The notes under the pieces are model-generated. The model saw nothing but the letters and a program-made list of their open reading frames with translations. It was not told where the DNA came from and ran no database searches. From positions 38,451 through 102,450 of the forward strand of contig JAVTVY010025019.1 of NCBI GenBank assembly GCA_036873755.1: a DNA stretch of 64,000 bases. Direction: 5' to 3'. Of this stretch, positions 1 to 64,000 are shown in pieces; position 1 is the stretch's first letter, and each line of letters begins with the position of its first letter. The position numbers were made by a program, and so were the translations under genes. Source of the stretch: Hanleya hanleyi. Its lineage: Eukaryota > Mollusca > Polyplacophora > Lepidopleurida > Hanleyidae.

Positions 1-764
1 CCTAGCGTCTCGTTCTTCAACGGAACGAGGTGCTATGTTATACTTAGCCATGTAGGTACAAAAAACAACTTCACCCAAATGACATCTTTCAGTGAAGCAA
101 GGGAGCAACTTCACCACGAGAATTGCATTTTGACCAGGGGACGTGAATTTAACCGGAATTCTTGCTGAACTTGTGGATCGAGGTGAATTCCGGTACTCAA
201 AGGGAGGTAACCACTAGTATCCTTGCCTGACACCGAAATCCACGCGTGAACAAAAACACTTTGCTCAATGTGCCTAACTTAACAATTTCTTTCGTTCAAT
301 TATTTCTTAGTTTTGTTTGGACTTTATTTCTCTTTTTTTAATGTATCGGTTATGATTGAATTTCCATGGAGAGAGGCTGAACATTTTCTCGCGTAATATA
401 TGTAAGGGTATCCATATTGTCTCTTAAGTTCAAACGAAATAAATATAACTTTGTGACATTATTAACTGAGTCTGCCTTTCCTTCTCATTGGTCCACGGCG
501 GGTTACCGTATTTTCAGATCCGGGAGCTCATATGGAAATGTCCGTGTTATATGTATGATAGATGGCATACACGTCTGGTCCATCTATGGGTTATTCATAC
601 GGTACTTCAAACGAACAGAAATTTGCTTTTTCCCCCACGCAAAAATATCCCTAAAGCGATTCCAAAACAACAAAGACATCTATGAACGGAAGCACAACTT
701 CGACTGACTAACAATAGACCTTAAGTAAACCTGCTGGTATGTCTTCCACCAACTTCACCCAGAT
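1..764. other. No recognised feature
   Basis: AT-rich sequence without a repeat, splice-bounded exon or transposon end that I can recognise. The overlapping short ORFs at 417-707 have no splice signals or recognisable protein character and are not called. Confidence 0.4.
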
Positions 765-769
765 TTCCC

Positions 770-1378
770 CCCGAGTGCCATGGGTTCCACTCTGTCCCGT
801 GATATACCCAAGATGGTCCTAGCTGCAGTCCAGCCCATGACATTCGTAAGGTAGTCCTTGCTGAGTTCCACCAATCTGGTTCAGATATATCTAATATCGT
901 CCTTGCGGAGTTCTACCAAACTGGTCCATGATATATCTGAGATCGTCCTTGCCGAGTTCCACCAATCTGGACCATGATATATCTATTATCGTCCTTGCAG
1001 AGTTCAACCAATCTGGCCCATGACATATCTGAGATCGTCCTTGCCGAGCTAAACCAATCTGGCCCATGATATATATAATATTGTCCTTTCCGAGTTCTAC
1101 CAATCTGGCCCATGATATATCCGAGATCGTCCTAGCTGCCTTCCACCAATCTGGCCCATGATATATTTAATATTGTCCTTGCTGAGCTCTACCAATCTGG
1201 CCCATGATATATCTGAGATCATTCTAGATGCATTCCACCAATTTGGCCCTGATATATCTGAGATCGCCCTAGCTGCATTCCACCAATCTGGTCCCCCACC
1301 AGAAAACCATTCATTTCATTTCACCAATCTGGCTCCTGATATCTGAGATCGTCCTAGCTGAAATCCACTGATCTGGCT
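770..1378. repeat. 46-bp minisatellite
   Basis: Roughly twelve diverged tandem units of about 46 bp. Each unit contains a version of GTCCTTGC-GAGTTCCACC followed by AATCTGG and CATGATATATCTGAGATC. The first units (770-880) and the last ones are degenerate. Short ORFs on both strands here arise only because the unit lacks frequent stops. Confidence 0.85.
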
Positions 1379-1431
1379 CTAAGATGTTAATTGACCTAAC
1401 CACAGGTCAATGTCAGCGGTGTGTGCCCTAA

Positions 1432-1502
1432 GTAGCGATCGTCGCTATATAGATGAAATATTGCTGAACGCGACGTTCAACCTTAATTATCTCTCTCTCT
1501 CC
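1432..1502 (-). mobile_element. Interspersed element end (GTTTAACGTC family)
   Basis: On the minus strand this reads as a GA microsatellite, then AATTAAGGTTGAACGTCGCG, then CAGCAATATTTCATCTATAT and GCGACG. The same core recurs on the plus strand at 27856-27930 and 33818-33885. The three copies and the (GA)n or (GTGA)n head mark it as one interspersed family, which I associate with mollusc genomes. No coding capacity is seen. Confidence 0.65.
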
Positions 1503-1839
1503 TGAGTAGCAAGCGAGCGGAACCTCCATGACACTTCCGGCATTCGAATCGGCAGTGCCGGTGTGGAGGCTAGAAATGCCCTCTGGCTAAGAGTGTCCGG
1601 CCCCTATCTTCTATCTCGAGTACGACACATTTCTCCACATAGATCAACTGATAAAAGAATACGACTTGCCGGCATTTCAGTGGTAGCTGTAATATTTTCT
1701 GAACATTTTGAGCACTTGTATTAAAAACTTTTGGCCACACCGAGTTATTTTGTGCTTATCAGGTGGAATTGTGTACATGGAATTTGGTCACATTCCACAG
1801 CTCTGAATTGGAGTTACCATACTGAATCTAGATTCTCAA

Positions 1840-2075
1840 CTATTTCCTAATGTTCAGGCGTAGTGACCTTATGACCTCTATTTTGGTGGTAAACACATCT
1901 CCCACTAATGTATTCACTGCAAAATAAATGGCAATTTTCAAGCTTTCTCCATCGATTTTTTGGCCAATGATCTTATTTTTTAGTCACAGTGACCTTGTCG
2001 TTTGACCTCAATTTTGTATGTGACACATGGTCTCCCCTCAAATGCATCCACTCACAAACTATTGCAAGAAAACAT
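1840..2075. repeat. GTGACCTT-type repeat block, outer left part
   Basis: Diverged units with TCACAGTGACCTTG, GACCTCAATTTTG and GTGACACAT, the same vocabulary as the array at 25950-27480. It continues at 3330-3660 on the far side of a different array, so the second array may be nested inside this one. Confidence 0.55.
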
Positions 2076-2098
2076 AGAAAATAGCCCATTGGGCTTCA

Positions 2099-4537
2099 AT
2101 ACCCCTCGGCTATAAGTTATTGTCTACATCCAGGAATCATGCATTGTATAATATCATCAGTGTATATTTAGAACTAGATTAACAAAAATTTGATCTAGTA
2201 GGGTTGGCTGTAGTTCAGCTTTTGCCAAGGCCTTGAATGGATTGGGAAAATTTGGCACTGGGGTTCTGGTAGAGCCCGACCGAATTCTTAGCTCTAAATA
2301 TACTCTTCTATATAGCTCATAATCAAATCAAGTAAGACTTAAAGCATAGAATTTGACTTTTTAAAAATAGGTCAAGGCCAGTGATATTCTTCAATACACT
2401 TCAGGTCCAGCCATAAGTGGTATAAATTTGGACAATGTAGATAAAATCTTTCATGGAATATTGTACTCAATAGAATCTGACCTGGATAAAATAGGTCAAG
2501 TATAAAATATGTCGAGGTCAGTCATCTTCAACACACCTCTGGAGCATCACCAGATGTACACATAGTATTAATTTGGAAAGCCTAGCTATATTATATCCTA
2601 ATAAACAGTACATGACCTTGAAAAAGTAGGTCTAGGTCAGTCAACTGGGATAGGCTTCAACAGTTGCATAAGTAATATGAATTTGGAGACCCCAGCTTCA
2701 ATCCTTCAAAAAATATAGCAAATTCTACAATTTGACCTTGATAAAATAGGTCAAGGTCAGTAATCTTCAGTACATCTCTGGACCGTCGCCAGATGTATAC
2801 ATACTATTAATTTGGAAAGCCTAGCTTTATTTCTTCATGTTATATCATAATAAACAGTATATGACCTATAAAAATAGGTCAAGGTCAGTCAACTGGGATT
2901 GGCTTCTAGTCAATCACGAGTTGCATATATAATATGCATTTGGAGACTAGCTTTAATCCTTCAAAAATATAGCAAATACTAGAATTTGACCTTGATAAAA
3001 TAGGTCAAGATCAGTAATCTTCAGTACACCTCTGAACCTTCGCCAGATGTATACATAGTATTAATTTGGAAAGTCTAGCTTTATTATATCATAATAAACA
3101 GTATATGACCTATAAAAAATAGGTCGAGGTCAGTCAACTGGTATAGGCTTCTAGTCAATCACGAGTTGCATATATAATATGCATTTGGATACTCTAGCTT
3201 TAATCCTTCCAAAAATATAGCAAATACTAGAATTTGACGTTGATAAAATAGGTCAAGGTCATTCATTTTTAATAGGCTTCTGACCCTTCACCAGATTCAC
3301 AATGCCTGGCTATAATCCTTCTTGAGATACCGTGTTCACCTGTTTGGTATGCTAGCCCACACATTGTCTCGCCCTAATGTATCTACGGTACTAAAAAAAA
3401 ATTCTATTTAATGATTTCATGAATTTGGGTCACAGTGACATTGACTTTTGAAGTTGATCTCAATTTTGATATGTGACAAATCTTCTCCCCCCTAAAGTAT
3501 CCACTCACAAATAAAATTGTACTTTTCAATGATTTTCTGATTTGTGGACCACAGTGACCTTGACCTCAATTTTGGTATGTGACACATCATACCCCTTAAT
3601 GTATCCAGTAGCAAATATCCACAGCTACAGATAGAAAACTGTCAAGGTTATAGACCAGACAAGAACAGATGGACGAAAATCACAATCATATATGCCAATC
3701 CCTTCAATAATTTCAATCACAGGAAGTGAAATTTCTCACCATAAAATCTGGGGGTGATCAAATTTATCAGAACAAGAGGTTGACATTATAGTCCATAACT
3801 ATGGACAGTCCATAACTATGGACAGTCCATAACTATGGACATTATTTCTTTGTTACTTCAATGATTTTAGAGAATTATCAAATTTATCAGAAGAGCAGAT
3901 TGAATTTGGTCCCTAAAACTGGAGGTATTTTTAGGGGTGACCAAAGTTTGTTTTAGTAGAGGGATTACCATAATTGCCTTTTTGGCAACTTAAAAAAAAA
4001 ACATGAGGCAGCACCTAAAAGATGCAACAACCCCTCAATCAGACAGTTTTAGTCAGTGTATTTTGGTACACAATGAATGGAAAATGCATATGTAAAAGCC
4101 AAATTTTCAGCCGTATCTGAAACAGTTTGGCTTTTATCGCGTTCACATCGCTATATGGACATTTTGTGTGACGTTGCCATGGAAACCACAAAGATCATTG
4201 TAATGTATCCAAATTCAAAATGCTTGTGGTTGACCATCCAACAATCCTGCATGCCAAATCTGAAGTCCCTAGCTGAAACGGTTTATCTTCTATCACATTC
4301 ATAGCGTCATATGGACATTTTGCGTGATGTTGCCATGGAAACCACAAAAATCTCAAATTCTATAGGCTTGTGTATGACCGCCCAACAATCTTGTGCACCA
4401 AATTTGAAGTCTCCAGAGGCAACGGTTTGGCTTCTAGACCGGTCACAAGAATTGTTGACAACCGACGACCGACCAGACGACCGACTGGACGTACATGCCG
4501 ACAACAAAACCCCGCAGCCTAATAGGCGGAGGGGTAA
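2099..4537. mobile_element. Tandem-repeat element a (TACCCCTC termini)
   Basis: The left end TACCCCTCGGC (2099-2109) is matched in inverse by GCGGAGGGGTA (about 4527-4537). Inside are several units of about 200 bp at 2300-3290 carrying GACCTTGATAAAATAGGTCA, then the GTGACCTT-type units at 3330-3660. After an inserted palindromic element come three units of about 170 bp with TTGCCATGGAAACC (4080-4440). A CGACGACCGACCAGACGACC stretch (4461-4490) and a small hairpin GCCTAATAGGC precede the right terminus. No protein is encoded. The superfamily is unknown; the termini are short, so the exact ends are inference. Elements at 25422, 36702, 54624 and 57078 share this order of parts. Confidence 0.5.
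3695..3975. mobile_element. Palindromic MITE, family A copy 1
   Basis: Begins with an AATCCCTTCAATAATTTCAA-like arm and ends with the inverse at GGGATTACC. Both arms include the GGGGTGATCAAATTTATCAG module and its complement. Six other copies are in the window (12775, 25090, 33366, 52430, 54165, 56465). Non-coding. The middle (3789-3840) holds three copies of a GTCCATAACTATGGAC palindrome absent from the other copies. Confidence 0.7.
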
Positions 4538-4845
4538 AAAAACAATCTGAACACTTACAAAGAAAACATATTATTCAGATCTATATACAAAACAATATAT
4601 TCCAATACTGTACAAATATCTGGTCAGCATACATTGACAGAAAATGCATTTTAAAGTTAATCACAACAGGCACAAGCCAAATGTCTTTTTGTAATATGGG
4701 TTTCTGCATATCCATTATCTTTTGACTATTTCCTGTCTGTGCATCATGTGTGTGGTGTCACACATTGATTGTTCTTTCGACCTTCTTTTCACAACATTTC
4801 AATGTTTGATTGAAGCTCTTGTCTTAGCTACAGCACATCGTACCA

Positions 4846-4925
4846 TCAATGTCTTAAATAGTAATCAATTGCCGTGGAGAATATAGCAAATCCTGCAGCA
4901 CCCAGGACACCGGCCTTCAGCCCAG
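4846..4925 (-). CDS. TIMM22: TIMM22 coding exon 4
   Basis: Acceptor TTTCACAG, encodes (A)GLKAGVLGAAGFAIFSTAI then DYYLRH and a TGA stop at 4846-4848: the fourth membrane segment and the C-terminus. Confidence 0.95.
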
Positions 4926-7900
4926 CTGTGAAATAGAGAAAGGAGCAATATGAAATCAGAAAGAGATGGAATTTCATGACCAAGATCTATGTCACAAATC
5001 TATCACACTTTTAAGTCAACCTTTCTGAAATCTATTTTAAATCCATATATAGAAGTATCCCACTTCTGACATTCATAAAATGTATCCCATTTTTGACATC
5101 TATATCAATTAACCTTCACATCTGATATCTATATGAAATATCCCACTTCTGACATATACCAGTTTTTATATTGTATCCCACTTCTGACATACAAATGTAT
5201 ATATGAAATATCCCACTTCGGACATCTATATGAAATATTCTACTTCTGACATCTATATGAAATAGCTAACTTCTGAGTTTTTATATTGTTTCCCACTTCC
5301 GACATATATATGAAATATCCCACTTCTGACATCTATATGAAATATCCCACTTCTGACATCTATATGAAATATCCCACTTCTGACATCTATATGAAATATC
5401 CCACTTCTGATATTTCTATATTGTATCCACTTCTGACATCTATAAGTGGTACTTGCTGATGGGTGGTGGTTCTCTCCGGGTACTCTGGCTTCCTCCACCA
5501 ACCAAACTGACTGTCACCATATGAGTGAAACAGCCTCAAGTGTGACATTAAGCCAAAATCCTCCATATAAAGTATCCCACTGCTAACATTTACATGTTTG
5601 TAGGACCAAACATCAAACTATGGATTTACAGTTGACATATATGTACATAATCTGAAGATTTTATGAAGTTTAGCTATGACATCAGCACTAGTATTCTATT
5701 CCATTCCATTCCTGACATCAATTTTTACAACATCCATACATTAAATGAATGTAACTGATTCAGATTGTTTACCTCTTACGCCCAGTACACCACCGACTAT
5801 GGCTCCAGATAATGTCCCATTCAACAGCTCAGTTTTCCCTCGATACTGAAGATGAGAAGGTCGTAAATCATAGATAAAATACGAGAAATCTTTTAAGTTC
5901 TATTATCATGATTATGTTACAAAATTATTGACCTATTTCATTCACCAAACAATAATAACTGTCCTAGATTGTAATTGATAAATTTCCCAAAATTAATCCA
6001 CTGCAAAAGTATGCCAGACATCTATTTCGCAATTTATATAACTGATGCTAGAATCTGGAGCTCCCACTATGGCCATTTCCTGCTCTCATGATCATCACAG
6101 GCTGGAAGTAGTGTCAGCCAGATAAGCATCTTAGCATGGGTGGTTCCTGACACAGTTCTCCATTTGGGGAAAATTTGTTCAACTGACTAAAATTAGGCAA
6201 AAATCTGTGAAGTATTCTATTGTAAATGATATAACAAATCAATCACCTTCAAAACCCCACAGAATTTTACCTCCATTTTTTATCAGACTTTTTAATAGCT
6301 TTGGTCCCCTCCCAAATGAAGCACAAGCTACATTGATATGATCCTGTTTTTGTGTTATTTCAACAACTTTCCGTTTTACTAAATCTGGTCGAGAAAATAC
6401 ATTTCCTGTGATTGAATTTATTTTAGCTGCATTCGTTGGAAGGGAGGGAGGATGGGGGATAAAAATATCACAACGAATCAATCGTATCTATGTAGCCAAA
6501 TAACTGAATGTTACTTAATACCATTGACTGGTGAAGTTTTGAACTTGGGTACTCTTGACGTAAAACAGATCCCGAAACCGATTCTCTAACTGAATCTGAC
6601 CTCCTTTCTTTCTCAAGGCCGCTCGGTGACCTTCTGGCATGAAAATAAATCTTTAAGGCGACATATTTTCGACTAAACAATGAAATGTATGCTAAGATAT
6701 GATAGGACAGACGTTTTCCTATGCAACCTTGTCACAGTAAAACTGACAAATTTCAAAATAAACAAAATTAGAATTGCCTTGCTGCAGGGAAATATATGAT
6801 GGTGAGCGACCCATAGCCATTACAAAAAGTTATGAAGAATTATCTATCAATGAAATTTCCTTTGTATTTATCAAAAAATTATCCGGAATAAGTTGCGTAG
6901 GAAAGAGCTATACATGGGGACACAATGCACTGTGAAATGGATTCAAGCTGACATTCGAATTCATCTCATCAGCACTCTGTCTTACTCTTTTCAAGAGTTG
7001 GAAATTTTCAGGATTTCTGTCAAAGGAGATGGTACGATAAGGCAGCATTTTGGCCTATACGTGGTGCGGTTGAAATAGAAGAAAATAAAATGTCATAAAA
7101 ATAATTGTTTTCTGCAAGAGAGAATATATGCACACAATTTGTGAAAGATTTTAGTTATGGCATGAACTTGAAATCCACAGCATGTGCTATTTCATGAAAA
7201 AAGGGTCTAAATCGAGTCATATAAACATATATTTTAGACTTAAAGGACCCCTTGGACGAAAGATATTTCCCAGCTGTGGAGATATGCCACCGCACATCAT
7301 CAGGTTAAATGGCGTTTTGATCCAAGGGGTCCTTCGTGTCTAAATGTGTTTAAATGACTCGATTTCAACCCTTTTTTCATGAAATAGCACATGCTGTGAA
7401 TTTCAAGTTCACGTCATAACTATAATCATAACGCAATCGAACTAAAACTTTCACATATTGTGAACATATATTTTCTCTTGCCGTTTCGTTAAAAAACAAT
7501 AATTTTTAGGACATTTTATTTACTTCGATTTCAACCGCACCATGTATAGGCCAAAATTCCGCCTTATCGTATCATCTCTTCTCATCAAGGAATGGAAAAG
7601 ATAGGGAGAGAGTCATATACAGTTAGAGAATTAGTCTCTGGAGCTCTTTTTAATATGAGGGTACTTACACTTTCCAGCATACATTCGGTTCCTGCGAACA
7701 TACATCCGACAACAGCAAAGTTCTTTCCATATGACAGAGCCCTGTTCTTCATTTCTCGAAGCACAATCCGTGTTGTTGGAGTTTCCGTTGTGATGGTGGA
7801 CATCGGGTCAATTCCGGCAGTGAATAAACCAAATGCACCGCCCAAAGCAAATCCTGCGGAGAGGAGAAGTTACAGGGTTTAATGGAAGACAGTGTGCATC

Positions 7901-9562
7901 ATTTCACTATATTCATTGAATTTTCATTGAAACTGGATCAGAATGTATCCACATGCATACATACCCCACCCAGTCTGCACTCTCTCCCCCACCATGCCCA
8001 TGTATACAGTACTATGAGCTACCATTGAGCCGGACACGATTTTTTTCGTAGGATATTTGACAGTCGACAAAACCTCACTGAAGTCACTCAGTATGTTACC
8101 TAGACTAGAGGCAGATCTGCTGAAATTCAAATACCAATTGACCTCTTCAGCAAAATCTGTCAGCGGGTGGCACCACTAATGGCTTTCATTTCCATCCATT
8201 TGTGCAAATTATTCCTTTTGCATGCAATAGAATCAATGCTTCATCACCAGGACGTAATCATTTCTAAAAAAATTTGGCATTATAGCTCTCTTTTCGCAAG
8301 ACCTTGTTTCGTATGGTGTTTTCGCAAGGTTTGCCTCAACATTTGCACGAAATGAATGCCAGTGGCTCCACCTGCAAATAGATCTTGCTGAAACCCAATA
8401 CCAATTGATGTCTTGTCACAAGGAACGCATATGCCGAATTTTGGATGAATCCGATGATTCAATCAAGGACAGATGGAAGATTGGAACCAGAATGGCACCA
8501 CCTTGAGGCAGATTTTGCTGGAACACAATACAAAATAACGTCTTGTGACAAAGAGACCCATATGCCACATTTTTTAGAAATGAGCATTGTGATTTTATCG
8601 CGTGCGAAAGGAATAATTTGCACAAATGGACGGAAATGAAAGCCATCTACTGACAGATCGGGCTGAAGCACTTATCAATTGACATCTTGTGGCAAGGAAC
8701 TCCCCTGATTGGATTTTCCACGGGAGCATATTATTTTTATCAAGTTTTCCATTTCCATCGTCAGATTTGATAGGTCTTTGAGGTTGTTGAACAAAATGAG
8801 GTTAGCTTAAACATTTTACTGATTTCAATTTTGAAAGTGCAACAAAGTAGGAAAAAATGCAAATAATATAAATAATGAAAAAAAACGGGCAGTTCGTAAA
8901 ATGACATGGCTGACGGGAAACGAGGAATCAAGTGTGGATGGCCTTAAATTCGCATTGCCTCTGGCTTCCAAATCCATAAATGATGCAACAGCATGAAATT
9001 TTCAAACTAGCACCGTGACCCATGCAGCACTGATTATCTCCCCTCATTTCTACAAATGTGCCCCCAGTCGAATGGAGCACCCCTCCTCCCCACAGGTGCG
9101 TCTATCTACCGTTCTATGTTCCACCCCCAACCTAGTAGGAATGAAACATAGGGGTGGAACATAGAACGGTAGATAGAAGCACATGTATATAGGTTGGGGG
9201 TGGAACATAGAACGGTAGATAGAAGCACCTGTGCTCCTCCCCACTCACTCTCAACCCATATCATGTCTCTAGAGTTGATCTCCAGAAAATGGCACTATAT
9301 CAATCTGAGTTTGAATAGTCTCACCCATAACGCAACTCGCAACCGATTTGAATGCACAGCTCTCAAAAATGGCTGCAATCATAACCTCTTCTTTCGGCTT
9401 TTGCGGAACACTCAGAAATGGAACTATTACATTCTTTCGATTTTTCTTTTCTCCTATCACACTGTCTATTATCAAACTGAAATCCTGTACATCTTCTGGT
9501 CTCAAATGACGTATATTTGCAACATTATGGGAGCCGTCATGTGGCTCCATGGCCGCAGCCAT
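4846..9562 (-). CDS. TIMM22: TIMM22, mitochondrial carrier translocase subunit, 4 exons
   Basis: Complete coding gene: join of 9325-9562, 7669-7853, 5773-5845 and 4846-4925 on the minus strand, giving 191 aa (human protein about 194). Introns have GT/AG ends with phases 1, 0 and 1, and all phases agree. The product belongs to the Tim17/Tim22/Tim23 family. Recognisable stretches are ESCAFKSVASCVMG (67-80), GGAFGLFTAGID (84-95), SYGKNFAVVGCMFAGTECML (120-139), GAIVGGVLGVRAGLKAG (155-171) and the C-terminal FSTAIDYYLR. Known family role: the channel-forming core of the TIM22 complex in the inner mitochondrial membrane, inserting metabolite carriers. Cysteines 69 and 137 are placed like the family's disulfide pair. 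ATG choice: the first Met at 9562; a second at residue 5 is possible. Introns are loaded with repeats (27-bp satellite, a foldback, tandem and inverted blocks) but the exons are untouched. Confidence 0.95.
5030..5440. repeat. 27-bp satellite in TIMM22 intron 3
   Basis: Tandem units of about 27 bp, consensus CATCTATATGAAATATCCCA followed by CTTCTGA. Near-perfect between 5300 and 5405 and degenerate outside. It lies 105 bp from exon 4 and ends against the inverted interspersed element at 5441. One stray unit reappears near 5570. Confidence 0.85.
5441..5560 (-). mobile_element. Interspersed element (GTGACATTAAGCC / CCGGAGAGAACC family)
   Basis: On the minus strand it reads TTTAATGTCACACTTGAGG-like, GTTTCACTCATATGGTGACA, GTTTGGTTGGTGGAGGAAGC and then CGGAGAGAACCACCACCC. 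The same module is on the plus strand at 22375-22500 and, shortened, at 24345-24415. Non-coding interspersed repeat; class unknown. Confidence 0.65.
5773..5845 (-). CDS. TIMM22: TIMM22 coding exon 3
   Basis: Acceptor after TTCAG, 73 bp, donor GTAAAC. Encodes YRGKTELLNGTLSGAIVGG and then VLGVR, the loop and third membrane segment. Confidence 0.95.
7026..7578. mobile_element. Foldback transposon in TIMM22 intron 2
   Basis: A 553-bp element with two inverted arms of about 220-250 bp each. The left arm starts GAGATGGTACGATAAGGC and the right arm ends GCCTTATCGTATCATCTC. Arms share GCACATGCTGTG and AAGGACCCCTTGGA blocks and are separated by only a short spacer around 7256-7325. Long inverted repeats with no coding region fit a foldback or long-TIR MITE. 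It sits 90 bp from exon 2's donor. Confidence 0.85.
7669..7853 (-). CDS. TIMM22: TIMM22 coding exon 2
   Basis: Acceptor CTCTCCGCAG, 185 bp, donor GTAAGT. Encodes FALGGAFGLFTAGID through GTECMLES, i.e. the first two conserved glycine-rich membrane segments of the Tim17/22/23 fold. Confidence 0.95.
8100..8700. repeat. Tandem and inverted repeat block in TIMM22 intron 1
   Basis: Contains three diverged copies of a module like CAGATCTTGCTGAAACCCAATACC followed by AATTGATGTCTTGTCACAAGG (starting near 8110, 8375 and 8505, with a fragment near 8655). It also has inverted arms: CACTAATGGCTTTCATTTCC at 8173 and the reverse, GGAAATGAAAGCCAT, at about 8632. Short ORFs here are by-products of the repetition. 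Confidence 0.6.
9088..9243. repeat. Three-copy TATCTACCGTTCTATGTTCC repeat
   Basis: The motif TATCTACCGTTCTATGTTCC occurs inverted at 9105-9124 and then twice in the opposite sense (about 9152-9175 and 9203-9227), each followed or preceded by a CAACC plus CCCCA tract. The first and later copies can pair as a hairpin. It lies in TIMM22 intron 1, 80 bp from exon 1. Confidence 0.75.
9325..9562 (-). CDS. TIMM22: TIMM22 coding exon 1
   Basis: Starts MAAAMEPHDG and ends ...SCAFKSVASCVMG with donor GTGAGA; leaves phase 1. Encodes the matrix/intermembrane N-terminal segment and the start of the first membrane segment. Confidence 0.93.
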
Positions 9563-9734
9563 GTTGAAAATGCCGGTACAGAAGGGACGTAACTGTACGT
9601 TTCTAGCGTGAATTTATCCCTAAGGTTAAGTTATCTCCCCTTGACCGTGAACGAACTTTCAAAGTGGACCGCTCAGTCAGACATCACAGACACCAGTTCG
9701 AAGTTTTCTTTGCTTCCATGTAAATGTCATCTAA
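9563..9734. promoter_or_regulatory. Probable bidirectional promoter
   Basis: The 172 bp between the TIMM22 start codon (minus strand) and the start codon of a clean first exon (plus strand). It must contain both 5' UTRs and the shared promoter. I see no TATA box facing either way, which would be usual for housekeeping genes arranged head to head. The call is inference from gene layout. Confidence 0.5.
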
Positions 9735-9830
9735 ATGGAAAAGCACACTGAAAACAAATCATTTGATGATCTACTGAATTTTCCAGAAATGTGCAGGAGA
9801 ACCATTGTACATGCAACCATAAAGAAACAG
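9735..9830 (+). CDS. First coding exon of an unidentified divergent gene
   Basis: An open ATG-initiated exon of exactly 32 codons ending in CAG with donor GTAAAC (phase 0). It begins MEKHTENKSFDDLLNF and ends RRTIVHATIKKQ, a soluble, charged N-terminus with no signal peptide. The reading is supported by the start codon, the donor and its head-to-head position 172 bp from TIMM22. I do not recognise the family and could not find the next exon with confidence between 9831 and 13200, so the gene could extend beyond the repeats or the exon could be spurious. Confidence 0.5.
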
Positions 9831-11834
9831 GTAAACATTAATTAAAAGTGACTTTGGAACATAACATTCTGGCATAATGAAAATCAGAACTGATTACGCA
9901 CAAACTGTATGACGGACCATATCTTTTCAAATCCAGCAATTTAAATGGTCAATCCCCAGCCAGATGTTAGCACGATATAGAATTTAAGCCATGCAGCTTT
10001 ATTCAGTAGCGAAGGTTTTTTGCCAGAATTTAGTGTCGTTAAACAATCACATAACAATCCAAGAGGCAGACCCTTGAACAAACCAGAATTTCATGTGTTC
10101 AGATACAATCTTCGTACATTTCTTCGAGGACCCACATTTTCTTCTGGCATTAACGAGAGGTGTCGAACACTGTACTGGCTGGGCTGATCAGTGTCCAGGA
10201 TAACAGGAACTGCAGACACTCTGACACATGTAGGCACAGTCGTGATATGACTGAAAAAAATGTTGAAAACGACATTAACTCCTACTTACTCACTCACCCC
10301 CTTGGCATTACAGTCATCTTGTATGATAATGAAACAGCAAGAATTGTATAATTTTTTAATGTCTTACAAGAACACCCAAGAGGAAAGAATAAGACAAAAC
10401 CCAAACTTTACTAATCCATAACTGTATTTATTTCACTCAGTCTATTGCTGTGACTATATAGGGCACGATGGCACATGAAATACAAAAACATTTGATTTTT
10501 GGTCTGGAGAACAAGCGGTGGGACATCAAGATTTTGAAATCAATGTTAATACATTTGATTGATGTTATACTTTCCAATACAGTTCATGGGTTATCTCCCT
10601 TGAAAACTTACTAACAGAAGAATCCAGCATTTCTGCAATACAATATAAGAGGGACTATGACAGTGCATGCTACGTCAATTGCCAGTTTATGTCACAGTTA
10701 GTAGTGTACAGTAGTTCTCTCCCTTTGAGACAATGCTAACAAAACGTCAGGTTTCAACAGTATCGTTTATATACATAAACTAGCACTGAATAAATTATGA
10801 ATAAATGAACGAGCAAATTCTGATATGATATTGATAAAGATTCTCTTGTTTACAACCGAGGTATTCCGCTTTAAATACATATGCATGCTACAGCTTGTAA
10901 AAGACAGTGTCATGTTTCACTATGCCTCTGGGGTACCAATCCCCGCTAAACCCAGGGCATGCAGGGGCATCTCTATCCTATATATACCCCTGGTACACAA
11001 TGGGAGTGAATCACGTTCATGGAAAATGCCACTGTAAATTTCAGCCAATAAGCGAACCAACACTCTGTGTATAGTGACCAATCAGATCACTTGATTTACG
11101 AGACCATGGTATGTTATCATGTGACAACAGGTTCGTAAACACTGAAAGTAGGTGGAATGTGGTCTGCTATGCAAGATGGTCAACGTTTCATCTTTGGCTC
11201 AAAAAGAAACGATGTGTGAAGATGACTGGCTACCCGACACATTTCAAAATTATACGACCACACACCTCTTCATGCGATAGAGGTCAGGGGACCTTATTGT
11301 GCAACACTGTAGCGATCGTTGTAGCTGCAGCGAACTGTACCGAAAATTGTAGGCCATAATGATTGTTCAACAATGTTTCTCAGGTGTTGACACATGGTAC
11401 AATATTGCACAATGGTGCACATGCAATACCATCCTCAATTTTTTTTTTCATCAAATCAAAATGAGGAAGATCCTTTCATAGTGAGATTGTTTCTTTTGGA
11501 GAAATTACATTAGGAAACTGCTTTTTTTTTAGAGAAAACTACATTTGAAAAAGCATCTCCTGTGAGAAAACTGATGAAATCTCTCTTCTAGATGCTTTTA
11601 TGCAGCCAAAAAGGGACATGCCCGTTTGGAGGTGTGTTCCCATTTGAATAGCTATTTTTCATACGAGAGTCCCCGTTCGACACCTTTCACAACACACACA
11701 CCCACACACTATGTAACAGTAAGGAGAATGTATGCCACAATTTGCACCAAGCATGCATAAAAATTTGATTATGAATGTCACACTCGGGACAGTTCCTGTC
11801 ACACCTTGCACAGTTCCAGCTACATGTATTACAT
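9831..11834. other. Unassigned region downstream of the divergent exon
   Basis: Probably intronic or intergenic. No repeat family recognised. An ATG at 11176 opens a 34-codon reading starting MVNVSSLAQKETMCEDDWLP with no convincing donor; it may be a first exon of something but is not called. Confidence 0.35.
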
Positions 11835-12060
11835 CCATGTCAGTGAAGTGACATGTAACATTAAATCAGGTCAGTTACAAGTGACATGTCACATCGAGGT
11901 CAGTAATGTGACAAGTCAGATCCAGCTCAGATCCAAGTGACACATCACATCCAGGTCAGATTAAATGACCCGTCACATCCAGGTCAGATTAAAAGTGACA
12001 TGTCACATCCAGGTCAGCACACACGACATGTATTACACCTCTGTCAGTCAAGTGATATCT
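11835..12060. repeat. 30-bp minisatellite (GTGACATGTCACATCCAGGTCA)
   Basis: Seven or so diverged units built from GTGACATGTCACATC plus CAGGTCAG and spacers of 5-10 bp. GTGACATGTCAC is itself palindromic and the unit carries an AGGTCA half-site. An ORF spanning 11937-12257 is a consequence of the repeat. Confidence 0.75.
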
Positions 12061-12774
12061 CGGGTGCATCAAGCAACATGGTGCACTCATTGAGAAGAGA
12101 GCGCCCATTATCTGTTTGTGGAGATCGTCAGACAGGTTTCCTTACAGACAACATGAAACAGTTACTAGGTTGTACAGGTTACATTGGTGGACATCTTTCT
12201 CCTAGACGAATATCCCATAGAATTTATAGGAACCGGTGTAAGACTCACAAAATATAATTGACCAAGGATCTGCTATAAGTTGTATTGTTAGTTTTCTGTC
12301 CAGGATATTACCTTTTCAATGCAAGGTCCTACACCAAAGCTCTGTCCATTTCCCACTAAAATAACATTTACTTCATCTGTGCTTGGGTGGACAGTGTATA
12401 GCCCAATTCAGAAAGCGTTTATCTCCCTTGTTCCATCAGGGCCGTATTGGTGCAGAGAACTTCCGGTAGGTACCAAAGGCCCTCGCAATTAGTTTTAGTA
12501 ATAAAATAGTCTACTTTTCAAGAAAATTATCTTTATAATGTACACGTATACACGATCTATTGGTTCATGTAGAAAATATAAACAAAATAGCTTTTCAAAC
12601 AAATATCCTAGAATAGTTGATCAATATATTATTCCAAATAATTGCGGGTACCTTTGGTAAAAGTGAAACCGAGGAGACTACTTCCTGAAACCAGCTTTTC
12701 ATACCTCTAATGTTAAAGAGCGGCAGTTATTCAGGGGGAGATCGGACACTTTCCAGAAAGGGCTATAGGGTAAA

Positions 12775-12990
12775 TCCCATAATAATTCCATCCCCTCTTT
12801 TCAAATTTGATCACCCCCAATTTGTGGACAAAATCCAATCCAATCAGGCAGTCTAATAAATTTTAACAACCTCTTAAAGAAATAATGGATTATCTGCAGA
12901 ACTTGGACCATTTTCTGTTCTAATAAAACTGATCACGCCATCTGTTTATGACGTGGAATTTCATTTCCTGTGATTGAATCATTAGAGGAT
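12775..12990. mobile_element. Palindromic MITE, family A copy 2
   Basis: Starts ATCCCATAATAATTCCATC, ends TGATTGAATCATTAGAGG. Contains TTTGATCACCCCCAATTTGT and CTGTTCTAATAAAACTGATC, the family's internal modules in opposite senses. Non-coding. Confidence 0.7.
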
Positions 12991-13231
12991 CTACAATACC
13001 GAAAAGTTTAGAAATGGTCCCGGTTAAAAACAAATGGAAAACCTAACCTCAGAATTAGGGTGTGAGTTTGTTGATAGTTTTAGACAGGTTCTACAGTGTT
13101 CCTAAGCTGACTAATACTACTTCCGATCCATTCATCATTTTATCAACTTCAGGCCTAGTGAACTTCTCCAGGCACACATCAGTTCCTTGTCCATCCATAT
13201 ATTTTCATGTACAGGGACCGGAAATATGAAG

Positions 13232-13488
13232 CATTTATAAATAATGTTGGTATTTATTATCAAATCAAACCTGCTATCAATGTATGCCATATTCCTCCTT
13301 TTGGGGGTCTCTTGCAAAGAAATTATCTCCCTTGATCGTCCGCTAGGTGGCGTGTTCTCCGCGCATGCCCTTCCTCTTTTTCCAATGCTATGCAAGACGT
13401 GTTTTGAGTCAAGGCCGTAGCAAAGTGGGCAAATCAAGATTGATAGCAGGTTTGATTTGATAATAAATACCAACATTATTTATAAATG
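13232..13488. mobile_element. MITE with perfect 50-bp inverted ends
   Basis: 257 bp. Positions 13232-13281 and 13439-13488 are exact reverse complements (outer end CATTTATAAATAATGTTGG, inner end CCTGCTATCAAT). The interior 13319-13383 matches the right subterminal region of the large element next door (21843-21910, opposite strand), so this is probably an internal-deletion relative. Its right end lies 5 bp from the left terminus of that element. Confidence 0.85.
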
Positions 13489-13929
13489 TTTCATATTTAT
13501 TGCTCAAATCTTAACCTGCTATCAATGTATGCCAGACTCCCAACAGAGGAGGTTGGGTAGCCGGTCTTGAAGTCTTGTCTTTGGGTTGTGCGGAGCACGC
13601 CTTGTTCTGATTGTTTAGATCTGGTATGCCCAGTAATATCCTGATAATTCCCATGTCGTATAGAGGCTAAGGGAGCTCAAGGAATTACAAGTAATACGGC
13701 GAGAGGTGGAATATTGCACCGACCATTTGCTCGTATACTTATTGCCAGATAATCAGATGCCATCGTGATGCCTTGAAGTCCCTTCGTCTCCAGCATGGTC
13801 TGCTTCTTCATGCTACTGGATTGTCGGGATCTTGCTTGAGCGGCGCCCCCCCCCCCTTTTCTTTGATAGGAGTAGTGGACTATGCACTGGGCTGTAGCTG
13901 TAGGTCCAGCGTAGTCATCCTATCTGTCT

Positions 13930-14930
13930 GTACAGACATGTCTGTAGATAGAAGCCAGCAGAAGTTGAATTGATCGTCCAAGCGCAGGTGTCAACAATAT
14001 CATTCAACGATAAGTTTTCCCCAAAGTGGCCCGGACGTTGCACTGGCTCTAGTCTTGTGAGACGATGTCTTCATAAAAGAGGAGGAGCGTCGATGGCGAG
14101 TTGGTAAACCCAGTCGGTAGTCTTCTTCAACCCAAACGGTGATCATGAACTAGTGATGTCAGCCGATGGGTCTGTTTAGAAGTGATGAGAGAAGAAGACG
14201 ACTGGAGCCCCTTGTCGTTTCGGTAAAAGAGTGCCGCAGGGCTCCGACTGGATATAAAAACCTATCCTCCTCCAGCAGGTCGACGAAATCTGTCAGTGCT
14301 GGAATCTGGTACAGTCTTTGGACGCCTGGTCCCCGACGTGTGGAATCGTTCTTGGTGACGAAATCCGGAATCGGATGAAAAGATCTGGTTGACCAATCTG
14401 TCATCCATGTCAGGGAACTGTGTTCCACTGCGTGAAGCTCTGATAGTGGAGTGAAGGCTGTCAGGAAGCTGTCTTGTAGGACAGGGCCTTGACTACAGTT
14501 GACTGTGATGGCTCAAATGGTGGACGTAAGAATGCCCTAGTACCACATCCAGGTCCCCTTGGGTGATAGTTGACGTGTTCGGCGAGACTGTAAGGCGAAG
14601 GCCATAGAAAGCCGAAATGCTGGAATCTTGTCCAATGTCGATTCCGGAGGTCAACTTGACAACCCTGGATGATGCTGAGTGATACCCCTGTGTAATGCTT
14701 GGCTGAGATTCCCTGTCCTGATGCAGATGTAGAAGGAAAGACAGCTGTTGCTGGAACAGAAGCAGTGTTGGCCACAGGTCCTCTACCGTAGTACATTCTC
14801 CGGGCTTGATGCAACTGTACAGTAAATAGTAGCTTGCTGCTGTCATCGTCTGTACAATTGGCCCTGGAGAAAAACCCTGGTCTGCAAAGGAATTCTGGAT
14901 CGTTAGCAGACGTGTGGGTTCGGCCATTGC
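13930..14930 (-). pseudogene. DIRS-type tyrosine recombinase, frame-broken
   Basis: Minus-strand peptide pieces in different frames line up with the DIRS tyrosine recombinase order. First comes QQQLSFLLHLHQDRESQPSI and the core-binding segment LTSGIDIGQDSSISAFYG (14493-14927). Then LSELHAVEHSSLTWM, IPALTDFVDLLEEDRFLYPV and GALRHSF (14159-14428). Next is a box II motif SHKTRASA (14045-14067) and finally the FYLQ that would contain the nucleophilic Tyr (13942-13953). The usual catalytic Arg just before SELHA (around 14440) is missing and several frameshifts and stops separate the pieces, so it cannot be active. Identification rests on remembered family motifs. Confidence 0.72.
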
Positions 14931-15429
14931 GGGTCCCGGTGCCTCCGTAGAAAAAGTGATCTTCCGCCTGTAGTACCCTGTAGGACTTGGAGGAAGCTGT
15001 CAGCGGTGACCATGAAGTGATGTGAAACACGTGGTGTTGTGACATGGCATCGCTGATACTGTGCTCCTAGGACCAGTGCTGATGTTTCTTGAAACAGTGA
15101 CTGGGATCTTGTCCCCCCCAACTTGACGTAGCTGACGACCGTACTGTTAACGTTCGTAATCAGTACTGACGTGTTGTGCAACTGCAAACTCCAAGGGGGG
15201 ATGCCCTCTTTAACTGTTACGCTGCTGGATTCTCTCGTACGCTGTATGATAGGACTGCTGTATTATTATAGCAATAGTAATACATGGACTGCTGACTTTT
15301 TGGGGGGATTTTTTTCAAATAAAGTGGATTTCATAACACTCACCAATTTCATGACTTGTTGTTTACTAAGTATACCGAATTGATTATTCTGCAACACCAT
15401 GCTCTTGACAAAGTCAGGGATGCAAATAA

Positions 15430-15850
15430 ATGTAATAGGTGTACAGGTGAGTCTCTAATATCATCTAATCAACAGGTAAATTGATATGCAAGTCATTATC
15501 ACAAATAATGTTTGACACTCTCTTGTGTACAAGAATTTACAAGTCAATGAAACTTGTCATCAGCATGACAAACCCTCCAAGTTATAAAGAAAGTCACGGA
15601 CATGGATAAATGTCACAGGTATTTACAGGTGTAGCATCCAATCAACAGGTAAGTTGGTTATTCTCCAAGTTCACATCACTGTCCCGGCGCGTATATAAAC
15701 AAACATGACAAATGCAGGAATTCAATAAAAAATAGTTGTATCATTATTTGATAAACACTTGCAGCTATATCAGAATGTCGTAGATGACAGTCCACAGGTA
15801 AGTACACAGGTAATATCCAATCAACAGGTGAGTTCAACTGTCAAACTAAT
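15430..15850. repeat. Left subterminal repeats of the piggyBac element
   Basis: Three diverged units of about 180 bp, each with TCCAATCAACAGGTAAGT (near 15470, 15640 and 15820), repeated ACAGGT steps and ATATG-type spacers. Located between the transposase stop and the left terminus, where transposase-binding repeats would be expected; that role is inference. Confidence 0.6.
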
Positions 15851-15892
15851 ATACACAGGAATGGATATATTGTGCAGTCAGTTCAGGAACGG

Positions 15893-17611
15893 TCAACGAT
15901 AAACTTTCTTTGTATGATACTTCATCCAGCAGTCGCCTGGACAGAGGCCGACGTCACAGGTAAGACACTCAAATGATGTACGGACTCGCTTCTTCGCACT
16001 GGCATCACTACACACAACACAATCACGTCGCTTGCCCACAGGTAGTTTGTGGGCGTTGAGATGATCAACTGGGTTTACCAATCGGTTATCAACAGCAATC
16101 AATGGCCTTCCCATTCGACGTTGCTCCCGGAAGTCGCCCACAAGCCCCTCGACTGCCTCGATGACAAATGCTCTCCTGGCTAGCTTCTTTACAGGTGTGC
16201 CAGGTGTACCAGGTAAGACAGGTGTATGTTGGGAATAAAGCAGAAATGCGTTCAGTGCGAGTCGACCTAACATGAAGAAGAAAACTTTGTTTGTCCACTT
16301 CACTGACCTTCGTTCATCCAAGAACATGTAGGATCGCATGTCGGACATGTCGACTCCACCCATGTGCTGATTATAGTTGGTCGTCACGTTTGGAACACGA
16401 TGCTCTCGGTTACGCTTTGATGTGTATGTTATCGGTTTGGTCGTGTCATTTGTTGTAAGAAAGAATACCGGTTTCTTGTCGTGGAAATTGATGCAAAGTA
16501 GAGGGCCTTTCCGAGCAGAAGTAATTTCTCCCCTCTTCTGTTTCACCTTGACGATAGCAGGAACACCTTTCCGATTGGATCTGAGGGTACCTGTCAGGTA
16601 CGTTGACTTGGCTAATAAATCGGTAGCCAAGGGGATCGAGTTGAAAAAATTATCAACATAGAGGTGATGTCCTAGATTCTCAAATGGTGACATCATCTTC
16701 ATGCAGACATCATACCCCAGACCTTTGGCTGAATACGGTACCTCTTTACCTGCATACATTTCTGCATTCAAGGTATATCCTGTTGCACTTTCACATAGAT
16801 TCCAAAGCTTGATACCAAATTTGTGATGATGTTTCTTGGGCATATATTGAATGGCCTGGGCCTTGCCTTGGAATCCAATTAAACTTTCATCTACCGACAA
16901 CTCTTTCTGGGGAGAATAATACAGCTGGAAATTCTTCACCATACACTGAATGAAATGATTTACCTTGTGGGCTCGTCCAGGTAATTCAATCTCGTCCTCT
17001 TTGTTGTGAAACATTGACAGAATCATGAGAAACCGGTCCCTTGTGAAAACGCGCAGAAAATATGGAGTCAGCTGGGACGATTTTGTACTCCAGTATTCGT
17101 TGAGACAATTTTTTCCGATAAGGCCCATGTTCATAATCAATCCAAGGAAAGCTGTCCTCTCGTTTGCATCGACGTGTCGCCAGAATTGGAAACGCGATTT
17201 TGGTTTTCCACCTGCCAATCTCTCTTGGGCCTTCACATCGCCATAAGAGTTAGTCTCCGTCACAAGATCGGCCACCAAATCCTCTCCAAGTAACAGTCGA
17301 ACAAATTCTGCAGGAGTATGAACATTGTCTGGAATGTTTTTTGGCCCAGGCTGTTGCGAAAATTCCGGCACACCTGTTTTAGTTTGATCGAACGAGTCCG
17401 CATCTAAATTTCGAACCGGCTGCCAAGTATAGCCACGCAGAGGATTATTTTGACTGGGGCGTATGTCTCCTTCATCATAATTTTCTTCGCTAGATTCATC
17501 CTCGCTTGATTCATCGCTGGAAACGTCTGAAACCTCGAAATCCGAGTGTGTGAACCCGATAAAAGACTCCCCACTTTCGGACCCCGAGTCGGAGTCACCA
17601 TTGGCCGCCAT
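15893..17611 (-). CDS. piggyBac transposase (572 aa)
   Basis: DDE transposase of the piggyBac family (DDE_Tnp_1_7), which cuts and pastes the element at TTAA sites in the nucleus. Visible: an acidic, serine-rich N-terminus (residues 1-50) and the core from about 95 to 460. The catalytic acids are all present: D241 in LSVDESLIGF, D320 in HLYVDNFF, and D421 plus D424 in MGGVDMSDM. A C-terminal cysteine-rich zinc-binding domain contains C531, C534, C549, C552, C557 and C561. Length is close to that of the well-studied insect transposase (about 590 aa). No stop or frameshift interrupts it. The start is the first Met of the ORF, MAANGDSDSG, which precedes the acidic tail. Single-exon, surrounded by its own terminal repeats, so it is a transposon gene and not a domesticated one. 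Confidence 0.95.
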   Translation of the reverse strand: MAANGDSDSGSESGESFIGFTHSDFEVSDVSSDESSEDESSEENYDEGDIRPSQNNPLRGYTWQPVRNLDADSFDQTKTGVPEFSQQPGPKNIPDNVHTPAEFVRLLLGEDLVADLVTETNSYGDVKAQERLAGGKPKSRFQFWRHVDANERTAFLGLIMNMGLIGKNCLNEYWSTKSSQLTPYFLRVFTRDRFLMILSMFHNKEDEIELPGRAHKVNHFIQCMVKNFQLYYSPQKELSVDESLIGFQGKAQAIQYMPKKHHHKFGIKLWNLCESATGYTLNAEMYAGKEVPYSAKGLGYDVCMKMMSPFENLGHHLYVDNFFNSIPLATDLLAKSTYLTGTLRSNRKGVPAIVKVKQKRGEITSARKGPLLCINFHDKKPVFFLTTNDTTKPITYTSKRNREHRVPNVTTNYNQHMGGVDMSDMRSYMFLDERRSVKWTNKVFFFMLGRLALNAFLLYSQHTPVLPGTPGTPVKKLARRAFVIEAVEGLVGDFREQRRMGRPLIAVDNRLVNPVDHLNAHKLPVGKRRDCVVCSDASAKKRVRTSFECLTCDVGLCPGDCWMKYHTKKVYR

Positions 17612-17814
17612 TTTGGACGAACAGGTGACGTAGAAATTTTCTCTCTACAATTCCCATTACAAACTCCGTTTTCCCGCGGTTCAGCCCCCTTTCCGGTAAA
17701 CACCAATCAGATTATCGTTCACAAACGTCGAAATTCATATTTATGAGGGGATTCCACAAGAATTACATCACTTTTAACCAATCACAGGTGCCGTAAGTAA
17801 GACACCTCGTAAAG

Positions 17815-17932
17815 CCACGATAATGGCGACCAGCAGTGTTCAATTCACTTCCGCGTCGCCCCGATCGTGGCGATCCGCAGTTTTAGGTACGTTTAGCTGA
17901 CGCCACGATCGTGGCGACCCGCAGCATAACAG
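17815..17932. repeat. Right subterminal repeats and terminus of the piggyBac element
   Basis: Three copies of a GCCACGATCGTGGCGACCCGCAG-like motif (near 17818, 17858 and 17901). The last is preceded by its inverse, forming the palindrome CGCCACGATCGTGGCG. Likely transposase-binding sites, by analogy to other piggyBac ends. Confidence 0.6.
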
Positions 17933-17989
17933 TTAACGCAGACATCTCTAAGGAAGATGATGCCTTGCTTGTCTGCCATGGGATCCATG

Positions 17990-20900
17990 TGCCGGCTATC
18001 TGTGCTGGACTAATGGACCCCTCCACTTGTGGAGGCCACATCGGTGAGTGAAAACATCTCCGACTGTGCTCGTTTGAAACTGGATCCGGCATCGCCGCTC
18101 TGTAAGGGCGTGAAGATGTTCCGGGACGAGCATCCTTCGAATTGCCTGTTCTTGCCCTCAGGTACAGTTGTAGTCGAAAACCTGTAATGGTGGTACCTGG
18201 ATCCGACCAAACTGTGCTAGGTCCTGAGTGACAGGTAGAGAGTATCTCCATCCAACGGTCCTCGGGTGGTTGAACTATCTGTGGTCAAGTGACGAAGACC
18301 GTGCCGCTGTTCCAGCGTTGATGGTCCGGTTCCAGGTGCGGGTTGCAGATGCAGAAAGACTGCCTGACGCTTGAATGTAGTATTCTCCTCCATTCTTCAT
18401 AATCTGTCGGGTCCCAGGATACAACCCTGGACCGACGTGATCGTCGAGGAGAAACTCGAGAAACGCCCTCTGGAACGCCGGAAATGACGACAATCGGGAG
18501 ACAGAGTCCAAATCCTGTAGTGTCGAATACACTCAGTAGGTGTCTGACTCCGTCGCCTGGTCCGGTCTCTACTGTCATCCCACTGGAAGCTGGAGTCCCA
18601 AATCTGTTCCGGAGTCCGAATCCGAATTTCGGATTGGAGTTGACTTGATCCCCGAGTCCTATTCCGGTGTACGGGTCCGCGTTGACTTGGACTTGAAAGG
18701 ACGGAACCTGAGTCTGGACCTAGGCCTGCCCACTGTAGACTGGATGTCTCGCTCCCAAGGAATGGGTTTAGTCGAGCCTGACTAACTGTTTTCTCCGAGG
18801 TCTTGATTTTCTTGATCACGAACTCGGGTGTAGATGGAGTCCGAGATTATCCGATGAAGAGTAGGATCCGGCTCTAGAAGACTGAGGATGATCGCCAGAA
18901 GAAGTGTCGGGACTTGGGATAGACCTCACGTAAGGACTGACTTCTTCGACGAAAATCTTGAGACGGAGTGACGCTGATCTTCTATATCATCAGGGTCGAC
19001 CGCCTACAATCAGGTGAGTAAAGACTTGAAACTTGAGAGGATGACTAGTGGTTTGAAGGTGAGGCTGAGAACCATCAATTCCGATGAACGAGGTTGCTCC
19101 TGCTCCGGTCGGAAGATTCCCTCTTTACCTTGAAACTGTCCTCTCTTGTAAGGGCGAAACTACTCTCAGTATCCTGCTTGGGTAGGTTGCCCGAGTTCTG
19201 ACAGGGAGACTGTCCGTGGCGACCTCCTCTGCTAGACTTGCCCTTTGCCTTTGCCTTGTCTTTACCGGAAAGGCGTTGTGTCAGTGACCCGTTGACGCCA
19301 GTAGTTGTTGAGGCAGCTCTCTGTTGACGGAATCCAAACCCTGACTCGGGGCCACTATCCCGTCCGGTGAGCTTGAAGGAGCCATCTTTCTGTCTGACGT
19401 CTGGGTCCTGTATCAACTTGATATAGCTGTAAGGAACCAATCGGTATATGAAGTAACCCTATGTCGAGTTAACATCATGTTTCGGTGTCTTGGTACATTC
19501 CAGAAGTCTGTCTAAATCTGGGTCCGACTTCGGAGACTTGAAAGGTAGATTATCTCCACATAGGACGTAGGTCTTGTAAGGGTCGGGTTTCCGGAGAACA
19601 GATTTCCTGAATGACTCCGGCGATTGTGCGCATGTCACAGACTCGTCTTCTTCAGAAGGCTTGTCCAATCCGTAAAGCGATGTCGCTGTAAGCCGTCTTC
19701 GCTTCCGGGGTGGATCATCTGACTGCTTATCTTCGCCATCGTCCGGTCTAGCCATCTCTGGAACCCAGGACTACAGCGTCGCCATCTCGGCTTTAAATGG
19801 TAGCTTCTCCTTCTCTTGTTTCCGCTTCTTGACTGGAAAACGGGCCTGTACGAGAAGAGGGTGGTATTGAAGCAGAACGTCGTAGATGATACGACGTTGC
19901 TGGAGGAAGACCTGATCATCATGTGTCACAGACATCTGATGATGAAGTGTCCGCAGTCGCAGAAAGCTGTGCTGCTGGAAGGTGACTGCGTCCCGTAACA
20001 GCACTTGACTCCAAAGGAACTTGAAAAGATAAGTCTTGATCTTTAAGTCCGAGTCCGAGTCCGAGTCCGGATCCGGAACGCTGATCTTTCGTCTCGGGAA
20101 TCCGGTTCAGAATTTGTATGTACCCGGGGCTCCTGACAGCTAGGCTTGTAGGACTCCGGGTCCTCTCTGGTTCTTGACGGGGAATGGCGATGATGGTATC
20201 TTGAACTGTATTCATCATAACCCGTGCGTCTCCTGGATGCATCCCCGGAAACGGTGTGAACGTTGACGGAAATCCCGGAAGCGACGTCTAAAACGTCGGG
20301 GATAAACCTGATCGGGAGTCCGGTCTCTGCCCTGGTAATCCCAATAACTGTAAGGAGGTGTCTGATTCCGAGGTTGAAGGCGGTCTCTACTCCTCTCCCG
20401 CTGTAAATGACTGAAGCTGGAATCCCGATTCCGTTCCGGGGTCCGGTTCCGTTTTCGGGATCTCCCCGCTGTGATCGCGGGCTCCGGCTCTGATGTACGG
20501 GTCCGCGCCGTCTTGGAAGTTGACTCCCGGCGCTCTGGATAAGTCCGTGCTGTACAAGTCCGTGCTACCTTGGAGGTAGATTCTCGGCGCTCCACATAGG
20601 GCCATGCCGTGTTGGAGGTAGACTCTCGGCGCTCCGTATAAGGCCGTGCCGTCTTGGAAGCCGACTCCCGGCGTTCTGGATAGGTCCGTGCCGTCCTCTG
20701 CTCCGGGGTCCGGCTCTGGACTTTAGGTTTGTCCATAGTAGAAAACTCTCACTCCGATGGTCGGGTCCCTCTCTGTGTAGGGCCGTGATCCGGAGTCCCA
20801 CTGCTCTGTGTAGGACCGTGACCCGGGGTCCCGGTGCTCTGTGTAAGGCCGTGCTGGTCTAGAGTCCGAGTCCCGGTGTGCTGTATAGGGCCGTGCCGTG

Positions 20901-21330
20901 CTGGCGCCGAGGTCCCGCTCCGGGGTCCGGGACCATGTCTTTGATTTCTCCGAAGATGAGTGATGATCCCGATCTGTGCTCCGAACTGTAGTTTTGTCCA
21001 CTGCTATGGGTCCGGGGTACGGCTCTTCGCCGGGACCCCGGCTCGTGGACTTGCGGAGACTTGGATGAACGGGAGTTGTCTTCGAAAGTCTGTTCCCGGT
21101 CCGTGCTTGTAGTGGAGCCCCGGTGCCGGGTCCGTGACTGTGTCTTCTCCGAGGAAGAAAATCTTGACTTGACTTTAATCTTCGGTCTTGAAATCTTCCG
21201 ATGTTCGGGATCGGAGTCCCGGCCTTGGGTATGTTCCCGGGTCCCGTCCGCTAGCTGGAGAATGGAGCCCGGGTGCTGTCGTCGACTGGTGGAGTCCCCC
21301 AAGATGAAAGCTGACTTGTTTCCCTAATAT
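17990..21330 (-). pseudogene. Arg/Ser-rich gag-like coding remnant of the DIRS-type element
   Basis: A chain of overlapping minus-strand ORFs (for example 20215-20736, 20859-21302, 19919-20242, 19459-19755, 19075-19440). They are rich in R, S, E and P with internal repeats of the type ERRESTSKTARTY. Toward the 3' end come a basic PPRKRRR and SGKDKAKAKGKSSRGGRHG. Low complexity and position upstream of the recombinase fit a gag-like first ORF. The reading frame changes at least five times. The function is inferred from position only. Confidence 0.45.
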
Positions 21331-22339
21331 CAGGAAATCTTGTCCGGCCTTGTAGTCGGCTGTACTTTCCACTTGGAAGAATCCGAGGCTGGCACTGGCT
21401 TGATTGTCATCAGACTGAAATCGGCAAGTAGGGCTGGTGTGGCTGATATCTTCACCAAGACTTCTCTTGACTTGATTCTTTTATTCTGTTATATTGTACT
21501 CTACCCAACTGGGTGTAGTACACTGAAGTGAATCTTGAATCTTGATATCAGCGGTCGTGCAGAGAAGAAACCTTACGTCTGCCCCACTTGTCTGCGCCAG
21601 GTCAGCTTGTCGTTGTTGTTGTCCAGTCGACACACGGCAATCTACGTAAACAGAAATGAAATCGACATAAAATAAGACAAATAAGCGAGTCTTTTTAGGG
21701 ATAAAAAGGGGGACTACGTAGAGAGCGTAGTCCTGATAGATAACTTCAGCACCAACAACCCTAGCCTTTATTAAATATCTAGGATTACTAGTAAAAAGAT
21801 ACTCTCTCTCAAAAACACGTCTTGTTGACAAGCCTGCAAAGGAAAAAGAGGAAGGGCATGCGCGGAGAACATGCCACCTAGCGGACGATCGAGGGGACGA
21901 TCAAGGGAGATAATTTCTTTGCAAGAGACCTCCAAAAGGAGGAATATGGCATACATTGATAGCAGGTTAAGATTTGAGCAATAAATACTGGTGCTCGTTC
22001 CATCCAATCATTGCGCTCTTGAATATTCCTCACCCGCATACTAAGTTTCATGTACTCGGACAAATTTTCACCCTACAGGGTCATTTTACAACCCGGGACT
22101 CCACGGGTGCCCCAGTTAGTTGCCTCTTTTATGACAAACTCTCTGAGGGGCTGAGGCCTATTCTTACCCTAACCTGCAGTGTGCATGACGACACCCCAGG
22201 TCAATTCCTGGGAGCCCCACAGGGCTGTTGTTGATGGAAATAGACAGGGACTTCTCCAATAACTCGTACACCGTCAGCTCTTTTTCTGATACCGAAGTGT
22301 GGGTATTATGTCACATGAATGGCTCAGTGCATGGAGAGC

Positions 22340-22650
22340 AATGTTCGTGATCGCTAAATGGAAAGGTTGAGTGGGGGAGAGGTATTTGGTTTAATGTCAC
22401 ACTCAAGGTTGTTTCACTCATATGGTGACAGTCAGTTTGGTTTGTGGAGGAAGCCGGAGTACCCGGAGAGAACCACCGCCCGTCGGCAAGTAACTGACGA
22501 ACTTTTGCACATGGACCAGCTGGGCTCCAACCCGAGCCGGTTAGACTACGCGGCCACTGAGGGCCCCCTGGAAAGGCTGAACTGACTTCGGGGGAGAGCT
22601 AGTACGAGTCCATTGAACTTTGTCCATGGCGGTAGAATAAATCACGAGGG
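22340..22650 (+). mobile_element. Interspersed element (CCGGAGAGAACC family), long copy
   Basis: Plus-strand copy of the family at 5441-5560. It has GGTTTAATGTCACACTCAAG, TATGGTGACAGTCAGTTTGG, GAGGAAGCCGGAGTACCCGG and AGAACCACCGCCC, then a further part with GACTACGCGGCCACTGAGG and an end near GGGGGAGAGCTAG. A short ORF through it is accidental. Confidence 0.6.
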
Positions 22651-23320
22651 CAAGGATTGGTTGGAGCGATCGCCAGGATTTCCGGTCCATGCACATGGAA
22701 TTGGCCCTGAGCACCTAGATAGATGGACGAGGGACTGAGGTGTGTGCTAGGCCTGAACTTGCTAGAAAAGTAATACACATTTTAAGATATTATAGCAAGC
22801 ACAAACATATATATATATACATGGCATGTCAGACATTTACAAATGTAAAATAGATATATCTGGGTTCAAGTCTCTCAAAATAATATTTCAAAATCGTAAT
22901 CTGAATACACCAGTCCTCGTACATTTCGGATTTATATTACTCTCGAGTCCCCAAGGTCACACCAATTGTATTTTTTGTTTCACGTGTTTTCCAACATCAG
23001 AGGCAATAATAAAAGTAAAACTGGACCGGAGGATAAAAAAAAAAAAAAAAAAAAATTATATCCACAGAAAAAAGAGGGAGGAACTTTCCAAGTCCAGTTT
23101 TATTTTTATTTTATTATTGCTTTCAATCTTGAAAAAGAGAAAAAAATCCACCTGTGAAACAAAAAATAAATTGGTGCAGCCTAACGAACAATTAAAAATT
23201 ACCTCCCTATCACAGACAGTACAAACGCTGGCCATATTTGGTTTTTCAAACATGATGGATTTCCGAGAACAATCACTCTCAATCGTATAAATTATTAAAC
23301 AGGTAAGTACAAATCCTATG
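22651..23320. other. AT-rich spacer with poly-A tract
   Basis: No gene seen. Includes an (AT)n run at about 22808 and an A-tract with TTATAT at 23035-23057. ORFs here are low-complexity. Confidence 0.4.
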
Positions 23321-23330
23321 GTTATCAAGT

Positions 23331-23807
23331 TTACAGATGTGCAAAAATTTTCATATTTCCATTTTTATGTCCTTCATGTAATGGTGGAACTATCAGCCTA
23401 TTTACTTCTTTTGATTTTATTTGAAGTATTTTGTCTCCTGGTAGCTTCAGAAAAGTACTACAAAGTTGAGAAAGTCAAGCCCGGCAGAATGATATCCGCA
23501 TCGCTTATCTGTCCTGGTTTGATGTTGGTTTTGATGTCACATCAGGCCACGTGACGTCAATGCTTGTAACGTTCAGTCTTTGGGCGGCCGGTCTGACGTG
23601 ACATCATAATCACAGAAAGACAAGCGACGACGGTTTGCAAATCGGAATTCAGCTGGGTTTGGGGTATCAACTTCTTGAAACCTTCTAGCAGACAAATCAG
23701 TTCGAATTAAACCAAGCGAACTGGATAGATTGATATTTCTAGAATTTTTTGCAACCTATATAAAATATACAAATGAGAATCTAAAAACCTTTGCAATTCA
23801 ATTCTCT
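23331..23807. mobile_element. MITE, family B copy 1
   Basis: Starts near TGTGCAAAAATTTTCATATT and ends AAAAACCTTTGCAATTCA, a weakened form of the family's inverted ends. Shares with the other copies GTCAATGCTTGTAACGTTCAG, CGGTCTGACGTGACATC and GAATTCAGCTGGG. Non-coding. Confidence 0.75.
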
Positions 23808-23829
23808 CTTTTTTTCATTCAGTTTACAT

Positions 23830-24520
23830 TCACTTTTCAGTCTCACTCAGGGTTATATAGGGTTAATTTTCACTTTCAAGCCTCACTTTCACATGCATAC
23901 AAGGTTTTCTTTCACTATCACCAGGCAAGCCTCCTTTATACTCTACACAAGTTATGGGTTAAATGTCACTCTAACAGAATATTTTCACTTTCAAGCCCAT
24001 TTCACATCACACATGTTACAAAGTTGACCCACTTTTATAAGCCTTATTTTCACAACACGGGATTACTTTTACTTTCAAACAGTTTACTCTTTATTTTCAC
24101 AATACAGGGTATACTTTCACTTTCAGGCCTTACTGTCACTTTACAAATGTTACAGAATTGACCATCACTTATAAATCTCATTTTCACTGACCAGGATATA
24201 CTTTCACTTTCAAGCCCCACTTTCACTTGAATACATATGTTACAGAGTTGACCGTCACTCTTAAGCCTGATTTTCACAATACAGGGTATACTTTCACTTT
24301 CAACCCCCACTTTCCCTTTCACACCCCACTTTCACTTTACATATGTTATGGGGAGGGTTAATGTCACACTCAAGGTTATTTCACTGGGGTACCCGGAGAG
24401 AATCACCACCCATCAGCACACATGTTGCAGAGTGGACTTTGACTTATAATCCTCATTTCCCCAGTAGAAGGTATACTTGCACTGTCAGGCCCCATGTTCA
24501 CTTTACACATGTTACAGAAT
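23830..24520. repeat. 90-bp tandem array (CACTTTCAAGCC)
   Basis: Seven or eight diverged units of about 90 bp built on ACTTTCACTTTCAAGCC, ATGTTACAGAGTTGACC and TTTTCACAATACAGGGTAT. An interspersed element fragment (24345-24415) interrupts it. No coding content; ORFs follow the repeat. Confidence 0.8.
24345..24415 (+). mobile_element. Interspersed element (CCGGAGAGAACC family), fragment
   Basis: GGGTTAATGTCACACTCAAGG, TTTCACTGGGGTACCCGGAG and AATCACCACCCATCAG match the 22375-22500 copy with the middle deleted. Confidence 0.6.
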
Positions 24521-24918
24521 TCATTTTTTTTCTTCTTAGTCTCAATGTAACTACATGTATTATATGTATAGTTAACTCAACATCACTCTCTCTCACACAC
24601 ACACACTATTCATTCATACCATTCTCTCTCACTATTTACAGACAAACATTATAAATATCTGGATTCCTTGGGGCAGTTGATCACATGGTGTGTGGGCTAT
24701 AGGTTCATTTTAAAGGGATTATACCATGAACATTTATCTTAACAAATAATACTATATAACAACTGGCTTCTAGCGTCCATTTCAACTCGATTCCATATAT
24801 GGTCTTGTGACCAAATAACTTAACTACCAGTGTGATAATATGATTCGTCTAGACACTGTTTTGATTGTCACATGACCAACTGCTCAGCCAATCACATCCG
24901 TCGTTTATTTTCTTTCCC

Positions 24919-24966
24919 TTACGCCTTCGTGGCCGACAGGTCTTCAAACTGCTGTAAGGTTTCGAT
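24919..24966 (-). CDS. ROGDI: ROGDI terminal exon
   Basis: Acceptor TTTCTTACAG, 16 codons IETLQQFEDLSATKA and stop TAA (24919-24921). Phase 0 joins to CQQLKDK. It differs from the vertebrate C-terminus (ISVFSS...), so this is the only plausible last exon seen but not proven. An AATAAA lies about 10 bp past the stop (24904-24909). Confidence 0.75.
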   Translation of the reverse strand: METLQQFEDLSATKA

Positions 24967-27900
24967 CTGTAAGAAATGAGAAGAAATGACGATTACTTCA
25001 CCCAACAAGCACACTCCCTCCACCCAACTGAAATTTTCTCTCATCCCAACTCAAAAGCTTATATTTTTCTCACAACAGGTCAAATTTTAGTACAGTCATC
25101 CCTCTAATAATTCAATCACAATTTATTAGAAGAGATAGTTTACAAAATGGTTCAAAATCATCACTACTTCTTCGTTATCTCATTGATTTTAGAGGGTGAT
25201 TGAATTTCTTAGAACCACCGATTAAATTTTGTCCCCCAAATTCCGGGTATGATAGAAGAGGGAGGGTCGCAGCAGCAGGATCACTAATCCAATGGTAAAT
25301 GTGAACCCAATATTGCACAGGATTGACGCATATTCTGTGACTTGGAGGCCATGCAAAATGATGTCGACAAAATGTAAGGCGGCAAAAAAAACAAGAGCCC
25401 AAGGGGCTTCAATATACGCCCATATATCTGAAATTACATTGGTCCAAATTTCAAGGTTGTTTAATAGCCTTGATTCCAATTGGTAGCTAGCAATCCAGAG
25501 AAAGGTCTGCAATTTTGTGCTTCTGAGAATGTAACATATATCACATCTAAAATTGAATGATAAACTAAAATGAGCTTAACTCTTGGAAACTAGTTGACCT
25601 TGGAGCAAGAACCGAGAGCTCACATATTCAACACTGAAATCGACAATATTCAAACACAAGAAAATAGTAGTTTTCCTGCAAATGGATTTCTTTCAAACGA
25701 GAGAATTTTTCATGAAGAAAGTGATGAATTAAACCTTTGTTCCTGAGTTGATAAACAGGTATGAAGTTCATAAAGGACCCCTCTCCCCGTTAAAGTAGTA
25801 AATGTATGGTTTTTATTTCACAACAGTTTAACTAAATGTAGCGGTTTCAAACACGGGAGACAACTCCACAGGACAAATGCCATATACATGTAGGGTAGAG
25901 AACTCTGAATATTCCAACCTAACACAAAAAGTCAGCTAAACTTGATTCAGTTTTGGGGGACTGTGACCTTGACCTTTGACAAATTGATGTATGGCTCCTC
26001 TTCGCCATGCGATTAAGGTATTTGATACCATTCCATACCTTGAAACTAAAGATATCGCATGGACAACAAATGTTAATGAATGAATGGACAGAAAGAAACA
26101 TCGCATTACATGACCTCGTCTTCGACAGGCATATGAAAATGTGACTTAATGATTTCCTGATTTTGGGGTCACAGTGACCTTGACCTTTGACCTTGACAAA
26201 TTTTGGTACACGACACATCGTCTTCCATCAATGTATCAATGGACACAAAAAATCATGATTTTTATGAATTTCATGATTTTGGGGGTCACAGTGACCTTGA
26301 CGTTCAGCCTTGACCTACATTTTGGTACGTGACACATGTCCCCCTAATGTATCTACTGCCACAAAAAAAAGTAATTTTCAAAGATTTCTTGATTCTGGAG
26401 TCACAGTGATCTTGACTATTGACCTTGACCTAAATTTTGGTACATGACAAACCATCTCCCCATAATTTCTCAATGGACACAAAAAATCATGATTTTTAAC
26501 AATTTCACGATTTTGGGGTCACAGTGACCTTGACCTACATTTTGGTATGTGACACATTGTGTCCCACTGATGTATCTACGGACACAAAAAAACTTATTTT
26601 TAATAATTTCCTGATTAACAGTGACCTTTGACCTTGACCTAATTTTTGGTATGCGACACTTCATTCCCCCTATTGAATCCACTCACCAAAAATTAATAAT
26701 TTTTAATGATTTCCTGATTTTTAGGTTACACTGACCTTTGACCTTGATTCTGGTGTCACAGTGATTTTAACTATTGACCTGGATCTAAATTTTGGTACAT
26801 GACAAAACGGCTACCCGTAATTTCTCAATGGACTCAAAAAATCATGATTTTTAACAATTTCATGATTTTGGGGTAACAGTGACCTTGACCTTTGACCTTG
26901 ACCTACATTTTGATATGTGACACATTGTGTCCCCCTAATGTATCTACTGACACAAAGAAATGTTATTTTTAATAAGTTCCTGATTTTTGGGTCACAGTGA
27001 CCTTTGACCTTGACCTATATTTTGGTATGCGACACTTCATTTCCCCCTACTGAATCCACTCACACAAAAATTAGAAATTTTTAATGATTTCCTGATTTTT
27101 CAGTCACTCTGACCTTTGACCTCGACCTACATTTGGTATGCAACACATCATTCCCCCCTTGGGCATCCACTCACCAAAAATTAGAACTGTAGATAGAAAA
27201 CTGTCAATGATCAATGATTTCCTGATTTTAGGCAACAGTGACCTTTGACCTCTGACCTCGACCTCAATTTTGGTACGTGACACATCGTCTCCGCCTAGCG
27301 TATCCACTCACAAAAAATTGCAACTGTGGATAGAAAACTTTCACAGATAGACTGGACACGAACACTTCAGTGATTTCCTGTTTTTTAGGCCAGTGACCTT
27401 TGACCTCTGACCTTGACCTTCATTTTGGTACGCGACACATCGTCTCCCCGTAGGGTATCCACTCACCAAAAATTAGAACTGTAGATAGAAAAATGTACCA
27501 GATATAGACCGGACACGACGGACGGACAGACGGAAACCGCCATCACATAATACGTCCGCCTTTTGGCGGGCGTATAAACATTTAACCAGACAGGTTAATA
27601 CAAGCAAGGTGAGCAGATCTATGGACAATGGATGGGTCAACACATCTATGACAACCAGGCAATGTGGACAAATCTATGGACAATGGATAGGTCACCCAAG
27701 CAATGTGGACAGATCTATGGACAATGGATGTGTTGACACATCTGTGACAACATGGCAATGCGGACAGATCTATGGACAATGGATGGGCCACACAACTGTG
27801 ACAACCAGGCAACGTCGACAAATCTATGGACAATGCATATGTCAACCAGGCAATGTGGAGTGAGTGAGTGAGTGAGTGAATAGGGTTTAACGTCGCTTTC

Positions 27901-30900
27901 AACATTTTTTCAGCTATATCACGACGGGGAAGGGAAGGGAAGGGAAGGGAGGGGAGGGGGAGGGGCAGGGGTACCTACTTGTAACAGAGCAGATCTAATG
28001 CTGCCATTTTTATAGTGCTGTCCCACTGAAATATCATGCTGTATCAGGCAATGTGGAAAGATCTATGGATAATGGATGGGTCAACAGTAGTGACAATAAG
28101 GCAATGTGGACAGATCTATGGAAAATAGATAGGTCACCCAGACAATGTGGACAGATCTATGGACAATGGATGGGTCGACACATTTATGACAACCAGGCAA
28201 TGTGGACAGATGTATAAACAATGGATGGGTCAACCAGGCAATGTGGACATATCTATGGACAATGGGTGGGTCAACCAGGAAATGTGGACAGATCTATGGA
28301 CAATGGATGGGTCGACACAAATGTGACAATTGTGCAATGTGGACAGATCTATGGACAATGCATAGGTCAACCAGGCAATGTGGACAGATCTGTGGACAAT
28401 GAATGGATTGACAAATACATATGCAGCACAGCAACCTTCAGAGTGCCAATGGCACATAACCACATTGTAATTGACGGTGAAATCACATCTAACAAAAAAT
28501 TTTATTTGATGTGTAACAAGTCTGCAAAGTTTCAAGACCTTCCAATCAAAACTGTGACACAAATTTATCATACAATTTAGGTGTTACAGACAGACAGAGT
28601 AAACAGTTAGTACCTCCTGGCTTATGAAAAAGGAGGCATAAAAATACTGCTGATAATGAGTGCTGCATGTTCATAACATTGGGGTCATGACCTTCTCACT
28701 GTGACACAATGTCCCAATATTTTGCTTATGCAACAATGGCTATCAGCTTATTTTGTCTGACCCTCAATAGTGGTGCCACCTGGTGACCATGGGCAAATAC
28801 TCTAACATGACCAGTCACACATACTCACTTCACACATTTCTAAAGCTACCCACTTTATCTTTTAGTGTAGACACATTTGTAAAGCTACTCACTTTATCTT
28901 TGAGCTGCTGACACATTTGTAAAGCTACTCACTTTATCTTTGAGCTGCTGACACATTTGTAAAGCTACTCACTTTATCTTTGAGCTGCTGACACATTTGT
29001 AAAGCTACTCACTTTATCTTTGAGCTGCTGACACATCTGTAAAGCTACTCGCTTTATCTTTGAGCTGCTGACACATTTGTAAAGCTACTCACTTTATCTT
29101 TGAGCTGCTGACACATTTGTAAAGCTACTCACTTTATCTTTGAGCTGCGGACACATTTGTAAAGCTACTCACTTTATCTTTGAGCTGCTGACACATTTGT
29201 AAAGCTACTCACTTTATCTTTGAGCTGCTGACACATCTGTAAAGCTACTCGCTTTATCTTTGAGCTGCTGACACATTTGTAAAGCTACTAACTTTATCTT
29301 TGAGCTGCTGACACATTTGTAAAGCTACTCACTTTATCTTTGAGCTGCTGACACATTTGTAAAGCTACTCACTTTATCTTTGAGCTGCTGACACATCTGT
29401 AAAGCTACTGTGAATAGTATGAGCACCTCGTTTAACCACTGGACCGTGCACTCCACCTGTGAAAACAAACATCATCCCAGATTATCATTGAGACGGATTA
29501 GTTGAGGTTTAATAATATCTGTTCTTGATCTATGCTGGTTTGTGATGTCACATCAGACCACCTGGCTGGACGTCAATACTTGTAACGTTCAGTCTTTGGG
29601 AGGCTGGTCTGACGAGACGTCAAAATATAAGGAAAGATAAGCTATGATGGATTGCAAATCAGAATTCAGCTGGGCTTGGGGTACCAACTTCTTAAAGCTT
29701 CCAGAAGACAAAATACTTCAAAATTAAACCAAGCAAAGCAGATTCAACGATATTTTGATAATTGTTCAACCAACATGACCAAGATAAATTATATGAATGA
29801 GAATCTAAAAAAACTTTACATTTCACCTCCAATGGTCTTATCTACGTTCTATAAATGAATATCTTGCAATTATCCGGGTAGTAGCGTCTTACGACAAGCT
29901 GCCAGCGAACTAAAATGTCTCATTTTTTATACCCATGAACCGAACAGGGTGAGCGTGAGATGAGCTTACCTGGTAGCGCGAAGTGATTTCCATTTTCTGC
30001 TGCTGGTTAAGATTCAGGTTATATAGCGCCAGTATCAACTTGTGGGAATGAACGTAGAAACTTAAGGCGACATCTTTGGGTAACGACGGGTTAAATGATT
30101 GCTGAATAGAGAAACAGTGATATTTAATTAGACTGAAATTGGGGTTACCCTATTTTTTCGAACAGCATTTTTCGACTTAGAAGCAGAAAAACACCTTCTC
30201 TATGCCAACTGAGGCTAATGGATATGTTATTTATCCCAAGAACTTAAAAGACAGCAAGTGAAATTTGTAAAATATTAGCAGAATTTCTCTCTGCTGATGT
30301 TTGAAGTTAATTTTGCTGTCTGAATAATTAGAAGAAATAGGGTATTGTATTAAACAAACAATTGGCAAGAAAAGTACTACATGTATCACTTCCTTGTGAT
30401 TATCAAGGCTTCTCAATATTGGTCTCAAGATGGAGTGCATGTGATCAGCCTCGCCTCCAAAATTTGGATAGTAGATTTTCATTTATCCCTATGCTACAGC
30501 ATGGTGAAATTTTATTAATCCGTGGTAACTTGTGTTCAGAGGTATTTTTTTAAATAATTCATTTCAATGATCACTTTCATCACTTTCAGCTGATTCTATT
30601 ATTCATCAATATTCAGGAAAATCTCAAATGATTCAGCGGTAAACTTTTAGATAATTCAACCATTCTATCAACATTCAGCGGTAACTGTTAGATGATTCTA
30701 TCATTCTATCAACATTCAGCGGTAACTGTTAGATAATTCAATCATTCTATCAACATTCAGCGGTAACTGTTAGATAATTCAATCATTCTATCAACATTCA
30801 GCGGTAACTGTTAGATAATTCAATCATTCTATCAACATTCAGCGGTAACTGTTAGATGATTCAATCATTCTATCAACATTGAGAAGTAAACTGTTAGATG

Positions 30901-33900
30901 ATTCAATCATTCTATCAACATTGAGAAGTAAACTGTTAGATGATTCAATCATTCTATCAACATTGAGAAGTAAACTGTTAGATGATTCAATCATTCTATC
31001 ATGATTCAGCATTAAATGTTGAACTAATTCAATTATTCTATCAACATTCAGAGGTAAATTTTCAAATAATTCAGAGGCACTTTAAAGTAATCAAATCACT
31101 CTAAACAGTTCTTAACATCCAACATAGACGATGTCTTCCAAGTTTGTCATCCAAGTTTGTCATCTTCCTTAGATCACCTCATTTCTTGTACTTTTAGATG
31201 GCATATTGCACTTCATCTGACTGAATTATCATTAGTCGAATAAACCGATGATTTTATGAGTTTACCACGTTTATACAAGGTTTGGTTTTATACATGTAGG
31301 TGGTACTAAAACTCCGTTGAACCACTCACCATATTTCTGTTACTAACTAGGTCATCTATAGATTTCCTCTTTGGGAGAGCTAGACTAGTGCGTCCTCTGT
31401 TTAGACTACTCATAATTTCGTCCAATAACTGAAAATCAAAAAAAAAAATTGTATCAACATATGACACTGGTAACTCAAATGATACAAAATAGGTACATTC
31501 CATGATCACAGCCGTTTTTTGCTGGAAATCCCTTTTGGGGGGGGGGGGGAGAAACTTGGGAAATATTCTGGGTTTTTTGGGGGGGAAATTTAGATTCTTT
31601 TCCGGTTTTACCAGAAAAGTGATACTTGATGTCAACTAAATCATTATTTGAGCATTTAAAATGCATATTTTACCTAATCTTAATGAAGTATTCATTGGTA
31701 CATGATCCTCAAAATTGGATCCCGATCATCACTAGGGACGAACCGATGTAGTCGCCATTTTTAGAATGATTTGTGAGTGCAAGATAATCAGAGTTGTTGT
31801 CTCCCTTTACTGGTACTCGCACCTCTAGCCGCTGAAACTATTATGTGATATATTGTATTCTATTGTGTGGAAGTCTGAAGTGAAAATGTGCCATTTTTGC
31901 CGGAGTATATTCTGACGAAGTGAAAATCATGAGAGTGTTATATCGCAGTGCCGACATAGACTTCAATGAGGTGGATAAGAGTATCAAAAACAAGTCTGTC
32001 AAAAGGATCATCTTTCAGACTACATAAGGAAACTCAATTTGCCAGGTTTGGCTGAATGTACAAACACAAAAAAGGCATTGGTTTGCCAATCATATTTTCT
32101 TACTTTTATTTGCAAAAAATTGACTTGAATGCATCCCCAGCCATCTAGGACCCCAGCCTAAAGTGCTAGGATAGTATTTTCAGTTTTTCTTTTCACAAAA
32201 ACACAGATCACTGATCACAATAGTTTGGCTTGAACCATGTTGATGTAACAATCCATTTCTTTTTATGGTGGGTTTAGTCTAAATTTTCAGAATTGTCATT
32301 TTCTGAGCACTATTATGAATATTGGCATTATCACATTTCAAAGGTTTTGATTGGTCAGTTAACCCTAGCGTAACAAACAGCTTTCGATTATGGATATTTT
32401 CTGTACCTGCACGAATGCGGTCAAGAAATATGCACGTGCCATATACCAATGCTGTCAAGTAGTGGCATGCAACACCAGCAGGCAAAGACTGTCTCGGACA
32501 AATTTGTCTGCACGTGTTTGTGTACATGAGTATACTGGAAGAGGTTGTGCAAAGGAAATTGTGTCTGGTTACTTGAACACACAATCTAATCTGTGCCAGA
32601 ACACGAGTGTCCACAGTTCCTATTATCCTGGACACTGATCAGCCCAGCCAGTACAGCACCCGGTGATCAGTCAGTCACATGCATACATGAAAACTGGTCA
32701 AGGAAAATTTAGTAATGTGTCCCGCCTTTATAAATTCTATTTCCAACTTGAAATTCAATTTGCTGTTTTCAACCTTGATTCAGAGCATACCAACTGCCAG
32801 TATCACACAATATTTCTGTTGGCGGTGTATTCTGTTGGCGGTGTATTTCTGTTGGCGGTGCCATTAGCATGTGTACAATAATCTTACCATGATGACTTGT
32901 GTGGAGGACCTGAATACTGGACTCGTCTCCCTTTTCTCGAGGCAGGTCATGGCGTGACACAGGTGATTCCCTGCATCTTGTATCTACAGAGGAAATCAGA
33001 CAAGACAGTACTGTTACATGTACATGTAGGACACAACGACGACGACTGTACCAGCATATACATGATGTACTGGGATACATATTTGACTGGTATAGTCATA
33101 TTCTAACATATACCACCTACTCCGTAGATCTCCAAGATAGTCTCAGGTTGCCACCAGGGCCAGCTATAAATTCAGAATAGCAAAATGTATGTTAATCGAT
33201 CAGATTCTGTGAATTTTTCCCCCCTTTTCATCTTGAATTTGAGTCACTCAGTCATTTTGTATCTCACTGATTGGATAAAGTTCACCTAAAACATGGATCG
33301 AATGCCCCATAATCCATTGCATCCATCAATACAATAGCCAGGTTGCCATGGTTACTGTATTTGAATATTCCGTAAATCCTAAAATAATTTAATCGCCCTA
33401 TTAAAATTCAATCACCTTTAAAGTCATTCTAATAAACTTGATCGGCCTCTTAAAATCATTAAAGGTGGAATGCAAAGGTTTTCATATTTTCCTTCTTGTG
33501 TTCTTCATCGATTAGTTAATGTTGGAACTATCAGCCTTTTTACTTCTTTTGGTTATATTTGAAATATTTTGGTTTTAGGAAAATGCTCCAAAGTAGTATT
33601 TTAAGCCCAGCCAATTTCAGAAATGAAATCAGCATCGGTTATCTGCCCTTGCTTGACGAGGCTTGTGACGTCGTATAAGACCACCTGGCCGGACGTCAAT
33701 ACTTGTAACATTCAGTCTTTGAGAGACTGGTCTGACGTGACTTCACAAACAAGGAAAGATAAGCAATGCCGGTTTGCAAAATGGATTTCAGCTAGGCTTG
33801 TGGTACCTTCATTTTAAAGGGAGAGAGAGAGAATTAAGGTTTAACGTCACGTTCACCAATATTTCAGCTAAATAGCGAGCTTCTAGCAGACAAACTGCTT

Positions 33901-36900
33901 CAAATTCAACCAGCCGAAGTAGACAGACCGATATTTCGATCATTATTTAACCTATATAAAATATAAAAATAATCATCTAAAAACCTTGGCATTTCACCTT
34001 TAATATGAAGGATAAATAATGGATTATCTGCAAGATTTTGAACGATTTTGTCAATTTCCTGTTCTAATAAATTTGGTCACCCCGTGATTTTACGGTGGGA
34101 AATTTATTAATTTCTTTCTGCTGTCTAGTAGACATCAGCAATCATGAAAATTTTTTAACAATTTTTTTTTTTAACCCTTTGTTTACCGCTATAACAAGCG
34201 GAAATCCTTTGTGGACCAAATCACAAATGGGGTACCTAGAAAGAATACATGATTATTGATGGGAACAACAGTGCTACCATACTAGCAACTCGACAGTCAA
34301 CATCGGATGGGCCAAAACTTTGGCTGCTTTTTCAGTAAATCCATAACACATTAGACATGAATAATGCAATAAAATATGTTATTTCAATATATAACATAAC
34401 GGATTTGTCCGCTGAACCATCTCTTAAACAAAGGGTTAAATCTCTATTTTGCCTCCCTGTGGGCACGATGTCAAACGTCGTAGTTTAAAACACAGGCCGC
34501 AGTCCATGATGGGCCTAGCTACAAGTAGCATTACAGAGAATACTGGGTAAACCTCAGTGTATTTCATCTCATTACCTGTTGTAATTTCCACGGAATGTCT
34601 GGCTGTATTGAAGTTTTGAACTGATTGTGGTTGTTTCCCTGTTTGTGCTTGAAGTTGATATCCTGAAATCACAATAAAACATTCTGTAGATATTATCCAG
34701 ACAGTACAGAGTCGGAATTCATGGAATTTATAAACAGTGTGTCTCTCTTTCATTCATTATTAACTAGAGCCTATGGGCTTTAATGAGATCTGGTAGCTGG
34801 GTTATTGGGGGATAAGTTTGTAATGAAATAAACGCACAATTATATATTTAATTTCAAGTTAGGCACAGGTGGCACCAGGCACGAATGTATGTGGCTAAAA
34901 GGCAATCACAAGTTACATCCTGTGACAAGGTATATGAAGGGCCGTTCGCGCCATAAACGCATCCTTTAAACGTTTTAACTTCTTAAACGTTTAAAAATTG
35001 TAAAGCTTTAAAAAGTTTAAACGTTTAAACTTGAACCAACATGTTATGAACTGACATTTTCCTGTTAAAAAGCAAACGTTTCCAGTTGTAAATTCGCGAC
35101 TTCAGACGTTTCCTGTCAAAAGAAAAATTTGGTCTTTTAAAGGTTTCCGGTTAAAAGGACGACGTTTCCGGTTGTGATCGTCCAATCAGATTTTCACGGG
35201 GCGATTTAGTCCCGTAGGGACTAATGGGCCTGTATTGTAGTCAGGAAAAACTTGAGCACATTTGGTATCATTGCCAGGGTGACTGGTTGTTTATTTAACT
35301 GCTTTAGGTTTTGAGAGGAAGAACAGAAGAAAAGAGTCCTCAAGTTATTCAGCTACTGCAGATAGTTTGGGCAACTATTTTTGCTAGATTTTGTTTCACC
35401 TGGTCTATATTAGTGAAGTTAAATATTTTCTGCTATTCTTATATATGTTCATATGTCATCTTCACAGAGATTTCCTGCTTTAGAGCATGAATACAAAATG
35501 GATACTATTCAGAGGTTTTCCTGAAAGGATGTCATAAATCACTGGTTGATAAAAACTTTATTTAGAACACTTGTTACCTCGAAATAAATCGTACATGCCA
35601 GGAGATTGCTCCAAACCGGTTTTGGCCAGGAGCTTGAACTGGCATGCTCCGTTGCATGCTCTGAGATCGCCAGACTGGGTTGAGATTTAGAGCGAGCAAG
35701 ACGCTTATATAGAATTCGGGTTGGAATGGAGGGAAGATTTTAATGGGGGATATTTTAGGCCTATATCGCAGTAGGTGTTGCTAGTCTAGGCACACAATAC
35801 TACTACATCTGGCGTCAGATTAAAAAAATAATTTGTAACGGTTGAGAATTTACGCCTTTGAACCAGACTGTGATAAATTCCCGGTAGACAAACGCGGTGT
35901 GGAAGTCGGCCATTTGTCCTCTCACTTCGCGTTCCCCACCTTCCCTGTTTTCTTGGCCGGCTTTGCACCCCTTACCAAAAAATCTTGTAAGATCTTGTAG
36001 GATTTGAAATTTTCTTACAAGATCTTGTAAGATCTTACAAGACAGTTTTTTTGTCCTACACGATCTTACAAGATCCTGAAGGACAAAGCTGGCTGTCCTA
36101 CAAGATCTTGTAAGATCCTGCAGGACAGCTGTCCTACATGATCTTGTAAGAATAAGTTTGCCTGTAGGACAAAAAATCAGTTTGCTTTTGGAAAGTATTT
36201 TTACAAGACAGTTTTACAGAATATCCACAACATTGGATCTCCAGTTGAAGATATGGTTAGCACTTTCTCTTTTAAAAATGGCAGGCGTATTATCATGATA
36301 TATACCAAAATTGTACTTCTCTCTACTGAATCAATCATAGGGAGAACCTCATCTGTTTCACTCAAGTAAGAAAATTGTTCTTGAAAATTAAAAAAAAAAT
36401 CTATCTGATAATAGTTTACCTTCAAACCTGATTGGGAAATTCTGTCAAAGTACTACATTTGTTTTCAATATGTTATCTAAACGATGATACAAGTTATCAA
36501 TATAACTATTTTGGTGTTTGGATACAGCGACAAAATGCGACGAATTCTTTAATGAATAACAACAACAACAGCAACAGCTTGAATTGAAAAATACACAAAC
36601 TTTACGTAAGACTTCAGAGATCATATTAGTGACATATGGGTTTTCATTCGAATAAAATAAAGATATCAACGCAGCAAGGAAGCAATCAGAGATTGCTCAA
36701 TTGTATGCCCCCCTTCCGCTTTAATCCGACACTGCTCCACCATTGTTCTGTTTTGTATTGGTCTGTGGAGGCCTAATTTGGCTAATTATAAAAATTCTGT
36801 TTCAGTCACTTTTTTCGGCATGCCTCACATAAATACATGTACATATTCCACCCGGGACTTTCGCCAAATTCAAAAATGTGACCTGGTTATGAGACCCTAC

Positions 36901-39900
36901 ATTCCTTGGGAGTATATTGTGGTGAAATTATGAAGCGATCGTGAACTTTGAATTTTGCATCCAATTCACTCTTTTTGGGGCAATTTCATACTTCAGGACC
37001 TATGTGATCTACTTTGGAATGTGCTTTGGACAAATAAATATATCCCATTCATTTAGGTTTGATGAACAAAAGGCCATAACTCTTGAAAATATAACCGAAA
37101 GCAGAGAAACTTCACGCTGCACACCTATGGGGTACTGACCACATATCATGCAAATTCCATAATTGTCCATACAATATTAACTGAGATCCAGCCCGGACAA
37201 GTCCCAATTCACAAAGATTTCAAAAACAAAAGGGCCATAACTCTTGAAATATACGCGAAACGCGGAGAAACTTCACACTGCACAACTACAGGGCACTCAC
37301 CACATATCCTGCAAATTCCATACTTGTCCATACAATATTAACCGAGATCCAGCCTGGACAAGTCCAAATTCACAAAGACTTGATGAACAAAGGGCCATAA
37401 CTCTTGAAAATATATGCGAAACGCGAAGAAACTTCACGCTGCACAACTACAGGGCACTGACCACATACCCTGCAAATTTCATAATTGTCCATACAATATT
37501 AACCAAGATCCAGCCCGGACAAGTCCCAATTCATGGAGATTTCAGGAACAAAGGGCCATAACTCTTGAAAATATAGGCGGAACGGGGAGAAACTTTACGC
37601 TGCACAACTGTGGGGCACTGACCACATGTCATGCAAATTTCATACTTGTTCATACAATATTAACCAAGATCTAGCCCGGACAAGTCCCATTCACAGAGAT
37701 TTCAGAAAAAGGGCCATAACTCTTGAAAATGATACCGGAACTCGGAAAAAACTCTACGCTGCACAACTATGAGCCACTGGTCACATTCCATGCAAGTTTC
37801 AATCCTGTCCATCAATTATTAACCGAGATATCGCGCGGACAAGAAATTCGGACGGACAGACAGACGGACAGACGGACGGACAAAGCGATCGCTATATGCC
37901 CCCCCTCTAGTTAGAGGGGGGGCATAATAATATCAATCTCTACATAGTGTTATCAAAATAGTATCCTATTTGTGTAAGAAATCTTGTTGAATTTAGATTT
38001 TATAATAAAATTAATAAGTTTAATAAATAATTAATTAATAATCAGTCCAATCCAAAGATTTTATAATAAAATTGGACATAATGAAGAAAATAATTTTAGA
38101 AGAGTAGGCCTACATCAGTTCTAACATGATTTTCAATGAATACTCTACCCTCTTCATTATCACCAATTATATACAGATAATATTATTCTATTTTAATGGT
38201 AGTCTATTACATTAGCAATTTACTTGCTGGCATTAATTCAACAATTTGAGGAGAGTTATCTCCCCTGTACCGGTATATTTTAATTGGCCACTAGTGGCGC
38301 CACCATGCTGTCATATGAGACCAACAACAGCAGAAAAACATGCAGGACAGAGTGCGAAAAGAAAGTTGATTTGTTCATGTTAAGCTGGAACTATTGAGGT
38401 TTAAAGAACTGTATTGCAGATGGTGATGAGTGAAGCTACATGTAATGATGGTAAGTAAGTTATAAATATAATTATAATGTTATAACTTAATTAGCAAAAC
38501 AATTCTAATTTCTAGTTAAACTCAGAATGTTGTAATGTGGACCCTCTATGAGCTTTAACTATCAACAAGTTTCTCTTCATATACATGGCATATTAAACAA
38601 TTGATACTCTTCTCAGTAACTACTGCAGCACTTCACCTTATATTTGCAGTCAAAATTAATGACTCATTTAGCCTGGAATTCACAAAGAAATATCCATAAC
38701 TCGATCTGTCTCAAAATTCCTTTCAGATCTACCCAGGTTCATCAAGGCAGCCATTGTTGCATTGTCAGCTGGAAAAGCCCAGGCTTGGGGACCTCATGTG
38801 AAGATTGGCCATGCACCTGGAGGAAATCCCCCGGAGGGTGAGATATATAGGTTGTATCACACCACTGCTTGTGTATTTCCTGTGATCATGTCAAACAGTA
38901 GGATTTAACTTGCTAGGAAGTTTGGTTGGGGTGGGGGAGGGATGTTAGCTCTCAATAAATCAGTTGACATCCTCACTTGTTGTTTTGAAATGTTTATCAT
39001 TTCCTGCTTATATTTCCAGAAGATTTGAGAATATTTCCATACCAAAGTTCTGATGAAATCGCAAAGGAATATTTATTAAAATAAATTGATAACAAAGACA
39101 CTGTTGGCATAACCGATATTTGCTATGATAAAAATGTGACCAGGAAAAGCAGGATAAATTATGATTAGATTTCCTATCACCATAACCATGATAACAGGCT
39201 ATATTTTAATTGTCTATTTATTGCACTATTCTTGACCAAGGCTAAGGATTGCTGCATAATTCAATTGTACATCTGTACCCACATCTTGAAAAATGAGAAC
39301 ATTTCATCATTCATTTCATTTAAAACGTTTTAAACAATTTTTTTTCTCCTCAGATGCAACCAATCGGACATGTTCGAGGCGCACATTTCATCGACTCGGC
39401 GCAGACATGTGATCATGGAAATCATGCAGTGTCTATTGTTGAATTACTTCTTCGCCAAAGAGGAAATAGCATCAGGCAATATTACATGACCAATACAACT
39501 GGATGACGAACATTGTTAAAATCATATTAGTGTACATTCTCAATATTTTTTCCAATTGTGATTGCATTTTCATTTAATGTTGAGCCATAATTCTGGATCC
39601 CACTTCAAAATATTTTGCTTCAAATCCATGAATACTGCTTAAGTATCATAATTTATATTGCATTATAATACTCATGACATGCATTCAAGAATGTATATTT
39701 TACATTAATAACAAATGACTTGAATGACCGTGGTGCTACTGGACCCAAATAATCTTTATTCAGTGAGCGGCACATGTTTGGTTTTTGCAGAGGGCACACC
39801 AATAACAATAACATCACATTTCTATGATATTTCAATGCAAATCATCCTGGTTATCGTCACATTCACTAATATCAGCAATACGCCAGTTGAATGTAGTGTA

Positions 39901-42900
39901 ATATTTCTAAGATTTCTCTAATCATACTTTTTCGCTAATGTCACAACAATTTTTTACCATTCTACCCATTTAAATTATGAGGATAACCTCTGAATAGTTT
40001 CAGGATAACTTGACACATTGATAACTTAATAACAATTTCTTTGCTAATTTGATGACTTTTCATTTTTTACCAGCAAGGTGATTTTGGACGCGATGAAATC
40101 AAAATTGAATGGGGAGCTAAAAAGTTATAAAAGACACTTGATCTGTTGAGAAAAACATGGATGCCTTGGACTTTGGATGCTACGTGCATGTGCTGGTTGC
40201 TGTTCCCTATAAATATTTCTATTTTACATAATAAAATGTATGACATGACAACATAATAACCCTTGTGTGTATAGCTGTATTTTCGTTTCTGTTTTGTGTG
40301 TATAGATGTCTATATTTTATCTGTTTTATACAATAAAATGTATGAAATGAATGCATATAATTTGTTATGTTGACTATCTCATTCGACACGAAACGTTTCA
40401 TCGTAAACCTGCAGTATATTGGACAATCCTGCACAACCATCCAGCATTATTCTATCTTCGTTAATTGACACAAATGACAGCCCTGTAGGACAACCCTGTA
40501 GGATCCTGAAAGACGGTCTTGTGAGATCCTGTAGGACAGTCTTGTAGGATCTTGTAAGATCCTGCAGGACAGTCTTGTAAGATCCTGTATGACAGTCTTG
40601 TAAGATCTTGTAGGATCCTGAAGGACGATCTTGTAAGATCCTGTAGGACGGTCTTGTAGGATCTTGTAAGATCCTGAAGGACGATCTTGTAAGATCCTGA
40701 AGGACAGTCTTGTAGGATCTTGTAAGATCCTGTAGGACAGTCTTGTAAGATCCTGTAGGACAGTCTTGTAGGATCTTGTAAGATCCTGTAGGACAGTCTT
40801 ACAAGAAAAGTGCCAAAATCTTACAAGACTGTCCTACAAGATCTTACAAGACACTTTCTTGTAAGATCTTACAAGAATTTTTGATAAGGGACAGGTTGAG
40901 TGTATGTATAATTGTTTTACCGGGAGTCGGTCATCCTGATATTGGGCTATTCTGGTCGCGATAATTTTGTACAAATCCTTTCACGGCTGGCAGGCTGTTG
41001 ATTGTGTTAGACAGGTTTTTTTGTCTCGGTCGATAGGCTAGCTACGCGATGGTGAAGTTTGACTGTATGATCACATCGGTCTGTGTGATATACATGTAGG
41101 GCTCGGGTAGCCGTTTTCCCCGTCTTTCGTTATGAAACTAGTCGTGTGTTCAGTTCAGTCCACGCAATCAAATATTTTTCTGGTATATAGCCGGCTGAGC
41201 TAGCCAACATTTCTCATAAACAGTGTATCGTTCGTATGCATTCAATAAACTTCGTGTCGCTGTATATACAGTACCCGTATTATTAACCTGTGATAGGCGC
41301 GCTGTGTTATTATAGTACGGCCAATGCGGTATAATTTAGCACTGTCAACAGCATATATAGATCTGTGTGATGTGGCAATTAATCGTTTCGCGAGACTCGA
41401 TATGCTCAATTCGGTCTGTGTTATTAGATATATTCCTGGTATTTAGCCAGTTGAACTAGTCAACAGTTCTTGGAAATAGTAGATTTACTCTATTCATTTA
41501 TTGCAATTGGTGTCGTCATATATACAGCATTATTGTCCTGTGATAAACGCGAAGTGTTATTAGTAGTGGCATTTTGGCCGTTCGTGGTCAATAGATTGGT
41601 AAAAACCGGACAAATTGACTAATATGGAATAATTTGAGCCTGGTAGGGTTATACAATTTTCAAATATTTTTACTGGGTTATCATATAGAGCTTGTATATT
41701 GGGGAGATTAAAATTTTTATGGAAGTTTTTGTCCATTGTCACTCCAGGTGTTGCTGTGTGGTGTTGTCTATGTGTTTCTGTACGATTGAATTGTATTGTT
41801 TCTGAGATTGACTTTTGTGTGAGATTTCTACTATGTGTTAGTATTGATGGGTCTTTGGATTGGGATTGGAGATTTTGTCAACGTTTATGAGAAATCTGTA
41901 GTTGGAATACAATTGGGCGTTGAAATACAATAGTAAATGCTCAGATTGCTCGCGGGTCAATGTGACTTTGTCTTCTGCTAACTTTTTCCCGTCCTGATAA
42001 AAGCGAAACCCGTTTTTTCTGTTTCAAGATATATATATATATATACATTTTTTGAACGGTTTGTCGGCTGTCAACTGGTCGGCTAAATAATATATATATA
42101 TTGCCTACATTTTGGTTGTCCAATACATGATTCTGATTGCTCAGTTGACAGCTTGGGGCATTATCAGTCATGCGGGCCACATTCATGGCGATACCATGGT
42201 GTTGTCGCTGCCATATACTATAGTACTCATGGCGAAGCCATGGTGTTGTCACTGCGACAATAGTAATCCGACTCCCTTCAATCCTTTTGAATTGAGTTAA
42301 TAATTTATATATCCTGTCTGTTTTCTCCCTTCTCTTGGATCAGTTTAGGAAATTAAGCTATGAAATTTAATTGAATGGGAACTTGCCTATGTTCATCCTT
42401 GAGGGGTCTGAATGATAGACTGAAGGTTGTTCATGAGTTAAAATTTTGATGCAGTTTACCATCTCGAGACGGGCTATTTCCTGTTTGTATTTCAACTCGG
42501 AGTTATTGACTCCTCGATGTGGTCGAGTTTAAAATCTAGTTTGTATTCTGTGTTGTATTCCTCCAGGCACGGAAAACTGTGTTAATTTAAGCACAGGTGG
42601 CCTGACTTTGTTTTCCGGGCACAATTGATAATTGATTTCCCCCCCCCCCCAGACCCACCCTGGGTTTCTTTAGTGCCCTATTCATAATTAGTTGTAAATT
42701 GAAATAGTGCAAGATTAATAGAGAAGTTGCAACAGCGTGTTGACTGTGTGGTAACACGTGTTGCACTTGTTCTAGAGATGGGTCTTGTTCTTTTTCTTTT
42801 TTCCTAATGGATATGGCTGATTAGGCACAATTAATTTGGTTCATAAAAGTGTTTCGTCAGTTTGAACTCGAACCTGCACATGTTTAAATATTTGTTTTCA

Positions 42901-45900
42901 TTCACTGAATTTGAGTAGTTGACACTGCTTTTCATTTTTCGTGTCCAATTTGGTGTTCCCTAGGGGAAATAACGAGGTACACGGTCTTCTGCTTTAATGA
43001 GTTTCTGGAGTGGAAACTGAGTGTGAGGAGTTGACGCTGCTATTTATTTTGGTGTAAGATTTGTTGTTTTGTAGTGGACATACCAATGTGGGCTGTCTTT
43101 CAGTTGCTTTAGTGAGTTTCTAGAAGGAAACTCACTGAAAGTCTGATATATTTGAATTTATTTGACTAGATTTTGATTGGGTATTCCTTATTTTTTTGGA
43201 CTTGTTTGCATATACCGTATATCGTTCCACTTTTGTTAACATGGCAGATTTAGGGCCCATTGATGTGTCAGTGGCTACAGAGGAAGCACTGCAAAAATTG
43301 AAAGGGGTGGGGAGTAGTCGAAGTGCACGTGTGGTAGCCTTGCAGGAAGAGGGCAGGTTGGTTAATTTTAAGCATTTTATGCAGGCGACTCAGTTTAGTG
43401 CCGGGCATATAGCCGATCTAGTGCTAGAGGGGCAGATTATAGGTTTAGACTTGTCGGAAAGTCCGGAATACATTAATGCTTTGGTTGACCGTCGTTTTGA
43501 AGAAATCATTGGATCATGGAAAGTTGAAATAACGGCTCAAGTAAATGCATTGGATGTAGAAATGGGCCAGTTGCATGACGATGTCAAGGCATACGAGCTT
43601 CAGTTAGGCCAGTTGGATGAGAAAATAGTGGTACAATGTCAACAACTAGGTCAACAAGTAGGACAAGTGGAAACTAAAGTAGGACAAGTGGAAACTAAAG
43701 TAGGACAAGTGGAAACTAAAGTAGGTCAAGTTGGTGGTAAGTTGAAGCAAGTTGATGATAAGATGGAACAAGTAGGTTTAGATATGAGGACTGTTGTTAC
43801 ATTGCTTAGCGCTCCAAGCAGGGAGGGGTCAGAGATTTCATCACATGCGACGTCTGAACAGACAACGGGGGACGCTGGTCAGGCAGACCCAACTCCTGTT
43901 GTTGTAAATAATAGACCTGAACAATTGATTGAGGGCGAGGGAGAGACTGCAAATCAACCGAATGCAGCCCCGGTTCATCAAAATGAACCACATGTTCAAG
44001 TAAATGCACCAGCTGCCCTTCCCGACCCCCCATGTCCACTAGATCTGAATGGAACAGCAGGACTGGACGCTGGTCTGGCTAGGAATGTATTTCATCAGTG
44101 GCCGCCCAGTGGCCACACTTCAGCTCCGAACTTCCAATGCCCAGTAAATAGGAATGAGTTGTTTTTAGACAATGCTATGGTAGGGAAACAATATCTTCAA
44201 GGGGATATAGATAATGGGAATCTGGCCGATGTGTCCGCTACTGATACCGAGGGGGAGGTTGAGGCCTCTCCTAGTAAATGTAGCGAATGCTCGTCCAGAT
44301 CGAGATCAACCGAACGACATGTATCCCGAGAACGCTACCGTAGTCAAAGTCCCCGGCTTCCCAAGACTTTAGTGTTTTCAGGGACCAGAGGGGACTGGGT
44401 TCCATTTAGGGTTAAATTTAAGTTGGAAGCTGAAAGTAGAAAGTGGGACAAAGACCAGTGTCTTAGGAAATTAACGGACTGTATTCATGGCGATGCCATG
44501 GTGTTTTACAGTTATCAATCGGAGGCAGTCAAAGCCTCGTTTGATATGCTCCTCAAAGCAATGGAATGCCATTATAATAGTAGGTTAGGCAGCGTTTGCA
44601 AGCGGAAGTGCAGGGTCCCGAAGATACTTTAGAGGAGTTTGCTTTTAGATGCGCTAGGTTGGCAAGGGACGGGTATCCGAATGCACCGGAAAAGATTATT
44701 GAGTCAGTAGCGGTGGAACATTTTCTCAGGGGATGCAGGGAAATACAGGCTGTGAGATTTGCTATGGAAAAGAGCCCCACAACAATCTCGGAAGCCTTGA
44801 GTTATGTGAACTCCTCACGATATAACAGGGTTCGCACAGCTGGGAAAGATCAAAATTCCAGGACATTTCCAGGACAAAATTGCTGTTTTCCAGGACAAAG
44901 TGTCCAGGGTATGAAATAGACAAACAAATTCTAGTTGCCCATCGGCAAGCATGGGCAACCAACCCATCCAAATGCATTGCAATTTGGACAGAATTTGGTT
45001 GCCCAAAGGAAATTTAGGTTGCCCCGGGCAACCGGTCAAAGGGCTATTTCGCACCCTGGTGTCTCCAGTTATTTTCAGTCAAATGTATTTTCTCTCAACG
45101 CAATGTATAGAGGTTATCTACCCTTGATTATCTCCCCTGTTGTCACCAGGAAGTATGAAATACACGTGGAATATGGCTCCGTTTTCGGCTTGAAATATTT
45201 GTCACTAAAACGAACAACTCATTCAGAGATAGAGATTCTAATCTGAAGGACAACGGATGGGTAAATAATCATACAAATTAAATCTTACAACGATATTATG
45301 CCTGAATCGGCCGTGGAAGAGCCAAAGAAAGATGTGATAGTCCGATTAATCCGCATATTTTATCGCTCACGCTGATAGCAGGATTCATGCTTTGCACCTT
45401 TCGCGTGACTTTTCACGGAACTTTCCCCCATATTTCCAACATCGAACGTGTTTTGGCAAAGCCTGCACTTCGCTCTGTGCAAAGACTCCTTGAGGCGCCA
45501 TGCAGTCCCGGCAGTCCGGATGACTCGGCCACGAAGAATTACAATGACAAAGGCGTGACATGATGTCATTCTTTACATTTCTCTCTCAGATTAATGATCG
45601 GAGGTTTCCGTGAATATTCGTCACCATGGGAGCTCAGTGACGGATGTCTCAATTCGATATTTGATTGGCCGAGAAGTTTACTATATTTACTACGAAAGTT
45701 TATGAATGAATTGGCGCGTCAGTGAACTGGGGAATCCCCCGACAGCGATGACCGATCGTTGGAGTGAGCATTTGCCGACGGATGATTCGCAGCACAGTAA
45801 TTCTATTGATTTTCCAGGACTTTCAAGGACACATACTATTTTTCCAGGACTTTCCAGTACTGGAAAGCATACTTTTATTTTTCCAGGACATTTAAGGACA

Positions 45901-48900
45901 TTCCAGGACTGTGCGAACCTTGTATAATCGGAGAGACTGGAGTTTTCAGACGGTTACATGTAGGACTGTTAATGTTGATTCAGTGGGGGAGACTTTTCCT
46001 GATGCTTGTAAGGCAGAAGGGGAAGGGATAAATATGAGGTCCCCTCGCCGTCGGTCATCGCGACCCTTCCGTCCACCACGACTCTGTTACTCGTGCTGTA
46101 AACCCGGTCACATAAGCCGTTTTTGTCCTGTTAGACGTGGTTTAGATGGGTGGGCTGAATTAGCAACTGCAAATGGCGGTGTGGGGTCGTCCACGGGAGA
46201 CGAGGCAGGTGTTACTGAACTTACTGCAGCAGTCAGAGATGTTACACTGTCTCGTTCCCAGGGGTGGGCGATGTCCATTCCAGTTAAGGTTGGGTCTGTG
46301 CCGGTGACTGCTGTGGTAGACACGGCCGCCCAAGTCACCGTCATGAGTGAACATCTATTTGCTAGGTTGGGTCTTCAGGGGTTGTCGTCTTCGCCTATTC
46401 GGTTGACTGGTGCATTTCGAGGAATGACCAGTATGGGAATGCTAGTTCGGCAAGTCCCATTATCCATCTCCGATTTTCACTGTACTGGAAATATAGTGGT
46501 GGCACCCTTGGTTGACGACCTGTTGCTAGGCTTCGATTTCCTATCAGCCTATGGATGTGTTGTAGATTTTAGGGATAAAACCTTGGTTATTGGAGACACC
46601 AAGGTTTTTGCAGTTTGAATTTTTATGGAATGGTGACTTTTTCAATGTGGGCTCCATTTCGCTCTGCCTGTAACTGATAAATGGTGAAGTTAGTTGATGG
46701 GCCATTGGTGACGCATTTTGTGTATGCGTCTGAATCGATCTAGTATAGTGTCAGCTTGGTGGAGATATATGGATGTGTACCATCACGTGTATGCAGTGAT
46801 GGATATATTGTATTTGGTTTTGATTTTCTATGTGAAATTATCCTATTTGGGGGTTGATTTGATTTTGTTGTACAGGATGTTTGTTTGAGGTATTGTGGAA
46901 TTGAAGAAAAAAAAATACATAAAATTCTAGACCCAAATCGTTCGTAATGTGTTCTGTAATGTAATGTGTATTTTGGAACTATTGGTGTGTGTTGGAGAAC
47001 TCTGGTGTGTATTCAGAAGTTGGATGTTGTTCGGAAATTGTGATTTGCATTGCGGCGTTATACGTGTAGTGTGTTATGGGAGAATATGATGATGCGTTAT
47101 GGTGAACTAGGTGTGTTTAAGTAATCTTTGTGAGGGAACCGGGTGCTGGACGCCTGGGTTCGATGGTTGCTGTGTGATTCGATAATTTCTGTGTGTGAAG
47201 ATTCTGTGTGGTAGATATACGCGTCTATGTGACTTCTGTTTGAGGTTGTATAACTGTGTGTTTTTTGTGAGTTTTTCTGTGTGTGTTAAGCTATGTGGCA
47301 CGTTCATGGAAGTCTATGTGATGAAGTTAATATATGGAGTGACATGGAGAATATATAGTATGGAATATGCGGTGCGGTGCGGTTGGCCATGTCGTAGACC
47401 TGGGATTGGGGGAGTGCGGCCGGCTCCCCACCCTGTCTTCGTCATGGAACACTTTTGGGAGTTTTCTCTGAACCGTCATGCAATACGCGTTATGATTTAT
47501 TGTGAATCCGATGGGGCAGGATAGCTACCACTCGGGGAGTGAATACATGCGTCATTATTCGATTAGTCTCAACCCTTTTCTAGTTATGAGTTCAATGATT
47601 TTGTGAGTGTGAGCTTGACACCTGTGGAGGTGTAGCAATTATGGTTATGTTCTCTCTGGTGGGGTAGCCGTTTGCGAGGGCGTATGTACCTTGGGGTCAG
47701 TGGGCGTGTGATGCGCACACACGTTTCTGGCTCTTCGTGCGTGCGCCCTAGAAGGGCCTTTCCACTCGAAACTGTTGGCTGCTGACGAAGGCGAGCCTTG
47801 AAATTATTAGGAGAGGGAGAATGGGGAGCTCAATATATAGTCTGGACAGCCAGTAGTTTATAGGCTTGTTCCAGTAGTGGATTGTATGACGGACTGGTGC
47901 TTATTGCGGCCATGTAGCTGGTAGGCTGGCCTGCCAATTTATAGTCTAGATACTAGTCCTGGTTTGAATAATGTTCTCGTATTTATTGCGGCCATGTAGC
48001 TGGTAGGCTGGCCTGCAGAGTATATTTTCAAGAATTAAAGTGAGCAGTCCCATGCGGCCGATTGTATTTATTTGGGCCGTAAAGCTGGTAGGCTGGGCCG
48101 CCGATTATATTTTTGAGAAATAAAGTGATCGGTCCCAGGAGACTAACCATTTGAACGAGATTTTTAGTGGGTTTGGGTGCAATTATAGACAGTCTGGTAA
48201 TAAGACAGCACTAGTGGGATGGTTACCATTTTATTGAAGATGGGTATTTTTAGAGCGCAGTGTACTTTTGTACACTGCATGTTACGGATTTTGACACATG
48301 TGATATAACATGGAGAATTCACGTCTTTGTCTCGCGTTTTAGTAATCATTGGCAGCGCTAGAACAGCGGTTGCTTGCGACAGGAAGGGTTCTAGCTAGGC
48401 GAAGTAAGACTCTCGCCAAAAAGAAAACGGGGAGGGGTGTTGCAGGGATAGCTTTACGATCCAAACTGCTAGCCCTGTTACCTCGAAATAAATCGTACAT
48501 GCCAGGAGATTGCTCCAAACCGGTTTTGGCCAGGAGCTTGAACTGGCATGCTCCGTTGCATGCTCTGAGATCGCCAGACTGGGTTGAGATTTAGAGCGAG
48601 CAAGACGCTTATATAGAATTCGGGTTGGAATGGAGGGAAGATTTTAATGGGGGATATTTTAGGCCTATATCGCAGTAGGTGTTGATAGTCTAGGCACACA
48701 TTACTACTACACACTTAACAAATACAGAAGAAAATAGTTTAAGGCAGACTTATCATATATGTTTGCCATGTTGGCAAGAAATTCTAATTTTCTAGGCTTC
48801 CATTCTTGCAGAAATTATATACATGTACACGGTATGTAACTTTTGAACTATCACACAAACATCCCCTCCACCAGACCCTCTATACCATTTAGAGCATAGT

Positions 48901-51900
48901 CACATGCATGACCTATGTCAATGGCTTGGTTCACTTAGCTGATAGGGTTACTTGATAGGGTCAAACTCCAAACTTTAGATAGCATGCAGTGCTCTACATG
49001 TACAAGTCTGCATACAACCATTGTCAGAATTTGTAACCTTCCAAACTAGGGGTGTACCTAGTACCTTATTGAGATAAATGTGTGAGACTACAAATTCTAT
49101 GGCTCTTCGCCATGGGGACTGAACATCAAAGAGTTAGTGGAATTATTCCAACAGCCTATTTTACATTTAAATAGCCCCGTTTCAGTGCCTAAGGCTCTAG
49201 TTTATTTGGGCCGCGTGTATTCCAACATCTACACCAACACGTGCAAATCTCCACTGGCAAACGTTTCGGGTATGTAGTGTATTTTAACCAATGAAAACCG
49301 TTCTTACAAATAAGGTTTTCGAGAATATCTTTGGCACCGGGACAATTTGCGCAGGACATGATGCACGGTGGGCGTGAGGAATACAATATGCGCGTATATT
49401 TGTAAGGGTTATTTTGATTGGTTCAAACAGACTACATAGCGGAAACGTTTTGCCAGTGGACACGTGTTGATGTTGAGGTTTGAACATACGCGGCAGCAAT
49501 AAAAAAATCTGACTGGACGATCACAACTGGTAACGATTTCCCTTAAACCGGAAACGTTTAAAGTCTCGAATATATACTACTGGAAACGTTTGCCTTTTGA
49601 CAGGAAACGTCTGAAGTATTGGACGTTACAAAAGCAAACGTTTGCTTTTGGACAGGAAAGGTCTTCCAAATATCAATTCAAGACATCTGATTGGTTGGTG
49701 CAAGTTAAACGTTTAAATTTATTAAACGTTTGGATTCATGGCGTGAACGCCCGTCTTAAAAGGTACCGACATAATGAAGTTGAACATACCAAAGAAAGGC
49801 AGTCCTAGAATAAAAGTAACTCCGAAAATGGAAGCCAAAATATAGAATATTATATCACAATGACTTCCATTTTTGGAGTTACTTTTATCGTAGTTTATGT
49901 GAAATTGATCTGTGGGAACAATGAAAGGTAGTCCTATAATGAGGGAGGTTGCACACGTTACGCTAACCATGTGTTACCCAATTAATTTCCGTCCAATTAG
50001 ACACAACAGTAGGTGCTCATCCAACCTTGACAACCAAAATAGCTGCATTTTGCTCTTTATCTTAATATAATATCTTTATATAATTCCTCCAATACGTCAA
50101 TTCGGGATTTCAGATGAACACCATGACCACCATGTTAATTTAACCAGCATAAAGAAAGCAATATGATACCTTCTTTAACATGGTATTGTTGGTGTTGCGT
50201 TGAAACTGCAAACTGACCTGTTGAGAATTCGATGGAAAAAGGGGCCAGTGGAATGAAGTCTAGGCCTAAATACCCACAGGGCATTAAGGTCAGTTTGTAC
50301 AGAACATACATGTACCTAAGGGTAAATAAGAGAGATTATACCTAGGGGTAAATAGAGATTGATTTAGTATTATGAGTGAGAAGGGCTGGACATCAAGGTT
50401 GATGATGGTTATGTCACAAGTTAGGATAAGACAAGACATGTATTACACTTTCTGGATATCCCACAGGTTGACTGGTGGAGTACAAGATAGGAAAAGATTA
50501 TAAGATATGTTACAGCTTGCTCTTGTGAGAAAAGCAAACAGTGGCCTGCAAAGGTGATAATGAGACAATGGTAGCCAGGTTGGCTGCTATGGTAGAGCAT
50601 CTCTCACATATACACCTAACCAGCTAAACTGTATAATTTTCTCAGCAGGGTCCAAGCTTTGGTAAAGTGACGATACCAGTCTGCCATACTTTAGAGCGTA
50701 TTAATCTCATATTTTGTGAGAAAACAATGAACAGAGTAATATTTAATGCAGATAAGGGATCAAATATATGCCAAGTGACTATTAGTGACTAAATATAGAC
50801 ATACAAAAGCAATTCAACCACTAAGGATCCCCAAAACTCATCTCTGTGGAACTACTTTCATGCAGCGTAAGGCTATCCCGTGAGTCGGTTTGCACTTTTG
50901 TCCTTTTCCCTACAGCATTCTAAAGAGCCTCTGGCTTATGCCAGATCTCAAAAACATGATTATAATCACAGAAATCCAGATTTGAAATATGAAATATGAA
51001 TTTTAGCAATCGGTCACCCATGGAACAACTCAGCTGTGCAAAATTAGTCAAATTAAATCTCGACAGATTTGCCTGGGCTTGTTTGCCCCATATAGGAGTA
51101 CAGTGGGCAGTAACTCCCTTTTGTCAGCGTCATTTTCATGATCCAGACTTTAATCATGTCAATAGATATACTAGGCAGAATTTTGTTAACATCACCCACA
51201 TCAGGATCAAAGAGATATGTTCCGCTCAGTGAGTTGGATATTGTGCACACCGATTTAAACTGTCGATTTCCTAGAGAAGTTACTACAAAATTTCGCTTGG
51301 CAAACTCATGAGGAATAAAGCCACAGGCACTTCTAATTGACAGAAGCTCTTGGACTGGTGGTATTAGGCATTAAAATGGCCCAGGTAAATATCTGGCATA
51401 ATATATATTTGATGTAATGTAATACTTACTGCTTCACATAGTGTGTCCCCTAATAATGTGACGACACATTTAACACTGCCTGCACCACTGCAATGAAGAA
51501 TAAATTATGACATTTTCTGAAACAAACTATAGTCTGTATCAAGTCGCACAATTAGTGAGTGAGTGGATATGATTTTTACCAGTACCATCGTGACGTTTTG
51601 ACCATTTCACACCCGGCAACCCCACGATTACCCAAATTAGTCGCCTCCTACGACAAACTGAGGATCTTTCCATTACATTTGCTCAACGAAACCACAGGTC
51701 AACCTCCGAAATCCCCATGGGCCCGTCACACAATAAGATCATGACAATACCTGTTTGGTCAAAATTGGCGAGAGGAAGTAAAAACCTTTGCATTTCACCT
51801 TGCCAAAATTAAAATTTGTTTGTTTAGGGTAGCATAACCTTGCTATACAGACCATGGGTCAGGTCATTTTTTTATTTTATTTTATTTTTTTATTTATTTT

Positions 51901-54900
51901 TTTTCCATTTGAACTTTTCGTGATCCCATACCTGGAGACAATACTGCTTCATAAGAGTAGAGACAGAGATGTGCCAAACAGAGAAAATATTACCAATTCT
52001 TAGATGAATAAAATCAATAAATGAAAAGTTTTGGGTAGGGGCCTTTTTGGTAGGTAGGTACCGTAGGGTTACCCAAAACAAACGATATCTTAATTTTGGC
52101 CCTGTGCTTGAATTTATAAAATTCAATGCAAAATAATTAAATCTGATCTTTTTTCCGATGGGAATAGTATGTAATCAACATGGGTTCGCCTGTGGTATAA
52201 AGCATGTCAAAAATTAGACCATATTTCGGTTGGGCTTGGTGAAACTCACTTTGGACTAGATAGCAAAATTCTTTGTGGCTGGACTAAGCTCTCCTCATCT
52301 AAAATACAAAGAGATTACAAGTCAGTGGTGTAATAATCATATTTTATTTATCTGGTGAACATATAGAACAAGACATCATGTCGTACCAATACATTATGGA
52401 CTCCTGGAATATTTTACTCCCACTAGTCTCAGTAATAATTCTATCAAACAAAGATGACAAAATGGTTCAAGATCATGCATACATTTTTTTTACTATTTCG
52501 ATGATTTTAGAGGGTGGACAAATTTATTAGAACAGTCAAATGAAATTTGTCTCTGAAATTGGAACCGATTGAATTTTGATGGAACGAATGAATTATTTGA
52601 GAGATTACCTTACCGCCTACAAGCTTCTTCTGATTTTTGAATTTCTTCTTTAATGTACAACTGTGATGGAGGTAACAGTGGTGATATGGAGAGAGAAGAC
52701 TCTCCGAGCACTCATGGGATAACTATCAACTTGCCTCGCCGAATTTGCAGGGAAAGTTAATTTCTGAGACTTGTCCTGCTGATTTTAGGATAGGCTTCTG
52801 TTTTTTGACCACATGCATGTGTGATGTAAGTTGGTGTACCTAGGCAAATTCATTCTTCAGATATGATGTTAATGAGAAAACAAAGACGGATGAACGTACA
52901 TACATACATGTACATGTAACATGATGAGAATACCTCAAACACAATTTTGGCTGTAATTCATGACCTGATGTGTGTCTAGTGTAAGTTCAGTAAGCCTACT
53001 GACCTTATCATACTTGAAATATGGTGGTAATAAGCAGAGATGAACAGACAAATCTGACCCCGTGACCCACAAAAATAGGTCAATATCACCAATTTTTGAT
53101 AGGCTTCTGCTTTAAGATCATATACATATGTGTGAAGTAAGATTGGTGCTCCTAGGCATAGTCATTCTTGAGATATGGTGGTACAATCAATTCATGATTA
53201 CATGTTGTAATTGACACAGTTTGACCTGGTGACCTGGGAAAATATGGGCCAATCTCGCTGATTTTCAATAGGCTTCTGCTATGTGACCATATACATGTGT
53301 GATGTAAGTTTGGTAATCCTAGACATAGTCGTTCTTGAGATACGAGAACAATCTAATCGGAGACGGACTGATGTACGAACATACATGATGATGACAATAC
53401 CCTTCAGGGCAAAATTGCCCAAGGCCAGGGGTAAACCAGGCTGGTTAATTTTTGATGCAAGAGATTAATTTTATCCAACCTTAACTAGCTGTAATTGCTC
53501 ACAGTCATGCATGTCTATCTTTAATAAATTTGATTCACCACAATGGCAAAAGGTGGAACCGACTGAGTGGATGCAATGATAACATGAAATTACAAGATAA
53601 GATCACTTCTGGTGACCAATTTATGTGGTTATTTTCTCAAAATGATTGCCGTACTAGGCCATAGTCATTAATTATTGAAACCATTAATTTACTCTAATTA
53701 TGTATGGAATCCAGATCCCTCATGTTATCGTCATTATTACAAAATAGAATAGAATTTATTTGCCAAATTAGATGCCCATACTGAAGCAAACAATCATACA
53801 TGGAATCAAGTTATCCCCCCCCCCCCCTCTCCCCCCAAATCGTTACCCCCTTGTCAGTCGTGGGGAGATGATGAGGCCTGTCGGCGATGGCTCAATTTCC
53901 ATCTCTTAACGAACAGCCTCACCCCCACAGTTACCAAAACCCCATCCAGGAGTACAACGTCGACAGTTGAGTGGGATATGGGCAATTCCATTCCCCTTCC
54001 CGTCGACCAGAACAACCGGATGGGAGGAGAAACAGAGTCAATCGTACAATAATTGACACAATTTAATACAATTACAAACTCCTAACAATTACATGCCATA
54101 TGAGAATCTAATATGAACATGGCATATACTGTAATATATCATCATTCATATATATATGGATGTAATCACTGTAATAATTTAATTCCCCTATCAAAATTTA
54201 AACACCCTCAATTTTGGGGACAAATTCAATTGGCTGCTCTAATAAATTTGATCACCCTCTAAAATAATTGAAATATTAAAATGAACCGAGAAAAAAAAAA
54301 GGATTATCTGCACGATTTTGAACTATTTTGTCAACTTCCTGTTGTAATAAATCTGTTTCGATTTGTATCACTTATCACACTGGTCACTGGAGAGAGGTAC
54401 ATGCATGTAGACTGGTATAAATTTTGACCCCTGCCAGATCAGGCAACCTATTGTCTCTCTCACATTGCGAGGGTACAGGCTTTTTTGGCAATATATCGGC
54501 AAATATATATGGCAAACTCAACATCATTGTGCTTTGAAAATAACACACATGGTACTGGAGATTTTCTTTGATCCTGAATTTCCTTGATATTTCAGGATTA
54601 AAATCTACCTTCGAGGTCTACATCCCCTGCCAGCAGCACCAGTTAGATTGGATTGCATCCACCATAACTGGTGCTGCTGCTGCGGGGAAAGTGGACCGGG
54701 GGTCAATTTTGAAAATGGAGATCTGTCTGACGAGCCATACATCCCACAAGTCGATCAGTGCAATAGTTCTCGAGTTATTGTCCATACAAAATCTAACTAC
54801 TGAAAATCCAAGACAGCTGGAAGCTTTCTTGTATTACACAGGTAACTGAAAAGCAATCTCAACCATCCTCTCACCGATGTCAAGACACGCTCCAAGTTTG

Positions 54901-57900
54901 AAGTTGATCAGTTCAACAGTTCAACAGTTCTCGAGTTATTGGTCGGAAAAGACATGTGTAACGATCCATCTGCTGACAATGCAAGAAATCTGATGGCAGC
55001 CATCTTGAATCGCACAGGTAACGGAAAAGCAATCTCAACCGTCCTCTCGCCGATGTCGACACTCTTCAAGTTTGAAATTGAGCAGTTCAATTATTCTCGA
55101 TTTATTGCACTTAAAATTCAAGATGGCTGATAGTGGCCAACTTGGATTATGCAGGTAAATTAGCAATCCCAACAGTCCTCTCACCGATGTCAAGCCACTC
55201 TCCGAGTTTGAAGTCGATCAGTTCAATCTTTCTCGAATTAATGTCTGGACAACATCAAACTGCTAAAATTTAAGATGGATGATGGCCATCTTTAAGTACA
55301 CAGGTAAATGAAACGCATGCCAACCGTCCTCTCACTGATGTCAAGAGACTCCCCAAATTTAAGTCAATTGGTTCAATATTTCTTGAGTAATGTGTCAAGA
55401 GCTTGGAACTGCTGACAATCCAAGATGGTTGATGATGGCCATCTTGGATTACACAGGTAACTAAAAAGCAATCCCAACCATCCTCTCACCGATGTCAAGA
55501 CACTCTCCAAGTTTGAAGTCGATCGGTTGTATAGTTCTCGAGTTATTGGTTGGACAAGAAATGTGTAAAGATCCAACTGCTGAAATCCAAGATGGCTGAT
55601 GGGGGCCATCTTGGATTATGCAGGTAATCGAAAAGCAATCCTCTAACCGACGTCAAGAAACCCTCCAAGTTTGAAGTCAATCGGTTCTATAGTTCTCGAG
55701 TTATTGGTCGGACAAGAAATGTGTAAAGATACAACTGCTGAAATCCAAGATGGCTGATGACGGCCGTCTTGTATTATGCAGGTAACAGAAAAGCAATCCC
55801 AACCATCCTCTCACCGATGTCAAGACACTCTGGAAGTTGGAAGTCGATTGGTTCATTGATTCTCGAGTTATTGGTTGGACAATAAATGTGTAACGGAATA
55901 ACGGGTGTGTAACGGAATAACGGAATTACGGGTATTTCTAAGTCTCCACCCATTTATGTGGCGGGGGAACAAAAATGCACAAATTACATTTAGATACTGA
56001 GTGGAATTTCAGTGCTCTGAGAAAATATTGTTCCGATGTATTGCCTGTTCCCCTCCAATGCGAGACAGACAGTAGCTACTGGTCAGTGAAGCATGGCAAT
56101 ATAGTGGGAATCAGACCCATACATTGTGACGAGGGTATCTCATATCTGCCGAGATTGGGTTTACTTTGGCAATGGAATATTATCTGTGTACTTCTAGTGC
56201 ATTATCACAGACAGTACAACTGATAAGCTGCCGATGCATGTATTGTACATGGCAAAAATAAAAGCCGACATCTATCATTCTGTCTAGTGAATCTACAGAA
56301 ACAGATGAGCTTCTGACAGGATCCCCATTTGGGTGATGTCTGGTAAATGTCAGATTTAATAACTCCTCGTCCAATTAATATAATTATCATAACTTTCTGC
56401 TGTGACGATTAGAAGAAAATCCAGCTCTGCAATGTACAATATTATATTGTACAAACTGTGTGCTTATGGTAATCCCTCTAATAATTCAATCACAGGAAGT
56501 GAAATTTCCCACCATAAAATCTGGGGGTGATCAAATTTATTAGAACAGGAAATTAACAAAATGGTTTGAAATCCTGCATATAATTTATTATTTCTTCATT
56601 ATTTCAAAGATTTCAGAATTTTGACGGGGGGATTGAATTATTAGAGTGATTATCATATAAATGTGAATAATATTAATCATGTACGCTAATTACAGGCCTG
56701 CAAGTGCCTCACAGTAAAAATATAGGAGGAAATTTGCGAAAAAATAGGAGAAATATAGGAATTTTCTGAATAAAATATAGGAAAATATTATATAGGAAAT
56801 AAAGGAGTGCAAGACAGGTCTGTACTACATTGTATGTTCCAAAGTTTGTAGTTTTCTGGTGTTTAATCAAATTACTTTCACTGAATGGTGTCATAGTGGT
56901 CTTTTTCGAGGTGATCTGTTCTGTTATTTGATTCAGCATAGAGATTTAAATGTTTTCATATTTGCCGAGCGAAGCGAGGCGAAAAAAAATTGCTGAACTG
57001 AATTTCCTCATGTCAGTTTGACTCATTACAGAGCATTGATGAAAGTTTTCATGAGAAAAATCGACCATAGAGGTCCATGTCCCCCGCTAGCAGCACCAGT
57101 TATGGTGGATTACATCCACCATAACTGGCGCTGCTGCTGCGGGGGCCATGGACCTCTATGGTCGATTTTTTGGGGTCGATGATATCTCATATCATTGATA
57201 AGAGTATGATTTGAAAATGGAGATATCGCTGATGAGCTTAACATAATCTAATACAGCAGATGGCACCCATATTGGATTATGCACATCCATAAAACATGAT
57301 ACATGACTGTCCTCTCACTAAGGTCAAGGGACTCCCCAAGTTTGAAGTAGATCAGTTGAATCGTACTCCAGCTATTGTCCGGACAAGATCAAACTGCTTA
57401 AAATCCAATGAAATCCAGTATGGCCGATGGTGGCCATATTGGATTAAGCACGTCCTTGAAAAACAATCCTAATCCTCCTCTCAACAATGTCAAGGTACTC
57501 CCCAGGTATGAAGTAGATCGGGTGAATCGTTCTCGAGTTATTGTCCAGACAAGATTCAACTGCTTACAATCCAATATGGCTGACGGCGGCCATATTAGAT
57601 TACGCACATTGCTGAAAAACAATCCCAACCGTCCTCTCACAAATGTCAAGGCACACCCCAAATTTGAAGTTGATCGATTAAATCGTTCACGAGTTATTGT
57701 CCGGACAAGAAAATCTAAGATCCAACTGCTTATAATCCAATATGGCTGACGGTGGCTATATTGGATTATGCACATCGCTGAAAAAAATCCAAACCGTCCT
57801 CTCACCGATGTCAAGGCACTCCCCAAGTTTGAAGTAGATCAGTTGAATCGTACTCCAGTTATTGTCCGGACAAGATCAAACTGCTTAAAATCCAATGAAA

Positions 57901-60615
57901 TCCAGTATGGCTGATGGTGGCCATATTGGATCAAGCACGTCCTTGAAAAACAATCCTAATCCTCCTCTCAACAATGTCAAGGCACTCCCCACATATGAAG
58001 TAGATCGGTTGAATCGTTCTCGAGTTGTTGTCCGGACAAGATCCAACTGCTTATAATCCAATATAGCTGACGGCGGCCATATTAGATTACGCACATTGCT
58101 GAAAAACAATCACAACCGTCCTCTCACCAATGTCAAGGCATACCCCAAGTTTGAAGTTGAACGGTTAAATCATTCACGAGTTATTGTCCGGACAAGAAAA
58201 TCTAAGATCGAACAGCTTATAATCCAAAATGGCTGACGGCGGCCATATTTGATTACGCACATTGCTGAAAAACAATCCCAACCGTCCTCTCACCAATGTC
58301 AAGGCACACCCCAAGTTTGAAGTTGATCGGTTAAATCGTTCACGAGTTCTTGTCCGGACAAGAAAATCTAAGATCGAACAGCTTATAATCCAAAATGGCT
58401 GACGGCGGCCATATTTGATTACGCACATGGCTGAAAAACAATCCCAACCGTCCTCTCACCAATGTCAAGGCACACCCCAAGTTTGAAGTTGATCAGTTAA
58501 ATCGTTCACGAGTTATTGTCCGGACAAGAAAATCTAAGATCGTACTGCTTATAATCCAAAATGGCTGACGGCGGCCATATTGGATTACGCACATTGCTGA
58601 AAAACAATCCCATCCGTCCTCTCGCCAATGTCAAGGCACACCCCAAGTTTGAAGTTGATCGGTTAAATCGTTCATGAGTTATTGTCCGGACAAGAAAATC
58701 TTACAGAATTACGGAATTACGGAATCACGGAATTACGGAATCACGGACACCGGTGTTTCTAAGTCCCCCCCCTACTAAGTAGCGGGGGACAAAAAGTCAA
58801 AATATAGGAAATATAGGAGGTTTTGAGTCAAATATAGGAAAATATAGGAGGCAATTGAAGGCCTGTAATTAATGGGTTTTGTTCTCTTTCACTGTAAAAA
58901 AGACATAATCGATGATGAAGTCAGTCTTAAAGACTGAACAGACTTATGAAGTTCTACATGCACAAAGAGCATGTCAATAAAAAATCGTATATTTTGACCA
59001 AGTTTTTTTTAAAGTGAACGTAAAGGCTGCGACAACACACGCACTGTGTGGAAGAACTATATTACATGTATTAAAAGTATCATTTGGCAGCAACAAATAT
59101 TTTTTGTGATTTTTTCCCTTCCAAAAAAAAAATTCCAAACACGGGAATTATTGACTGATGCAACGAGCGACTGGAGTCGGCCATATCAGTTTATTGATTA
59201 GCCTTGCGCCAATGAAAACGCTTGTACGGAGCACGTGATATTTTCCTGTGACGTAGTATCACTTTGTTTTGGCATCGCTGTAGCACGAATTGTAATTGCG
59301 GTGGTGGAGAGCTCGGCTGTTTCAAGCGTGTTTTGATTGTGTTGCGTGTCTCCAGCAAGTGTTTACTGACCTGAAACGTTCGATGAACTACTCACTACTT
59401 TCGTCGACATCGGAGCGTTTTGGTTCAAACTGGTAACCCTGTAAACCTTCATTTGTCTCTTCGTCAGAACTTGAAGTCAGGCTAGCCTCCTCGTGCGTCG
59501 CTATGTTTACATGCTTTCTGCGCTTTCTAACTCCACGAAGTAAAGAGCTCCGAGGTGATACAACGTCACTGCTCTGAGTGAGATAGCCAGCATGGCGGCA
59601 GCCGGGGAACAATAATACAACGGAGATAATTTCGTTCGTACTCGGTGCAAAAAAATCCCCAAAAATATTTGTTGCTGCTATTTCAGTATTTCAATGTAGC
59701 TCTTTCCCACAGAGTGCATGTTGCCTCAGCCTTTACGCTCACTTTAAATAATTATTTTTAGTGTTTAGCAAAAAAATTTACATGGTGAACATTCAATTCT
59801 TTGCTTATATATTTACTGCATGTACATGTATTACTGATTGAAATTTGCCACAATAACGTTGAAAAATAATTGAAAGATACTTAGCAAAAAAGAAAAGATG
59901 TGATACAACCTGTATCACATCATGGGTGTGTCACATTGTTTATGGTCGCTGTGATGTGCACACACAGGTATGAAAGCATACCAAAGTGGGGTAAGAAACT
60001 ATGCTAAGCAACTATTACTTGTTCAATACTGAAGCGGTTGATATTTCGCTTGATGGGTTTACCGCATACTCATCTCTCCCTTTGGGACTGAAGAGCCGTA
60101 TGCATGGGAGATGGGCAGGAACTATTAAACACAAACCAGATGATGTCAAACTTCTTCTTGGTAACCAAGCGCATGTGCGAAGTATAAATAGACTTTAATT
60201 AAAGGCTCTTGACCTGTAGAATGTTTCAGTGGCCGGACGGTTAGAGTGGTAAAGGTCGTAAGTTCGAGACCACACAGGGACAGACTGAAGACGCAGCCTG
60301 TTAGCTGGAAATGGAGTGCTACCATATGTGAGAATATCGATGTGTGAATATTTCGATAATATTCACAGTTTTGAGGAAGAAACGAAGTCCATTATTTATT
60401 CCCAATTTATGAATGCTCATATTGTCTATGGATAAGTGTCGGTATTGTGGGATATATATCGAGTGCCCTTAAAAGATTGGCTGTAAAAATGGTCAAAATG
60501 AAGCTTTATGTTTTTCAGAACAACATGACTTGTGTATTATGTTAAATTAGTTAATGCATGGATTGTAACAATACTTACTTGGAACTGTTCTGAGGACAAA
60601 CCGTCTACTGCAGTC
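24919..60615 (-). CDS. ROGDI: ROGDI homolog, 10 exons recognised (N-terminal part incomplete)
   Basis: Minus-strand gene assembled from exons 60579-60615, 52614-52660, 52250-52298, 51430-51487, 34576-34662, 32888-32983, 31330-31428, 29970-30101, 29373-29456 and 24919-24966. They total 737 nt, about 245 codons; human ROGDI is about 287 aa. Every intron has GT/AG ends and phases agree across all junctions from 52614 downstream. Diagnostic stretches include GAGSVKCVVTLLGDTLCEA, PWKLQQ|IQDAGNH and VECTVQWLNEVLILFTVALQ followed by CQQLKDK. These match the order of the leucine-rich Rogdi family protein. The family is known as a leucine-zipper-like protein linked to the V-ATPase/Rabconnectin (RAVE-like) complex at synaptic and endolysosomal membranes; that role is from general knowledge. 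Missing: the exon joining the 60579 and 52614 exons (expected to start WLL-like) and the initiator exon. The gene spans over 35 kb, nearly all intron made of transposons. Confidence 0.9.
25090..25260. mobile_element. Palindromic MITE, family A copy 3 (shortened)
   Basis: CATCCCTCTAATAATTCAATC arm at 25095, then the internal ACAAAATGGTTCAAAATCAT and GATTTTAGAGGGTGATTGAA parts. The right arm is incomplete. Confidence 0.65.
25422..27575. mobile_element. Tandem-repeat element b (ATACGCCC termini) rich in TGACCTTGA
   Basis: Left ATACGCCC (25422-25429, preceded by GGGCTTCAAT as in element a) is mirrored by GGGCGTAT (about 27568-27575). From about 25950 to 27480 it holds ten or more diverged units of 100-130 bp. 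Typical pieces are GGGTCACAGTGACCTTGACC, TTTGACCTTGACC, ATTTTGGTACGTGACACAT and ATTTCCTGATTTT. Then comes GACGGACGGACAGACGG (about 27519-27535) and a terminal hairpin CCGCCTTTTGGCGG. No protein encoded. Repeated TGACCT and TGACCTTGA are nuclear-receptor half-sites in both spacing-1 direct and extended forms. Confidence 0.6.
27605..28430. repeat. GGACAGATCTATGGACAATGGA tandem array
   Basis: About fourteen units of variable length (34-65 bp) on the core AATGTGGACAGATCTATGGA plus CAATGGATGGGTC. Interrupted at 27856-28045 by an inserted interspersed element. Minus- and plus-strand ORFs inside it are repeat artefacts. Confidence 0.85.
27856..28045 (+). mobile_element. Interspersed element (GTTTAACGTC family) inserted in an array
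   Basis: (GTGA)n head, then ATAGGGTTTAACGTCGCTTTC and CAGCTATATCACGACGGGG, a (GGGAA)n tract and a tail ending near TATCATGCTGTAT. The GATCTATGG array resumes on both sides, so this inserted into an existing array. Confidence 0.7.
28838..29411. repeat. 40-bp minisatellite derived from a ROGDI exon-intron junction
   Basis: About fourteen units of exactly 40 bp, consensus (plus strand) ACACATTTGTAAAGCTACTC and ACTTTATCTTTGAGCTGCTG. On the minus strand each unit reads CAGCAGCTCAAAGATAAAGTGAGTAG, the end of the ROGDI exon at 29373-29456 and its splice donor. A variant with CATCTGT and CTCGC recurs 200 bp apart (near 29035 and 29235), so a five-unit block was itself duplicated. Confidence 0.95.
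29373..29456 (-). CDS. ROGDI: ROGDI exon (84 bp) with minisatellite-duplicated donor
   Basis: Acceptor GTTTTCACAG, 28 codons VECTVQWLNEVLILFTVALQ then MCQQLKDK, donor GTGAGTAG. The last 28 coding bases plus the donor are the unit that is repeated about 14 times downstream (28838-29411). Confidence 0.95.
29505..29830. mobile_element. MITE, family B copy 2 (5' truncated)
   Basis: Shares GGACGTCAATACTTGTAACG, TTCAGTCTTTGGGAGGCTGG and CAGAATTCAGCTGGGCTTGG with other copies and ends AAACTTTACATTTCACCT. The left inverted end is missing. Lies between two ROGDI exons. Confidence 0.75.
29970..30101 (-). CDS. ROGDI: ROGDI exon (132 bp)
   Basis: Acceptor TCTATTCAG, donor GTAAGC, 44 codons beginning QSFNPSLPKDVALSFY and including HKLILALYNLNLNQQQK, the family's LPSDLLVNVYINLNKL-type beta/helix segment. 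Confidence 0.92.
30600..31070. repeat. 41-bp minisatellite in a ROGDI intron
   Basis: About ten units of 41-42 bp: ATTCAGCGGTAACTGTTAGA plus TAATTCAATCATTCTATCAA. Two subtypes are arranged in blocks: ATTCAGCGGTAACTG (30700-30860) and ATTGAGAAGTAAACTG (30870-30990). Confidence 0.9.
31330..31428 (-). CDS. ROGDI: ROGDI exon (99 bp)
   Basis: Acceptor GATTTTCAG, donor GTGAGT, 33 codons: LLDEIMSSLNRGRTSLALPK then RKSIDDLVSNRNM. Leucine-rich helix followed by a basic linker. Confidence 0.92.
31435..32880. other. ROGDI intron without recognised repeat
   Basis: Contains a G-tract near 31539-31549 and a T/G-rich patch. At 32818-32865 a CTGTTGGCGGTGTATT unit occurs three times. No exon with matching phase was seen. 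Confidence 0.4.
32888..32983 (-). CDS. ROGDI: ROGDI exon (96 bp)
   Basis: Acceptor TCCTCTGTAG, donor GTAAGA, 32 codons beginning IQDAGNHLCHAM, corresponding to IQDARNHVSQAI of vertebrate ROGDI. Confidence 0.92.
33366..34115. mobile_element. Palindromic MITE, family A copy 4, split by a family B insertion
   Basis: The left part (33366-33465) ends CATTCTAATAAACTTGATCG plus GCCTCTTAAAATC. The right part (34008-34115) starts GGATAAATAATGGATTATCT and ends TTCTAATAAATTTGGTCACC plus. The order matches uninterrupted copies at 12775 and 54165, so the family B element at 33466-34007 landed inside it. Confidence 0.7.
33466..34007. mobile_element. MITE, family B copy 3, carrying a nested interspersed element
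   Basis: Ends TTAAAGGTGGAATGCAAAGG and CCTTGGCATTTCACCTTTAA, near-perfect inverses. Internal CGGACGTCAATACTTGTAAC and GGTCTGACGTGACTTC. At 33818-33885 it is interrupted by a GTTTAACGTC-family fragment between GGTACCTTCATTTTAAAGG and AGCTTCTAGCAGACAAAC. Confidence 0.8.
34171..34439. mobile_element. piggyBac-like MITE
   Basis: TTAA at 34171-34174 and 34436-34439 flank termini CCCTTTGTTTA (34175) and TAAACAAAGGG (ends 34435). A second inner inverse pair is AAGCGGAAATCC / GGATTTGTCCGC. 261 bp, non-coding. TTAA duplication and CCCTTTG ends are typical of piggyBac-type MITEs. The termini differ from those of the full piggyBac at 15210, so it is a different family. Confidence 0.8.
34576..34662 (-). 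CDS. ROGDI: ROGDI exon (87 bp)
   Basis: Acceptor GTGATTTCAG, donor GTAATG, 29 codons beginning DINFKHKQGNNH and ending PDIPWKLQQ. A 261-bp piggyBac-like MITE lies 137 bp downstream in the intron. Confidence 0.92.
35572..35807 (+). repeat. 5' LTR
   Basis: 236 bp, begins TGTTACCTCGAAATAAATCG and ends ACTACTACA. Contains CGCTTATATAGAATTCGGG, a likely TATA region near 35700. Differs from the 3' LTR only at two places near its end. Confidence 0.92.
35810..35827 (+). promoter_or_regulatory. Probable tRNA primer-binding site
   Basis: TGGCGTCAGATT starts two bases after the 5' LTR. TGG at this place and TGRYGTCAGA-type sequences are usual for primer-binding sites of Ty3-like elements. Complementarity is short, so this is tentative. 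Confidence 0.45.
35977..36180. repeat. Left CTTGTAAGATC subterminal array
   Basis: Overlapping copies of ATCTTGTAAGATCTTGTAGG and their inverses, changing toward TGTCCTACAAGATC inward. Strongly self-complementary. Confidence 0.85.
36702..37926. mobile_element. Tandem-repeat element c (TATGCCCCCC termini)
   Basis: Left TATGCCCCCCTT (36703) and inverse right end GGGGGGGCATA (ends 37926). Five or six units of about 175 bp, each with AGGGCCATAACTCTTGAAAA, GGAGAAACTTCACGCTGCAC and CAAATTCCATACTTGTCCAT plus ACAATATTAACCGAGATCC. Then GACGGACAGACAGACGGACA (about 37850-37880) and a terminal hairpin CCCCCCTCTAGTTAGAGGGGG. Two or three ORFs run through the units but the translations simply repeat and are not genes. 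Confidence 0.7.
38420..40149 (+). pseudogene. Possible BEN-domain gene inside the inverted-repeat element
   Basis: Four splice-bounded open segments on the plus strand. Segment 1: 38420-38450, ATG immediately after a TTGCAG, donor GTAAGT. Segment 2: 38727-38837, fully open, LPRFIKAAIVALSAGKAQAW then GPHVKIGHAPGGNPPE, donor GTGAGA. Segment 3: from 39354 after CTCCTCAG. Segment 4: from 40074 after TTTTTTACCAG to a stop at 40147. In one frame segment 3 gives RRHVIMEIMQCLLLNYFFAK then EEIASGN, and segment 4 gives KVILDAMKSKLN. Their pattern recalls the C-terminal helices of a BEN domain (a DNA-binding fold). The phases of segments 2 to 3 do not agree for that frame, so the gene is frameshifted or misread. 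AATAAA follows at 40230. Confidence 0.35.
38727..38837 (+). CDS. Well-supported exon of the possible BEN-like gene
   Basis: 111 bp, strong acceptor (CCTTTCAG) and donor (GTGAGA), 36 complete codons plus split codons that join in phase with the ATG exon at 38420-38450. GPHVKIGHAPGGNPPE looks like a structured domain segment. The family assignment is uncertain. Confidence 0.5.
40230..40235 (+). terminator. AATAAA polyadenylation signal candidate
   Basis: AATAAA 80 bp past the stop of the last open segment of the possible BEN-like gene; a second AATAAAATGTATG copy occurs at about 40331. Confidence 0.35.
40475..40880. repeat. Right CTTGTAAGATC subterminal array
   Basis: About fifteen short units alternating GATCCTGTAGGACAGTCTTG and TAGGATCTTGTAAGATCCTG, turning to the inverse sense near 40800. 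It is the counterpart of the left array. Confidence 0.85.
41150..41565. repeat. Diverged tandem duplication in the LTR element leader
   Basis: Two copies of a segment of about 250 bp: CTGGTATATAGCCGGCTGAG at about 41180 and CTGGTATTTAGCCAGTTGAA at about 41438. Each is followed by TATATACAGTA/GCATTATT and CTGTGATARRCGCG and then TGTTATTA. Non-coding leader of the retroelement. Confidence 0.7.
43196..44632 (+). pseudogene. Gag, first part, of the gag-only LTR element
   Basis: 478-codon ORF; the Met at residue 16 (MADLGPIDVS) is an equally good start. Residues 22-75 (TEEALQKLKGVGSSRSARVV, then NFKHFMQATQFSAGHIADL) look like a helix-hairpin-helix DNA-binding motif of the ComEA type. Residues 105-204 form a coiled coil with GQVETKV repeated three times (156-177). 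A low-complexity acidic linker follows, with an Arg/Ser patch near 365. From about 390 the retrotransposon Gag core begins, TLVFSGTRGDWVPFRVKFKL. A one-base shift near 44592 sends this frame to an early stop; the core continues in the next frame from 44595. Known role: particle assembly and RNA packaging. Broken by the shift. Confidence 0.8.
44595..44825 (+). pseudogene. Gag core, continuation in a shifted frame
   Basis: Continues the Ty3-like Gag core with LQAEVQGPEDTLEEFAFRCA, ARDGYPNAPEKI and VAVEHFLRGCREIQAVRFAM. It stops at a hAT-like insertion at 44826. Across that insertion the codons are in phase again after one TATAA copy, so the insertion did not shift the frame; only the base shift near 44592 and the insertion break the gene. 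Confidence 0.8.
44826..45922. mobile_element. hAT-like non-autonomous element inserted in gag
   Basis: 1,097 bp. Termini CAGGGTTCGCACAG and the inverse of CAAGGTTCGCACAG, flanked by TATAA on both sides (44821-44825 and 45923-45927). Subterminal TTCCAGGAC repeats occur at both ends (four or more each). A 5-bp duplication is shorter than the usual 8 bp of hAT elements, though short-duplication hAT groups are known. It carries a BED-type zinc-finger remnant on the minus strand and no transposase core. Confidence 0.82.
45360..45569 (-). pseudogene. BED-type zinc-finger remnant of a hAT transposase
   Basis: Minus-strand ORF of 69 codons with CRLCQNTFDVGNMGESSVKS followed by HAKGAKH. The CxxC ... 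H x4-5 H spacing and the MGxSxxKSHAKGxKH signature are typical of BED fingers at the N-terminus of hAT transposases. No catalytic domain follows, consistent with an internally deleted element. An ATG is available at 45569 but the true start in the parent element is probably further upstream. Confidence 0.65.
45928..46618 (+). CDS. Gag C-terminus (CCHC zinc knuckle) and aspartic protease of the LTR element
   Basis: Continues from the gag core after the hAT insertion. An Arg-rich stretch RSPRRRSSRPFRPPR precedes a CCHC knuckle CYSCCKPGHISRFC (46085-46126). A retropepsin-like domain follows with VVDTAAQVTVMS (active-site DTA, not the commoner DTG, at 46319-46330) and the closing LLLGFDFLSAYG near residue 210. 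The stop codon is 46616-46618, and no pol follows. Known roles: RNA binding by the knuckle, maturation of Gag by the protease. Confidence 0.88.
46619..48475 (+). other. Non-coding 3' region of the LTR element
   Basis: 1.86 kb between the protease stop and the 3' LTR, GT-rich and without an ORF of interest. At 47890-48120 three units of about 85 bp repeat TTATTGCGGCCATGTAGCTG plus GTAGGCTGGCCTGC. The absence of pol motifs here is the basis for calling the element gag-only. Confidence 0.7.
48476..48711 (+). repeat. 3' LTR
   Basis: Matches the 5' LTR over 236 bp with two substitutions (GATAG for GCTAG, CACATT for CACAAT). No purine tract abuts it directly; the nearest is GAAAACGGGGAGGGGTG about 40 bp upstream. 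Confidence 0.92.
49208..49497. mobile_element. Foldback MITE near the right arm of the outer element
   Basis: Left GGGCCGCGTGTATTCCAACA... and right the inverse of GCCGCGTATGTTCAAACCTC. Arms share CAACACGTG, CACTGGCAAAACGTTTC, TATGTAGT and AACCAAT-AAAA in order. About 290 bp, non-coding. Its AAACGTTTC box resembles those in the outer element's arms. Confidence 0.6.
49760..51425. other. ROGDI intron, little recognised
   Basis: Contains an inverse pair AGTAACTCCGAAAATGGAAG (49820) / CTTCCATTTTTGGAGTTACT (49863). The remainder shows no repeat or phase-compatible exon. A minus-strand ORF at 49722-49970 with two hydrophobic stretches spans this inverse pair and the arm of the outer element and is not called. 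Confidence 0.4.
51430..51487 (-). CDS. ROGDI: ROGDI exon (58 bp)
   Basis: Acceptor CATTGCAG, donor GTAAGT, encodes GAGSVKCVVTLLGDTLCEA, aligning to the VKGVLTLQGDAL region of vertebrate ROGDI. The intron that follows is 16.8 kb and holds the transposon nest. Confidence 0.9.
51740..51806. mobile_element. Family B MITE end fragment
   Basis: AAAAACCTTTGCATTTCACCTT at 51780 is the family's right terminus; the rest is absent. Followed by an A/T-rich (TTTTA)n tract at 51868-51903. Confidence 0.5.
52250..52298 (-). CDS. ROGDI: ROGDI exon (49 bp)
   Basis: Acceptor GTATTTTAG, donor GTGAGT, encodes EESLVQPQRILLSSP with split codons at both ends that agree with its neighbours. Confidence 0.82.
52430..52612. 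mobile_element. Palindromic MITE, family A copy 5, abutting a ROGDI splice donor
   Basis: Contains AAAATGGTTCAAGATCATGC, GATGATTTTAGAGGGTGGAC and AATTTATTAGAACAG, ending AATTATTTGAGAGATTACC. The end lies at the donor GTAAGG of the exon 52614-52660, leaving only the first 5 intron bases. Confidence 0.65.
52614..52660 (-). CDS. ROGDI: ROGDI exon (47 bp)
   Basis: Acceptor TCCATCACAG, donor GTAAGG, encodes (x)CTLKKKFKNQKKLVG plus one base. The phase joins the next exon to give LVGDEES. A family-A palindromic MITE starts 5 bp beyond the donor. Confidence 0.75.
52790..53420. repeat. Three-unit tandem block with hairpin end (possible element d)
   Basis: Three units of about 200 bp: GATAGGCTTCTGCTTTAAGA-like, ATACATGTGTGATGTAAGTT and GGTAATCCTAGGCATAGTC plus ATTCTTGAGATATG. 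Followed by CGGAGACGGACTGATG and a small hairpin TACCCTTCAGGGCA. It resembles elements a-c in order, but I could not define a left terminus. Confidence 0.5.
53421..54160. other. ROGDI intron with poly-C tract
   Basis: Poly-C 53814-53827. Otherwise no repeat family or exon recognised. Confidence 0.4.
54165..54352. mobile_element. Palindromic MITE, family A copy 6
   Basis: AATAATTTAATTCCCCTATC, CCCTCAATTTTGGGGACAAA and TCTAATAAATTTGATCACCC, then GGATTATCTGCACGATTTTG. The right arm is incomplete, ending near TGTTGTAATAAATC. Confidence 0.7.
54624..55971. mobile_element. Tandem-repeat element e (CCCCTGCCA termini)
   Basis: Left CATCCCCTGCCAGCAGCACC begins a large hairpin whose other side is AACTGGTGCTGCTGCTGCGG (54665-54686). 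The right end TGGCGGGGGAACAAAAA is the inverse of CCCCCGCCA. Between are about seven units of roughly 155 bp with CAACCATCCTCTCACCGATG, AAGTTTGAAGTCGATCGGTT and ATCCAAGATGGCTGATGG. The ACGGAATAACGGGTG minisatellite follows (55895-55938). Non-coding. Confidence 0.65.
56465..56658. mobile_element. Palindromic MITE, family A copy 7 (best preserved)
   Basis: Starts GGTAATCCCTCTAATAATTC and ends GAATTATTAGAGTGATTATC, a nearly exact inverse. The inner modules CCACCATAAAATCTGGGGGT and GATCAAATTTATTAGAACAG define the family. Confidence 0.8.
56694..58865. mobile_element. hAT-like non-autonomous element enclosing element f
   Basis: Termini CAGGCCTGCAAGTGCCTC and the inverse of CAGGCCTTCAATTGCCTC, flanked by TAATTA on both sides (56688-56693 and 58866-58871). 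Subterminal ATATAGGA repeats at both ends (56718-56800 and 58800-58850). The 6-bp duplication is shorter than the classic 8. No coding region; nearly all its length is the inserted tandem-repeat element. Confidence 0.78.
57078..58791. mobile_element. Tandem-repeat element f (TGTCCCCCGCTA termini)
   Basis: Left TGTCCCCCGCTAGCAGCACC opens a hairpin whose far side is AACTGGCGCTGCTGCTGCGG (57122-57143); the right end TAGCGGGGGACA is the inverse terminus. About nine units of roughly 150-165 bp contain TCCTCTCACCAATGTCAAGG, AAGTTTGAAGTTGATCGGTT, CGAGTTATTGTCCGGACAAG and AAAATGGCTGACGGCGGCCA. Next comes a GAATTACGGAATCACG minisatellite (58693-58745) and a hairpin CCCCCCTACTAAGTAGCGGGG. Units resemble those of element e. 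ORFs through it are artefacts. Confidence 0.78.
59009..59747 (-). mobile_element. TTAA-flanked element, possibly Kolobok-like
   Basis: TTAA at 59009-59012 and 59744-59747 flank diverged inverse termini AGTGAACGTAAAGGCTGCG and the inverse of AGTGAGCGTAAAGGCTGAG, similar over about 45 bp. Carries a short minus-strand ORF and no transposase. TTAA targets are used by piggyBac and Kolobok elements; the choice of Kolobok is inference. Confidence 0.6.
59388..59612 (-). CDS. Short ORF with P2RX7-C-like start
   Basis: 74 codons, ending SSSDEETNEGLQGYQFEPKR then SDVDESSE. GYQFEP followed by acidic serines recalls the beginning of the P2RX7 C-terminal-like domain that is often found in invertebrate transposon-associated proteins. 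The cysteine-rich part of that domain is absent, so this is at best a first exon or a remnant. The element's termini surround it. Not confidently identified. Confidence 0.3.
   Translation of the reverse strand: MFPGCRHAGYLTQSSDVVSPRSSLLRGVRKRRKHVNIATHEEASLTSSSDEETNEGLQGYQFEPKRSDVDESSE
60230..60300 (+). ncRNA. tRNA-derived SINE head
   Basis: TGGCCGGACGGTTAGAGTGG resembles a tRNA 5' half with box A (TTAGAGTGG), and GTAAGTTCGAGACCACACAG contains box B (GTTCGAGACC). The spacing fits a polymerase III promoter of a tRNA-derived SINE such as those common in molluscs. The acceptor stem does not close, so it is not a functional tRNA. Confidence 0.5.
60579..60615 (-). CDS. ROGDI: ROGDI exon (N-terminal, 37 bp)
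   Basis: Acceptor AATTATAG, donor GTAAGT, encodes TAVDGLSSEQFQ. SSEQFQ aligns with the family's LEEEF segment, just before the WLL motif that should open the next exon. The short size makes this the least certain ROGDI exon; it leaves phase 0. Confidence 0.55.
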
Positions 60616-60619
60616 CTAT

Positions 60620-62630
60620 AATTAGAAAAGAAAAACATTTATTTTATTTGAGAACCGTTAACAGCCCGTGACATGTTCTCTCTCGAGGCTTAGTTCCTTG
60701 ATAACACAGTATAGATTCACGATAGCATGCCAGGAAAAGTCGCTGGCCGTGCATGTTTCATGAAAAAGATATTGTACGTTAAGACAAGGGACGGCCCAGG
60801 TGAGGTACAGTGCGAGTACTGAAAATAAAATATTAGCTAAGAAAGAAATTGTTTAATTTGCATTTACAACATTTTCTGGTATACTTAGAGTAAATTCAAG
60901 GCATTCAGTATCGTGTTTTCCAAACAACAAGGCCATGAAATCCTGTATTCTTGCAAAATTATGTGATAATACCTTCATTTGAATGAAATCAGTTCATTCT
61001 TGTCTCATGGTTGAGGCCATTCTTCATATGTTCACAGAGAGAAAACTGGAAGTTTTCACATCAAAATCAGCAATTTTGCATGAACACACTATCTTGTGAC
61101 CCTGTCATTTGAGAACCATGGGATGCAATGCTTTGAAATTACTCTGAGAATACAAAAAATGGTTGTACATTATCTGTCAATCAAACAATTTCTTTCTCAG
61201 CATTTGTTTTTGTTTTGTTTTTGTTTTTTTGGCACTCCGATCATACCTCAATGTGACCACAACCTTTTCTTAACAAATGGCATCGTTTGTTTAAATAGAA
61301 ACTACAACAAAAAACTAGAATTATGGCTAAATCAGAACATAAATGCCTGACTGGAGTTGATTTTCTGGCAAGTGGTCCACTCTGGAACCTCAAACATGCA
61401 CATGAATTGTCCAACAAGTGTGATGTATGACAGACACAATGCAGTTGTAATTGGCGCAGTTTTCACAGCGTAGAATTAATCAATTTATTCGCTGTGTTAG
61501 CCTGTCATCATGGAGCCATTTGCTGCTGATCTCGCCGACATCAATTACCTTTAAGGGTGCGTACATTATCCGCCGGAGATTTAGTACACATGTATGCATC
61601 AATCCAGATTCCCTGGTTCTCAGATTGATGTATGCACAGTTGTCACAGTTCACAGAAGAAAAAAAATATATTCATGAGTCTTTCATTACTTTTCATGAAC
61701 AAATGTGACCATTTTCCATGACTTCCGTCATATGATATACAGGGAAACATGTGTAAACGGACCATGCTTGGGACAAGAACACAGTGTCAGTTTTGACAGG
61801 GTTCTGGTTTATCAAGGTTAGAAATACCTTAAATTAAGTATTGGACCCAAGATAAGGTCAGTATTTAGAGGTTGGTGACTTGGTCAGTTTATCCAGATGT
61901 CAGTATTGACAGGTTTCACTGTAAATGTACTCAAAGAAATATGTGGAATCAATTGGGCCAAATACTGACAAAAATTCATGAAAAACATTCCAATGTTTCG
62001 CTTGTGTATCATTGTCGGGAGAAGGAATAGGGGAAGAAAATTCATGAATTTTTCAGGACTTTTGCTTAAACAGAAATTTAATTCATGACTTTTTCTTGAC
62101 AACTCATGATTTGAACATTTTTTCAGGACTATTCAGGGTTTTTGTCATGACTCTGGCATCCCTTAATTTGAACGTATAATGCATCTGTCAGACAAAAAAA
62201 ACTTGTCATTCCTTGTCATTTTTATTCTCGTTGGAGGTATTTCAGGATAACATTTTGTCATGCGACGTACATTTTGGCAACTTTGTTGCACATTTTGGCT
62301 TTCTCTAACATACTGTACGGCTACCAAGATGTAAAATGTTGTACTGATTGTCTAGATGTCAAATTCAGTCAAAACTGACCAAATGAGTCAAAGCATCACA
62401 AAAGATAATGGCATGCGTGTTACATGATATACATGGAATTTATCCTTATTAAAAATTCTGTAACGAACATGTTTTACAGCCCAGATTTTATAATTCATTA
62501 CAGATTTTACAAATAAATTAAAGCTTAACCTCACTCAGCATAATCTCATTCATGTACATGTCTTTTAGTCTCATTGATGTGGAATTTGCTCAAATATCTA
62601 GACTATATCTCTGTAAATTATCTTCATATA
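60620..62630. other. Unassigned, upstream of the most 5' ROGDI exon seen
   Basis: Probably ROGDI intron 1 or 5' flank. Repeated TTCATGA/TCATGAC words at 61665-62150 suggest a degenerate transposon but no termini were defined. No initiator exon was recognised. Confidence 0.35.
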
Positions 62631-62636
62631 TATCTC

Positions 62637-63029
62637 GAAGGTGAAATGCAAAGGTTTTCATATTTTCTTTTTTATAATCTTCATGCGTCATTTAATGATT
62701 GAAATATCAGCCTAACTACTTCATATGATTTTATTTGAAGTATTTTGACTCCTGGTAGCTGTTGAAAAGTGCTTCGAAGTTGGTTACTCAAGCCTGGCCG
62801 GTCGTCAATACTTGTAACGTTCCGTCTCCAGGCGGCTGGTCTGACGTGACGTCGCAATCAAGGAAAGATAAGCGATGACGGTTTGCAAATCTGAATTCAG
62901 CTGGGCTACATGTAGGTGTACCAACTTTTAAAAAGATTCTAGCAGATGAGATAATTCAAATGAATCCAAGTGAAGTAGGTATACTGGTATAAAACGGATA
63001 ATTTAAAAACCTTTGCATTTCACCTTTAA
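62637..63029. mobile_element. MITE, family B copy 4 (best preserved)
   Basis: Starts AAGGTGAAATGCAAAGGTTT and ends AAACCTTTGCATTTCACCTT, an exact inverse over about 20 bp. Inside are GGTCGTCAATACTTGTAACG, GTCTGACGTGACGTCGCAAT (with a TGACGTCA-like step) and GAATTCAGCTGGGC. Non-coding, 393 bp. Confidence 0.85.
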
Positions 63030-64000
63030 GCCCCTTTCAAGCTAACTGCATATGTCCAAAAAAGGTTGCTGAAGTGTCATGTGCCGATATGTCTTACATG
63101 TATCCTCCAATGCATGCTGAAATGTCGCTAACCGAAATGTCATGGAATCTTTCAAATCAATGTTCTCTAAGGTTTGCATCATGTCCAGCATGTTAAACTG
63201 GTTTTGTAACCAATATGTGTGTTACACATACTATTTGCGATGGCATATAAATGTAGTCGAGTGGATGCTACACGTATCTTCGTGCAGATTAACAATCGCA
63301 TGGTGAGCACTTTACGCTAGATCAAACACAGAACAGTCATTGAGCTTCATGAGAGGCCTGCTGATTGGCTTAAAAGTATACAGCACAGACCACCTTATTT
63401 AGTCAAAATCTAGGTCAAGCTTTCCTTCAAGAGTCTACTCCCACTTGGTAATGTGCCAATCTGCAAATCCATAGCTAGTCTATACAGTTTATCGATATTT
63501 AATGCAATTATCAGATTTAGAGCCCCACTCTCCATCATGATAGTGAAAGATTGATGGACATATCTTTCTCTTTGGGGAAGACTTAGTTTTCCTTTTAGCT
63601 GATTTGGACTTGACCGTATATAAAGAAAGTACCATGGCGTATCTAATATTGAATGTGAATCTCCAGTGAACCTAGTTTTATACTGGATTTCATTTCCTGC
63701 TGTAATTTACTCAGACATCCATATCTTGTCAGAAAAGGAGATTAAAATGCATGCCAGTAGAAATGGTGGCAGGACTGGTTGAAGCAATGTCTGAGATCAC
63801 CATACAAATACATGAATGGGAAATGCCGGACAGCTCAGTTCCTGAGATTGGCACGAAAATAAACTTCCATGACATGTAGGCAGCTCAAAAATAAATCGTA
63901 TGATAGAGGATAAAGATATCAGCATCGCAGCATGTAGTTTAGACCAGAGGCACGTCTACATGTACGTGTACCTCTCGGTCTACTGGCCAGACAATTATTA
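63030..64000. other. No recognised feature
   Basis: No repeat family, exon or transposon end that I can support. ACATGTACATGTA-type words at the very end are a general feature of the sequence. Confidence 0.35.

What the first reader, a model, noticed from the sequence alone, without database searches (positions are those of the whole stretch)
2099..58791. A shared architecture across five or six unrelated-looking tandem-repeat elements
Elements at 2099-4537, 25422-27575, 36702-37926, 54624-55971 and 57078-58791 (perhaps 52790-53420) follow the same plan. A short C-rich inverted terminus (TACCCCTCGGC, ATACGCCC, TATGCCCCCC, CATCCCCTGCC, TGTCCCCCGC) comes first, then a tandem array whose unit (100-200 bp) differs between elements, then a short ACGGA/GACGGAC minisatellite. 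A terminal hairpin, in which the terminus pairs with its own inverse, closes each one. Elements a and b also share GGGCTTCAATA just outside the left terminus. Elements e and f open with the same GCAGCACCAGTTATGG-type hairpin. None encodes protein. The same parts with different arrays suggest one mobilising machinery that picks up or generates arrays, or a hairpin-dependent amplification process.
Basis: partly seen in the sequence, partly recalled or inferred. Interest (0 to 1): 0.85.

Follow-up and report, generated by a model that had tools for sequence, protein, structure and literature searches.

The report
Non-autonomous Helentrons carrying satellite-like arrays
The repeated blueprint is real but known: these look like several families of small protein-less passenger jumping elements (HINEs, relatives of Helentrons) that spread short satellite-like arrays through an animal genome, and one of the described elements is really three elements lying in and beside one another.

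Summary
The shared plan exists, but it is the published plan of HINE/pearl elements (non-autonomous Helentrons), read backwards. Genome copies place edges at 25390-27577 (b), 36668-37927 (c), about 54601-55970 (d) and 57057-58791 (e). GGGCTTCAATA belongs to the 3' palindrome, inside A and b. Element a is not one element: a 5'-truncated family-A copy (2078 to ~3339) lies in b-like array, beside a fragment with another 5' end (4536); 39 of 39 other primary matches stay within 2335-3339. f keeps only a 5' end.

Empty sites without target-site duplication were found for A and e. The genome holds many Helitron_like_N ORFs; three sampled groups end in an endonuclease-like domain, below cut-off. No autonomous element with these exact ends was found. 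A b-type 5' terminus also fronts an unrelated 169-bp array, in a HINE (h) lodged in an autonomous Helentron group. d and e have a head-to-head duplicated 3' terminus. New families of a known kind.

The parts
1872..2077 (-). b-like tandem array, left of the family-A copy
   Evidence: matches the array of element b
2078..3339 (-). family-A HINE, 3' end present (3' palindrome and subTIR at about 2083-2105), its own 5' end missing
   Evidence: 39 of 39 other primary matches lie in 2335-3339, with separate pieces back to 2065-2078; complete copies elsewhere have a different 5' end
3345..3692 (-). b-like tandem array, right of the family-A copy
   Evidence: matches the array of element b
3699..4536 (-). 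fragment g, another HINE: 5' subTIR and inverted repeat at 4536, GTCG-type microsatellite, ~150-bp units
   Evidence: sequence; 5'-end scan; not searched in the genome
25390..27577 (-). element b, HINE
   Evidence: edges from 39 other rows
25395..25409 (-).
   Evidence: sequence; folding not exceptional (13 of 200 shuffles)
25414..25421 (-). 3' subTIR of b
27550..27576 (-). 5' subTIR plus inverted repeat of b
36668..37927 (-). element c, HINE; copies 97-99% identical
36681..36697 (-). 3' palindrome of c
   Evidence: 3 of 200 shuffles fold as well
37851..37882 (-). microsatellite of c
37895..37926 (-). 5' subTIR plus inverted repeat of c
52790..53433 (-). f: 5' end and ~160-bp units; no 3' end seen
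   Evidence: not searched in the genome
54601..55970 (-). element d, older HINE related to e
57057..58791 (-). element e, HINE
   Evidence: 30 loci
57056..57170 (-). head-to-head duplicated 3' terminus of e, one 115-nt hairpin
   Evidence: two oppositely oriented copies in 30 of 30 e loci
58701..58747 (-). microsatellite of e

Best explanation
b, c, d and e are complete or near-complete non-autonomous Helentrons (HINEs, the pearl type of bivalves), d and e being related; family A, g and f are partial members, and element a is a nest of three elements, not a unit. An autonomous Helentron's Rep/helicase presumably nicks at the T|T 5' end, drives rolling-circle transfer through the array, stops at the 3' subTIR and palindrome, and inserts into TT without target-site duplication. 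Shown here: edges of families A, b, c and e, T|T junctions and empty sites (A, e), absence of a fixed target-site duplication (A, e), amplification of the families, and Rep ORFs in the same genome. Inferred: rolling-circle transfer, mobilisation in trans, and slippage or unequal exchange as the cause of array-length differences.
For: Same order of parts in b, c and e as in the HINE descriptions (PMC7492417 section 7; PMC4067079 passages). Edges coincide with these parts in copies. e: T before the 5' end in 28 of 28, T-run of 4-9 after GGTCGA in 27 of 28. A: T before the 5' end in 18 of 20, T after the 3' end in 15 of 20. Empty sites L002, L007, L021, L037, L048. Element lengths vary between like ends (e: 1543-2201 bp in 28 copies). 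150 scored Helitron_like_N hits pass the cut-off, 27 of them in frames of 2400 codons or more; three groups have a C-terminal endonuclease match, below cut-off. One Helentron group's 3' end has the same plan.
Against: Published subTIRs are 11-15 bp; exact matches here are 8-12 bp, and d has none beyond 5 bp. The 3' palindromes of A and b do not fold better than chance. Empty sites were not tested for b, c and d. No autonomous element with these exact ends was found. The endonuclease matches lie below the curated cut-off.
Confidence: 0.93

Rival explanations
1. They are MITEs of cut-and-paste transposons that happen to contain arrays: a transposase excises them by short terminal inverted repeats and makes target-site duplications.
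For: Short inverted repeats near both ends; a DDE transposase ORF (PF13843, E 8e-71) lies in the window at 15893-17611.
Against: Flank repeats are 0-4 bp with no fixed length in 28 e and 20 A copies; joined flanks match empty sites without loss or duplication (L002, L007, L021, L037, L048); the inverted repeats are subterminal at the 3' side.
Confidence: 0.03
2. Element a (2078-4536) is a real composite HINE with a family-A 3' end and a g 5' end, mobilised as one unit, and so an example of array acquisition by transfer between compatible ends of neighbouring elements.
For: The two ends share TACCCCTC; composite transposition between neighbouring elements is discussed in PMC4067079 (passages).
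Against: None of the other 39 primary matches goes beyond 2335-3339; complete A copies have their own 5' end; b-like array lies on both sides of A, as it does next to other A copies (L033, L037, L051). But only 40 of 16,069 candidates were scored, and 3340-4570 was not searched by itself.
Confidence: 0.04
3. Arrays arise by a hairpin-dependent amplification at fixed sites, without transposition of the whole unit.
For: Hairpins at both ends, strongest in e.
Against: Whole units with the same edges occur at many unrelated flanks, with empty sites.
Confidence: 0.02

Closest known systems
Cg_HINE elements of the oyster Crassostrea gigas (PMC7492417; abstract and sections 7-9 and part 1 of section 10 seen)
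   Same: 5' subTIR, inverted repeat and short GTCY-like microsatellite on one side, array of 140-180-bp units, 3' subTIR and palindrome, T-rich target, no target-site duplication, array orientation fixed, related flanks with unrelated arrays in one group.
   Different: Sequences were not compared here. Some units are shorter (b ~112 bp). d and e have a head-to-head duplicated 3' terminus, not described in the sections that I saw.
HINE / DINE-1 and autonomous Helentrons (PMC4067079; passages seen)
   Same: subTIRs, inverted repeat, 3' stem-loop, central repeats, TT target; autonomous members with Rep, helicase and endonuclease.
   Different: There partners with over 84-98% identical sequence were found; here no partner of a-e was found.
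Pearl elements of bivalves (from PMC7492417 section 10 and recall; original paper not seen)
   Same: Short arrays of ~160-bp repeats between unlike flanks, several families in one genome.
   Different: Not compared by sequence; host of the window not identified.

Membership tests
HINE (non-autonomous Helentron) | subterminal inverted repeats (subTIRs, usually 11-15 bp) at both ends | tested here: inconclusive
   exact 12 bp in e, 10 in c, 9 in b, 8 in the mixed ends of a; only 5 in d and f; mismatched longer pairings were not scored
HINE (non-autonomous Helentron) | inverted repeat a few bases inside the 5' subTIR, then a short microsatellite | tested here: met
   b, c, e and g; family A copies; d by eye only
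HINE (non-autonomous Helentron) | 3' palindrome beyond the 3' subTIR | tested here: met
   present in A, b, c, e and inside the copy edges; by energy exceptional in c and in the duplicated termini of d and e only
HINE (non-autonomous Helentron) | insertion at TT without target-site duplication | tested here: met
   families A and e; not tested for b, c, d
HINE (non-autonomous Helentron) | central tandem repeats, no protein | tested here: met
   arrays; no ORF of 150 aa or more in any element
HINE (non-autonomous Helentron) | autonomous Helentron partner sharing the ends | tested here: inconclusive
canonical Helitron | 5' TC, 3' CTRR, insertion between A and T | tested here: not met
   5' TG or TA, 3' T-run, T|T junctions in A and e
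MITE of a cut-and-paste transposon | target-site duplication of fixed length | tested here: not met
   flank repeats 0-4 bp, no fixed length, in 28 e and 20 A copies

The most novel reading that the evidence does not exclude
Families d and e carry a double-faced terminator: the whole 3' terminus (subTIR, palindrome, T-run) is duplicated head-to-head into a ~115-nt hairpin that is kept by selection; and HINE termini gain new arrays by nesting of HINEs in one another and in autonomous Helentrons (A in b-like arrays, h in Helentron group iv), followed by transfer between compatible ends. That would answer how one set of ends comes to carry unrelated arrays.
Probability: 0.15. Interest if true: 0.55.

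Novelty: new member of a known kind. Interest (0 to 1): 0.3.

Why it matters
It places a puzzling set of parallel features in one recognised class and gives edges for several new families, one of which (c) has copies 97-99% identical and so moved recently. It adds two leads on questions left open in the oyster paper, how such elements get their arrays and who moves them: the same 5' terminus in front of unrelated arrays, and a HINE lodged upstream of the ORF in an amplified autonomous Helentron group. The mirrored 3' terminus of d and e is a testable variant of the Helentron stop signal.

Tried and rejected
Common ancestry of all arrays: a two-block motif taken from the d/e unit was looked for in the other units; shuffles reaching the score were f 14, g 17, c 71, the iv array 77, A 248, b 459 of 500 each. 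Not established. Pairwise BLAST of arrays linked only d with e and, over 38 bp, A with f.

An array native to an autonomous Helentron: so read at first from L072 (notes), rejected: the stretch has HINE ends of its own and 17 of 40 rows look free-standing. The start of free-standing copies (758 or later) does not reach the 5' end at 710, which I put down to the damaged inverted repeat in L072; this was not checked in their letters.

Helentron groups i, ii and iii as partners: no end like those of a-e was recognised in about 3 kb beyond the ORF (three copies of ii, two of iii, one of i). Group iv: its 5' end was not reached. Rfam and ARAGORN found nothing in the window. g and f were not searched in the genome. 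The host species was not determined; 'bivalve-like' rests on recall and on the literature.

Full report
What is there. The window is G000:C20376:38451-102450 of a 2.48-Gb assembly in 52,793 contigs. The named elements contain tandem arrays and short minisatellites. A scan for such a 5' end gives 7 hits in the window and 3 in all over 30 shuffles; 4 of the 7 are the 5' ends of b, c, e and of the right part of a, all on the minus strand, and d and f are missed.

Boundaries from genome copies. Only the best 40 candidates are scored per search, so counts are lower bounds. Family e: 30 loci were fetched, 28 have both ends; the base before the 5' end is T in 28 of 28, and 4-9 T follow GGTCGA in 27 of 28. 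Family b: 31 of 39 other top rows start at 25388-25390, 7 of 39 run to 27577-27581, and 14 of 39 stop at one internal point. Family c: 29 of 39 start at 36666-36669 and 33 of 39 end at 37927-37933, at 97-99% identity, with 5977 first-look candidates. Family d is older: long matches are mostly 73-83% identical, pieces starting at 54600-54603 occur on 14 contigs, several matches end between 55966 and 55986, and one contig (C47463, 82%) matches beyond both edges, as a duplicated locus would. Some loci are not independent: L017 and L022, and L045 and L046, have the same flanks.

Element a. All 39 other primary matches lie within 2335-3339, with separate pieces back to 2065-2078. Where complete, family A has its own 5' end, TACCCCTCGGGCAAATTTTGCCCGAAGGGTA, and is 1376-1481 bp long in 19 of 20 measured copies, with one of 2436. 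In the window this 5' end is missing. The sequence on both sides of the A copy (1872-2077 and about 3345-3692) is b-like array, and 3699-4536 belongs to a third element with another 5' end. A also lies in b-type sequence elsewhere: the joined flanks of L037 match window 27439-27529, inside element b, at 95.6% without gap across the junction, and L033 and L051 have b-like flanks.

Insertion. Joined 50-bp flanks give empty sites for e: L002 (90-97% to six places), L007 (up to 100%) and L021 (up to 91%); and for A: L037 (95.6%), L048 (88%) and L035 (90%). Other joins align with gaps, at lower identity or over part only (L024, L027, L033, L045/L046, L054, L057, L059); the hit of L012 is a neighbouring element's end, not an empty site. 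Direct repeats between flanks are 0-4 bp with no fixed length in 28 e and 20 A copies. This is insertion at T|T without target-site duplication, as reported for HINEs (PMC4067079 passages; PMC7492417 section 9).

Machinery. PF14214 (Helitron_like_N) has 440 candidates in the genome; 150 were scored, all pass the cut-off, and 27 lie in open frames of 2400 codons or more. Grouping of these hits into i-iv is mine, by profile coverage. C-terminal pieces of groups i, iii and iv match PF14529 at E 4e-4 to 6e-4, below the curated cut-off; an upstream piece of group ii matches OTU (2.5e-11) and Herpes_teg_N (2.2e-26). Two copies of group iv (L067, L070) are 99.3% identical over 2632 columns and part at the same base after GGTGGGCGCCAAGATCCTTCAGGATCTCTCGTTT, again subTIR-like sequence, palindrome and T-run. 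Its sequence is not that of a-e, and its 5' end was not reached. So the class of machinery is present and the specific partner is not identified; the oyster authors report the same gap (PMC7492417 section 10).

Same terminus, different array. Upstream of the ORF in group iv lies a 170-bp, 7.9-copy array, preceded in a second copy by GTTTATACGCCCGTCAATTTTGACGGGACGTTATTATG. The window's best match to this end is the b 5' end (score 37 in 12,788 tiles; next independent place 28). In a genome search with this stretch, 18 of 40 scored rows run on to the ORF start, 17 of 40 begin at 758 or later and stop at 2382-2393, and 5 fit neither (counted by hand). At 2383 the sequence reads CGGGCGTATTTTGGGTTCAATTGAAATCTTGTT, a HINE-like 3' end. 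On 10 contigs, the query's own included, the match lies 3.4-3.9 kb from a listed Rep hit in the same orientation. Hence I read h as a HINE with b-type ends and an unrelated array, inserted in an autonomous Helentron and amplified with it; an insertion is inferred, no empty Helentron was fetched. It agrees with the published pattern of related flanks with unrelated arrays (PMC7492417 section 8).

Mirrored 3' terminus. In e the 3' terminus is repeated head-to-head (arms of 32 and 22 nt) and can fold as one 115-nt hairpin at -63.8 kcal/mol (z -19.6); in d a decayed form remains (z -6.65). The oppositely oriented second copy is in 30 of 30 e loci. Whether it works is not shown.

Literature. Paper searches are. 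Of PMC7492417 I saw the abstract, sections 7, 8, 9 and part 1 of section 10; of PMC4067079, PMC8268682 and PMC11136912 only passages; the rest only as listings. In what I saw, no autonomous partner of bivalve HINEs is named and the mirrored terminus is not described; this is no proof that they are not in print. Pearl elements are described from PMC7492417 and recall.

Noticed in passing
window 15893-17611 (-): 572-aa ORF with a DDE_Tnp_1_7 domain (PF13843, E 8e-71), a piggyBac-type transposase by recall.
   Followed up: no
window 45911-46618 (+): 235-aa ORF matching retroviral-type aspartyl proteases (PF13650, E 2.5e-11).
   Followed up: no
window 28832-29409 and 40482-40800: Other tandem arrays (40 bp x 14.5 copies; 56 bp x 5.4 copies), not seen to have HINE ends.
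   Followed up: no
window 3691-3785 and 56465-56558: A further dispersed repeat, 88% identical between the two places, with weaker inverted matches at 34036-34105 and 12916-12978.
   Followed up: no
L012 (3' flank of the e copy): An e-family copy directly abuts an A-type 5' end (TACCCCTCGGCC...GGCCTAGGGGTA), two Helentron-type elements head to tail at one T-run.
   Followed up: partly
L002, L018, L027: Sequences near three e-family copies belong to one longer tandem repeat family that also supplies empty sites; possibly a preference for satellite DNA.
   Followed up: no
L061 (G000:C22035): The ORF upstream of a Helitron_like_N domain carries OTU and Herpes_teg_N Pfam matches.
   Followed up: no
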